Assembly (NCBI GenBank): GCA_947172415.1
Contig: OX359201.1
Span: 6,312,501 to 6,376,500 of the forward strand
Reading direction: 5' to 3'
DNA from: Chondrosia reniformis
Taxonomy: Eukaryota > Porifera > Demospongiae > Chondrillida > Chondrillidae
Length of the DNA: 64,000 bases
Of this stretch, positions 1 to 64,000 are shown piece after piece. The notes below the pieces were generated by a model. It did no database searches and was not told where the DNA came from. It was given only the letters and a program-made list of their open reading frames with translations. Made by a program: the position numbers and the translations under genes. Position 1 is the stretch's first letter; each line of letters opens with the position of its first letter.

Positions 1-118
1 GTGACTGTCTTCAGTAAAAATGAAGGTGTGAGACTGTCTGTGTGTCTGTGTGTGTCTGTGTGTCTGTGTGTGGGTGTGTGTGTGTCTGTGTCTCTGTGTT
101 TAAGTGTTTAAGTGTATG

Positions 119-149
<31 letters not shown>

Positions 150-376
150 GGATTCCTTCTAACTGCGTCAAACCTATCTTTTGGATGGTCCATCCTTTGA
201 CTTTTAGCATCTAGAGATGCAGTTTTTTGTTAAACTTTAGTCAGACGTTTGGACCCTGGGGGTCTTCTTTTGTGACTCTTATGTATGTACATATGTAGTA
301 TGTATGTATGTAGTATGTATGTATGTAGTATGTATGTATGTATGCCTGCCATAGTGTACTTTCAAGCCTTCTGTAG
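1..376. repeat. Intronic microsatellites plus a foldback-family fragment
   Basis: A TGTG/TCTG run (about 25-105) and TATG runs (about 115-150 and 285-345) surround a fragment at about 146-275. That fragment shares the blocks 'CTTCTAACTGC', 'TCTAGAGATGCAGTTTTTT' and 'GACCCTGGGGGTCTTCTT' with the foldback elements at 13.8 kb and 24.4 kb. It lies in the intron before the first visible exon of the RhoGEF-like gene. Confidence 0.6.
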
Positions 377-2567
377 ATGGCTCTTGGGACATTGAAAATC
401 CTGAATACATCACCCTTAGCAAGTCTGGGATTAACAAAGATGTCCGAGCTATAATTCGTGTTGGAGACTACATTTGGATTGGAAATGGGAACACAGTTAC
501 TCTAGTACAGGCTTCCATTAACTCTGTGATAGTGAGTGTGTGTGTGTGTGTGTGTTATCTTTGTAGTAGTACATTCAATATAACCTCTTCATTACATGAA
601 TATTCTGGCTTACCTCTGATTAAGTCATATACAGTGAAACCTGTCTAATGTGGTTGGCCTGGGGCCGCTGGACTTGGCCTTATTAGAGAGGTGGCTGCTT
701 TAGAAAGCCTTATGTATACAACCCATAATTAAGTGGTTTTCCCATTACTTTAAGAGCTGACCATGACCAGGTTTTACTGTGAAGTGATAAGGGGTACTTG
801 TTGCGATCATTATGATAGAGAAATTATTTGAGCAATCAGCAACACTTCTTCAAACAAAGATTAATTTAAGATGTTTCGACCCATGGGTTTTACTGTATAT
901 CTGGCTATTATTAGTTTATTAGCCAGTATAATAACATAAATGTTGCCATCCTGTCAGCCTCTGCAGGATGATATTGAAGTGCATGATGATGATATGGCAG
1001 TGGGCAAGTTTCTGATAAATGAAATGGTCTTTGTGAAGGACACTGTCGTTATTTCACAGTATCGTAGCTCCAAACTCATTCTTTGTGATTCCTCAACAAA
1101 GCAGGTCATTGGAAATATAGATGTCACAGATCTTTGCAGCATTTATGGTAATTATCTCTTTGTATGCAAATGCCAAAATGACTTAATATACATACGTACG
1201 TACACCTAACAGTTTCATCTGAATTATACAGTACAGTTAGAACTCCATTGCTACTATATAAACATAATAGTCTATGTGTGACATTATACAGTCTATTCTA
1301 TTTGTATATATATTTCCTTAACCTGATATTGATATAAACCATGTGTCTACAGGATAATGGTGTTGTACTCTCATTAACTTTTGACGAATTTATCAAAATC
1401 AGATGTATGTATTTTGATGATTGAAATTGGAACTGTGTTAAAACTGATTTAATGGGTCATTACAAAGTTGTTACACATACAATTGCCAAAGAATCCTATA
1501 TATGCAAAGAGAAATCCTAGGCCATGTCATGTGTATCTAATTGTAACCTTTGTGAAGTATGCAAGCATTTGTATGATATTAAGACATTTCAGCCAAACCT
1601 ATGTAACAGGAAAGACAGGAAATCTTAAATTATCGACTGAGTAAACTTAATATAGGTGTATTGACCATATGAATGAAAGTACAATTGATAATGAAATCAG
1701 GTATTAGTTCCAACTAAACCTTTCCTGCCAGTTGACTGTGTTGGTGTAGAATTGCTGTCCACAGATTCTGCTAAACCTATTACAAATACAATAACAAGCT
1801 TAAGTAGCCATTGATATATTAGTAGACAACAAGTGACATCACTTCAAATATAACCCACTAAAAGTGTTTCTTTTTTATATAAATTAGTAGTCTAAGAATA
1901 TAAGTATACAAAGTGCAAGTTGTTTTAACCTAACAAAGTACATTTACATCTGCCAATAATATCATTTCATTTGCATACTGTATTCAAAATTTACTTATGT
2001 AGTATTTCAAACTTGAGTGCTTTCAATCCATTTCCCTCACTTTATTATATAACAGAAAGTAACACGGTAAAACTGAGAGATGTGGTAGTCGTATCATCTT
2101 TATGTGCTGATGAAAATTGCATTTTTGTTGGAACAAAAGATGGCAAAATTGTCTGCTTCTCAGTTGAAAAGTTGAGGGAAATTTTGCAGTCAAAAAGACA
2201 AAGGGCTTGCTCTATGGCAGAACTGCAAGAAGAAGAGTTATCAAGGAGTTCTAACTTGGACGTAGCCAAACCAGAATCAGTGTTGGTAGGAAGCATAGAA
2301 GCGTCATGCAGTGGAGTCTCCCTTAATGGACATGCTGCTGCAGTAAGGTCACTTCTTCACATTTCCTTGCCTGCATCGGAGGAGATAAAGCCAAAAGACC
2401 CAACTAATACTAGAAGAGGTAACATTAAGCACTTTCGAGAGTTGGTCCTGTCAGTTGGAATTGGTCATGTTGACTTTTCTAGCGTTGGACGAGGTATCTT
2501 CAACGTAGTGTCCCCTCGAGCAGGTAGTGGGACTGAAGTATTAGTTTGGGGTCATCCTGAGACTTGA
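377..2567 (+). CDS. 3' end of a RhoGEF (ARHGEF10/17-like) gene, C-terminal WD40-like propeller
   Basis: Three terminal exons join in frame: 377-531, 958-1147 and 2056-2567 (stop TGA). The start lies outside the window. The first exon reads IWIGNGNTVTLV, the last carries CIFVGTKDGKIVCF, then VSLNGHAAAVRSLL, then LVLSVGIGHVDF and ends EVLVWGHPET. That order (bladed 'VGT..G.I', 'VSLNGH', a 'GGQGY/GIGHVDF' strand and a final 'VW' strand) is what I recall from the C-terminal propeller of ARHGEF10/ARHGEF17 exchange factors; JIP3/JIP4 scaffolds have a similar end and are the main alternative. A Ser/Glu-rich linker is inserted in the last exon. The DH-PH catalytic part is not in the window. The second exon could instead begin at 967. 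The exons are convincing; the family name is moderate. Confidence 0.5.
632..781. mobile_element. pogo/Tigger-like MITE, about 150 bp
   Basis: It begins CAGTGAAACCTGTCTAATG and ends with the near inverse CAGGTTTTACTGTG, so it has short terminal inverted repeats of the kind seen in pogo/Tigger-derived MITEs. The interior contains the block GGCCTTATTAGAGAGGTGGC. A related copy lies at 7296-7365 (CAGTGAATCCTGCC, then GTCAGCCTTATTAGGGAGGT). No coding capacity. It sits in an intron of the RhoGEF-like gene. Confidence 0.5.
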
Positions 2568-3425
2568 AGATGGCAGTTCTAGTATATATACTAATTATAT
2601 AAGGACTAAATTAACTGATATAAATATATATGTGTGCATTATATGTATCAATGTAATGTATATATTTGCTGACACTTAATTTTATGGGCGTAATGGATCT
2701 GAGTACACTCATGTTTCTTACACTTCCTAATGGATATGTATATATACGTAACTCAGGTGATAAATACTTGTGGAGGTATAATGTATATACTGTGTACTTT
2801 CATTATAGTCCTGTGACGTCAGCTGAGAAATTCAATTTTAGCTTATGTAAACAAACCTTTAGAATATACAAACTTCAACATTTCTGTCTTCTGTTTTTGC
2901 TCATGTACAAATTTAAACTTTCACTACGTATACTATATAATTATTCATAACATAAGTCTGTGAAAGTATTAACCAAATTACTGCATGTTTTACTTATATA
3001 CAATGTTAGCGTCTACATTGTATATATATATAGAATTAAATGATTATTATAATTCGACTTAAACGGTGGGCTAATTCATGATCAAACACCGATATATTCA
3101 AATAATATCCAAATCTTAATTCTATTTGATTAAACTTTAGGGATATATAGTTTCTCGTCGACATACTACCTCTGAAATTTGACGGGAGAGCATCCGAGTG
3201 GCATCACCAAGTGGATTTTAAAGCCGACATAGATATACAAGGCCTTAAAATGATATAGATAACAAATTCACGCGACAAAACTGAGTATATAATGTGGCAA
3301 TACCATCGAAAGCCACATGCGAATGCTTATTAGATTATATCATTACGGCTGTGTAGCGAGACGGGTATTATAATTTTATAACACATGCTAACGATAAACA
3401 AATAATACGGTTACAAAGGTATGTT
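2568..3425. other. Intergenic, AT-rich
   Basis: No supported gene. It holds the 3' UTR of the RhoGEF-like gene and the distal upstream region of bHLH-zipper gene A. A single CRE palindrome TGACGTCA is at 2814-2821. From about 3050 CpG dinucleotides become more frequent towards the promoter. Confidence 0.5.
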
Positions 3426-3481
3426 TGACGTCATTGGAACTAATCAACGCCGTCTATTGACGTCATCACGGTTATATAAAA
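3426..3481 (+). promoter_or_regulatory. Promoter of bHLH-zipper gene A: two CREs and a TATA box
   Basis: Two perfect TGACGTCA palindromes (3426-3433 and 3458-3465) are followed by TTATATAAAA at about 3472-3481, roughly 80 bp upstream of the ATG at 3562. This is the classic spacing of a CREB/ATF-responsive TATA promoter. The paralogue's divergent promoter also contains one perfect CRE (20866-20873). Confidence 0.6.
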
Positions 3482-3561
3482 AGACTAAAGTTGCAATAAA
3501 CCAGAATGTGTTCTCCAAATCCTAACTTGCAGAATTCGAGGTTCACGCACGCTCTGACAAA

Positions 3562-4845
3562 ATGAAGGTGTCTCCTCCTCTTGCAAGCTGGAATTTTCAC
3601 CAGGTAAATGGGAAGCCGCTTCTATACTATAGCACGTACGGAGCTCATAGAATATAAAGAAACAACATTTGCAGCTACAGCAATCAAATTTTTAATCTAT
3701 TTTTCATTTTAATGACAGCCTTTATACCGGCCCGTTAACGCAAAGAAAGGTAACATGCTCGACAAGGATCGGCTGGTGATTGAAGAAGAAATTGAAGCTC
3801 TTTATCGCTCTCGACCTCCAAGTTTGACAGTGACCGAATCTGGAAAGAAAGAGAGAGATCCAATTTATCATTGCATTATGGAAAAAATTAGGTGAGCAAC
3901 GCACAAATTATAGGTGTGTATTTTAATGTAATTTATCCATTTTATTTAATTTGGAGCAATAACTTTAACGGGCTTTCTATTTGTTTGCATGCAGGCGACG
4001 AACAATGAAAGCTGCAATTAATGGTTTGAAGAAAGCTCTGTCTAAGTCCCCTCAACGGCTTTCCTTGCAAACAGTCTTAGAAGGAGCTCTTAAGGAAGTC
4101 AAAGTGAGCCTCATGTATAATGCTATTTGAGATCACTCGCCTTGTAGATATTTCTTCACCATGCAATTGCTAAGGGGAGATGTAGCAATTATTGAATATT
4201 TGTAATCAATTCTTAGGTTCTAAAGGAGAGGAAGACGATACAGCAAGAGGTGCTGAGTGATTTGAAAGAAAAGAAAAATGCACTGGAAAGCAAGCTGACG
4301 GAATTAACTGGAGACCACATCCCATCATCTAGATCTGTTATTGTCCTTGATGAAGAGGATCGCGGCTACTGCACGCCATCCACAACAACGCTAACTAATC
4401 CCTCTACAAACTGCTCTGTTAGCGAAGATGAAGACGAGGGGATGGATTCGCCGGGCTGCATGTCCAATACATCATCCATTTCAAACTTAAGCCATTCAGA
4501 GTCTGGAATCTCTTCTCTTTCATCAAGCTCTCAATTCCAGTTCTCGCCAAAGCCGGTAGTACAACCTAGTAAGTTTAAAACAACCCTTCAACTTGTGTGT
4601 TATAAATATTTAATATATCTGTCCTTTCTCATCCAGCAATGTACTTCCGTCCGATGTCCACCCCAGTTACTCAGCAACTGCAAGTACCCGTAATAATGTA
4701 TCCATTTATGCCATCAACTTCGCTGTCTACCACACCTTTTAGCAGAGGTGGTGTAAACCTTTGTACAAGACTGGCTGTTATGCCACACAAACCAATTAAC
4801 TACATTCCACAGCCTCAATTAGTGCAGTACATCCGAACATCATAG
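3562..4845 (+). CDS. bHLH-zipper protein A (unassigned family)
   Basis: Five exons (3562-3603, 3719-3891, 3995-4103, 4217-4568, 4637-4845) sum to 885 nt, 294 residues. Residues 46-62 read RPPSLTVTESGKKERDP and lead into a basic region with His65, Glu69, Arg72 and Arg73 in the register H-x3-E-x2-RR, the class-B E-box contacts of MYC/MAX/USF/MITF-type factors; the usual Asn after His is Cys66. Helix 1 follows (about 75-88), then a short loop, helix 2, and a leucine-zipper-like heptad run in exon 4 (LKER, VLSDL, ALESKL). The remainder is Ser/Thr/Pro-rich with an acidic patch (SEDEDEGMDS), probably a trans-activation region. It is a clear paralogue of the gene at 21059. A nuclear E-box-binding dimeric factor is inferred. 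I do not recognise a named orthologue. Confidence 0.8.
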
Positions 4846-5228
4846 TCCTGCCCTAGTACCCATATGGATGAACAGTAACTGAATTTATACAAGTATAATA
4901 TACTGGGGTCCTCATAGCTCTTGAGAATTGTATTGACTGTGTTTTCTTAATTTTTATTTTTTATTTATCAATGGATTGTTAACAGTAAACTTGTGTGTTT
5001 GTTGCCTTATCCATCAATTCTGTATGTGAAACTGGATATTTGTGTAAATTTGTTGTGAAATGTTTCAATCAGAAATGATTTTTACATATATAACATAATT
5101 GATATTATGACAACCTTTGGCATGCTACATAAAAATCAGTATTAAATTAGTTACTTGTAGGAAATGCTAATTTGATTCAAGTTTGTGGGTAAAATGGCTT
5201 GAAAACTACTTTTAATAGCTATCTGATG
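4846..5228. other. Convergent intergenic region
   Basis: This is 383 bp between the stop of bHLH-zipper gene A and the stop of YPEL5 on the opposite strand. It presumably contains both 3' UTRs. Nothing else recognisable. Confidence 0.5.
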
Positions 5229-8200
5229 TTATGATATACCATCCCTTTCTTCAAATCCATCCACTTCTTCAATCAAGGCCTCTTCGAGGATAACTTTACC
5301 CTCCTAAAAACACAGAAAATGGCCAGTATATAACAAAAAAAACCAGAATACTGTTGAGGCATGGTATAGGCATTAGGCTGATAATAGAACCTATAAAGTA
5401 ATTTAACATTCCCTTAATGAGCCAAGTGGGTAACAGAAGATAAACAAAGAATGCAGAGAGCTTCTTTCATGTTTCTGTTATCTAAGATAAAACAGAAAAA
5501 AAACAATTTCTAGGAATGTCTGTCAATTCTAGGAATAGGAAGGGGCAATGAATTTTCTGAAGAATCCTAATTGCATGACATAAGGAAAAGTAAATTTCCG
5601 AGAATCTGTCTGGTCTAGCTAGAGAATATCTGAAGTCTATAATCTTATATACATGTATACCTGCTTAATCCAGTCACCTATGGGATATAATTTCTATCTG
5701 GCTGTAATAGACAGATGACCAGAAAATCAGGTTTTAAAGTACGTATACAAAAATAACATGTGTAGTTCACATTTTGGGATTTGACTAAAAAATGGCCACT
5801 TAAAGCAAGTGATTGTGCTTCATACAGATCCCATTGTAGCACTCAACAGCTGTAGAGACCAGAAGCATTGCTTGAGATGTTTGTTAAGAATAATAATAAA
5901 GTGTCTCATTTTTCGTATAACAAACATTCCTTTAAGAGGAAGCTCTCCAATCACATGGTATATTCATGCAAAGAGTAAAACCCTACAATCATCTCTAATT
6001 AGACTTCAAAGCCAAACTACAAACAGAATCCACACAAGCAAACTCATTGAAAATGTCCGATCTCTCCTCTGGACCAAATAACAATTGGCAAATGAAAATA
6101 GTAGGCAAATAAGGACATGAAGAGCTATCAAAACATGCAATTTAATTACAAAGGGTTTTACCAATAGAAAGAGGTGTTGTATTCACATGCCCTGTATGAC
6201 CTTACTTGGAGTGTCAAAGGACCAGGAAGAATTAGGCATGCAAGCCTTGAGTTTAGAAAAATAACGTTTTAGTCAACTTTACTCAAATATTTTCTTGGTC
6301 TAGTATGTATGTTATCATACATACTGTATATCCAGGAAATTGTGTTTTAGATTATTCATAGGTTAAGTATGGATGTTGTGAGGTGGTTGCAGATCTATAA
6401 TTGAAATAATGTAATTGTGTCTTAGTAAAGGATCAGATGTTACCTCAGCAGGGTACTGCATTGACCACTGGTTAGCTGTGGACATGTTTGGATTTGTAAA
6501 TTGATTAGTGTCACACTAAAAACAGTTTAATGGAATGTCCCAACCACACTCATGGTTCTACAGTATACCAAATAATATATACAGTATACTATAATATATA
6601 GTATGCATGCATTTTAGTTCACTATAGGTTTTTTTACAGAGTAGGCATAGCATGTAGGAAAATGGTGTATTAGATTTTTCGTATACAGTAAAGCTGTTAC
6701 ATCCAAGAAACAATCTACGTATATCCTATAGTTCTTTGTAGACACTCACATGCAGTTAAAGTAACCATGGAGACAGGGTTCATCAAATACAATATTAATA
6801 ATGCATCTGGTCTACTGCCATGACGACAGTGGCAACATAAATCATATTTGGCGGATAAAGGTCGTTAGTAAGTGAATTCGGCATTCTTTGACTTTTAAGA
6901 TCCTGATTCCATCACAATAGATAGAGACTGGAGAGGATTATTAGATTATGTAAGTTTAACCTACTTCTTTGCTGGAGACTACCGCAACTTCATTAAACAA
7001 CCAATTATTGTAAGGACATAAATTGCTACAATATCTATATGCAAAACCATCGCATATAATGAATATAATTATCTACAAGTTAGCATTATGTGTGTAAATA
7101 CATGTGTATTTGAAGTAAAATGATATTCCACATCAACCACAAGTGCCAAGGGTCGTACCACAACATATCTAACTATATAATACACCATCTAAGGTCATCC
7201 TATGGGAATTATAATATACGTATTATAGACATATATGTCTAATTCCCATAGGATGACCACCTTAGGCAGGATTCGCTGTATATATATACAGTGAATCCTG
7301 CCTCATGTGGTCAGTTTGGGGTCAGCCTTATTAGGGAGGTGACTGCATTCCTATTTTCAGGAGAGGTGGGTGGAGCCAGAGTACTTCTTGTGACATGTAA
7401 CTAGTATATCTCTTTTCCATCTCTACAAGTAAGAACTTGCACTTACTGCATGCTTGCTAACACAAATGTATACATAAAAGCATTATCCATGCAAAATATG
7501 AATGTGTTCCATTGTGGGTGTGTGTTCCAATGTGGGTGTGTTCTAATGTGGGTGTGTTCCAATGTGGGTGTGTGCCAATGTGGGTGCGTGCCAATGTGGG
7601 TGTGTTCCAATGTGGGTGTGTGCCAATGTGGGTGTGTGCCAATCTGGGTGTGTTCCAATCTGGGTGTGTGCCAATCTGGGTGTGTGCCAATGTGGGTGTG
7701 TTCCAATGTGGGTGTGTTCCAATGTGGGTGTGTGCCAATCTGGGTGTGTTCCAATGTGGGTGTGTGCCAATGTGGGTGTGTGCCAATGTGGGTGTGTGCC
7801 AATGTGGGTGTGTGCCAATGTGGGTGTGTGCCAATGTGGGTGTGTGCCAATCTGGGTGTGTTCCAATGTGGGTGTGTTCCAATGTGGGTGTGTACCTTAT
7901 ATTTCTGTGATTCTTCAACAGCATATTCCTATAAAACAAACATGAAAAACAAACCTTAATGAAATTGAACTAGATTACTGTTCCATGCTAGTAATTGGGA
8001 CAGCATTCATTATCACTGAAACTCCATATTGCTTTAGACATACACTTATGAAAATGATTATGAAACCACAAGTATTTACTCTCAAGAGAGAGCTGTATAA
8101 AAAAGGATCAGGAATTGAATAAGATTGAACAAGTTATCACATGCTTAGCACTTACATATATCCATCCAAGTCGATCACCGCATAGCTTGCACGAGACATC

Positions 8201-11200
8201 TCTTACTCTATGTCTCCCGGTCAACTAAAAACACAAAAGAAGATTTAATTAAAAATTAAAAAAGTGTCAGTCTACATTAATTTTGTACTCAATTATAGAA
8301 ATTATGAGAAGTCACATCTGGTGAATGTTCAAATCCCTAGGAAAAGGTTCCTTTGAACTATTATGTGTCCGTCTTTTTAAAGAGCAGAGACTGAAAATGA
8401 AGATGTTCGCTTAATTATCAAGAGATTTCTATAAATACAGTGAATTTATAAATATATATAATAAAAATAAAATGTAGTTGTCAACTACCCTATTAGACTG
8501 AATTTACATATAGAGCCAGTACAAATAGTAAATAAATCATTAATTATTAAAATTACATACATAATAGTATAGTAATTGGTGGAGAAATCTTAACTAACTG
8601 TTAAAGACTAAATATTGAAAACAAAACAAAATAGTTCAGAGCGAGATTAAGACCAGTTATGGATTTAAAAATCTAAAATATTTCAAAGATTTCCAGTCCT
8701 AGAGACAATGTTTACAGGTGAAATAATTAACATTCCAAAGAATACTTCAATAGACATACATAGTCCAATTAATATACATATACATACATACATTCCAATA
8801 TAAATATCAAACTGTATTTTATGTTTGTTGGTGTGTGTGAGTACAGCTATAAGCGGTACCCCTATTGCATGGAAATGCATAATTAGTGATTGATTGATTC
8901 CTCCGGTGTGGTACTTCTTCCACGAAACATGCTACAACATTCTTCTCAACACACAAACACACACACATATATACGCGTCTATACAATAAGAAAATGATAA
9001 ATTAGCAGTAAATCAGAGATCAAGAGGTGCCAAAGGTCATCCTGACAGGTTAGTCATGTCTTTTTCAATTCTCACATGAATCAGATTAACTTTGAAAAGC
9101 ACCAAATCCTAAACAGTTACAAATCACTTAAAAATTTAATTAAATGGAATCAACTAAACCAACAGTTATTTTGCCATTTAAGGTAACCATGAGTGCGACT
9201 GTGTGTTTTGCTATCGAACTTGTTGACCTCAATTCTGAAACAGGGTTTAGACTGATTGGCAAGTGGGGTCATTGCTGACGACTATTAACACAATAATACA
9301 ACAAATGTATAAAGTTGCCTTTCTCATGCACAGAGCTAATTGATTAATGAGGGAAAGTGGACTTTCAATTTGACAAGAAAGGCTTCTCTCAGAAACACTA
9401 AAATGTAATGTAAATACACTCAACTCTCCATTATACTGTATATATATATACTAAGGACTCACAAATGATCAAGAAGGAGACAAAGATTCCCAGGGTCACT
9501 GATGAAGGGTTGAATTCCCAGAAACAGCTGTCTGGCCCAGTGGAGAAGAAGAGAAGTAGAAGGAGAAAACTTTGTATTCTTATCCATATCTTCCAATCAC
9601 TTCACAACAAACATGAATTAAAGTGACGATATTCTTACAATCATCCGATAATACTATAAATTAACAATATAATCTGTAAAATAACTACTTTATCAAAATG
9701 TATCCCCTCAGTTAGTTAATAATAAATATACAGGCAATTACGTATGTGATGAGGAAGCTATATATAAAAGAATTTAATGACTGAATATGAGATACATAAG
9801 ACTGCAACAATGTGATGCATGGAGTAAACACTAGATGGAGGAGGCTACGGAAGTTACCTCTTGGGTTGGGTGTGACAGTGTACATATACACTGATGAAAG
9901 TCTAGACAGAGAAATTGAAAAGATAGTAAGTACAGAAGGCTGAAAGAGGTGTGGATAAGGGTAGCAGGAGAGGAGTCAGTAAGGTCCTGTTGTAAATCAA
10001 TTATACAGTAACCATGACAACCCTGTTGCATGGATACCAGACAAGAACCTACTGTGAGACTGAAAGTAATTGAAGCAGTGATGAGGATTTCCTTGGATGG
10101 GGGTGTCACCAGGCTGGATAGACAGATAGATTAAGGAATGTGAATATGAGAGAATGTGCAAGCTATAGGAAAGATCCATATTATATGATAGAAATGGCTA
10201 GAGAACACAGATAGTATGCTGAAGCACAAAATTATGAATGGAGAAGAAGCAGGCCAGGGGGAGGAAGAGATCAATCGACAATCTCTCTCTGATTGATTAA
10301 AAAACCTACAATTGTCTATATTAGCAATCTTTGAACTTGTACCACACATAGCTATAGACATACATACTCATAATTATTTGTATTCACCTGGACCACCCAC
10401 TTTTAATTTAATGATTGACTATTTTAATGATGAACACACACATGTACATACATATGTGAACCTAAAAAGGAAATTGAAAGAATTAATGTTTTGCCAACAA
10501 CATAATGCCTAAGGTAGTCTGGTATTACCTACCACAGTCAACGGCATGATCCATGGAATTCAGTAAGAACAGCAATGGTTGCAATAGAAGCCAGTCAAGT
10601 GTCACGATAATAATTATAAGTTGCTCGGAAATTGTACACATACCAACTGATACATAATCACAGCGTAAGTCATTCATGAGTAAATATTTGCATAATGTCA
10701 CAGCTGAGGCATGTGGTGTATGTCTCAAATGTACTGAATTGAATTGAATTATGTATTTATATGATTGAATATATGACATTGGATATATTTGTATCATGAA
10801 TGTATATACCTGATATTTATATATAAATATAGTATTTCCATATGTATCAAAATAAATGTATTTAGAGAACATTTTTCAAAATTCCTTTCTTTCCGGAAGA
10901 GTGGGAATATGACAGATGATAGAAACACTGGGAGAGAAGAGTAGTGGTTGGAGGAGCAAGGGGAGGGGCAATGGGCGTGGCAAGGGGAGGGGCAAAGGGA
11001 GGAGTGGAGATTAAAGAAAGGTAAGAAAAGGAAGGAGGCTCATGGTCAGTGCATGTGCTCAAGTGTTGTGCTTTTATTATAATGGCAGAGTAATACAATT
11101 AGCACCTTAGTACATTAGCATAGGGTGTTAATAAGTGATGTTGAAATCTCCCCACAGACTGAAAGTCGTTTGACTAAGTGTGCGGCAAACATGCAGTGAG

Positions 11201-14200
11201 ATATCAATTAGCACTTGTAAGAGCTTGCCTGACCTAAATTGAAAAGTGCTACCACACAAAACTGCACAAACAATCAATCATGAGAGCAGCAGTTGTGGCA
11301 TGCCCTCATTCAAACTGAAAATAAATAAACTAAGTGGTACCAGGACATCTTATAAGGTATAGCAGTATCTTACCTATACAGCACTCCAGTAAGGTACCCA
11401 TACAGCACTCCAGTACACCTTAGGTACCTATGATGTTTATAGGTATTTAAAAAGTTTGTACTATCAGATCTCAAAGACCTTATAAGAAGTGTGTAGCTAG
11501 GCAATAGTCCTGTACAGCCTCCAATATTAAAAATCGTGATTAAGATAATTGAAATTTTATTAAATGTTATGAAGCCTCAAACTAAACCTTTAATACAATT
11601 ACTCTTCAGGCCATAATGTTTAGCAGTCATTAAAGTGGAACTAGCAAGTATTTCTATAGGTTCCTATAAAGAGCTTCACTCTATCTCCTGACAGAAACTA
11701 TAAAATTTCTCATGCAATAATATTTGAACTCCCTTTAACGTCATGAAAAATCTAATACACCATTTTCCTATATGCTATGCCTACTCTATAAAAAAGACAT
11801 AGGGAACCAAACTTGGAGAGAGCTTTGGATGAAGATACAGGAGTCTTTTCTTTTCTTTCTTCTTCTGTTCCACTGGGCCAGATAGCCTGTTTCTGGTTTC
11901 TGGGAATTCCACCCTTCATCAGTGACCCTAGGAATCTTTTTCTTTTCTTGATCTTGTGCTAAATCTAGGGGTCTATATACACAATTTCTTCAACAATGGC
12001 CCTTTGGATTCATAAGTACGTACACATGGATGCCTTATGACTTTGAAAGGGAAAATTAGTTACTATTCATTTCTCTCCTACAGTCAGAAGCCACTAAATT
12101 AAAAGGTGTACCTGAAGATGTGGTTAGCTAGCACTTTCTTTAGGCTATCAATTAGAAACCTCAAAAATGGGAAGTTATACCATCAAATATGCCTTAAAAC
12201 AATCTTCTTCTGATACTCTAAAATTAACTAGAATTCCTATTTATCAAAATTGGTTTAGCAGTCTTAATCAAAGGACAGCTGACAGAAGGCGATTTATCTA
12301 TCACACTTTCCAGTAACTATGGTAACTTTCACAGGCATATCAATTCGTATCAATCACAATAAATGGAATTAACCTATTTACAACTGTAATGAGACCACAT
12401 GTGATTAACTTGTATAAACAATTCATTACAAAGGTTAGGGAAAGTTCAAGGAACGCTTTCAGCATGTCTGCAATTAAAAATGTCTGCCAATTTTATTACA
12501 TTAAAGGGATAGGAGTGGTAAATGTCTGAGATCTCTTTCACCATTCATTTTTTTCCATTACGCACATTTAAGCTGTAGGCAACTTATTAATTAGTAACCT
12601 TTCAATTGCTACCTGTGAATCTTGAGATTTCATTTAGATGCCCCTCCCAAAGAACACTGGGCAGGATCTCTGATAGCTTGTTCCAATGATTAGAATTTAG
12701 TAAATAGTGGGACTGAAGACTAAAATACCTATTTGTTAGTATATATAGGAAGTAGCATTGCTGTAGCAATCGTAGTTCAGTGGCAGAGAACTGATGGTAA
12801 GCATGATTGGGTTCAATTCCCAGCAATTGCTTTTTTTATGTTTTTCTCTTCACAATGTTTGACCATAATTACTTTATGTACTCACATACTGTAGATGGAC
12901 ATCCGCAAGATAGAATACATTCATTAGATATTGGTGAAGTATGATCGAAGTTAAGCTTGGTAGTTAAAACTTTATGTAATTATGGCAACCACAAACCCAT
13001 TTTTAAAATTGTCTTGCTTCTGTAAATATTTGGAAAACAATTTAGAGCAGTTTTTTCAGTTGGTCAAAAGTTGTACAGAATTATATGTAACTTGAAACTC
13101 CAAATACACTATATATATATATATATTTATACTAATGTGGTAACAATTATTACAGTCATGTAGGCTAGAGTTTATTGGAATGAAAACATTTGATTCCTCT
13201 ACTTCGATCTGAAAATAACACTTTGTGCTGATTAAAACTGAGGTCACTGCAAATGCAGCAGTGCGCTGAACCCAATCTGTTGGGCTGTCAATTCCCTAAT
13301 CCTGCGCAATTGAGGTCACAGCATAAACAAAGCTTTTCATTATAGAAAAACAGTTCTTCTATCAAAATGTTACAGATGGCTTAATTAGATTAAAGGATTG
13401 TGAAATGTGATCTAAAACTGATTGATTTATATCAATCTACGTATGTACCATCAGGAGGGCTGAGAACATGCAAAGAATGCAGAAATCATTTAGTGAGGAA
13501 ATAGCATTTGCTACAAGCTCATGATCTTCCAAACATTCAATTAAATTCATCACTGTTCCAGTCGGCACACTATTCCATTGGATATTAACATTTAAAAAGT
13601 ATTTTGGACCTAAAACTCAATTAACAGTAAAATCTTGAGATCTTATGTATGGTGGGGGACCAAAGTCCCATTAAATTGACAACTAGTGATCATCAGTAAT
13701 TGTATTGGATCCAACGCAAATGAAATCATGTGCAATAGCTTTTAACCAGAAATAGCTGAATCTTGATAATTGGCTAGGAATTTTATTCCATTATCTAAAT
13801 ATTATCTTTGAGATGGTTCATCTTTTAGTCTTTTTAGCGTCTAGAGACACAATTGGTTCTTCTAGGATTCAGACGTTTTGACCCTGGGGTCTTCTTCAGC
13901 AAATGATGAACCCCCAGGGTTGAAACATCCGAATCCTAAAAGAACCAACTGCATCTCTAGACGCTCAAAAGACTAAAAGATGAACCATCTCAAAAGTTTG
14001 GTGCAGTTAGAAGAAATCCCCATCATCTAATCTAAGTCTTTCATTGGAGGGATATAGAGACTGCAACAGAGATACAAGTTTAAGTTTATTATTATTACTG
14101 AACCAATACTTGATTGCACTATTCCATTTACACTACTAACATTCACCAAGAAGTACATCAAATATTGGATTTGCTTTGGGTAATCAGAGTCTATTAAATG

Positions 14201-17200
14201 GCACATGAGGGTCAATCAAATGGTAGTCACTTGTGATATGATGGTTTAGTAATTTGTAACAACCTTTGTCCACTTAAAGCATGCGACATCACAGATCAGG
14301 GTCACCTCAAATATGCATGTATGGATGAGCTATGAAATAATACTCTTCCATACTACACCTGCTAATTCAAGCACGGACTTATGTAGATGGGACTGAGAGA
14401 TGGACTGAGAGAATAATCGATATGGCTATATAATACATAGTGCATAAAACACATGTACAAAGTAGCTAGCCAACTTGCGAAATATGTAGCATGAATTGCA
14501 AAACTTCTGGGTATCTCAGAAAGAACTGAGTCTTCACAAAATATCCATCAAATAGTGGAAATTGGGAAATTGAGAGACATTTAATTGGATAAGCACTAGT
14601 TCCTATCAATGCCACGCTCAGTAAGTTAATTACAATAAAATAAATATCTAATTATTAGTAATGCATGTAAATTCCTATGTCAAATACATCAGAGGTACTA
14701 AAGAATGCCATGCATACAGTACGCACTTTCCATCTGGTGTACAAAGAACATATGTCCTTTACACATACACTACAAGTGTTGCATCCAGGCTAGATGTAAC
14801 TTGTATGACTTTCACATTTACGTCAGCCAATACATATTCTATTTTAAGTGATACATTCTTCTAGAATCACCAAACAGACAATGGACTGAAGAAACGACTA
14901 ACCGCAGGAAAATACAGAACAGGTGTATTGAACCGCAAGAAATTTCATGAACAGGTGCACGGATAAACAACAGATGGTGGATGACTGCTCCATTGGCGAT
15001 ATTTACAGAAAAGAATAATGCTTGCAATTATGTCAAATTGGAGTAGAATCAGACGAGTAAATCAAATCTATCGTATATTAATAGAACTACAACCGCAGGT
15101 AATACGAGACAAAAGGACTGTACACAGCATTACAATATCTATGTGAAAGCAAGGGTAGATTAATAAAATGATGTCACAATCAGAAATGTATATCAGACAG
15201 ATGGCGAGTGTCTACCTCTGGCAGTCTATCCAATAACACTTGAATTTAAATGACCAATTGAATCAAGCCAAACAGCTGGCCACTTTTCCTATTCTTAGGA
15301 GCTCCACATACTGTATAACACCTCCATTTCGAATACAATTACACATACTGTACTATATAGTAGTACGTCAACCGGGCGAAGTCACAAAGGTCTTAACTTG
15401 GCCTAGGAACTGATCCTTAATAAGTTTAAGGTCATCCAAACTCACCATCAGAGCACCATTGACAAGCCCTAAGGAGTACAAAACAGCTGTCAGTGGTTCT
15501 TTGATGATTTTTCCATCTAGAATGATCAGAAGGCACTCACTATGTAGTTGGTTTCCACTGCTTCTTATATAGACTTTGGTCCACTACTTCTTATATAGGA
15601 CTTTGGTCCACTACTTCTTATATAGGACTTTGGTCCACTGCTTCTTATATAGGACTTTGGTCCACTACTTCTTATATAGGACTTTGGTCCACTACTTCTT
15701 ATATAGGACTTTGGTCCACTACTTCTTATATAGGACTTTGGTCCACTACTTCTTATATAGGACTTTGGTCCACTACTTCTTATATAGGACTTTGGTCCAC
15801 TACTTCTTATATAGAACTTTGGTCTCACAGTGAAGATAAGACTTCGGTCGGTCACTTGGCTGATTTGGCATAGCACACTTCTGATTAGCCATAATAGACA
15901 GGTCATGGCCACGGCATGGGCAGTCTGCAATTGAGTCACAAGTTCTGTTACATCATATACGTACGTATGAATGATAAGGATCTGTAGTACTTGTTGCAAT
16001 CATTGGTTGGTTGATAATTTATTGCTGACAAAGACCTAAGGGTTGAAGCTTTCAATACATCTTGCTAATGTTCAAAATAATTATCAACCATATATAATAA
16101 TGACCTTTGATACATGCCATTAAGTAATGACCTTTGATACATGCCATTAAGTGAATACATGATAAAGGTGCCATTTTATTTCATGAAACTGCTGATAATA
16201 CTTCTCATTAAGTAATTAAATAAAAAAATGCATTTAATTATTTCATACGGTGTCAACTGTGATTATTATCTTATGTCACTCTGGATTTACCCCATCCACT
16301 CATAGCTCTTGTAGAGTGTAATATAAAGGTGAACTACAGTCTACTTGATGAGAACCAGGTGTGCCTCCTTTCCATTTGATTTGATGGTCAGTTCAAATAT
16401 CCATGCATCAATCTTAGCAAATGACCAAGCAGCGACCAACTATGTAACCATAGCTACATCTATTACATGAAAAATTGAGAACATAAAGGAAGAGAATCTC
16501 ATATGAAACTGCATCCTCCTCCAAAGCTCTTTAAGTAAATAGGGATAGGAAACCATCTCTTCTCTCAAGGTCAGCCATGTCCATACAGTACATTCCCCGT
16601 AGAGGGAAATGGTCTTGCAGATTGCTCATGTTTCAGAGAAGGGTCCTAATCTTTGATCAAAGGAGCTCCATCAGATGGAACAAGATGACATTCACCTTCC
16701 CTTGGATTGCTTCAATGTGAACTGATTGGTCTATTATAGACATGCCATCTCAACTATTTTCAAACAGCTAATTAACTCCCTCAGCCCCTCCTCTCTCCAG
16801 TCACTCCCTCAACACCTCCTCTCTCCAGTCATCCCCTCAGCCCCTCCCCTCTCCAGTCACTCCCTCAGCCCCTCCCTTCTCCAGTCATCCCCTCAGCCCC
16901 TCCTCTCTCCAGTCACTCCCTCAGCCCCTCCTCTCTCCAGTCACTCCCTCAGCCCCTCCTCTCTCCAGTCACTCCCTCAGCCCCTCCTCTCTCCAGTCAC
17001 TCCCTCAGCTCCTCCACTCTCCAGCCCCTCCCTTGGCCCCTCCTCTCTCTCTCCAGCCCCTCCTCTCTCTCTCCAGCCACTCCCTCGGCCCCTCCTCCCT
17101 CTCTCCAGCCACTCCCTCGGCCCCTCCTCCCTCTCTCCAGCCACTCCCTCGGCCCCTCCTCCCTCTCTCCAGCCACTCCCTCGGCCCCTCGGCCCCTCCT

Positions 17201-20200
17201 CCCTCTCTCCAGCCACTCCCTCGGCCCCTCCTCCCTCTCTCCAGCCACTCCCTCGGCCCCTCCTCCCTCTCTCCAGCCACTCCCTCGGTCCCTCCTCTCT
17301 CTCTCCAGCCACTCCCTCGGCCCCTCCTCCCTCTCTCCAGCCACTCCTCCAGTAGATCTGTAGTTTACATCATATGAATTCTGGAAACAAGGAGTGCGAG
17401 GAGTGCGAAGTATCTTTGTTATTATCTGATATTTTTACAATTAATGTTAATTTTCTCTTTATTATCTTTTCCTTTGATAACTAAAACTAGAAACCTCGAA
17501 AAGATATACTTTAGAGTAATTAAAGCAATGTTCATTTCTATAAAGATAATCACTAGTATTTGCCTATAATATTACCACACACAAATGAGTAATGATTAAT
17601 ATTTATATGCTAAGACAATGTTGCAAATATGGTCCCCTTGAAGAGGTAGGGAGGGCATTTGTCCCCTTGAAGAGGTAGGGAGGGCATTTGTCCCTTGAAG
17701 AGGTAGGGAGGGCATTTGTCCCCTTGAAGAGGTAGGGAGGGCATTTGTCCCCTTGAAGAGGTAGGGAGGGCATTTGTCCCTTGAAGAGGTAGGGAGGGCA
17801 TTTGTCCCCTTGAAGAGGTAGGGAGGGCAGTTGTCCCTTGAAGAGGTAGGGAGGGCATTTGTCCTCTTGAAGAGGTAGGGAGGGCATTTGTCCCTTGAAG
17901 AGGTAGGGAGGGCAGTTGTCCCTTGAAGAGGTAGGGAGGACATTTGTCCCTTGAAGAGGTAGGGAGGGCATTTGTCCTCTTGAAGAGGTAGGGAGGGCAT
18001 TTGTCCCTTGAAGAGGTAGGGAGGGCAGTTGTCCCCTTGAAGAGGTAGGGAGGGCAGTTGCCCCCTTGAAGAGGTAGGGAGGGCATTTGTCCCCTTGAAG
18101 AGGTAGGGAGGGCATTTGTCCCCTTGAAGAGGTAGGGAGGGCATTTGTCCCCTTGAAGAGGTAGGGAGGGCATTTGTCCCTTGAAGAGGTAGGGAGGGCA
18201 TTTGTCCCCTTGAAGAGGTAGGGAGGGCAGTTGTCCCTTGAAGAGGTAGGGAGGGCATTTGTCCCTTTGAAGAGGTACGGAGGACATTTGTCCCTTGAAG
18301 AGGTAGGGAGGACATTTGTCCCTTTGAAGAGGTAGGGAGGGCATTTGTCCCTTGAAGAGGTAGGGAGGGCATTTGTCCCCTTGAAGAGGTAGGGAGGGCA
18401 TTTGGCCCCTTTAAGAAACAAAAGTTGCTAATTTTTAAAACACATTAACCAGGTTGCCCTCCAAACTTCTGCTCTATTCCCTCCACTTGTGATATTTTCC
18501 GAAACAAACTCCAAGATACAGTGCGAAACTAATTACTACAGTTGATATTGTCCTCGGCAATGGCTTTGCATATACTCACATAATATTGTGTTTCTCCCGG
18601 AAACATAAACAAAAAAACAGGTAATTAGTCCAGTACTACAAAATTTCTTCTAAGCAGTCAACTATGGCTACATTAATCAGATTAATATAACAATACAGCA
18701 AATCTCCCTATATTTGCGCTTACCAACCGAACAAATATATTGTACTTACATATTTAGTCAACAGCGACAAATCTCTGTAAAAACAAATTTTATTAGGATT
18801 AAAGTGACATCAAGGCCTTTCTATATAAAATTCTCACAGCATCAAAACTGCTCACCAAAGGATGAAGTACTAAGTTTACATTTCTCATAATTTCTCAATT
18901 AGAAAGAGATCAAAGATATCTACAATGTGACTTCATGAAACATAACTGAATTATTTTTCAAAGTGATGATGCCATTAATTATCATCCATCCCATTTCATG
19001 TTTTAGTGTATATGTTTCACATCAGATACAGTCAAACAGAAATTCCCAGAAGAATAAGGTGACAATGGGATATATTTTAAAATCGAAACAACATACGATC
19101 GTTATATGATTAAACTGCCACACAATAAATATACAGGCGTTATGCAACAGCATGTAATATATCAATTAAATTTCATAGCTGGCTAGCTATATAATTATAT
19201 GTAAGAGACATTTAAAAGTTCATACTGTGTATCCCTCTCATCTGGGCACACGTGCACAGAAATATTTCAGAGTTGGCCTCTTAAAATAAGGGAAAGAACG
19301 AGGTCAGAGGAAGGTGTTCTGGTTGCTCAAAGGCCGGTGAGAAGGACGGTTTACTAGACTGAACCTTCATCTTAGTTGTAAGGTAGTAAAACAGTTAAAA
19401 ACCCACCATAACTCTGTCTTGTACTTCACTGAAGGTCAAATTTACACTATGGAAATAAGTAGACTAAACTATAATACATATTATATCAATGGGTGGATGG
19501 CTGGGTGGTTGGGTGGATGGCTGGGTGGTTGGGTGGATGGATGGGTGGTTGGGTGGATGGATGGGTGGTTGGGTGGATGGCTGGGTGGTTGGGTGGATGG
19601 CTGGGTGGTTGGGTGGATGGCTGGGTGGTTGGGTGGATGGCTGGGTGGATGGCTGGGTGGATGGCTGGGTGGTTGGGTGGATGGATGGGTGGATGGCTGG
19701 GTGGTTGGGTGGATGGCTGGGTGGTTGGGTGGATGGATGGGTGGTTGGGTGGATGGCTGGGTGGTTGGGTGGATGGCTGGGTGGTTGGGTGGATGGCTGG
19801 GTGGTTGGGTGGATGGCTGGGTGGTTGGGTGGATGGCTGGGTGGTTGGGTGGATGGCTGGGTGGTTGGGTGGATGGCTGGGTGGATGGCTGGGTGGATGG
19901 GTGGATGGCTGGGTGGTTGGGTGGATGGATCGATGGGTTGATTAGTGAAGGGCCGATGGATCTATGGACCATTATAGCTTAAGAACTTCACCACTCACAC
20001 TTTGTTAAATAGAAATGCTCTTCCAGTTGCTCCATGGAATCTCTGCAGACATACAAATATAAAAGCTCATCTCATTTTAATGACATGAAATTTCAAGTGA
20101 TACTTCTCTCAACACATGAGAAAACATGCTAATAAAATGCTGACCAATGTAAATATGGCCTCTCTCAAATCATGACCCAAGGATACCTCCACTAAGATTA

Positions 20201-20859
20201 GACCTTCAGGAGACCATGTTAATAAAATGGCCGGTCTGAACATCGCACAAATTGAGACTTACAATACTATATACATACCACTTCAAAGATAATGAATATC
20301 AGAAGAAATGGTCTTCTGGTTAATATGGTGATTTGACTTTTTTTATAAAAATACAGGTAGATTAATTAATTAATTAAGAGTAGCAATGAATGAAATGGGC
20401 AAAGTAAGGATGAGACCATAGCAACCAATTAAAACAATTAAAAACAGACTTAAGCCCTCTAATGTATAAGCAATGTTCAACAATGAGCTGTTTAACAATA
20501 TAAAAATTCACCAAAAGAAATCGACTTCTTTAACGTAAACATAAATCACGTTCTGGTTCGGTTCTTTGAACTTATAGTGATTAAAAATACGTATTTCTTT
20601 CTTTAAACACAACACACGTACGATTCGACCGTCATTTCATTAGAATATCAACTCTATAAAGTAGTAAGTACATATATATATATATATATCTTGTGAGTCA
20701 CAAAATATTCTCAAAGAACCACGACCACGAGGACAATGGTGTGTTCAAACTAGCACTTACAGTAGAAATGAGTTCGCCTCTGTTGGTTAATGGAGTGCTA
20801 CAATTATTACAGCAATAGATCCTTGATCCTCCTGGGTGTTCAAGGAATATTCGACCCAT
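5229..20859 (-). CDS. YPEL5: YPEL5, yippee-like zinc-binding protein
   Basis: Six small exons on the minus strand: 20761-20859, 19999-20042, 19407-19446, 8156-8224, 7896-7928 and 5229-5303. All junctions are GT-AG and phases agree, giving 119 residues against 121 in human YPEL5 as I recall it. The protein starts [20 protein letters not shown] and contains [45 protein letters not shown] and [19 protein letters not shown]. The two CxxC pairs (Cys17/Cys20 and Cys73/Cys76) are the zinc site of the Yippee fold. YPEL5 is associated with the CTLH/GID E3 ligase and centrosomal/spindle sites in vertebrates. The coding sequence is ordinary; the gene is not. Intron 3 alone is 11.2 kb, and minisatellites fill introns 2, 3 and 5. 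The start is 200 bp from the oppositely oriented bHLH-zipper gene B. Confidence 0.95.
6621..6690 (+). repeat. Tail fragment of the hammerhead-bearing dispersed repeat
   Basis: The blocks GAGTAGGCATAGCATGTAGG and AATGGTGTATTAGATTTTTC match, in inverse orientation, the region next to the hammerhead-like copy at 11.8 kb. No ribozyme core is present here. It lies in YPEL5 intron 5. Confidence 0.5.
7189..7306. repeat. Two adjacent perfect-stem palindromes
   Basis: The first (about 7189-7265) has arms built on GGTCATCCTATGGGAATTA with a loop of about 30 nt. The second (about 7268-7303) has arms GCAGGATTC..GAATCCTGC around a TATATA centre. The second overlaps the start of a pogo-like MITE copy (7296-7365). 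Probable MITE termini; the first could fold as a long hairpin RNA if transcribed. Confidence 0.6.
7509..7893. repeat. 16-bp minisatellite, about 24 copies, at the YPEL5 exon 5 donor
   Basis: The unit is CCAATGTGGGTGTGTK with C/T variants. The array ends at the 5' splice site of YPEL5 exon 5 (7896-7928, donor at 7891-7895 on the minus strand), so the first transcribed bases of intron 5 are repeat. Long open frames on both strands through the array are by-products of a repeat without stops and are not genes. Confidence 0.95.
9188..9279 (+). other. Short unassigned open frame in YPEL5 intron 3
   Basis: A 30-codon frame starting [15 protein letters not shown] and ending GKWGHC has non-repetitive, protein-like composition and lies on the strand opposite YPEL5. 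No homology recognised, no splice partners found, no promoter evidence. It may be chance. Confidence 0.15.
9460..9600 (+). ncRNA. Hammerhead-like ribozyme motif in a dispersed repeat, copy 1
   Basis: In order: GGGTCA (9493-9498), CTGATGA (9499-9505), a GGG/CCC-stemmed hairpin (9506-9520), GAAA (9521-9524), the self-complementary ACAGCTGT with cleavage triplet GTC (9530-9532), then TGGCCC (9533-9538). TGGCCC pairs with the first block (one G-U). This is the layout of a type-I hammerhead. The deviation is A/A instead of G-C at the base of stem II. The repeat continues downstream with a purine-rich stretch and a block related to TGTATCTTCATCCAAAGCTC. Confidence 0.55.
11740..11960 (-). ncRNA. Hammerhead-like repeat, copy 2 (minus strand)
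   Basis: Reverse complement of 11875-11928 gives GGGTCA, CTGATGA, stem II, GAAAC and TGGCCC as in copy 1, but a short duplication (CCAGAAAC) before stem III and GGCTATC in place of AGCTGTC disrupt the core. Flanks match the other copies: GGATGAAGATACAGGAGTC, then GCTATGCCTACTCTAT. Decayed copy. Confidence 0.5.
12766..12837 (+). pseudogene. tRNA-like sequence with shortened anticodon arm
   Basis: The acceptor arms GCAATCG/CAATTGC pair at six of seven positions. A D-arm GTTC..GAAC contains the A box (TAGTTCAGTGG), the T-arm TTGGG..CCCAG contains the B box (GGTTCAATTCC), and a T-run follows at 12831-12837. Only about 15 nt separate the D and T arms, too few for a full anticodon arm. It is therefore a tRNA pseudogene or a SINE head rather than a working tRNA. 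It lies in YPEL5 intron 3, on the opposite strand. Confidence 0.5.
13807..14022. mobile_element. Foldback element (long hairpin)
   Basis: Near-complete inverted arms start TTTGAGATGGTTCATCTTTT and end with their inverse at about 13994, followed by GTTTGGTGCAGTTAGAAGAAA. The central region carries GACCCTGGGGTCTTCTTCAG and its inverse. Same family as 24390-24612 and the fragment at 146-275. No coding capacity. Confidence 0.75.
15368..15560 (-). other. Candidate orphan exon in YPEL5 intron 3
   Basis: An open frame ending at a TGA (15368-15370) reads [15 protein letters not shown], then [14 protein letters not shown], then [14 protein letters not shown] and ends TFVTSPG. Composition is protein-like and non-repetitive. 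A good acceptor (TGATCATTCTAG) precedes ATGGAAAAATC, and a GTGAGT follows GCTCTGATG. It begins directly beside the 27-bp minisatellite. I could not connect it to YPEL5 (wrong phase, no similarity) or to any other gene. Confidence 0.3.
15566..15826. repeat. 27-bp minisatellite, about 10 copies
   Basis: The unit is TTCTTATATAGGACTTTGG plus TCCACTAC. Because 27 is a multiple of three the minus strand encodes a repeating IRSSGPKSY peptide in an open frame, but no start or splice context supports a protein. It lies in YPEL5 intron 3. Confidence 0.9.
16785..17350. repeat. Pyrimidine-rich compound minisatellite (28 and 32-bp units)
   Basis: It opens with units of CTCCCTCAGCCCCTCCTCTC + TCCAGTCA and changes to CTCCCTCGGCCCCTCC + TCCCTCTCTCCAGCCA. 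Strong strand asymmetry (C/T on +). Each unit contains a polypyrimidine tract followed by CCAG on the plus strand, antisense to YPEL5. No protein-coding support. Confidence 0.9.
17627..18413. repeat. 28/29-bp minisatellite, about 28 copies
   Basis: The unit is CCCCTTGAAGAGGTAGGGAG + GGCATTTGT with single-base indels, which is why all three minus frames stay open. It lies in YPEL5 intron 3. On the transcribed strand each unit contains CCTACCTCTTCAAGG. No coding support. Confidence 0.95.
19490..19935. repeat. 20-bp minisatellite filling YPEL5 intron 2
   Basis: The unit is GGGTGGATGGCTGGGTGGTT with GGAT/GGCT variants. Intron 2 runs from 19998 down to 19447, so this G-rich array (C-rich in the transcript) occupies nearly all of it, leaving about 45-60 bp at each end for splice sites and branch point. 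Confidence 0.95.
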
Positions 20860-21058
20860 ACCTTATGACGTCATCAATCAATCGCATGTGATTAATTTAA
20901 ACCTCTGTGGTCGGTGCGTACATAAACACAGCAATTCAAACGCTAGCCTTCAGATCCACTATGGGAGATGCAGCGATCGCAAGCTGTATTCTAGATAATA
21001 GCAGTTACAAGTGCTACGTTACATTTGCTATAGTGGCATGAAGTTGTTGCAGTACAGA
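20860..21058. promoter_or_regulatory. Bidirectional promoter YPEL5 / bHLH-zipper gene B
   Basis: 199 bp separate the divergent start codons. It contains one perfect CRE (TGACGTCA, 20866-20873). A short upstream frame in the bHLH direction (ATG at 20959) ends just after 21038 and may dampen translation. In-frame ATGs at 21011 and 21038 could extend the bHLH protein. Confidence 0.6.
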
Positions 21059-24000
21059 ATGGAAGGATCAAGCTCGCAATCTACCAAGCAACGACCGTCT
21101 GCAAGTGATTCCTCCAGCAACCAGAGCGTTCGCAGTAGCACTGACGACGAGGATGAAGACGAAGAATTGCTACGGCTGTACCACCAGAGGCCCCCCTCGC
21201 TAAGGATGACAGAGGATGGCAAGAAGGAAAGAGACCCAAAGTATCACTGTCTCATGGAAAAATTAAGGTAAGTGCAGCAGTTGAATGATCCATATTTAAG
21301 TGACATAATGCCAGTAGGCTGTCAATATAGAATATGTGCAGTATGAATGTTATATATACAGATATATATTATATATAGATAGATAATAGTTATCCTATAT
21401 AGTGATAACCACCATGGTCAAATTTGGCAACAAAAGGGGAGGAGCCAGGAATGGCCAACTTTATTGATGGCTAGGGTTTGGTTCTTGGAAAGTGTACATA
21501 AAGACTTCTGGCGTCTCAGATATACAAATGATTTCATTAGATTGGTTATTTGCATAACGTAGATGTGGTCTCCATGAGACACGCATCATATTCCACATTC
21601 CATTCCATAGTAAATTGCAGGATTCTCCCCTTTATATTGTTTCTTAATTATATGGTTTATGAATCTATGTTAAGGATATAAGAGAAGGGTTCATGGCCGC
21701 TTAGAATGATAGGAAAGTGTTGACATCATTGCTTTGATGTGACCACATTGATGATTGTGATTTCATCTACAGATGCAGCATCTGTATATTTGAGTGCCAC
21801 TTCAAAGTAACCCTAGTTTTTACAAGTAATATCTTAAATGTAGCTTATGGGCTATTGACTAAATTTCTGCAAACAAAATCTCTCATAAATTGCTACTTTT
21901 CCTCTAACGTGATCCTAATTACGTACTGTGACATCGTGTGACAAGAATTAGATCCTTCATCAGTAATGATTTCAGAAAGCCTTTCTCATTAATCGGATTA
22001 ATTGTGTATTATGTGAATTAATTTTTCTATAAATGATCCAAGAAAGCAATCAATTAAAAATTACTGATATTTACATATGTATATACGTAATGTGACAAAA
22101 GATATATATAACCGCACATGTCTGTGCAAGGGCTATAATGAAAAATGAATATTCACTGAAAGCTATTATGTTGGACCAGCCAAGTGACCCGACTTATCTT
22201 GGGGAACTGAAGTCCTATTAAATTGTAGCCAGAGATCTATGTATACAATTGAAATTCTAGGATGATTGTATGCAGAATTATCAGTTTAATTTTTGTTGGC
22301 TGAAGTCACTGTTTCTGCCTTTGTTCTACAAAAGGTCTGCTCCTTAGCTGGGATGCATTGCCAAGTGAAAAAGTATGTGCATCCTTTTAATGAAAGGATT
22401 CTTAATTGTAATTTAAATCAGAGCACATAAAGATGTGATAATATTGACAATGTGAGGTGTAGTTACCCGTTTTGTAGGACTTCCACCTCTCTGGGCTGTC
22501 ACCCGATGTGCAGAACCTGCACCTCTTTGAGCTGTCATTACATTTTTGTAGGACTATATATACGTATATGAATTTATTATTCATTTATCACTGTCTATAT
22601 GTATATATCAGAATCATTTGACTCCGGACTTTACCCTGTTCAGACTTCCATTTTATGCCATACTGATGAGTCCTCATGAGGAGAAAAATAGCTGTCTATG
22701 GTTCAACCATCTTTTTGAGTGTCTAAGGGGGTAAAGGTCTGGTTCCCATTAAGTGAACTTCATTAGCTCATTGCTACGTCAGGAGATAATAGTGGTAAAT
22801 CCATGGTGATGATAATCAAAGCTTTTAGATCAGTTTTAAGATCTTAAAGTTCTCAATTTTCTATCTATATACATATATACTGCACTAATGTGGTTGACCT
22901 AAGAAAATGGCAAACAATGTGGATGACATAGAGGCTTGACAATAAGCATTATAGACAATATATAATGAGGAATCAAACTACATACATTCATCTTCTTGTC
23001 AAATTAATTTTGCCCTCGGCCAGTATATATAATACACTCTAACCTCTGCTGCTTAAACTAATAGTATCAAATCTGTTACAGCTAGCTGTAGTAATAAACA
23101 AGTGAAGTACTAACACATGCATGCTGTCTGGCCCAGTGGACCAGAAGAAATAGAGAAGGGACTCTTGTATCCTATATATCTTTGTAGTATGTAGGAAAAT
23201 AGTATTTTGGATTACTCATACATACGTACATATATATCTTTCTATTTATATAGAAGAAAGCATACAAATCTAGCAGTTAAGAAGTTGAGAAAAACACTCA
23301 CCAAACCACCAATCAAATCTTCAATGATCCACACTATTGAGGCTGCAGTTAGAGACATTCAGGTACCATCTCAATTCAATTCAATGTTAAATTTCAGTTC
23401 CATAAATTATCTAGGCTTCAAGTGTTGAATGTGTAATTGATTATTATTTCATGGCTGGGCATTACCACACTCCGTAGTGATGCTACACTTGCTCTTCACA
23501 GAGTCCTTTGAAGCTGTATGTCACGTTGTATTGCGAAACAGTAATTAACTAATAATTCAGTACCAACACCAAGGAATGACGAATAAAATACTAGTTCACA
23601 TATTATACTGTATAAATTCATTGCTACGGTTATACTAGGTTACGAATTCTCACTGAGCTTATACGTACGTAGCACTGTAAACAACACTGAAATTTACTTT
23701 AAAAAAATCTAATGTTTCAATCCGTGGGTCTTCATCAGTGACATACGATGAGAAACTGTTTGAAGTAATTTCAGTGTTGTTTAAAGTGTTATGTATAAGA
23801 ATTCATAACCTAGTTTACATATGTATGTATATAAAACCACTTTTTTGTTTCCATGGCAACTTGTTATGCTTCCTGTATATGCTCTGTTTACAAGCACTAT
23901 ATTAATAGTAAACAAATTTCTGTTTTTAAAAAAGATTACAAGCACTATAATAGAATGGAAGTTACTGTATATATGTTGAGCTATCTATATATAAGTATGT

Positions 24001-26059
24001 ATGAACCATTACTGTGTTGTTTATAAACATATTTATATATGTATATAGAATAGTTTCCTTCTCAATGTGTTCATGAAAATTTGTTTCAATTTAATATAGC
24101 TTGTTCAAATATATATCCTTTGCTTATTAATCTGATTTGAACTTTAATTACAGTATAATGATCTCAGGTTACCTAGACAATGACCCCACATAATATCCCA
24201 TCATTGGAGCAGCTGATGGTGATTTGATGAATTACTTGAATGATGTTCATCTAAAATATTTACACCAAATTAGGAATTAAAGGCAAAAAGTTTACACCAA
24301 GTTTTTGAAAAGAATTACATTAAGCAACGGGAGCTAATGCTTCAAACAAGATTAAACAGTCTAAGGTTAGTCATTGTAATAGAATAAGGGTTTCTTCTAA
24401 CTGCATCGAACTTATTTTTGTAAAGGTTCATCTTTAGACTTTGGGAGCGTCTAGAGATGCAGTTTTTTCTTCTCGATTCTTCTATCTGCCAAATGTTTCG
24501 ACCCAGGGGGTCTTCTTCAGTGACTGAAACGTTTGGCAGATAGAAGAATCAAGAAGAAAAAAAACTGCGTCTCTAGACGCTCCCAAAGTCGAAAGATGAA
24601 CCTTTACAAAGGTTAGTCATTGTGTTAGATATTTTAAACAGCCAAAGATTTGTATTGATTTATATGTATGTATATATATACTACAACCAAACATATATAT
24701 GTTGCGAATATACTTCTGTCTGCATGGAACGATTTGTGTAATAATATGACCTTTGTTGTATTATCACATTGTGTAAATTAATGATATCTGGTATCTGGTC
24801 ATTTGTTTTGACTTATATAATTAATTCACTTCATTAAAAACCTTTATGAAGTGAGCCTCGTTCACTTTGTGGATTTTTAAATATACCATTATAGTTATAA
24901 TTAAATTGCCTAGCAACCTAATAACTTGCACAGGCTTATTTAGGGCTTAGTTCAGCCTAATATCAATCAATAAAAACTGGCTTCCTTGAGAGAAATCTAA
25001 ATTATACTTCTGCCCATCGAGCTGTTGCTTTTGATAAGGTCCACTTCATTTGGTGATCAGCTATATGTATGTACATATAAGAAAAGATATACGTATATAA
25101 ACAGACAATACCGGCATGTCAAGTCAGTGTTTGGCATAATGACCATATATATATCTACCTATTGCATAATATGTATATATACAACAGGTAGTGATGTACG
25201 TATATATATGTATACATATACTCCACTAGGTATAATACAACAGGTAGTGATGTAGGAATGTCAGCCATTTTAAGGCCAAGTAGTCTTTCCCTGTTACCCT
25301 CACAGGAGAGAACATTTGGTAAGGAGCATGATATTTGAACAAAAATATTGTAAATACATTTACATGAGTTTTTTGTATATTTGTTTATTTATGATTTGAT
25401 AACACAAATGTACGTTTACAGGTGGTACAACTGACACACTTCTCCAAAGGAGCCCGCAAGTTCAGGCACCAGGAATGCAGCCAGTACCTGCCTACCCACT
25501 ATTAATGTCGCCTGCCTCCCACCATTCAACACCGGGATTCCCCTTTAGACTCGCCACTCCCTTTCAAGGACTTAATCCCTTACAAACATTTAATGCAATA
25601 CAGCAAAACTTTGCAGCACCACTTCAAGACAGTTTCCCTCAAAATTACTTATTACCAAGATCTGCGCCATTTGTGTCCCATCAGTCAACTTCACCTATAC
25701 AAGTACACCAACCATTGAACAGACACTCCCCTGCCCTGCCCACTAATCTATACATCCATGCCACATCCCCTCGACCTACTAATCTTCTTCAAACATCACT
25801 TTTACCAGATGCATCACCGACTGCATATGTCTATGGGATGCATATGACAGCTAATCAGGGGAATCCCCTAGTACGGTTGCTACCCTTACAGATGAGAATG
25901 TCAGCGGCAGTGGCACCCACACCCAGGACACTACCACCCTTCACCCTCTCTGTCCAACAGCTGCAGCCTGTAGATGATGTTGCCATGGCAACAACTTCCT
26001 TAACAAGTCCTAGCTCCAAAGACTATGCATTTATAGATAAATCTTCTAGAAAAAAATAA
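21059..26059 (+). CDS. bHLH-zipper protein B (paralogue of the gene at 3562)
   Basis: Five exons (21059-21267, 23254-23362, 24274-24365, 25275-25318, 25422-26059) sum to 1,092 nt, 363 residues, with all phases matching. An acidic run (DDEDEDEEL) precedes RPPSLRMTEDGKKERDP and the basic region with His63, Glu67, Arg70 and Arg71. Helix 1, loop and helix 2 are in exon 2, which is exactly 109 nt as is the equivalent exon of gene A. Exon 3 is a leucine-zipper-like helix (ELKAKSLHQVFE, then LMLQTRLNSL). The C-terminal half is Pro/Ser/Gln-rich, consistent with an activation domain. A nuclear E-box-binding role is inferred. Start at 21059 chosen because it opens the low-complexity N-terminus. A foldback element lies in intron 3, immediately after the exon 3 donor. 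Confidence 0.8.
22658..22701 (+). ncRNA. Hammerhead-like motif, separate family
   Basis: CCATA (22658-22662), CTGATGAG (22663-22670), the hairpin TCCTCATGAGGA, then GAAA, ATAGCTGT, cleavage triplet GTC (22694-22696) and TATGG (22697-22701), which pairs with the opening CCATA. Stem III ATAGCTGT is nearly self-complementary. The C that should pair with the G after CTGATGA is missing and there is one extra A after GAAA, so this is probably a relic. It lies in intron 1 of bHLH-zipper gene B, sense strand. Confidence 0.4.
23122..23220 (+). repeat. Truncated copy of the hammerhead-bearing repeat
   Basis: It begins GCTGTCTGGCCCAGTGGACC, essentially at the predicted cleavage site of the hammerhead motif, and continues with the GGGACTCTTGTATCC and TGTAGGAAAATAG blocks of the family. 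The upstream ribozyme half is absent. Confidence 0.5.
23680..23800. mobile_element. Small foldback element with 'GGGTCTTCATCAGTGAC' centre
   Basis: Arms AAACAACACTGAAATTACTT (left, imperfect) and its inverse flank ATGTTTCAATCCGTGGGTC and TTCATCAGTGAC. Related to the larger foldback elements by its central motif. In intron 2 of bHLH-zipper gene B. Confidence 0.55.
24378..24610. mobile_element. Foldback element flanked by a 13-bp direct repeat
   Basis: Inverted arms run from TTTGTAAAGGTTCATCTTT (from 24417) to their inverse ending at 24610, with GTTTCGACCCAGGGGGTC and CTTCAGTGAC in the loop. GGTTAGTCATTGT occurs at 24365-24377 and again at 24611-24623, consistent with a target-site duplication. 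The left copy contains the exon 3 splice donor of bHLH-zipper gene B. Confidence 0.75.
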
Positions 26060-26198
26060 ATTACAAATAATTTATATATTTTATAACTTATTAAGCATTT
26101 CTTTTCGGTGAATTTTTATTAATAATATACATTTTCAAATATTGTTTACAACTTTTGAGATAATATTGTTAATATATTTATACACTCAAATAAATGAG

Positions 26199-29100
26199 TT
26201 AAGTAAAACTGAATCCATGGCCTCCAAATTTCAAAGCAACCTCCAACCTGTCCTTGAGAATCTCCATCGTGGGATATTCAGGAAGTTTGAGCAAGTTAAA
26301 GCTATATTATGTATAATTAATCAGTGGCAGGTGACCAGTAGGGAGAGTTATATAACATGTTATAATGTAAACATGGGCTCTAATAAAATCACAATTTGGT
26401 ACTTCATTAGAACACAAGTGTGATAACTTCCTGGCTGGTAGTTAATATGTGAAAATTAAATAAACTTAATGAAATCACATGTACATTCTTGCTTGAAGTT
26501 GCACCTACGTATACTACTAGTTACTATGTGCAATATTTTAAATGATTTTACTACTGAACTCCAGGAAAAGGTATTTTTGCATAAATTCCATATTTATCTA
26601 TTTTCTAAACTAACCAGGTGCTTGCTGAAGGCAGGATGTATTCTGTATATTCAACTTTAGTGATAGTGAATTTAGTAGGTCCACTAGCACCAATCAAGCA
26701 TGCAAAACCTCCCATTGGCACTCTTGAACTGCACAAAAAACAAAGAAGCCACAATCTTTACATTATGATAAGGTAAAGGGGAACAAAGGATAAAAGTATG
26801 GGTTAAACTAACTATTATCAACCATAAAATAACATTAGCGACACTTGGTTTATCATGCTTATGCTAATTGGAACTAAACACTTGGCTTCAAAGCAATAAA
26901 GTAAACCTCCTTCATGAGGTAAGTATTAGAACTATACATCAAAAGACATCACATGAGATAATCTGAAGAATTCAAAGGAATTTACAAGTGCGATTCTTTT
27001 GATTAGGTTGACTATGGGTCCCTGTGAAGATCTAGTGAATATATGGAGTAACCACATGTGAATTATCCTAATTTGTTCCGCAGAGTTACAACACAAAGCA
27101 AGTAGACAGACAGACTGCAAATCGCTAAACAATTGGTTTCAAATGCCTCTATCAACTTTTAACACCAAAAGACATACTGTCAGGGTGACAAAATTGCATA
27201 TTTGGTCTTAATTTACATAATATTTCAAATAAAGACTTTCATTTTCCCTAGCAACTTACAATATATGTGTAATATATTAATAGGATAACCTCGACTATGC
27301 GGATTAATCTCCATTTATAAATACAGAAAAGGTGGACTATTGAAATGTACCAAGGCAAAACCCATTGTAATCTGCTATACATCACAACGTTAATTAGAAT
27401 TGATTTTCTCGTTGTGGGTGATAGCGAATGGGTGGATACCATCTTCATACATTATGCATCAGTGACCAGAATTCTCAGATTACCTTCCAGTAACAAACTG
27501 TAGTAGCTTTGCCTTTGTGGATTGATCATACTCACCAACGACTTCCCAGAACCACTATAAGACATTAGACATTAAACAGATTGTATCTACAAACATACAG
27601 ACTGCATTACCATTACAATACATACAGATTGTATCTATTTATATACATATAAATCATATACTACATATATAAATACAGACTGTACGTATACTATTACATA
27701 AATTAAAGACCAAGAAGAAGACAAAGATTCTCAGGGTCACTGATGAAGGGTAGAATTCCCAGAACAGCTGTCTGGCCCAATGGAGAAAGGAAGAAAAGAA
27801 GCCTAACTGTATCCTCATCCAAAGCTCTACAGGTTTGCCCCAAGTAACTAGTCTAAGAAATTTGTGTTTCAGTCTCTTTATGTTTCCTTAGGTTTATAGC
27901 TCATAGTTTTTGGAATTATTATATTTCATACATGAGGACTTCACATTTGCCATATTAATTAGGATCTAAAGCTTCAATGTCATCACCTAGTAAGTGAACT
28001 TCAATTCTACCCATTAGCTCACTGTGCTCCTTGGGAGACATGAGTGGGTGGGGTAAATCCAGGCTAGGGTCAGATGATGACAAAATTGTTTTGGTTGCGA
28101 TACTTAATAAAAATCATACATGTATTGTGTTGTGTGCTTCAGTATAGTCAGACTGGTAGTCAGTGTTGGTCTGCCAGTCTTCAATGTCAATTTGAGGCAG
28201 TCCGGACATTAAGAGTTCCTATAGGGGAGACACAACAACGAAGGGATACAATAAACAAGCTAGTGAGAGATCCTGTACGCTTGATTATACAGCAAAAGAT
28301 GTACAAACCATATACACAATACAAATTGCCAACAACCATAACTTAAAAACTTGTTTAATGCAACAAGAGTTGCTGTAAGAGCAGGAAGGTAAAAGCCATA
28401 TGACGCAGTGCACATCCAAGTGAGATATGAAACTGCAAGTACAGTTCAATATAAGAATACTATTACAAGTTCTATATTGCACCAAAGAAGATATCTTTGT
28501 TATTCTTAGTTAAAACTCTTTTCCCATCCATTCCTGCCTACTTACACAGGACATGTACCAAACATTGAGGAGATTATGTATACGATGTAGTGGATTAAAA
28601 TATCTTGCCTCTTGGTTGCTATAGTTACCTTTTGACTAAATTCCAAGTTCTTAAAATAAAAATAAAGTGTTTATGTGTGTGTTTGTGTTCATTATTTACT
28701 CACAAGTTCGTATTCATCAAAGAGTGACAACAAACTAGGAGGAATAATTTCATGGAAGCCAGAAAGGAAGCTTTGGATTTGGGAATGAATTGCTTGGGTC
28801 AGCTTAAGTTCAGCCAATAATTGTACATATTCATCCTACATACACGTAGACACATACATAATAGAGTAGTGAGGAATGAAACCAGGACCATTTTAATTGA
28901 ATTCATTGCTTGTCTTTTTTACGGATAATTATTCAAAATGGCTGCCTACATGAGCCAAAGAATTGCTAAATTTAACCTCAAATATGGCCATTTGAAAGTG
29001 CTGTATGGAATAGCCTTGAATCAATACTTAGCTAAGAAAGAAAAGCAATCTCAATTCATACAAACTGGAGGGACTACGTAGCTTACCTTATTACAGTCAG

Positions 29101-32100
29101 TTACAGCAATAGTAGACCCTCCAGGTTTCAATTCACTCTCTTTTGTCTGTCCGAAGGCATCTGTTTCCACAGTGAAAGTGATGCCTAAACTTAATTGGTC
29201 AATTTCATGGTCCAAAAGCCACTAAAAAGAAATTAGACTAGGATAACTAACCAGGAAAATTGATCACTCAAATTCACATAATGATATTAAGTCATATCAA
29301 AGTCATGCCATTCATTTATTACCACGTGTTATATATAGGTAATCACTAAAATAACAGTCCATTATATAAAAATTAACAAAACTGTTTAAAGTTATTTTTT
29401 CAAAGATGGCATTCTTGTGCTAATAATTATGTAGTTATGTAATATTTTAATTGGTAAACATACTTGCAAATTGGTTGCATAAGCAGGATCTATACTCTCT
29501 ACATCTTTATAATTTACAGGAATACCTACACACATAAATACATGAACTATATATATACGTATATGCAACTTGTGTACCAATACAAGGAAGGCAGTCGTGA
29601 AGAGAGAAAAAGAAAAAATGTTTTCAGGACATGTACGATGCAGTTTTAAACATATGTATGTGACACAATCCATGTATCCTTTATAAAGTGCTATATAGGA
29701 CAAAGTAGCCCTGCAAATGAAGCACTTAAATATAATAATAATAATAATAATAATACAACAAGTACGTATATCAATATACATATAGGACATATGTTAAGCA
29801 AATATTCGCTGGAAAATATTACGTCCAATCAGCCAAGTGACCACAGTCTAATCTTGGCTGGGGGACCAAAGTCCTAATATTTGCTTATCATCATAGCCCT
29901 TTACACAGGCCAAGTGTAATTACTTCATAAAGTACGTACATATATATACGTATACATAAGTCCAGTGAGTGTCCAAAGTGAGTCATTAATGGGATATACT
30001 ACTGGTCTTAATTAATTCTTGATATTGAAACTAATATTAATGTATAAATTTCCAACTGTGTGTATACATTTAGATTGAAAATGGAGTATCTGAAAAATTA
30101 TAAAATGGCTGCACTTTAGAAGTGTCTATTTCTGTGGCATATATTCCACATACAGGTCATATTATCCATATCAAAAAGAAAAAAAAGAAAAAAATGGTTA
30201 AGCCATCACAATCAAATGTCTAAACTCACTCAAAATGTGCTTATAAAAGGACCTGGTGAAGTAGACGTTCAAGAGCTGTTTGTGATAGACTGCCAAACCC
30301 ATCAGTTTACCGGCAAAAGTGAAGTAATTTAGGTGGTCAGGGTTAATATGGGACAAGCTGTTTGGCTGAAATGTGGCACCTTAAAAAGGGAAAAAAAGAA
30401 AAAAGTAGCTTAACAGCAGAACACAGAGTGTATTCAGTATCAGCCTACCATCTGTTGATGGAATGAAAAGGGCATAATCTGGATTGAGGATTTCAGAGGA
30501 GAGAGTGTCAAACCATTCCTTTAGAACACCAGTGCCCTGTGAAGGAGATAAAAGCAGCGATCGCACAGCTGAGATGTAAAAGATGGAGTGCACACGTACC
30601 ATCCCTTCTTCTCCCATAAATTGTATCACAAGCCTTTCCTTGAAATGATCTGCAGGTTTTTCTTGCAAACCGGAACACGAACTTCTAAAGAGGTTCTCTA
30701 CAATACATACAAATAAGGTATATAGTGATGCAATGCAATATAGAAGAATTATTGTGTTCTTCTAAGAGCAACTCTCCTAAAAGTCTTCCCACTACATCTT
30801 TGAGATGACGATTGTGGTGAAGATGACAATTGTGATGAAGATGACGATTGTGGTAAAGATGACAATTGTGGTAAAGATGACAATTGTGGTAAAGATGACA
30901 ATTGTGATGAAGATGACAATTGTGGTGAAGATGACGATTGTGGTGAAGATGACGATTGTGATGAAGATGACGATTGTGATGAAGATGATAACGATTATAA
31001 TGGTGGTGACAAAAGTGGAGATGATAATTAGTAGTGATAATGGGTTTTCTTACCTCTTTCAATCCTCAATGGTTCTTGGTTTAAAAGTCCAATCCCTGGA
31101 TTAGGAGGATGGCCAACATAGAGGTTGTCATAGAACCACTTTGACCTCATCTCATAAGGCTAAAGTGTGTTCAATAAAATTATGACACAACAGAAAGGTA
31201 TTGGTAGTTGAGGCACATTTGGTGTGCACATACAGAAATTATATACTTACTTGCTGACGAATAATTTGCATAAATTTTGGAAGTAGTTCATGATGTTCCA
31301 ACAGAAAATGGAAATGAGCAAATATCAAAGTTGGATTCCTGAGGAAAGATCAGATATACGTATGTTACTCTGCCAGACACGTAAACATGTTCACACAATT
31401 TGCATATTTATATTAAATAAAAATGATTTCAAACATTAAGAACTTGGATTTGATTTCCGTGGTTAATTATTATAAACATAAAAGTTGCAAAATGTAAAAT
31501 AAAACGTATATTTTAGTAATAACTGACTTTGCTAATAACATCTTTAGTACAGTTTCATGTCTTGTGACAAATCTAGCCATCATTGGATGCATGGAACCAC
31601 AGAGGCTAAAAAGTTAATGCAAACAGTATATAAAAGTTAAGAGGTACCTGATTTTGTATTCACATAAAACATGTGGAACCTTTCATATATTATTATCATA
31701 AACTGATGACTTACACAATATTCTTGACCTTCAGCTGTGCTTTGCAGCAAAGAGCAAAGGCATGCATCACTACAGAAAGCCTTTCTGCCATCAAATCAAC
31801 TGAGGATTGAGTATTGGCATCTATGGGAATTGACAGATAGATGGGTAGATGGAAGTATGGATGGGTGGGGTAGATGGATGGATAGGTAGATGGATGAGTG
31901 AATGGATGAAAAGATGGATGGTGGATGGTGCATGGATGGATGGATGGGTGGGTGGATGGAAGGATGGATAGGGGGTTAATAGAAAGGCACACTATTCAAT
32001 TTACCTTTCTCAGCTTCAATGGAGGGTTGCAATTCTGCTGGAGACTCAACTGACATACTTCTCTTTATTTCATCAATGGGATGAACTATACGCTCTAAAT

Positions 32101-35100
32101 TAAGACTTTGTCTGTTCATTTTTTTGCTAGCTAAGCTTGACAAATAGACCTTCCTTCTCACAGGGGGGACACTTTGAACAATAGCAGCTGCAACATTCTC
32201 GGAAACTTCAAGTATATTACTGGCCTTTCCTGTTAGTGAAGTGTCTTTTCTTAGGTGACCTGATACTGTCTCAGTGGTGTCTATGGTAAAGGAAGAATAA
32301 TCATAGGACAATGTGTCTTATAGAATTAAATTTTTCCAACTTCCACATTGGAATGTAAAAAATGGTATATCGCAATAATATCGGATCGAATCAGTAATTA
32401 TCGAAAATCGCCTACCATGTTCTGGGTCAGTTTTGCTTATCTCGAGATTGAGAAGGTCAAACCACGACTGCAAGGCGTCCCAAATGGGCTTAAAGACATC
32501 AAACACAGATGACACAAGTTGTGATGGAGAGGAAAGCGGCTCTTCATAGTTAGAAAGAATCCTATTCTGGGTCTGTGGAGGAGAGTTTGCTGATGAAGAG
32601 GAACTCTGTCTTTCTCCTGCAGAAGTATTCCTTCTTCGCTGTTTAACCTTAATGAGGTTAATATCCATTGCTGGTTCATAAAGAGAACAGACTATTCTCA
32701 TTCCTCTTAGAAACTTGGGAGTGAGAGCCGTGGAATCACTGTTATTACTGCAGATAAATGTGTGGTCATAGGAAGATGCACAAGGGAGAAGGGAGTGAGC
32801 AAGAGGGAGAAGGAGAGAGAGAGGAGAGAGGGAGTGGGAGAGAGAGGGAGAGATTAGAAGAGAGGAAAGGTTATAACAGAGTATAACAAGGAAAGCATCA
32901 CAAATAAGTGGGTATTAATGGAGTAAAAGAGATAACAAAATAAAGGAAGACATAAAATTAATTTAGAAAACAGTGTGACTGGGAGATTGTTAACTTACCT
33001 AAGAAGCTCCATTCCTGTTTGATGTACTTTACTAGCCAACCTCTCCAGTATGGTGGCATCTATAGTATCACTTAATGTGTTACTGAGGGCTCTTAGTGCT
33101 GACAAAACCTGTCCAAAAACAAGTGAAAAGGTACAATTTTGTTGCAACCCTAGAGAAGAGACAACACTACCTGTTCTTCTGGTAGCTTCTCATCAAATGC
33201 AAGACCAATTACACGACTAAGTAATCTTGGGTACTTCTCAAGAATCATTATGGTACAGGAATTATAGCCATCCTAATAAAATAAAAGGTCAAACCACAAG
33301 TGTTTACTTTGGGAAAAAGTTGATTTAAATAGGGTTGCGAAACTATAATAAGTGTGTTGTATGAGCCGAGAGAAGGTTAGCATCTCCCTCGATAAGGACG
33401 AGAACGTCTTCGGACGTATACAACACATGGTTAAGGCCCTGCCACATACTTCGTGGCGTCTAACCAATTTTTTATTCTATGAGTAGAAACGCCGGTACAA
33501 AGCCTTCTACTTCTACTTCTATCGAAGCCGTCGACCCTGTCGGACGAGACGATGTACGCTTAATAAAATTACCGTTATCAAATGTAAAAAAATCGAACGC
33601 ATTCCTTTCATTAGCAAGGTAGGCGTTTGTGTTTAAACGAAATCGTAAAAATTGCGAGATCTAAAGACGTTTAACTTAGTCACGAAGTTGCCGTCTTCTT
33701 CCTCGAATCTATTTTACCATATATGGGCATATGGCCTACGACTCTGAAATGTCTCACTTTAACACACAGATCCAAGGGATGTACGCCGTTCTTGTCGGCA
33801 ACACAATTAGCTCCATAATCCAGCAATATCTTAAGGCAATTCACTTGGCCATTTCGACATGCACAATACAACGGCGTCCTTCCATGACAATCTGAAATGT
33901 TACAATCTCCACCCTTTGAGATTAATAGAGTGACTGCCTAAAGAGAAATAAGAACAGTCTCAATATAATTTTGCGGAATATACAAGTGCGGAATCATGCA
34001 AAGAATCTTGTAAACAAAAGAAGCTCTTAAATTTAAGGTGAAGAAGGACTAGCTTGTACAAAGTGCTATTGAGATAAGCTTACAACATACAAGAAATATA
34101 TGTGACCATCCTACCTTAGTGTGTCCATTTTGGCATGCAAAGTGTAATGGTGTTTGGCCTTGTGTATCCTAATGATTTAGAGAGGATGGTAAGGAATAGT
34201 GATAAACCATTGAGGTACCTTGAGAGAAGAAAAATAATTCCCAATCTCTCAGCAACTTACTGGAGCTGTTGGAGAAGCTCCATGATTTAAAAAGTTGACC
34301 AAAAGTTCTACTCTTCCACTGCAAGCTAACCAGTGCAGCTGAACATGTAATAAGAGAGAGAGGAAATTAGAAATAGTGGTTCACCTCAACAAGTACTAAC
34401 CACTGTCAATCCATTTGTATCACAGAGTGTCATATCTGATCCAGCATCTAGCAATCTCTTCACACATTTCATGTGACTGAATGGAATATGACACAAGAGA
34501 GAAAACCAATACAATAATTTACATTACTGTCACAATAAAATTTCTGTAAATTGTTAATAAACAAATGTATGATAAATGGTACAGTTAGTATTGGGCACAT
34601 ATAACACTTGTGTAGCATGTAAAATGCAAGTTAGCACCATATACCCATTCCTAGCAGCATGATAGAGGGCATGTACTCCCATCAAGTCTTTTGTGTTAGG
34701 GTCAGCCCCTCGCTTCAGAAGGACATCAATGCACTCCAAAGCTCCCACACTACAGAAATTAAACAACGATATGTTAGAAATTCAATGACTTTTTTGATTG
34801 GAAATATCATAATATATGCATGCTTGTATTTGAACAAAGGCATGAAATCTTTAATATTGTAATATAAATTAACTTGGAAGCCTCTATCAGCCACTTAATT
34901 ATAATATGACATATTAGATGATGAGTTCTGTAACAGTGTGAAACAAAGTGCTTCAGTCTGTAGACTTTTATCAGCTCAAGCAGCACCCTAAGTCAAACAC
35001 TGCACACTAGGGACACCAGAACAGTAACTTAGGCGCTGCTTGATGCTTGGTTACCTTGCTCCTGAATGGAGAAGGGTACGCTGGCTCCGCCCCATCTGGT

Positions 35101-35386
35101 GGTTGACATTGATGATTGAATTGTTATCCAAAAGTTCCGAGAGCTGCTTGAATTGGTTTTGCATAACAACTGACAACAGCATGTGTGCTGCGTCTTCTGG
35201 ATCTGCGCATTCAGGGGACAAAGGTCAGTTGAAACAAACAAATATTAATCAACAATATGTGTACACGGTCCGATGTTTATTGTAAACAAGTTGTAAACAC
35301 CTTTTTATTTAACTATTACCTGAAGGAAGAACGACCGTTCTACCCTTCCTTAGAGCTTTCTTTAAAACGTTCACAAAGTTATCCAT
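26199..35386 (-). CDS. HACE1: HACE1, ankyrin-repeat HECT E3 ubiquitin ligase
   Basis: Twenty-five exons on the minus strand, first 35320-35386 and last 26199-26301, total 2,952 nt, 983 residues (human 909). Order: 35055-35196, 34645-34749, 34401-34476, 34261-34338, 34115-34168 and 33758-33937 encode ankyrin repeats ([27 protein letters not shown]). The middle (33171-33272, 32999-33108, 32416-32747, 32005-32280, 31715-31820) is a Ser-rich linker, longer than in human. The HECT domain follows (31528-31605, 31251-31338, 31054-31159, 30600-30697, 30449-30536, 30230-30379, 29464-29525, 29087-29221, 28704-28835, 28120-28218, 27484-27554, 26615-26728), with [18 protein letters not shown] and [13 protein letters not shown]. 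Catalytic Cys950 is split across the last junction and lies 33 residues from the end, as in human. HACE1 ubiquitinates active Rac1 in vertebrates. Confidence 0.96.
27700..27840 (+). ncRNA. Hammerhead-like repeat, copy 3
   Basis: GGGTCA (27734-27739), CTGATGA (27740-27746), GGG/CCC stem II, then GAACAGCTGTC and TGGCCC (27773-27778). One A of the GAAA core is lost, so it should be inactive. It lies in the HACE1 intron between 27554 and 28120, antisense to HACE1. Confidence 0.5.
30805..30990. repeat. 18-bp minisatellite in HACE1 intron 15
   Basis: Units of GATGACGATTGTGGTGAA with several single-base variants, about ten copies, between exons at 31054-31159 and 30600-30697. The multiple-of-three period keeps both strands open, but there is no coding support. 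Confidence 0.9.
31830..31975. repeat. GATG-rich simple repeat in HACE1 intron 11
   Basis: Degenerate GGATGGATGG runs between the HACE1 exons 31715-31820 and 32005-32280, starting about 10 bp from the acceptor of the exon ending at 31820. Confidence 0.85.
32755..32870. repeat. Purine-rich (GAGAGG) tract in HACE1 intron 9
   Basis: A GGGAGAAGG/GAGAGAGG tract just upstream (in transcription) of the exon 32416-32747. In the transcript this is a long C/T run close to the acceptor and could act as an extended polypyrimidine tract. Confidence 0.6.
33331..33750. promoter_or_regulatory. CpG-dense patch in HACE1 intron 7
   Basis: I count 30 CpG dinucleotides between 33331 and 33750, against very few in most surrounding non-coding DNA. 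It spans most of the intron between exons 33758-33937 and 33171-33272. Candidate unmethylated enhancer or internal promoter; function is inferred only from composition. Confidence 0.35.
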
Positions 35387-35641
35387 CGTTTTATCCCTCA
35401 CCACTTGATCACCTGTGCTCGCGATAAGGTATATAGGAGCTATGATAGGAATACTGCATGGGACTTCCCAATAATGATACTATAAATAGCTCAAAATGTT
35501 ACTAAATTTAATTCTTTGCTCGTGTGCTCCATTAGTACTTTACGACATTTAACGTTAGCTTTCGTTTCGGTTCAGTAGGCGTGCTCCACGCCCCCATCCC
35601 ACCAGAGCGTACGAGAGCAGTTTAGGAAACATTTCTCAAGA
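35387..35641. promoter_or_regulatory. Bidirectional promoter HACE1 / LHFPL
   Basis: 255 bp between divergent start codons, relatively CpG-rich, including a GGCGTGCTCCACGCCC stretch at about 35578-35593. No clear TATA box on the LH side. Confidence 0.5.
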
Positions 35642-37434
35642 ATGTGCTGCTGGTCTAGTTACACCTGGCCTGCTTATATCTGGACCATCCTCTCCCTAAT
35701 TTCAGCTATAACGGTCTCCTTTTCAATTTATTTTTCAAATTGGATCCATTTCGTGGAAAATGGAAAAATTACATCCCTATCTACCTTCCGTATCTGTCCC
35801 AATTCTACAGAAACGATTCAAGTCAGTTGTGAAGATTACCTAAGTTTTGAAAATATGTACTCAGACGAATGGAGAGCTTGTACGATAATCCTCGGGATAG
35901 GAGCTTGTCTTCTAATATTGGTGGCGTTGACGGCAATTTTCGGCATGTTCATCCCGAGGTTGTTCAATAAATGCGTAACAGCTATAACCGCGGTCACACA
36001 GATACTCGCAGGTGAGCTCAATCTGTAAAGTTATAATGCTGTGATAGATGAGTAGCCTTTCGCTTAATTGACTGTGAAATTTGATAGGTAAAGACCCTGG
36101 ACCCTGGTGTTTCATTAAGCCTTTCCGTTCGTGTGCATGCAGAGAGACTAATAGATTTCCTAGTGATGCTTTTAGTTTGTAGTCGTTAGTATTATAAAAA
36201 ATGTACTTACGAGAACATTTTAGGAACGTTTCTCAAGAATGTGCTGCTGGGGTCTAGTTACATCTGGTCTAGTAGCTATGAGTACTATACTGTCTGTATC
36301 CACTTTATTTTTCTTTTCATTGACAAGTTCGTTTTGTAAATTGCTCTTAAACTATGAACATACATTCAACAATCACAATTTTCCCATGTCCTGCCCAAAT
36401 GTTTACAGCAATTACTTAATTTAATAATAATTTTAAATAGGATTTACAACTTTAGTTCTACACTTCAAGTATGTACTGCTGTACTGTAACTGTCTTTGAA
36501 ATGTAATTACTCCACTTTGCTCTACAGGATATAGGATATAGCAAACTTAATCTTAATTAAATTTGAAGCCTTATGTTAGTTGATGTATATAGAAGTCATC
36601 CTAGCACTGTATCTAGTTCCTTTAGAGGAGCAAACAATTATGACAGAGAAAAAGTTTTTTGATCTTTTGTGCTATGTTGAATCGCATCCTACAATCCTAA
36701 AAAACTGCTATTGAAATCCAATCCAAATGGCTAAATAGCCATGGATTGTAATAATTGCCTTGTTACATTGTAGCATATTTGCTGCTATTATGTATCTATG
36801 GCCCAGTTACCCAATTAGCCACTTAGAAGACTGGTAATGTTTGAAGATGAAATGCATTGTTCACATTTTAAATGTTTAACTGTTAATGGATAGCCTCTTG
36901 AAACGAAACTGTGTAAGTTGACCTAAAGAATTTTAAAAACCAGTCCTCCTCAAAAGATGAATTGTTTGTGTGGGAGGGATTGGGAGCTGTGCAGACTGAA
37001 AATGTACTTTGTACCATTGTACCACAGCCCATAAGTGTACTCTAACATATTCTGCACTCAGTTCTTTTACAAGCATCAGGCACTTTGTATGTATTGACTA
37101 TCTAACATACTATCAGATATACACATTAATATTAATGAGTAGGAATTTTAAACAGAAGAAAATTGAGTTAACGTATGTTTGCTTCCTCAATGCAGTTCTG
37201 TTGCTGATTTCAGCAGTTTTGTTATTCCCTGCTGGCTTTGGCGCAAGTAAAGTGAAGAAAATTTGTAGAACCTCTGAAATCTTCAATGTTGGGGAATGTC
37301 AACTTGGTTGGGCCTATATTGTCAACATATGCGGTGTTTTTATTGCAATAATATCAGCATTTTTATCCTGGACACCAGGGAGATGGAAGAAGAATAGGTC
37401 CAACAGCCTTGAACATATCCCATATGACTCCTGA
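35642..37434 (+). CDS. LHFPL-family tetraspan membrane protein
   Basis: Two exons, 35642-36011 and 37196-37434, join in phase to 202 residues. Four hydrophobic segments are visible: residues about 8-30, 78-104, 118-138 (ILAVLLLISAVLLFPAGFG across the junction) and 165-185. Family signatures are the short N-terminus before helix 1, a W in the first extracellular loop with two cysteines, the LLFPAGFG motif after helix 3, and ECQLGWAYIVNICG before helix 4. LHFPL proteins are claudin-like four-pass proteins at the plasma membrane (for example TMHS in hair cells). Closest to LHFPL2-type by recollection, but the paralogue is not certain. The exon 2 acceptor TTCCTCAATGCAG is the only phase-correct choice. 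Confidence 0.85.
36205..36424 (+). pseudogene. Duplicated first exon of the LHFPL gene, inside its own intron
   Basis: The stretch TTTCTCAAGAATGTGCTGCTGG, in 5' UTR plus start codon, recurs here (20-base core at 36229-36248) from the real exon at about 35631-35650. The frame begins MCCWGLVTSGLV versus MCCWSSYTWPAY and keeps the spacing to a CPN motif, then terminates at 36422-36424 without a splice donor in the expected place. It could be a decayed tandem duplicate or an alternative first exon that lost its donor. Confidence 0.65.
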
Positions 37435-37678
37435 TATATACGCTGGACTAAAGTACCTACTATGCAATTTTAGTGTATTTTTGTAAATATTTACATTGTG
37501 TGTGTGTGTGTTTGCATATCATTTATGCTTCACTAATGTATCTGTATATAATTTTCAAAATTCATAATTTAGTTATACGCAGATATTATCTTATTGACAA
37601 GCTGAGCAGCAAATCAACTTATTTAATTCAGCACAAGAATAATTCAGTCATTCCACACAAAACTGGAAATATAAAAGG

Positions 37679-40600
37679 TCAAAGTCCAATCCAAGTGGAA
37701 ATCAGTTGTTTCTCCCTGAGTCTGGCTGCTACAACAGATGGAGGGTCCCTGGGGTTGCTGCCCCTGCAGACAGAGAAACCAAACACTCTCACATGTGTAT
37801 GTATAAGCATGCACATAAGCGAATCATCTGTTGACACAATCAACATTCCATACTTTCCCAGACACAGTTACCTGAGATCCAAATGATGAGCTCCGCCCTC
37901 TATCAAGATGGCTACCAAAGTGTTTGACAGAGAATAGGGCACCTGTGAAGAACAAACAACTTGAATAGGAAATTTGACTAATACATGTACAGTATATATA
38001 CAGGTATAAAATTAGGAGCTACATATATATACAAACCACAAATATTGTAATAAATACAAAGTTCTTGTATGCATGTTTACATTGTTTAAGTTTATTCACA
38101 AAATGATTACATAAATGCGCTTATCAAGGTCAACATTATTAGATGGTGACTTACACCACCAGAACTCCATGGGTCTAGCTTTCCATTTGAAAAGATGATA
38201 TTTGATGAGGATCTGATATCTAAAGAAAGTTGTTACTTAAAATGCAAGCTTCATAAAGATTTATACAGCCCACCTTTTCCCCACAGAGAAATGGGCATCC
38301 AGCCCTTTCTCTTCTGGACACTCCATTTTCCTGTGCAGTGAGGGGTGGGATCAAAGGTGTTTGGAGGGAACATGTCTGTGACATTGTTTGTGTCAATGTT
38401 TAGGTAGACTTCAGAACACACCTACGTATATGGATATGCAACAGTTTGTAATGTATGAACACACCTATACGTATATGGATATGCAACAGTTTGTAATGTA
38501 TGAAAACACCTATACGTATATGGATATGCAACAGTTTGTAATGTATGAACACACCTATACGTATATGGATATACAACAGTTTGTAATGTATGAACACGTC
38601 AAATATGAGTATATATAGAGAGATATCCAACAACTGGTATTTTCCACATGATATGGTTCACTGATGTTTGTTTTAAAATATCAAAGTACCAAAACCTACA
38701 TGTTTACACACATACTGGCATCCCTAGATATTACAAACACCCCATTTAGGTAGACATTACAAAATGGCTTCCACAGGCCTGGCAGTACAGGATGTGTAAT
38801 TGGAGAATGGACATTGATTATTTTAAACCAGAAGCCATCTTGACTCAGTGAGCCATATATACAACAATATAATATAGTATCCATGTACTACATACACTAC
38901 AATATAAAATATATGTATATATTCATACTATGTATATACACTACAATATAATACATAGTATGTATACACTATTGATTGTAGTTCCTTTAGCACAAGCACC
39001 TGGTAGTCCCAGGCCAGTGAGCTTGGCCCTAATCCACAACCTGTTGGGTCAGCACACTCAATGTACTCCTTCTCAATGTCAAAGCACTTCAGTGAACCTC
39101 CAGTGCCATTGTAAAACAGACCTGAAGTAATTGAACGTTCAGTGTCAAAGGAGGGACACACTAGACTGTAATATCAAACCTGCCGCTTGCGCTAATCCTC
39201 TCATCTTGTCCTTTCCTTCACTTTCAAGTAAAATCTTACAGGAGACCTAACAATCGACATTACCATACACAGTAACTTAGTCTGAGACTTGGAGAACCAC
39301 TTTACCCAACTCACATTGACAGGGTAGGCGGGCAGCGAAGCTAGGAAGGAGGCGGGGTATGGATAGTCCACCATACACATTGAGCCAAATGAGTTCTGCA
39401 CCCACTTGATCAAGTGTTCAACCTTTGGGAGATCATGCGGGAAGTAGATCAGTTACATGTGACATGTATGTTGGCAATACCTACTCGAGAGGCATTAAGA
39501 GGCTGGCAGAGTTGAAAGGATTCAGTGATCTGTTTGAGGCCTGAAGAGGATGATGTGATGAGTGTTATATGCAGTAACTGAGAGCATGTGTATTAAACCT
39601 TTCTGTCCTTGCTTGGCCAAAGTAAGCACCTCCCTAAAAGCATCTCTGACTATAGTTGGACAACGAGAATTCACTGAAGCAAAATCCTTGTGAGGAGATA
39701 AGAAGTGTTGTACTATGATCAGCGTGAGACTAGGTCAATGTAGGTGTGGCTGTACCATTGTGGGTGTGTCAATGTAGGCGTGGCTGTACCATTGTGGGTA
39801 TGTCAATGTAGGTGTGGCTGTACCTTTGTGGGTGTGTCAATGTAGGCGTGGTTGTACCTTTGTGGGTGTGTCAATGTAGGTGTGGCTGTACCTTTGTGGG
39901 TGTGTCAATGTAGGTGTGGCTGTACCTTTGTGGGTGTGTCAATGTAGGTGTGGTTGTACCTTTGTGGGTGTGTCAATGTAGGCGTGGTTGTACCTTTGTG
40001 GGTGTGTCAATGTATAGGTGTGGCTGTACCTTTGTGGGTGTGTCAATATGGGTGGAAGGATAGAAATCAACCCAAACTCACTTTAGTAACAACTTCAAAG
40101 AATCCTCCACTGGCTGCCTCACCTGCTGTCAAGTATATTGGAGCACTTGCTGCTAATGCAGCATCCACTACATTCGGATACTTAAACCGCATGTAGGCAC
40201 TCAGCATTCCTCCATAGCTGAAGAAAAGGAAGGGATTTGCTGGTCAAGTCACCATCGTTCTATATATAACAGTATTTCAGTGTGTGGACTTTGTACCTGC
40301 CACCAAATGCCACGACTGTGGTGAGTTTATAGGATGTCTTCAAATAAGATATCAACACTGCATAGTCAGCAAGAGCTTGCTCAATACTCAAGTAACCAAC
40401 ATTTTCCAAAGAAAATGAATTGTTAAAAGGCATTGATGAGCCGTAATATCTCTACATATGAGGTAATATTGTAGTTGTAACCATCAGCACCATAGCAACC
40501 AGTTGTACCATGGCAACCAGTTGTACCATAGCAACCAGTTGTACCATGGCAACCAATCCATCTTACATGTTCTGCAAACACAACCAAGGCTCCAAGATCT

Positions 40601-40911
40601 TTGGCAAACTCAAAGACAAATCCACTATTTTCAAAGAACCCTTCTATAGCTCCTTCGTTGCCAGTGTAGAAGAACATTACGTTAGCGCTTTTTGTTGGTA
40701 TATAGAATTCATCTGAAAGGAATTAACCAGTTGATCATTGAGAAATGATAGCACACAAATAAAATTTACTGGTAACTAAATATCTTGCTTTGAATGTTCG
40801 AGTATCTTTTATGTTGAAGTGATCCAGGTACTGATCGAAATAATATGTTTTATACGGATAACCAGCAGAAACGGCAGATACAAAAAGCAGCACCAGCAGT
40901 GCTGCCACCAT
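37679..40911 (-). CDS. DPP7: DPP7 (dipeptidyl peptidase 2), S28 serine protease
   Basis: Thirteen exons (40770-40911, 40567-40712, 40297-40451, 40082-40217, 39599-39686, 39485-39540, 39315-39422, 39180-39246, 39000-39121, 38274-38421, 38155-38219, 37872-37942, 37679-37763) sum to 1,389 nt, 462 residues. A cleavable signal peptide ([16 protein letters not shown]) precedes [13 protein letters not shown]. The catalytic triad is visible: Ser148 in FGGSYGGML (split across exons 3/4), Asp405 in SNGKLDPW and His430 in [27 protein letters not shown] and CADPTGCG with AWDYQ favour DPP7 over the sister enzyme PRCP. The enzyme removes N-terminal X-Pro or X-Ala dipeptides in lysosomes or vesicles. Introns 4 and 9 contain tandem arrays. 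Two donors (39593-39598, GTTTAA; 38994-38999, GTGCTT) are weak. Confidence 0.95.
38422..38600. repeat. 45-bp tandem repeat at the DPP7 exon 10 acceptor
   Basis: About four units of ACACCTATACGTATATGG + ATATGCAACAGTTTG.. (45-bp period). The array starts at the intron side of exon 10 (38274-38421), so the acceptor AG at 38422-38423 lies within the first unit and each unit repeats an acceptor-like sequence on the transcribed strand. Confidence 0.85.
39725..40055. repeat. 34-bp minisatellite in DPP7 intron 4
   Basis: Unit TGTCAATGTAGGTGTGGC + TGTACCTTTGTGGGTG, about nine copies, between exons 40082-40217 and 39599-39686. The array ends about 25 bp from exon 4. Confidence 0.9.
40488..40560. repeat. 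18-bp tandem repeat in DPP7 intron 2
   Basis: Four copies of AGTTGTACCATGGCAACC with A/G variants, beginning close to the donor of exon 2 (40567-40712). Confidence 0.8.
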
Positions 40912-41443
40912 TTTGGTTAGTAATTATCGTTTGCTGAATATCGATATACTCAAAGCTGACGTCATAATCTATGATCATTCTAAAAGCGTAACCAAACGAA
41001 TGGAGAGTTAAACAATATTCAAAAATTTCTGAGTATTTCACAATACTAATACTAGCAAGTGTCTGTTCTAGCTTATCAGAATAGCTGTTCAGAACACTGA
41101 CTGGACAAATGACATCTTCAGCTCATCCAAGGAGCTGATTGCAGTGGTCTGTTCAACAACAGATCTTGTCTTTATCTCATTCTCCTACAACTTACTGTTA
41201 TTCATCTACCTCTTCCTAGGAGATTTGTTTTCATCTTCTACAGCAATTTCCATGGTTACCTGTAATAATGAGAAAAGAGAAGATCTGAAAGATACCCCAT
41301 AATATGGATATCTTTCAGACCTTATCAAAAAGGAAAATTTATAAAGGTGGTCTGAATATACAAACACTAATAATAACTCTCTCGCAGACAGACTGAGCCC
41401 AATGCACCAAGATACAAGCAAAGTAAAAAGCATATATATATAG

Positions 41444-41735
41444 AGAAGATGACCTCGGATTGTGACAATCTCTCAAGAAGAAGGCAGTGCAGATCTACGA
41501 GGTCGCATCAATGAGAATAATCTTGTGGATTTCTCAATTATTCAATGGACTACGTCAGACTAGTGGTGAGCGAAAGAATTTATTAATTAAAATTAATCAG
41601 ATGCCAAGTTATACATTGTGATCCTTGTTTATTATATCTGTATCATGCTATGAAATGAGAATAATTACTGCTTTGTATATGAACAGTCTTTTGGAAGACC
41701 AGCCAATGTCGTCAAAGCTTGTCAGATTGCTGCTC
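41444..41735 (+). pseudogene. Decayed duplicate of COP1 exons 18-19
   Basis: Bases 41444-41560 align with COP1 exon 18 (47966-48090): ATGACCTCGGATTGTG versus ATGACCTGAGACTGTG, later CAGATCTACGAGG and CATCAATGAGAA. After a short AT-rich spacer, 41655-41735 aligns with exon 19 (48400-48488): AATTACTGCTTTGTATATGA versus AACCAGTGCTTTGTATATGA. A TGA replaces the TGG codon and other changes break the frame. The spacer occupies the intron position, so genomic DNA was copied, not mRNA. It lies about 140 bp upstream of the COP1 start. Confidence 0.8.
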
Positions 41736-41877
41736 CATCGACTGGTCGAAGTCCAGACCTGTATAACCCCTTAAACCATGAGTAACAGTATGGGTTAATG
41801 AGTGTGGGCCTGTTAATTCATGCCTGTAATAGTTCAGCCATTCTTTCTCTACGTATTGATTCTTTTGACTGTTTCAA

Positions 41878-44800
41878 ATGAGTAGAAAACGTAAGAGAAG
41901 TACTACTGGGCCGGAACTCTCGGATGAAGGCTTTGGTAAGTTAAGCTTTACCAACCAACTGTAAACTACTAAATTAATAGTTATCGATTTCTCTGAATGA
42001 CAGCTGGAAAGAAAGGTTTCACAGAAAGTGACTATATCTGGTGAGTGAAGTTTCTCAAGAATAAAGTTTTAATATAATGAAAAGAAATAAAGTTTATAAA
42101 CGGGATAAAGAAACTTAAGAGTAACGAATTCTTTTAATCTTCTTCCTATAAAAATAGCGGAAACGATATAGCATGTAAGCGTATCGTCAATATCTGGGCC
42201 TTGAAAGTTTCCCATGTGATTAAGAACCCCCTCGAAAGTAAATTAACGGAGGTCGACCTTTATTTGCTCAAAAGATAAGCATAAAACGAAATTTCGCAAC
42301 AATCCCCTTTCAGTACACTCCCAATCCCTCACCCTATACCACAACATGTTGTCCGTCTCAATAGCTTTGCTAGTGTTACTACGTAAGCTTGTTGAATGCC
42401 TACAACTAACTTTGGATAGTTGTGTAAACTGTAAAAGGCATGTTAGTGTACGCCTGTCATAACCTAGGCAGGATGTTTCATGTCAACAATTAGCGTGACT
42501 AGGGTCAAGTAGGATAAGTACTGCGGCTGGAAAAGGTCAGAGGTCCCTTCTGATCAACAAAGAGGTCAAATTTCCCCCCACAGAGGTCAGATGGAACAGT
42601 CTAATTATATCCTGCGAACACCTCCTGGCTTTTGTATAGAGTTGCCACCATCATATAAACTTGTTTAGAAATATTGTTAGGCACGGGGGTGGGCAAAGCC
42701 TTAGTAAGCCAAGGGCAGGATTATTCACGACATAGATCAAAAGAAAAACAGCTTATTTGTTAAATTCAATGACTTACGGGCGACTTCTGGAGGCGGCTGG
42801 TACACCTATTCATATCTCCCCTTCCAGTCCGATATGTTCTCAGATATTGACTGAACCTCATAGTACCATCTGTGGACACACTTTTTGGTAAGTATACAAC
42901 TCCACCAGTACAATCTATTCAATTGAGCCACCTCCCCTCCACCTCCCCTAGTGCACAATGTATCACTGGTGCGCTCCAGCGAAACAATAGCTGCCCCCAG
43001 TGTAAGACAATCTTGAAGACCAGCAAAGCCACAATTCCCAACCATTTTGGTGAGGATTGTCACAAAAATGCAGACTATTGTATCACTTGAGTTTATTTCA
43101 CTTCTTCTCTCAGTTAATACACTTTTGGCAAAATACAAATTTCAAAAAGACACAATCGACAAAGTTAGTCATGATGCCCATGTTACTCTTACCATGTCAA
43201 CAACACGAGTTGATAGAAGTTTGAATGATTCCTCTGAGAGAAAGAAGAACGAACCATGTGGACGATCTCACCGAAACGCATCGAAACGCGTGTTGTCTTC
43301 GAGATGTATTCGCGCGCTTTATGTTTTCGATGCGATTACAGTCTCCGAAATGGACCTACGAAAGAGCTACGTTTTGCGGTACATGACACGTCGACCAGAA
43401 AGGATACTGCACTTTCTAGGCTGCTTGCATTCTGCTTATAGGCTGCGGTTAACTTTGTGGTCGGAAGTGTTAGTATAAGTCACTATATATGAAATTAACA
43501 CTGAATAGTGTTAGTACAAATGGTTAAATACTCTCCTCGTGTCTATTGTTTCTACATTTTGTAGCACAAAGTAGCTACAATAGTAAAAGATGTGGAGAAT
43601 CTTGACTCAAGTGGTAAGTGTGACATGTACTTCTCTCTTGGAGGGATAAGGTCTGTGTATTAATAGACTTGCCTCCTGTACAGAATTCAGGGAGTTGAAG
43701 AGATATGTCGATGAGAAGGAGCAGAAGGAGGGTTTGGTACGTCACATGCACACTTCCTGTTATGGAGCAGCTGTATAGGCACACAGAAATGACATTTCCA
43801 CCTACACACACGACTTACTGAGGTAGGCAGCTCTATTACCTACTTACTGAGGTAGGCAGCTCTATTACCTACTTACTGAGGTAGGCAGCTCTATTACCTA
43901 CTTACTGAGGTAGGCAGCTCTATTACCTACTTACTGAGGTAGGCAGCTCTATTACCTACTTACTGAGGTAGGCAGCTCTATTACCTACTTACTGAGGTAG
44001 GCAGCTCTATTACCTACTTACTGAGGTAGGCAGCTCTATTACCTACTTACTGAGGTAGGCAGCTCTATTACCTACTTACTGAGGTAGGCAGCTCTATTAC
44101 CTACTTACTGAGGTAGGCAGCTCTATTACCTACTTACTGAGGTAGGCAGCTCTATTACCTACTTACTGAGGTAGGCAGCTCTATTACCTACTTACTGAGG
44201 TAGGCAGCTCTATTACCTACTTACTGAGGTAGGCAGCTCTATTACTTACTTACTGAGGTAGGCAGCTCTATTACCTACTTACTGAGGTAGGCAGCTCTAT
44301 TACCTACTTACTGAGGTAGGCAGCTCTATTACCTACTTACTGAGGTAGGCAGCTCTATTACCTACTTACTGAGGTAGGCAGCTCTATTACCTACTTACTG
44401 AGGTAGGCAGCTCTATTACCTACTTACTGAGGTAGGCAGCTCTATTACTTACTTACTGAGGTAGGCAGCTCTATTACCTACTTACTGAGGTAGGCAGCTC
44501 TATTACCTACTTACTGAGGTAGGCAGCTCTATTACCTACTTACTGAGGTAGGCAGCTCTATTACCTACTTACTGAGGTAGGCAGCTCTATTACCTACTTA
44601 CTGAGGTAGGCAGCTCTATTACCTACTTACTGAGGTAGGCAGCTCTATTACCTACTTACTGAGGTAGGCTCTATTACCTACATATGCAATGCAGCACTTA
44701 CAGCATCTAAACAATGCTAAAATGGTGGCCAAGCTGAGATTCAACCCCAGACTGATTTGCATTATTTGCAGCAATTGTAAAATTGGTATACTTGTGGTTT

Positions 44801-47800
44801 TATTATCACTTCACACTGTGACAGTGAGTAATTGGCTGGTTTGTCATTTAATACTTGCATTACAGGCGGCAAGGGTCTCCCAGAATGCAGCTCTGATGTA
44901 CGCATTGACCAAGATTACAGAAAAGAATGAAGAGGTTGGGCAAACGTATAATCAGTGTAATGGTTATGATGCAATGGTTATAAAACAATATGGCAGAGAA
45001 TTATTTAAATCTCTACAACTACTTGTTGTCCTATATGCTGATAACTGTTATATTAGGATTGGATTCTTATGTTATAAACTGTTTCGATTGTCTGTACTAG
45101 ATGCTTTCAGAAACTGAAAAGAGATTAACAACAGTCAGATGCCACATATCTATAGCAAAAGTGAGCACACAAGCGAATGTAGCCAAAAGAGTAGTCTATT
45201 CTGTCCATTGTTGCACTTGTGAAATGAATGCATTGTACCTTCACTGTGTGTTACCTGGTCTCATCTGTTTAAAAAGAGTTTCAGCCTCTGTGTTTCATCT
45301 CTATCCTTTTAAAAATGAAAACTTTTAATTCTTGTCCATTTGTTTTCTATTTGTAGGAAGAAGAAAGTAGTTTATCAGAAGAGAATAGTGAAGTGGTAAA
45401 AGAAGGCAATCTCAAAGGGTTCAAACAGAAAATGGCTATTTCTACCTCACAGACCTTGCCAACCTTATCTCAAGAACCATCTTCACAGCTCTCCACATCT
45501 TCTGATGGACCCTCACAATTAGTTTCTTCCTATGAAGGACCTTATTCACAGTTCACTTCTTCTCCTGAAGAATCTTGTGTACAGACTTCCCAACCTCTCC
45601 CTTCTTCTTCTAGACCACCTTTGACAAAGGAAGGTCTTTTAGACTCCAAAACAGTGAGTTGGACTCAATAGCGACTCTACAACATGCAGCTCTACACGTG
45701 CAAATCTTCTCCCTACTCACACTGCCACGTTTTTCCAATGAAATACGTGTACTAACAATATACCAATTCGGTATTCATTCTGGAAAAATCTCGCCCAATC
45801 TCGCCCAGTCTTGCCCGAGTTTGCTACTTCAAACCAACACGTTCGATGTAGCTATGGCTTTGCTATGTAATTCAACGTATGATGACGTATTTTCAATACA
45901 TTTCGGGTTTGGTTTCAAAATGTATATATGGATATGTAAGCAATTTCAATTTCTAACTTACTTATATGGCAGCCATATTTGTATATTGTGGTTAACAATG
46001 AATATCATTATTGACAGGTGAACACTGGACAGGTTAATTCATCAAAAATGGTTAAAATTGATTCCTGTCTGGAGGAAATTGAAGCTTTTTATTACAAGAC
46101 TTGTATTAATGCCAAAGGTATATTTCTTGGAAAATATGCAACAACTTGTCACACTTTTAATTTGTATATTGGCACATTGTAGAAGATGGATTGCCAGAAT
46201 TTACTAAGGAATTGGCCAAGTTTCTAGAATACTCTAAAATGAGAGATCTTGCAACCATAACTTTTGGAGAAGGAAGCATTCCAAGCTCCTGTATAGCTAG
46301 CTGGTAAGGCTGTTCCTGAAGTCTGAAGTCTGAAGCTTGGTCATATGAATAACATTTTCCTACATGCTAATAAAAAAGCCTATAGGGGAACTAAACCTGG
46401 AGAGATCTTTGGATGAAGATACAGGAGTCTTTTCTTTCTTTTTCTGCTCCACTGGGCCAGATAGCTGTTTCTGGGAGTTCCACCTTCATCAGTGACCCTG
46501 GGAATCTTGTTCTTCTTCTTCTTAGAATTGTTTGTGTTATATGCATGCAGTGAGAAGATGACTTGCTGCTTTACACAATTAAGTTCATTCTGTAGTATTG
46601 AATTTAATCGAGACTGTGGTCTTTTTGCTGTTGGCGGGGTGACACAGAAAGTAAAGATTTATGATTACGAAGCCATTGTTCGGAACAGTGTGGCGCACCA
46701 CAGCCCTGTCATGTGGATTGACTGCTCCAGCAAACTCTCGTGAGTAAAGCTAGCCACTTACCAGGTGTTGCCACAATAGACTGTCCTGAGTAAAGCTAGC
46801 CACTTACCTGGTGTTGCCACAATAGTTAGATATGTCCTCCGTTTCTGCTCAGTGTATTCTACCATGATTACTGTAGATCATCTGCAGCCATCGCTGAGTG
46901 TAGTTTGGGCATTTTCTCAAGGGTGTTTAAATTTCTGGTTTTTGGACCTGACCTTTATAACTAGAATACAAACTGTAATTAGTTGTGTATATCTTTTAAA
47001 TGTGCTGGGAGTGTCTTTTAAATGTGCTGGGAGTGTAACATGTGGTTTGCAATGCACGTGGTCAGGTCACTGTCCTGGAATTCCTACCACTCGGCCGATC
47101 TGCTGACTGCAGACTATGACGGGTCACTCAGCCTCTACGACGCTGCCACTGGACAGAGAATAAAAATGTTTCAGGTAAGCAATGGTTCTGACCTAGGGGA
47201 TTTCCCTTTGCACATGTGCTGATCTGATTATTTGAATAAAGGAACACGAAAAGAGATGTTGGAGTGTACACTGGAGCCCGGTCAATCCCAACCTTTTTGT
47301 GTCAGCATCTGATGATTGCAGAGGTAAGTGGCATTAGGGAAATTCCCAATAATTCCCCCGCCTATCCTGTTCTGCTGCTAAGGTCTTGTACTAATACTTT
47401 AGGTAGTAGCGCAGTTGGAATGTAATGTTGCATTGATTTACCTGTAGTAAAAGTTTGGTCAAAGAATTCTCCCGGTGCCATTGCAACATTAAACTGCCAA
47501 GCTAATGTGTGTGCCTGCAGGTTTCATCCTAGATATGCCAATGTTTTGGCTCATGGAGGTGCTGGTAGGTTGTTGTCATGTGACCTGATCATGTGACTGA
47601 TCATGTGACCTAATCATGTGACTGCATGTGGGCATGCCGTTTTCCCAGATCATCTAGTGCATGTGATGGATTTCAGAAATTCAAAGGAAAGCTACTCTAT
47701 GTTAAAGGGACATAAGAAGACTGTCTCATATTTGGAGTTTATCAGCAATGAAGAACTGGTTTCAGCGTTAGTTGTCACATCTTCTTCTCTAGCTTTAGTT

Positions 47801-49609
47801 AACTTTCTATTTATGAGGATCGTTCGCTGAACCCATCTTAACGGCTTCCCTCACTTGTGGTAGTTCTTTCAGGAATAGGTTGACTGAATTGTGGATCTTT
47901 AGAATGCTTCATTGTTAGGTTCTTTGAAGTGCTTCTGGGAAGTTGATGGGTTTCTTTACCTGTAGATCTACTGATAATGACCTGAGACTGTGGGAGTACA
48001 ATGAACAGAAGACTGTACAAATCTACCGAGGACACATTAATGAGAAGAACTTTGTGGGTCTCTCGATTAACCAGGACTACATAGCATGTGGTATGTAGAA
48101 GAATGGATCAGAAGTAGCTAAAACACCCTTGATACACCAGTAATTTACCCAATTCCTTTATATAATATGGCCGCCCTGTTTTTCCGGGCCATCTCCCTAC
48201 TTAGAGAGAGTACTACCGTACTCTCTGATATAATAATTGTCATGTCATGTAAGTGGAATGTACTCATTTCAATGTCTGCATGTGTAAAACTAAACTTAAA
48301 AAGACAATTCACTACAGTGATTCGTGGACCCACCTTATATAGTGTTTATATTGCATGCATCACTTTAATAACATTATTTATATTTGTGTTCGTATGTAGG
48401 GAGTGAGAATAACCAGTGCTTTGTATATGAAAAGTCCTTTGGAAAGCCTGTATTGTCTTACAAGTTTGACATTCCCTGCAGTATTCTGGTATGTGCTATA
48501 ATATCCTATTACATTCAGTCCTGACTAGACACTCCTACGTGGACCTTTAAGATAAATTTAGTAGCACAACTATATCCTCTACCCTCTGTACAGTTTGGTG
48601 ACAGGAAACACGCTAATTTAGTGTAGTACAGTTGATTATTACTGCTAAATCTCTAATAGTGTATACTGCATGTGTTAAACTTTGAGCTCCTGCAAGTGAT
48701 TAGTATTCCTTTATATGATTTGATAGGGCAGACCAGGGGATCTCCCCAGTGAGACAGATTTTGTTAGCTCAGTTGCTTGGAGGAAGGTAGGGGATGAGAT
48801 TCTGTATGTTTTCCCAAAGCAAGTCTAGTCTAGAAAGTCCCTAACTACTAATCCAGGGAAACTGTCTATTCTGGGAATTCCACTTAGTCTCACATTGATG
48901 TGTAAACCATACCTTTAGGATAATAGTGTTATAAGTTATTCGTGTGATCACTTATGCATGCGATGGAGGGTGAATGTATTGATCATGTAAATGATTGTAT
49001 ATTGACTTATACTAACCAGCTATCCTGGTTCAACTCCAAACCATTGCTCTCTTTGACTGTGTACTGATTAAACGGTTGTGGTTTGATTATCATGTCACTT
49101 ATTCACCTATGCAGGGTTCTCCTGTTCTTACTGGGTAAACGGTTATGGTTTGATTATCATGTCACTTATTCACCTATGCAGGGTTCTCCTGTTATTACTG
49201 GGTAAACGGTTGTGGTTTGATTATCATGTCACTTATTCACCTATGCAGGGTTCTCCTGTTCTATTAGCTGCTAACAGTCAAGGTCACATTAAGGTAATGT
49301 ACACCCATCTCCTTATAAGGAATAAAGTATACCTCTGTAAAAAGACTAGAAATGGTATTCTCAGGGATTAGATTTTAATATGCCTATGTACATTGCATAC
49401 GCATATGTACATTGTATATGCATAGGTACATTGTATATGCATATGTACATTGTATATGCATAAGTACATTGCATACGCATAGGTACATATATAGTAAATT
49501 GCATGTGTTTATCTCCTTAAAATATACATTTAAGGAATAGAAAGATGGATGTGTTTCATTTATAGGTACATATATCTACTTTTTATTCCAGATCTTGGAA
49601 ATGATGTAG
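41878..49609 (+). CDS. COP1: COP1 (RFWD2), RING/coiled-coil/WD40 E3 ubiquitin ligase
   Basis: Twenty-two exons sum to 1,959 nt, 652 residues (human 731): 41878-41935, 42004-42040, 42828-42887, 42952-43049, 43114-43163, 43565-43613, 43684-43736, 44866-44934, 45101-45160, 45357-45653, 46018-46117, 46183-46303, 46596-46739, 47066-47174, 47242-47323, 47448-47564, 47649-47766, 47966-48090, 48400-48488, 48727-48786, 49249-49293, 49592-49609. RING from Cys32: CPIC, CGHTFCAQC, CPQC. A coiled coil spans exons 6-10. The WD40 propeller from about residue 351 holds SIEFNRD-type start, [37 protein letters not shown] and [11 protein letters not shown], ending ILEMM. COP1 targets c-Jun/ETS-type factors with DET1 in vertebrates. 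Intron 7 carries an 850-bp minisatellite and intron 20 a triplicated acceptor. Confidence 0.96.
43164..43564. other. COP1 intron 5 with CpG-rich patch
   Basis: The segment 43230-43460 is richer in CpG than the other introns (TTCGAGATGTATTCGCGCGC and surroundings) and happens to stay open in one frame. I judge the donor at 43164 (GTTAGT) real because the next exon joins in phase; the open frame beyond is not supported by COP1 homology. Confidence 0.4.
43812..44672. repeat. 29-bp minisatellite, about 30 near-identical copies, in COP1 intron 7
   Basis: Unit TTACTGAGGTAGGCAGCTC + TATTACCTAC. Copies are almost perfectly homogeneous; two units have TTACTTAC instead of TTACCTAC. Each junction contains CCTAC-TTACTGAG-GTAGG, a 5-bp stem with an 8-nt loop, and each unit contains GAG|GTAGGC, which resembles a splice donor. 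Confidence 0.97.
46350..46515 (-). ncRNA. Hammerhead-like repeat, copy 4 (minus strand)
   Basis: Reverse complement of 46454-46498: GGGTCA, CTGATGA, stem II with AGGTGGAACTCCCA, GAAAC, AGCTATC, TGGCCC. Cleavage triplet is ATC, still the NUH type. Core GAAA and CTGATGA are intact, making this and copy 1 the best-preserved. It sits in COP1 intron 12, antisense. Confidence 0.5.
46741..46826. repeat. Tandem duplication just after the COP1 exon 13 donor
   Basis: GAGTAAAGCTAGCCACTTAC and GGTGTTGCCACAATAG occur twice, period about 46 bp, beginning within the donor (TCGTGAGTAAAG). The second copy reads CTGAGTAAAG and lacks the GT, so the donor itself is not duplicated. Confidence 0.7.
49062..49265 (+). 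repeat. 67-bp triplication of the COP1 exon 21 acceptor
   Basis: Three units, each containing TTATTCACCTATGCAG followed by GGTTCTCCTGTT. The acceptor AGs end at 49114, 49181 and 49248. Only the third continues into the true exon 21. The first two are followed after 20 nt by GGGTAAAC, giving decoy micro-exons 49115-49134 and 49182-49201 with donor GTAAAC. Confidence 0.85.
49378..49495. repeat. GCATAGGTACATTGTATAT tandem repeat in the last COP1 intron
   Basis: About six imperfect 19-bp units between exons 21 and 22 of COP1. No other feature. Confidence 0.8.
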
Positions 49610-50164
49610 CCGTTTAAGCATCAAATGTGAAAGCAGAAATTGAATCTATCCAATCTGTAGTTCTCTACATTATCATTTCTGTGTCGTACCATTGTTATGT
49701 GTATCTGTACATATATGTGACATAGTGCTAGTGAATATATCTATTTTAATGTTGTAGTAGACAAAATGACACAGCTCTGTCTTAAAAATTATATTATGTT
49801 TTATATACACAAGTAAATGACCACTTTTAAAATGTGAAAAAAGATGTCACCGCTTGCAGCAGACATTAAAACTGAAGAGTTGTAAAGGTTTCTCAGCTGA
49901 AGCAATAAGACATTTAATATTTCTGATCTGGTTATGTTTGAAAGGCAGGGAGAACTCCAGAGTCAATGGCTAATTGGATTGGGATGGCTATAAGTTCTAA
50001 TACTGAGCTAGTGAACAAATGCTAGGATGTCGGTATATTTCACATTTGTTGAAATTTAAAGTATAGACCAAGATAGAATTCTTTATCATGAAAACTATAT
50101 TACAGTAGGTATATACATGCAAATGGTAACAGAAACTGCTAGGTCTCCAATACATGCAAGGTCA
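49610..50164. other. Convergent intergenic COP1 / XRCC4
   Basis: Holds the 3' UTRs of both genes. AT-rich; nothing else recognised. Confidence 0.5.
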
Positions 50165-51244
50165 CTACAACATGTCCAAGAGATCCTCAGAACACATGGA
50201 TGTATCTTTGGATTTGCTAGACTTTCCTTTGCTTGATTTCTTCTTTGGCAGAGGCTGGGTTTTAGGTTTGGGTTGCTGCTGTTGGGCTGCGGTGGTGGAG
50301 GACGAGGGGTCCCTTCTCCTTGTTCTTTTCACGGGAGGAGAGTAGCTATCTACCTGATCGTCATCTAGCAGGGATGGTCCGGGAAGGTCTGTAGGAGTCT
50401 GGAAGAGCTCTTCTCCAGATCTTTCTCCCATGTCTGTGTCACTCTCAGAGTCGGAGTATTGTGTGGAGCTCTTCTTGTGTGAGGAAGATGGCTGACTAAT
50501 AGGATCAGTTGGTCCCTTGGTCTTGAGGTTCTGCTGCAGTTGTGCATTCTCGTCCAATAGCTCATTGATTTGTTCCATTAAAGCTCTAATTTTTGTCTTT
50601 TTAGCATTTAGCACAATTTTGAATTTACCATACAAGTCCTTTTCTAGATCTTCTTTAAGATTGACTCGCTCTTCAAGTTTCTGCAAAATGCTAGCTCTTT
50701 CAACAATGAGTCGCTGCTTCTCTGCCTTGGAGGCTGATACCTCGGCTTGAAGATCGACAATGGAACGAACGGCGAAGTCTAGCAATTCACAGTTCGTTTT
50801 ACTTCTCTTTATAGACGAACGTAAAGTGATGGTACCCAACTGAAATTTTATATCTTCTTCACGCAAATATTTCTTCCAAGACAGCTCCAAGTCACCATTC
50901 TCCTTCACTTTGGTGCTATAAACAAATTCGTCTGCTCGACTGCCTTCTTGTCTGAGAGCCTGCAGCGTGTCCCGGAAATGGTCTGCTTCGTTCATGTGAG
51001 CAGAGCGCGCAATCTCCTTCCGGTTATTTGCTGTGAGTCTTCCTGACCAGCTGTCCTCCCCGTTAGATAACTTTAGTAGAATGTCTTCCCCGGACAGTGA
51101 TGTTAATAAGAAGAAGGAACAGCTTTCCTCAGTTAAAATCTTACATAGTCTTTCTATCTCTTCAGGGATGATTTCCATCTCGTTAGACTCCTGTAATGGC
51201 ACCTCGCGGTTCTCATCGCTCATATCATCAAATAATCCGTCCAT
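50165..51244 (-). CDS. XRCC4: XRCC4, non-homologous end-joining factor
   Basis: A single uninterrupted frame of 359 residues (human 336). The head domain (about 30-165) includes FFLLTSLSGEDILLKLSNG and a W-S-G-R strand. The coiled-coil stalk (about 170-250) contains LEKDLYGKFKIVLNAKKTK, matching my recollection of the human stalk (DLY.RF..VLN.KKTKIR), the site that binds DNA ligase IV. The tail is Ser/Asp-rich and basic, with KRTRRR as a possible nuclear signal, and ends in a short acidic-hydrophobic EDLLDML. XRCC4 scaffolds ligase IV and XLF at double-strand breaks. Intronless among intron-rich neighbours. Its start is only 83 bp from that of TM2D2. Confidence 0.93.
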   Translation of the reverse strand: MDGLFDDMSDENREVPLQESNEMEIIPEEIERLCKILTEESCSFFLLTSLSGEDILLKLSNGEDSWSGRLTANNRKEIARSAHMNEADHFRDTLQALRQEGSRADEFVYSTKVKENGDLELSWKKYLREEDIKFQLGTITLRSSIKRSKTNCELLDFAVRSIVDLQAEVSASKAEKQRLIVERASILQKLEERVNLKEDLEKDLYGKFKIVLNAKKTKIRALMEQINELLDENAQLQQNLKTKGPTDPISQPSSSHKKSSTQYSDSESDTDMGERSGEELFQTPTDLPGPSLLDDDQVDSYSPPVKRTRRRDPSSSTTAAQQQQPKPKTQPLPKKKSSKGKSSKSKDTSMCSEDLLDML

Positions 51245-51327
51245 TGTTGATCAGTCCTAGAGAATGCAAATGATCGATGTATTAACAGTTCAACGCCATC
51301 TTTGTGATTAGCTAGAGACATCTCAAA
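51245..51327. promoter_or_regulatory. 83-bp bidirectional promoter XRCC4 / TM2D2
   Basis: The entire space between two divergent start codons. It includes ATGGCCGCCAT at the TM2D2 start (51328), a YY1-type CCGCCATNTT element read from either strand. No TATA box. Confidence 0.6.
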
Positions 51328-52135
51328 ATGGCCGCCATGTTTATATTTCTCTTTAGTTTGTTTCTCGACATTTCAGTGACAAAGGCGAACCAAAATCTAT
51401 CAGATACATGTACACGAGATGACTTTAACACTGATGGATATGACCCGAATGGACCAACGCTGCTCTGTTGTTTAGTGTAAGTACTTATTAGCTGAGACCT
51501 CGGGTGCCACTCAAGCCTTGATTTCTACTTTATTTGTTTTACGCTTACAGGCCAGAAGATTACTACTCTTGTGAAGGTATCTCTATGGAGCCACAGGCTA
51601 ATGAAACCGGATATTGCTCAGAGGTAAGACTAGCCACTCGTTACACTAGGGAAGGCAAGCAAATCTCATTTGTTTTCCATCCTCCAGTACATAACTTCTG
51701 TTATTTCAAATATGTAGTATGGAAGTGGCCGATTTGAAGATGTTCAAATGACTGAAGTCAATTGTACGGTTTTTGAAGCAATTGACTGTTTAGGAAATAG
51801 AACATTTGTGAAGAGGAATGTTCCCTGTATCAAGTAGGTCTACCTGCCTCACCACTGTAGCATGTGACAATAGCTTATATATACATTAGAAACTACAGCA
51901 ATGTTCTTATCTTTTCAATAGGTACTCGGGTCTCTATTATCCAACAATCGTGTTTCTATCCGTGTTTATTGGATTTTGTGGAATTGATAGATTCTGTCTC
52001 GGATATTGCTGCCTGGGTATTGCTAAACTGTTGACACTTGGAGGAATCGGAATCTGGTGGATTGTTGATATTATTTTATTACTCTCAGGAAACTTGGAAC
52101 CGGCCAATGGTGATACCTGGAACAGATATTATTGA
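51328..52135 (+). CDS. TM2D2: TM2D2, TM2 domain-containing membrane protein
   Basis: Four exons (51328-51476, 51551-51623, 51718-51833, 51922-52135) sum to 552 nt, 183 residues. Signal peptide MAAMFIFLFSLFLDISV. The extracellular part has paired cysteines and the conserved PCIKYSGLYY entry into the TM2 domain. The two membrane helices flank GIDRFCLGYCCLGIAKLLTL; the second helix contains GGIGIWWIVDIILLLSG. The DRF loop is the family signature, and the ending LEPANGDTWNRYY matches TM2D2 (PSDGSNWCTVY) rather than TM2D1/TM2D3. TM2D proteins are linked to Notch signalling and phagocytosis in flies and vertebrates. Confidence 0.93.
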
Positions 52136-52361
52136 CTATTTCCTGTAATTTATGCATGCTTGTGTAATTCCTGTATAATGTTTGCCAAATGTATATATTT
52201 GTTATAGTACACATCATATTATGTGTAAAGCAATACAAGTGAAAATGAAAAAAACTATACTTTTTAGTTGCATTAGTAGAACAGTTAAATTTCAGCTAAC
52301 ATTTAGTAAACGTGTAAGAAATGAAAGAGAAAAGATCTATTCATCTAAAAACATAGCCTTT

Positions 52362-54347
52362 CTAGGATATGACATCTTGAAGAAGATCATGATACACCTC
52401 TGGTCTCTTCTTGCCCCCCTTCCTTTCCACCAGCTGCTCTGCAACCTGAGCCACTCTCAAGATGACGTGCTCCTCCCACCACCTCCCCATCACCTGGAGA
52501 CCTATGGGCAGGCCGTTAGGGAGATACCCAACTGGGATCACAACGGCTGGCACACCTGCTAGATTTCCCAGGAAGGAGAACAGTATCACCTGGTTCACTG
52601 TATCAGGATCAACAAACCCATATGACTCATCAGTTGGAGGGATCTCCGGAGGAGCTATCCCAGTTGCCGGGGTAATTATGCAATCAACTTCCTTGAAGAT
52701 TCTCCTCAAAATTTCAATGCATCTTGTTCTTTGTTTTTGGCTGTTTATATAAAGTGGAGCTGTCATGTTCCAGCCGACCCCCGTTACAAATAAGGTTTCC
52801 AAGTTAGTCTGAGAAAAATGGCTGTCTATTTCTGAAGCTAAATTGGTACCCATCTCTGATCCAATAGTAACAATATGTGCCAATCGAGTGAGATCCAGTT
52901 CGTGAATTTTTATTTCTTTTATTTCTGCTCCAGCTGATTTCAGATCCACGTTGACAAAGTCATTAACTACCTTGTACAGTTCCTTGGAAGCAGAACAGTT
53001 GTACTGCAGGTCTATTCCAATTTTAACATCCTTTAAATCCTCTGATTCAATTCCCTCAAGAGTTATTGGAGGCTGAATGAGTGATTCTGGAATTTCAGGG
53101 ATTTTCCCTGTGACCATATTGTATGCTGCAACAATGTCCGCCACACATGTGGCATGCAGGCCAGCATGTCCCACTGTGTTGCTGAGGGCCAAATAACCTC
53201 GATCCACCAGACGTGCAAAAGTTGGCTTCAACCCAACAATTCCACAGAAAGCAGAAGGCACTCTAACAGACCCGCCCCCATCTGTCCCGACAGTAATTGG
53301 AATCATACCCCCAGCCACTGCTGCACAGCTTCCCGAGCTACTTCCACCAGTATAGTGCTTGGTGTTGTACGGGTTGCGAGGAGTACCATGAGACTTGTTG
53401 GGGTTGGATCCAATGGGACTGGTGCCAAACTCCACCATCGTAGTCACACCCACAACAATGGCACCACTCCTCTCCAGTTTCTGACCAATATCACTGTTTG
53501 GTATGTCCTTCCCACAGTTCAACTGATAAGCAGAACCACAAGTGTATGGGAGTGGTTTCCACTTGTACGCCTCCTTCAACGCCACAGGAATACCATCCAG
53601 GCAAGAGAGAGGTCTTTTGTCTTTCCAACGTTGCATCGACAGTTCTGCCTTCTTAATGGCTCCCTCTTCATCTAAAAAGGTAAAGGCCTTCAGAGGATTA
53701 GAACTTGTCCTGTCTTTGGCTATTGCAGAAAAGGTGGCTTTCACAATGTCAACTGGAGTGACCTTGCCTGTTGAATATGCTTCACGATATTCGGAGACAG
53801 ATCGGAAGCGAAACTGCCCTGGAATAGCAGTCTTCAACTGCTTTTCCATTAGAATCTCAATTTTTGCCCTTCTTGTCGAATCATCCTCTCCGGGGCCAGC
53901 TGAGTCAGGCGGAACCAAAGGCAGAAAGGTTGGTCTATCTGGAATATAATGCCCTAGCAATTTGTCGATATGAGAATCGTGAATTACTTTGTCGAACAGA
54001 AACGCTCTTCCGAATTTCGCAAACAGAATTCTAACAGAGAGACTTGATAGAAAGAGAGGTACTTTGGGAAAGTTTATTTTTGTGGTCACTGCTTCACATG
54101 GACCCTGCAAGACTTCATTTAGAGGAGGTCGTATAGGAGAAACATGCTTTGGAACGAGTCTTCTACGTTCGCAGAGCCATTTAAATGCGATTCCGTGAAT
54201 TGTAAGTATCAAGAACAACCCAATCCAAATTTTAATCCCGATCCCATCCAATGCCCATGGAATGAGTTCGCGAACGGAACCGTCGGCAGCTCCTAGTTGA
54301 TACAGCGATACAAACAGATGTAATAAGACGTAGCGAGGAGTTTTCAT
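52362..54347 (-). CDS. FAAH-like amidase-signature hydrolase, intronless
   Basis: Single open frame of 661 residues. One hydrophobic helix (about 39-58, IWIGLFLILTIHGIAF) suggests a membrane anchor. The amidase signature has the Ser-Ser-Lys triad: Lys258 in GIPVALKEAYKW, bridging Ser336 in YTGGSSSGSCAAVAGG and nucleophile Ser360 in GTDGGGSVRVPSAFCGIVGL. The GGSSSGS and GTDGGGSVR forms and the length of about 600 residues resemble plant and protist fatty-acid amide hydrolases more than vertebrate FAAH1/FAAH2, by recollection. Likely role is hydrolysis of N-acylethanolamines or similar fatty amides at membranes. Convergent with TM2D2 and divergent from the ZZZ3-like gene, 118 bp away. No frameshift or truncation. 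Confidence 0.9.
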   Translation of the reverse strand: MKTPRYVLLHLFVSLYQLGAADGSVRELIPWALDGIGIKIWIGLFLILTIHGIAFKWLCERRRLVPKHVSPIRPPLNEVLQGPCEAVTTKINFPKVPLFLSSLSVRILFAKFGRAFLFDKVIHDSHIDKLLGHYIPDRPTFLPLVPPDSAGPGEDDSTRRAKIEILMEKQLKTAIPGQFRFRSVSEYREAYSTGKVTPVDIVKATFSAIAKDRTSSNPLKAFTFLDEEGAIKKAELSMQRWKDKRPLSCLDGIPVALKEAYKWKPLPYTCGSAYQLNCGKDIPNSDIGQKLERSGAIVVGVTTMVEFGTSPIGSNPNKSHGTPRNPYNTKHYTGGSSSGSCAAVAGGMIPITVGTDGGGSVRVPSAFCGIVGLKPTFARLVDRGYLALSNTVGHAGLHATCVADIVAAYNMVTGKIPEIPESLIQPPITLEGIESEDLKDVKIGIDLQYNCSASKELYKVVNDFVNVDLKSAGAEIKEIKIHELDLTRLAHIVTIGSEMGTNLASEIDSHFSQTNLETLFVTGVGWNMTAPLYINSQKQRTRCIEILRRIFKEVDCIITPATGIAPPEIPPTDESYGFVDPDTVNQVILFSFLGNLAGVPAVVIPVGYLPNGLPIGLQVMGRWWEEHVILRVAQVAEQLVERKGGKKRPEVYHDLLQDVIS

Positions 54348-54465
54348 ACCAGAGAAACTTGAGATAGCAAATGCAAATGCGACATATGATGCGACCTTTG
54401 AGAGTTTAATACGAATTACGCATCATATTTCCGGTATCCTACTGCTATCCCTACACATCGCGAAA
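54348..54465. promoter_or_regulatory. 118-bp bidirectional promoter amidase / ZZZ3-like
   Basis: Complete space between divergent start codons. The ZZZ3-like start has AAAATGGCCGC, the same context as TM2D2. No TATA box seen. Confidence 0.6.
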
Positions 54466-56502
54466 ATGGCCGCTGATCCTGACCGGAGCTGTCAATGTGT
54501 GTTTGAAAGTGATCACCCGAACTTGAAGGAGAATAAAGAGTTAGTCCGTGCAATTAACCGCAGTTTATATTATAATCAGCCAGATAGGCCTACTTTTTTA
54601 CAGCAAGCATTGTAAACAATAATGATGACATGATGACATGGTAGATAACTTGAAACATGTTTGTATATAGTACAGATTGTGTTACATGAGTCTGTTTCTA
54701 ACTTAACAATTGGGGATCTTACCCTCACTGGCCACTAAATCAAGCTGGCCTTCACTGGCCTGTTCGATATATATGTACATGTATTTGTGTAACATGGAAA
54801 GCCTCTATGTCTTTGTAGACATACGTACATAGTGGTGATTGCGCAATAAAACGGTCTGATTTCATCAGGCTAGACTTTATAGGGTTAGGCCTAGGATTAA
54901 GGTTAGGTTAGCCTATGCTCTGATGAAAATCGTGATGATGATTGTATCAATGTAATGTCAGTAATTATTAATTTGCTATTCATTGTTGCCTTATTAAGAC
55001 TAATGTGTATCTTTCCTATGTAGCTATCAGGACTTGTTAAAATCATTAGTTCAACTAGAAACACAGAGAATGCAGGCAATTAAGGTAATTCCATTGCATT
55101 GATAGTGAAGTGTATAAATAAGATTCATATTTTATGTATCTTGTATAGTACTATTAGCCTCATGATATACTCCTTTAGAGTTACTGAAAATTATGACACT
55201 TGTGGTTTGATGCTTATCCAGCTAGTTTAAGGAAGCCCCAATCCACTGTACTCCCTTTGATGTCATGTGATGTATTTAAAATGCAGGATTTAGAATCGCT
55301 GGTGCAGATAAGGAAGGAGGCGTTGCACCAGCCAATTAGATTTGCTGCAGCAGTAATGTCAGATGTAAGTACATAATGTAGATGTCTCTAGTGAGATTCC
55401 ATTCAGTAGCAGCTGTTACTTGAAGGAATAGACTGTCATGATTGAATTAACCTTATATATAACCCTGGAAATAAATCACATATCACTCACCGACCATATA
55501 TGTATACGATACGAGTTTTTGATGCTCTTTCCCAATAGACCCCTCCACCCATGCCACGCCCACAGGACATTGCTGAACTACCCAATATAGACTGGTCGAA
55601 ATATCCTTCTGCAGAAGTAGACCCTCCTCCATTCAATCAGAAATCACTACCATCAAGGGAACCCCCTCCAAGGTCCCCCATGCATCATCAGCACATATAT
55701 TAAAAGAACTGTTTTAGATACTTATACACTTGATCTAATAGTTGACCCTTTATCCTATCCACCAGTGATCAGGTGTACATTCGTGGTAGAAAGGCGGATG
55801 AGACTAAACCGGAAAGCTTTAACCGACTGTGGACAGTAGAGGAGCAGGCAAAGTTGGAATACCTCTTAGAAGTGTACCCGCCCGAGGAGAAGGAGATACG
55901 ACGATGGGAGCGGATTGCCAAGGCTCTTACTAACAGAACTTCAAAGCAGGCAAGATTTCCTTTTAAAATATTTTGTACCTTATTTAGAATAGGAATGTCA
56001 TTGTTTATATTTTAAACTCTATTTTATATACAAAGAGTCTTATGTAATCCCCTTTGCTGGTTATGTAATCCCCTTTGCTGGTTATGTAATCCCCTTATGT
56101 ATGTCTGTGTAGTATATTATGTCAACCTTGTCTTAGAAATATGGTACTACTTTAGATTGTTGTTGCATGTCTTGTAGGTTGCCAGTCGGGTGCAGAAGTA
56201 TTTCCAAGCTTTGGCCAAGGCCGGTCTGCCTGTACCTGGCAGAATACCCAAGGCCAAAAGGGTGCAGAAACCGAGAAAAGTATATTCTTCATCACCAAAT
56301 GGGCTTGGCTCTCTTTTAAGGGTTATTTAATTTGCTACAGCGCAAGAGAGGAGTCAGCAAGGCAAGACAGGTGGCCAATGCCCAGCGATCCACTTTCTTT
56401 GCTACTTATCAGCCGAGTGTGCTCATTCCTGAGGATGTTGCCATGGAGATGGATGCTGCTGATGTTGAGGAGATTCTGCAGGAGGAGGGCACATCAGAAT
56501 AA
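54466..56502 (+). CDS. ZZZ3: ZZZ3-like SANT/Myb protein (ATAC complex), no ZZ finger
   Basis: Seven exons (54466-54539, 55024-55084, 55287-55364, 55539-55672, 55766-55949, 56178-56279, 56341-56502) sum to 795 nt, 264 residues. After a short coiled N-terminus and a Pro-rich stretch comes DQVYIRGRK, then [14 protein letters not shown] and a SANT/Myb helix bundle (residues about 124-178) ending [15 protein letters not shown], followed by [11 protein letters not shown]. These blocks match human ZZZ3, where the SANT domain is followed by a ZZ zinc finger. Here the protein stops after an acidic tail with no C-x2-C pairs, so the ZZ reader of histone H3 is absent. Intron 5 begins CAG|GCAAGA, a GC-AG intron. 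Role in ATAC histone acetylation is inferred. Confidence 0.82.
56035..56100. repeat. 20-bp tandem triplet in ZZZ3-like intron 5
   Basis: TTATGTAATCCCCTTTGCTGG repeats about three times (core 20 bp). Located in the GC-AG intron. Confidence 0.8.
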
Positions 56503-57100
56503 GGTCCATCCCATTCACAAGTAAGCAGCTATAGGTTGTATTTAGTGTGTAACTATTTAGTATTTATATAAGTAATGATAATTATACTTGTACTTATTTA
56601 GTTAGTTATGAAAATTGTTTATGTTATTGTTTATGAAATATGTGGAAAAAGAAGATAAGTTGTTATAAATTGTATATATCCTCACCTAAAGAAATAGCCT
56701 ATATTCTATACACGTCTCATAAGTCTCATATGAATGCCAATCATATATTAATAGGAGAATGGTGTTTTTAGATTATTCATGTTTACGTCTAATCTAAATT
56801 TAATCAAATGACTCAGTAATCATTTGCTTTGTATATTGATTGATTCCTACAGAAACTGGATGAAGTCATCTAATGCGGGGATAGGGACTATGACAGTTTG
56901 GACTCATTAGCAACTTCAACTGGTATAAATTAGTGCTATTTGATTTAATTTGATTCATTGAGAAGGCATACAAGTGCTGTGGCGACTGAAATATGGTGTC
57001 TAGAATTTAAAGATGCGACAAGTAAAGGTTTAAATATTGATCCGGTTTTCTAGGAGCATATATAGTAGGAAATACAGTTCTGTCGACTGAGCAGTAAAAT
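56503..57100. other. Intergenic ZZZ3-like / GPSM2
   Basis: 598 bp in tandem orientation. Holds the ZZZ3-like 3' UTR (possibly spliced; a weak AG at about 56850) and the GPSM2 promoter. Nothing else recognised. Confidence 0.4.
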
Positions 57101-60100
57101 ATGGACCAAACTGCCGATATTGATGTTGGCTCGACTGATGATTGGACGGACGATCCCGCGCTAGAGTTGGCCATTCAGGGAGAACGCCTTTGCAGTGAAG
57201 GAAATTTGGAAGAAGGCATAAAATGCTTGGAGGGAGCTTTAGAAGCCGGACCAAAGGATTCTGTAGCCTTGAGTGCTCTCTACAGTCAACTGGGCAGCGC
57301 GTATTTCTTTATAAAGAGCTTTGATCAAGCTGTGGCCATGTACGGGAGAGAACTCGAGTTGGCCAAGCGAGAAGGAGACAGATGTAGCGAGGCGCGGGCT
57401 GCCGCCAACATCAGTAACACGCTTAAAGCTATGGGACGATTTGATGACGCGTTAAAAATGAGCGAGCTACACCTCAAAGTCTGCAGAGAACTGGGGGACA
57501 AGGTTTGTTTGCATAAGCGATATGTCTTCACTGCCATCTGCGTCAAAGCGACCGATCAGTCAGTCATTCTCGTACGGTTTTATTGGACATACATTTAAAT
57601 TACAGCTAGTAACTCTTACAATTCTAGCCTGTATTGGGTCAATGTGTTTACATAAATGTATTGAAGCCTTGCAAATTGCCTTCCCAAATGTTAGAAGCCT
57701 GTTAATGCGAATATGTTTAGCTACTATATTAATGTGCTGTAAATCTTTGAGTTTAGGAAGCCTAAAGTATGGGAAATACAGTCTCCTCACTGAATGAAAT
57801 GCCCTTTTTGTAAAGGTTTATTGTAATTCTACACTTTTAGCATGCTATAGACCATTTAATTATAATATTGACTTCAACAGACTACTTAAATTATATATAG
57901 GCAAAACCTCAAAGGGTGGAACCATTTTAATGAGATGATAAGTAATAGAGTTGGAAGGGGTACTGGTTGAGTTAATGGTAGAAAACAGATTATATTTGAG
58001 AAACAGCTATACAACAATTTAATGGAGTTTGTATGTTATAGGAAGGAGAGGTTAGAGCAGTGAATGCGATTGGAACCATATACCACACTATTAGCAAGCA
58101 CTTAAACACTGCCTCACCAGATGGGACTGTACAAGAAGAATCAAAGGAAGCGTTGGAGAAAGCTGTTAGCTACTACAAGTTAGTGTTGTTAAACCACTCC
58201 CTTGCCTCTGTGGTACACTGGGAGGGTATGCATTAACATGAAATCCAGTATTCAAACAACTTCATATGTCTGTTGGTAAACATTGGTTTGAGTAACTTAA
58301 GTTATTTTTTCATTTTAAACTGGCATACTTGAAGCACCTTTTAACAATGCAACACAATAAATAGAGTTTTAGGCTGCAAAAAATTGAAATGTATGAAAAC
58401 AAGTAGTTTTTGGTGCATATTGTAAAGTAGCTTTCACATTCTGTGTTCTGTCTTGGGGAAACCTTTAAATAGCTCGAGTTTCCTTTTTAAAGGTGAGGAG
58501 ACGGAAATTCAAACACTTGCACACACTTAACAATGTCATTGAGCACAATATTGCCATTTCCTGTCTGTGTAATTCTAGAGAGAACTTGGAGTTGGTCCTG
58601 AAGCTTGGAAACTTAAAGGCAGAAGGAAAGATCTATGGGAACTTGGGAAACATTTATTACCTCCTTGGCAACTTTCAGCTGTCAATCCATTATCACAAAC
58701 TGGTAGGTTGAGATGCCTGACGGGTTGCAATAGCACTGATATTAACACTTTTCTCATCTGATAGTTTATACAATCTCCTTGATATGGTTCAGTTTGAGAG
58801 GAGCTTACTTAAAATAGTTCATGCAACTCTGTTATCTGATCTAATTTTATTAGACTCCATCTCACTTATTGTCTGTGATCTGTGTATTTTTGTCAATTAC
58901 CCCTCTCATGCCTGCAATATGAGTGTAACCCTATAATCATTAGCCCAACCAACTGAATGATTTGCTACTTTATATAAATTTATTATTTTTAAGCAGATGC
59001 AAAGGGTTTGTGCTTCCTTTGCAGGCAGCCATTGTTTTGATGAGTTAGCTCTTCACATGCCCTTAATCTGTCTTATAATTTTGTTAGACTAATTTGTTTA
59101 GTATGTTGTTCTTACTGTGACTAACTGTTCCCTTTAGCGACTGAAGAATGCTCAGACCATGGGGGATCTCCCTTCCATCAGGAGGACTTATATTAATCTG
59201 GCAAATGCCTTTCTCTTCATTGGTCAGCCTCGGGAAGCAGTAGAATGTTATTTGTAAGTAGATGTACATCTAATTGTAAGGTTTTAATCAATTATCTATA
59301 TCAATCATTACTGGTAACATTATAGGGGAATATGTATATCAAGAGCTTCTTTATAATGATTTTTATCACTTGTGAATAACTTGTAGATTTATGGTGTAGA
59401 TTTCCAGATATATATCAATTTCTTGTTCAGGAATACTATTGAATTGGCTAAATCAGCAAATGATAAAGCTTTGGAAGCACAGATGTGTTACAGTATTGCC
59501 AACACTTACTCATTTCTCCTGGAGTACAGGAAGGCAGTTCAGTATCTCTTGAAACACCTTCACTTTGCAGAGGAGCTTGGAGATACGTAAGTTGCTAGCT
59601 CAATGGACAGGAACTACATATACTGTACGTATGTAACGTATATGGCCACCTCAATGTTACTGTAATATTATTGTATCCCCTGTGATATTTGTTAATCAAG
59701 CTGTGCTTTAAGCATCTGCTGAACCCAACATTACTATTAATAGCTTCCTTGTAATTACCAGCTGTCCTTTAAACCTAATTGAGCATCCATTAACTACTTC
59801 TTCAAGTGTATTGAGTGTCTATTGTTGTTATTGTTGTTATTGTTGTTATTGATAGGGCTGGTGAAGCAAAGGCCTGTTGGTGTTTGGGAAGCATGTATAC
59901 AGAACTGCAGGAGCACGATAAGGCATACCTCTTTACATGCAGACATTTGGATCTGTCAGTGCAGGTGAGTATTGCCCAATATTTACCAATATGATGTAAG
60001 TATTATGCAATAATAAAATGAGGTAAGCATGTACTTGTACAAGAGGATTTCATGGACATTGAAAGTGTTATTCTACTGCTCATCAATCTCGAGCTTTGTG

Positions 60101-63058
60101 ACTTCAGAAGTCCACTTTGAGTAGGAACGTTAATTTCCATATCTCCTGGTAGTCCTTACCATCAGTATGAGGAAAAATGAGATCTACCTGTTTGTACGTA
60201 TGTAAATTTGTTATTATCACTTCTCTATGGTTATGTTTTATCTTTTTGTATAGTTGAATGACAGGGAAGAGATAGCAATAGCCCAGAAGAATCTAGACGA
60301 CTTATCGGCCATTTTGGAGGTCAGGGATCTAGCAAAGAAGAGGTATTTTTATATACTCCAATTATCTTTATGTACATACGTAGTTGAATTGTCATTGTCA
60401 TTTATACTTTGTACTTTATTTATAAAATTACAGTTCAGAGAAGAGTAGATTTCTCACTTCACTGTTTCACAAAAGTAGGGTCAAGTCAACGCAGCCAATT
60501 TCTTCACAGCTGATGCTCAAGCGGTCCTCAGGAAGGTGGTCATTCAGTGAAGGTTAGTGTCTGTGTATGACAGCGATGCCTCTAATGGACCAATTTGGAC
60601 ATAGACAGTGTTTTGCCTCATCAAGGGATGGCTCAGGGTCAGACAATACATTACAGGGTGTGACCCACTGAATTACGGCTAAAAAGTAAAATGGTCATTA
60701 TAGGCTTTAATTGATTTAAAAAGTGGCTGAAGTTCCACCCAAGTACTCATATGAGTTAATAACATTCTCAGACACTTAAACACTGCACTAGATAGGTAGT
60801 TGCCTGTTCTAATTTAAACACTACATTAGATAGGTGGTTGCTTGTTCTAATCTAGATAGGTAGTTGCCTGTTCTAATTTAAACACTGCACTAGATAGGTG
60901 GTTGCTTGTTCTGATTAATATATTCAATCTCTTATTCTTAGCATCAACCTCTAAAGTCCCTACGACCAAGTTAAAGAGGAGCACTTCAGGTGGAAATGTA
61001 ATAATGGATTCCCAAAAGGATTGTAGTTCCCCTGAAATGGTAAACAATAAAGTGTGTACTAATTCTTTAAATACACTTTTGTCCATATTTAGCAAAATTT
61101 TAAGTTTAAAGTCGGGATAGTAGTGATTGTGTGCAATTTGTATGCATTTTGTTAGGCAATTACTGGCCATACAAGAAGTCATTCCTGTCTAGATGACGTT
61201 CAGTTTCAAAAAATGAACAAAGGGATTGAAGAACCAGAAAAGTGTAGTCCTGTAAGGGAAGATAACACTCCATCAGCGAGGCCAAAGTCACCAGAGGTAC
61301 GTAACAAACTTGTATCCCATAATAGGCATATGATAAAAGAGTGGAATTTGTGCACTTGTATTACAGCCTTTGCGCATATATACCAAGGCTCCATAGGCAA
61401 TGTACGGACATTTATACGGATGTTGCGCCTGCGTCCACAACGTATAAAAACGATATCGGTTATCCATATAACACTACTCTCTGTGTTGTCTGTTGTGATG
61501 GCTTGTCAAGTACACTTGTCGACTTCAGACAGCCCACGACCGTTTAGACCGAATAGTTATAGTTCCCTTTCCAGCTGTGGAGGCGAAAGTACTCGCTTTG
61601 TAAGTCTCCCAACGCTCTTAGCAACAATGATTTAATCGTCCTTTTCAATTCTCGTATACATGTAGGAAGGAAAAGATTTGGTGGACGATGGGCTTTTGGA
61701 CATGATATTCGAGTGTCAGGGCAGGAGAATGGACGACCAGAGAAGCAGTGTTGGGCCAGGAAGCGTACACTTGGGCAGTCGCGCGGAGAGCGGAGCGGTA
61801 CAAGAGGAAACGAGCCCCAAGACAGACACGCCTGAACCCCAACTATTAGCCAGACGAAATCCTCTGCCCATGATAGACGTGGAGCGCAGGAGAATCAGCG
61901 ACTCTTTGGAGTCCTTGGATGACAGATTTCTAGACAGACTGATGACCGCCCAGGTGAGCGCTGTTCTCTGCTTGTTTGTTTGTTAGACAAGATTTCTCAG
62001 ACTTGTTTAGTATGTATAGTGTCACCAAAATGTTTTCTGTCAAATTTTCAAAAATTGGTTATAGATGACACAACTTAGTGTGTAAGGAAGCAGGTGAATA
62101 CATGATTTGGTACCTTCTATTGATCACATAGCTGTAGTCACTCCTACCAGTGAGGTGTCAAAGAAATTGTTTTGTCACTTATTTGAAGTGTGTATTATTA
62201 ATTAGATCAAACAATTTCCTTAATCTCTCTGTGTGTCTCAAAAATGAATGCTTAGTAGTCCATGAGAATTTCCTTTTTAAAAAGGATGTCTTTTGATAGG
62301 AAAAAAAACTCCCTAATAAATTAACTTGATGAGTCCAAAACAAAAGTTAGCATTTCCTCTTATGGTAATAGTCTCTCAACATCCTGAATAATGCAGCCCT
62401 TAAAGTGACAGAGGAAGTCCTGCTTATCAAATATGACTGACCATAAATGGTTGTTTCCTCACTTATGTCAGATCAGTGTTGTCAATGATGTCCTGGCAAG
62501 TCTTTACTGTAGACGGGGATCATTTTGAGCAGGACACTTTGCTTCATTCCATACATACTGTTACAATGCAATAGGACTATACTATAGCTTATGTGGCATG
62601 TATGGAATACACAAAAGTGCACTGTGCATAAGAAGGCAATTTAAGGCTTGATCGAAGTTATGTTAATGTATTATACATAGGAAACGGTTCAGCTTATAAA
62701 TGGATATACAATTGTCACTGATTAATCCTAGCCTCTTTACCACTGAATGAGTATGGTGGATGCATTCGTAATTGGATAGATCTGATATTTCTAGTTTCAC
62801 TGTTTCACATATTGCTTTATATACAGGACCCATGATTACTGCCCATCCACTTTAGTGTATGCTTAATGACAGACTTGTGATCCTTTCCATATTTTGCTCC
62901 CATTTTAGAACTCACGGCTCGAGGATCAGCGTTCTCCGGACCCATTTTTAGAATTGTCAAAGACACTTCCTGGAGAAGATTTCCTCAACCTGTTACTACA
63001 GTTGCAGTCTATGAGGATGGAAGATCAAAGAAGCCCTTTTCCAAATTCGTATATTTAA
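57101..63058 (+). CDS. GPSM2: GPSM2/LGN (Pins), TPR and GoLoco spindle-orientation protein
   Basis: Exons 57101-57502, 58042-58178, 58579-58702, 59138-59253, 59431-59586, 59856-59964, 60254-60342, 60434-60552, 60942-61039, 61156 onward to 61599, 61666-61953, 62909-63058. About seven TPR repeats occupy the first 370 residues (LELAIQGERLCSEGNLEEG, IYGNLGNIYYLLGNFQLS, ACWCLGSMYTELQ). A Ser-rich linker leads to three GoLoco motifs: LLDMIFECQGRRMDDQR, FLDRLMTAQNSRLEDQR (split by an intron) and FLNLLLQLQSMRMEDQR. Each keeps the DQR arginine that inserts into Gαi-GDP. LGN bridges cortical Gαi to NuMA/dynein. Human LGN has four GoLoco motifs. The region 61297-61560 stays open, but whether it is coding or an intron is unresolved; read through, the protein is 743 residues. 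Confidence 0.93.
60760..60915. repeat. Tandem repeat in GPSM2 intron 8
   Basis: Three imperfect copies of TTTAAACACTGCACTAGATAGG + TGGTTGCCTGTTCTAA type units, ending about 30 bp before exon 60942-61039. Confidence 0.75.
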
Positions 63059-63168
63059 CTTTTCATCCATTTTTTTGTTTATTCACGAATTACTTGGCCG
63101 TCACTGTATAGACACAAAGTGTTTTAGCATGAATTATTACCTCAAATGTGGTTGCGCAATAAATAAAA

Positions 63169-63958
63169 ATGGACAAGGGTGAAGTAGGTGTCAGCACTAG
63201 CACCTATCCCGACCCTCCTCCTTACTATAAGCTATACACTGATGATAACGTTAAGCAGGGAAGCGCTCCCAAGCCTCCGCCACCTATTGAAGGGAAATAC
63301 GAGATGTTTGGACAGCCTTTTGATGTAAGCATTGCATTTGTTCGTACTACAACATATACAAGCACCCGAAAGCTTTCGTCACTAGTGTCATTAAATATGA
63401 TCGGAGTAACTACACTGCACTTTATAGACCAACGACCCCACAATTAACTCCTTAGAAGCACAAGGCATTAGAAGACTATACCCGGTTAAGCACAGTAAGC
63501 GTTTAACCCTTTTTACTATAAAATATCTGTTTATTAATGTTTTCTGTTTTTCCATCTTCTCCTGTAGACTGTCAGCAAGAGTTGAAAAAGCTAAACCATT
63601 CAATATTGGTGTGCTTCCTGGAGCTACTGGATATCCTCATTAATAACCCAGCTTCGGAACAAGTGAGGAAAATTTACTTTGTACGGTTGTCTGATTGATA
63701 ACTGCTCTCTTGTGTGACTTACAGAGAATTCAAAAGATTGAAAATCTACAGTTGTTGTTTGTCAACATGCATCATCTCATTAACGAATTTAGACCCCACC
63801 AGGTATCCCTAGGGTAACACAAGACATGCCTGTTGTGAGCATCCTCCCTCTCCCTCTTGTAGGCCAGGGAGACCCTCAGAGTAATCATGGAGCGACAAAA
63901 GGTTCAGAGAGAGGAAATGATTGCAGCCTTAACAAGGTTTCTGAGATTGAATATTTGA
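63169..63958 (+). CDS. MED7: MED7, Mediator middle-module subunit
   Basis: Five exons (63169-63324, 63428-63494, 63568-63662, 63725-63802, 63863-63958) give 163 residues (human 233). The N-terminus [14 protein letters not shown], then [20 protein letters not shown], is the MED7 signature (PPP..Y...T..N, PKPPPPI....MFG). Then come [13 protein letters not shown], a helix [17 protein letters not shown], and [19 protein letters not shown] followed by [15 protein letters not shown]7 pairs with MED21 in the hinge of Mediator. Reading straight on, exon 5 ends at a TGA at 63956-63958, about 70 residues short. Alternatively the donor AACAAG|GTTTCT at 63934 leads to exons beyond the window. Start is 110 bp from the GPSM2 stop. 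Confidence 0.92.
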
Positions 63959-64000
63959 TGATATTTGTCCACAACATAAATACTTGTTTTGTGGTATTAA

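Follow-up and report, generated by a model that had tools for sequence, protein, structure and literature searches.

Published accounts of metazoan non-LTR retrozymes describe tandem repeats that have circular RNAs (PMC7229834, PMC7761336). The repeat family of the sponge Chondrosia reniformis analysed here, which we call family C, shares with them a small size, a non-coding, low-GC sequence, a type-I hammerhead layout with a weak stem III and a dispersed distribution (PMC7229834, PMC7761336), but differs in that it consists of scattered single units, which have a TATA-linked 5' end and a 3' end of their own, and in that its motif lacks G10.1-C11.1. Hammerheads of Penelope-like elements are similar to family C in their type-I motif, their weak stem III and their location in retroelements (PMC7761336). 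Only A15.1-U16.1 is more conserved than the 10.1/11.1 pair, which forms the base of stem II, and a U10.1-U11.1 mismatch allows more cleavage than any other mispair (PMC3088659). A U-U mismatch in this position is described for axolotl hammerheads, and cleavage of the axolotl hammerheads is weak in monomers and stronger in dimers (PMC7229834). With these axolotl hammerheads and with natural U10.1-U11.1 variants (PMC3088659) family C has in common a mispair at 10.1/11.1 in a repeat-borne motif, but the mispair is A·A, of which we found no natural example in the available text of PMC7229834 or PMC3088659.

The genome searched is the C. reniformis assembly (117,379,552 bp in 15 contigs), published as 117.37 Mb in 14 scaffolds, the longest of 10.41 Mb, with a mitochondrion of 17.45 kb (PMC12181767); 'the window' is its 64-kb stretch C13:6312501-6376500. 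The word 'ribozyme' is absent from the main text of the genome paper (PMC12181767), and the open-access papers searched, judged by their titles, yielded no report of a sponge hammerhead ribozyme or retrozyme.

A dispersed family with a type-I hammerhead layout

There is good support for family C as a real, abundant, dispersed and small non-autonomous family that has the layout of a type-I hammerhead. An exact hammerhead core pattern has 420 matches genome-wide (218 plus 202; positions were taken from about the first 105), as compared to 0 for the reversed control, and a 21-nt piece of the tail has 364 matches, as compared to 0 when reversed. The consensus fits a type-I hammerhead descriptor (core CUGANGA...GAAA...UH, stems I, II and III, with stem I as the open end), a layout found in 1 of 1,747,458 dinucleotide shuffles of that consensus. 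The conserved flanking body described in an earlier note on this DNA, there put at about 150-200 bp, is real; the dispersed element measures about 220 nt (consensus GC 0.401) and also occurs in a longer 5' form. In the 230-position model of the family, the hammerhead-like motif extends from GGGTCA at position 51 to TGGCCC at position 96, with CTGATGA at 57-63 and GAAA at 79-82; stem II is formed by GGG/CCC at 65-67/75-77 with a basal A64·A78, stem III is the palindromic ACAGCTGT, and the predicted cut lies between C17 (position 90) and U91.

Substitution divergence from the consensus has a median of 0.088, ranging from 0.032 to 0.298 (72 copies). In 37 copies whose retrieval did not depend on the motif, conservation is highest in the motif segment, with 0.917 identity to the consensus versus 0.862, 0.815, 0.865 and 0.794 elsewhere. 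The 11 core residues and H17 are intact in 64 of 79 rows, most of them fetched for the motif; since loci L009-L068 were fetched for containing the motif or resembling window copy 4, and the family A loci (see below) for their hammerhead, such statements about motif integrity are biased. L017 and L048 are the same place, as are L009 and window copy 4, and each is counted twice in the 99-row profile set and in the 78-row set of 5' ends.

The profile of family C locates seven copies or fragments in the window, listed here together with sequences of family A, a canonical hammerhead repeat:

6613..6682, + strand: family C 3' fragment without hammerhead (model 157-227)
9446..9630, + strand: family C copy 1 (model 4-191), motif at 9493-9538, the sole core in the window without a lesion beyond the family-wide A/A
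11742..11969, - strand: family C copy 2 (model 9-228), motif at 11875-11928, with an insertion after GAAA
11979-11973, - strand: TATATAG of the longer 5' form, upstream of family C copy 2
16480..16631, + strand: weak family C 3' fragment (model 104-229, E 4e-4)
22638..22879, + strand: family A copy (model 126-387) with a decayed hammerhead at 22657-22702, in which CGAAAC has become AGAAAAAT
23123..23220, + strand: family C copy 5, which begins at model 85 (5' truncation), six nt short of the predicted cut 23128/23129
27700..27837, + strand: family C copy 3 (model 17-160), motif at 27734-27778, GAAA short of one A, with a different 3' tail
27986..28092, + strand: family A body fragment (model 229-332)
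46348..46520, - strand: family C copy 4 (model 29-214), motif at 46454-46498, one stem-II pair lost and one stem-III pair broken

The earlier note had reported four hammerhead-like copies, and copies 1 to 4 indeed sit at the coordinates and on the strands it gave. The motifs that it held all four to share are present as a layout in each, but not base by base: GAAA, stem III and GTC form an intact core together only in copy 1. Its fifth copy was said to start at the cleavage site, which is incorrect, as homology runs from 23123, with GCTGTC before TGGCCC, 6 nt 5' of 23128/23129. The proposal attached to this copy, namely that an RNA 5' end made by self-cleavage had been copied into DNA, fails for the copy itself and finds support in a class of starts at the cut in other genomic copies (see below). 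The fragments at 6613-6682 and, weakly matching, at 16480-16631, both of family C, and the family A hammerhead at 22657-22702 had been missed.

The stem II mispair and the canonical families

Positions 10.1/11.1 are occupied by A·A instead of G-C in 73 of the 78 countable family C copies and by a standard pair in 2 of 78; the departure from consensus that the earlier note had pointed out is correct and family-wide. One exact pattern for a canonical G-C version of family C, searched genome-wide, gave 0 matches. A search with Rfam hammerhead models, a check that the note had proposed, finds no match in the window, whether the gathering score or E<=10 is applied, and none in the 201 nt around copy 1 taken alone; in the genome RF00163 yields 65 matches, 51 of them over the cut-off, with none in the window and none in 14 control genomes. 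Covariation in the stems, whose absence the note had named as refuting its reading, is not seen within family C (79 rows): the paired fraction equals or nearly equals the shuffle mean for stem I (422/459 cells, 0.919 vs 0.919), stem II (0.934 vs 0.928) and stem III (0.923 vs 0.924). While the missing covariation gives no support, it is to be expected if copies drift after insertion. The folding energy of family C is no better than that of shuffles (z 0.05; window copies -0.10 to 0.91), and the same comparison separates a family A motif from its shuffles (z -2.80). Given the unusual mispair, whether the family C hammerhead would be active is uncertain.

The canonical hammerheads among the matches read belong to family A (stem I GCCATA...TATGGC, stem II GTCC/GGAC) and family B (stem I ACCACA...TGTGGT, stem II GCCC/GGGC). 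Nearly all of those read contain GAAACAGCTGTC, which is identical in family C; stem lengths and cleavage position are likewise the same, but stem II of families A and B has the canonical G-C at its base. Among the three families, stems I and II vary yet stay paired, except for the A·A of family C; this compares three consensus motifs and is not a statistical test. In family A, three loci (L071-L073) hold direct repeats spaced 354-355 bp as well as inverted pairs. While its units are thus tandem and inverted, family C is made up of dispersed monomers that have their own ends, and none of 15 neighbouring family C pairs within 600 bp forms a regular tandem array. Tandem family A therefore fits the description of metazoan non-LTR retrozymes better than family C does, and family C is close to retrozymes but, by the anatomy tested, not a member. 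Where the earlier note spoke of a small non-autonomous retrozyme-like family, the small dispersed family with a type-I layout stands, and the term retrozyme suits family A better.

Two classes of 5' ends in family C

The 5' ends of family C include two distinct classes. One is linked to a TATA box that the longest copies retain (in the longer-form model, CCAAGG follows 31 nt after the start of TATATAAG): 33 of 78 copies start at model positions 8-13, about 31 nt after the TATA box, and the others are scattered from -61 to 46.

The other class lies at the predicted cut. Among the 18 internal starts (position >=57, profile matches in fetched DNA), six are at 91, one at 90 and one at 92, that is, 8 of 18 within one base of 91; the others are at 70, 85 (window copy 5), 102, 104, 107, 115, 119, 130, 150 and 157. 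The start at 70 (L023) is an internal deletion and not a clean start, and was kept among the 18. For 6 of 16 starts at one fixed site of 172, a site named beforehand by the earlier note, the binomial probability is 3e-10, calculated with 16 trials although 17 rows remain without L023. Non-random truncation points, the other half of the note's refuting test, are borne out by this cluster. Defining a strict start as three mismatches upstream plus an exact downstream anchor, we count 24 genome-wide at 91, 8 at 90 (3 of the 8 read CAGCTGG, a small deletion and not a start), 6 at 92 and 4 loci at 93 (26 matches, 23 of which are in one tandem array). The Poisson probability of 24 starts is 1e-11, 2e-8 or 4e-6 against a background of 4, 6 or 8, respectively. 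It is 0.004 against the 13 matches (1 reversed) of a position-97 control, a count not directly comparable with the others because the anchor is shorter and less specific. The pattern is asymmetric: in the mirrored test only 3 copies genome-wide have 3' ends at 90, and the site therefore does not behave as a mere two-sided DNA breakpoint. The flanks fetched for the 91-start class, seven in number and all chosen among cases preceded by ACA, are mutually unrelated.

A class of genomic copies begins exactly at the predicted cut, which suggests that cleavage of the RNA preceded its return to DNA. Had the fold stalled a reverse transcriptase, the expected stop would lie 3' of stem I, and not between stem I and C17. 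As read from sequence, the class is a suggestive but unproven genomic footprint of cleavage. Overall, the observation made in the earlier note is partly confirmed, and its interpretation is partly supported.

Family A provides a comparison: none of its 77 rows, 28 of which start at 161 or later, begins at its own cut. As this peak is missing despite canonical cores, the peak in family C needs its own explanation, either another route to DNA (through a linear 3' product instead of tandem or circular RNA) or a cause unrelated to the ribozyme. Target-site duplications gave no clear signal in 75 family C rows, the typical match length being as in the null; scores >=9, several of which fall in DNA rich in TATG/TACA, occur in 6 of 75 rows versus 6 of 300 null pairs.

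Origin of the starts at the predicted cut

On balance, we lean slightly towards reading family C as a SINE-like, retrozyme-related non-coding element whose RNA is partly cut before reverse transcription. Its RNA would most likely start about 31 nt downstream of the TATA box, near model position 8-13, directed by that box. A fraction of the transcripts would be cut between C17 (position 90) and U91, presumably by the hammerhead-like motif itself. The uncut RNA would be reverse-transcribed into new sites, as would the 3' product of cleavage (91 onward, with the 3' tail kept), by a borrowed enzyme, probably supplied in trans. The more specific claim, that a sponge has an active natural A·A hammerhead which forms the 5' end of a SINE-like RNA, leaving a footprint of self-cleavage that can be read in dispersed copies, is less likely than not.

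Somewhat unlikely, in our view, is that the motif is a fossil, inherited from a canonical hammerhead repeat by a founder that already had the A·A, with activity abolished or nearly so; the peak at 91 would then stem from microhomology between a TG at the cDNA end and a CATG-like target, or from other RNA processing. The family-wide A·A, the pattern search for a canonical version that gave no match, the absent covariation within family C and the lack of a peak at the cut of family A all agree with this explanation. So does the junction itself: 12 of the 24 strict starts at 91 read ACA/TG, which a CATG-like target could favour, and CATG recurs at the ends of family C elements. With the ACA cases removed, the excess at 91 is weaker but persists (12 starts vs about 4-5 expected, P 0.002). 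If the target supplied the TG, TG-less starts at 93 should be common, yet there are only 4 loci, and ACA precedes none of the six local starts at 91, which together argue against the TG coming from the target alone. Moreover, other TG dinucleotides exist in the element, yet the 18 internal starts contain no second cluster, and the motif is the best-conserved segment of the element.

A true circular-RNA retrozyme, in which a unit freed by two hammerheads of a tandem transcript becomes circular before it is copied (the proposal made for metazoan non-LTR retrozymes), appears improbable. In its favour, the layout is of type I with a weak palindromic stem III, size and GC (0.401) are within the reported range, family A of the same genome is tandem, and at L022 a full copy is directly followed by one starting at 91. 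However, this pair may also be a nested insertion, most family C copies stand alone and do not have their ends set by two hammerheads, and only 2 of the 15 neighbouring pairs are same-strand, near-whole units, at L023 (404 bp apart) and L011 (10 nt apart, resembling a nested insertion). Least probable, we consider, is a tRNA-type SINE whose short copies are the original form and whose hammerhead-like head was added later. By eye, TGGCCCAGTGG at position 91 perfectly matches the polymerase III A-box consensus, and a weak B-box-like AGGTTTAGTTCCC lies about 60 nt downstream, but polymerase III internal promoters are not expected to start transcription at the first A-box base, the T run (CTTTTATTACAG) is located before the 3' end, and the other 5' class is preceded by a TATA box.

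A family with genomic 5' ends clustered at its predicted cut would make it possible to test cleavage in vivo using DNA alone and, if active, the A·A variant would broaden the tolerated hammerhead core.

Genomic distribution of copy starts

In the whole-assembly search with patterns for copies of family C, the SINE-like element with the hammerhead-like motif, all eight matches for copies beginning at model position 90 fell on contigs C12–C14, in contrast to the position-91 matches, which are scattered. With the position-93 pattern, 23 exact matches lay inside one tandem array (C3:7259521–7260686), many of them spaced by about 31 bp; this array is a small satellite expanded from a piece of family C.

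Other features of the window

A copy of family A, the canonical-type hammerhead repeat of the same genome, with a decayed core and absent from the earlier note's list, is located at 22638–22879. The window also contains:

33354–33475, U6atac minor-spliceosome RNA gene (101.9 bits)
about 7405–7969, 15565–15999, 16726–17434, 17596–18444 and 19341–19982, minisatellite-like stretches

On both strands of the latter, several reading frames stay open over long repetitive runs.

Adjacent family C copies

At genomic locus L022 (1473–1818), a full family C copy (model positions 7–228) is followed directly by a second copy starting exactly at 91, a pair that may reflect a template jump or nested insertion.
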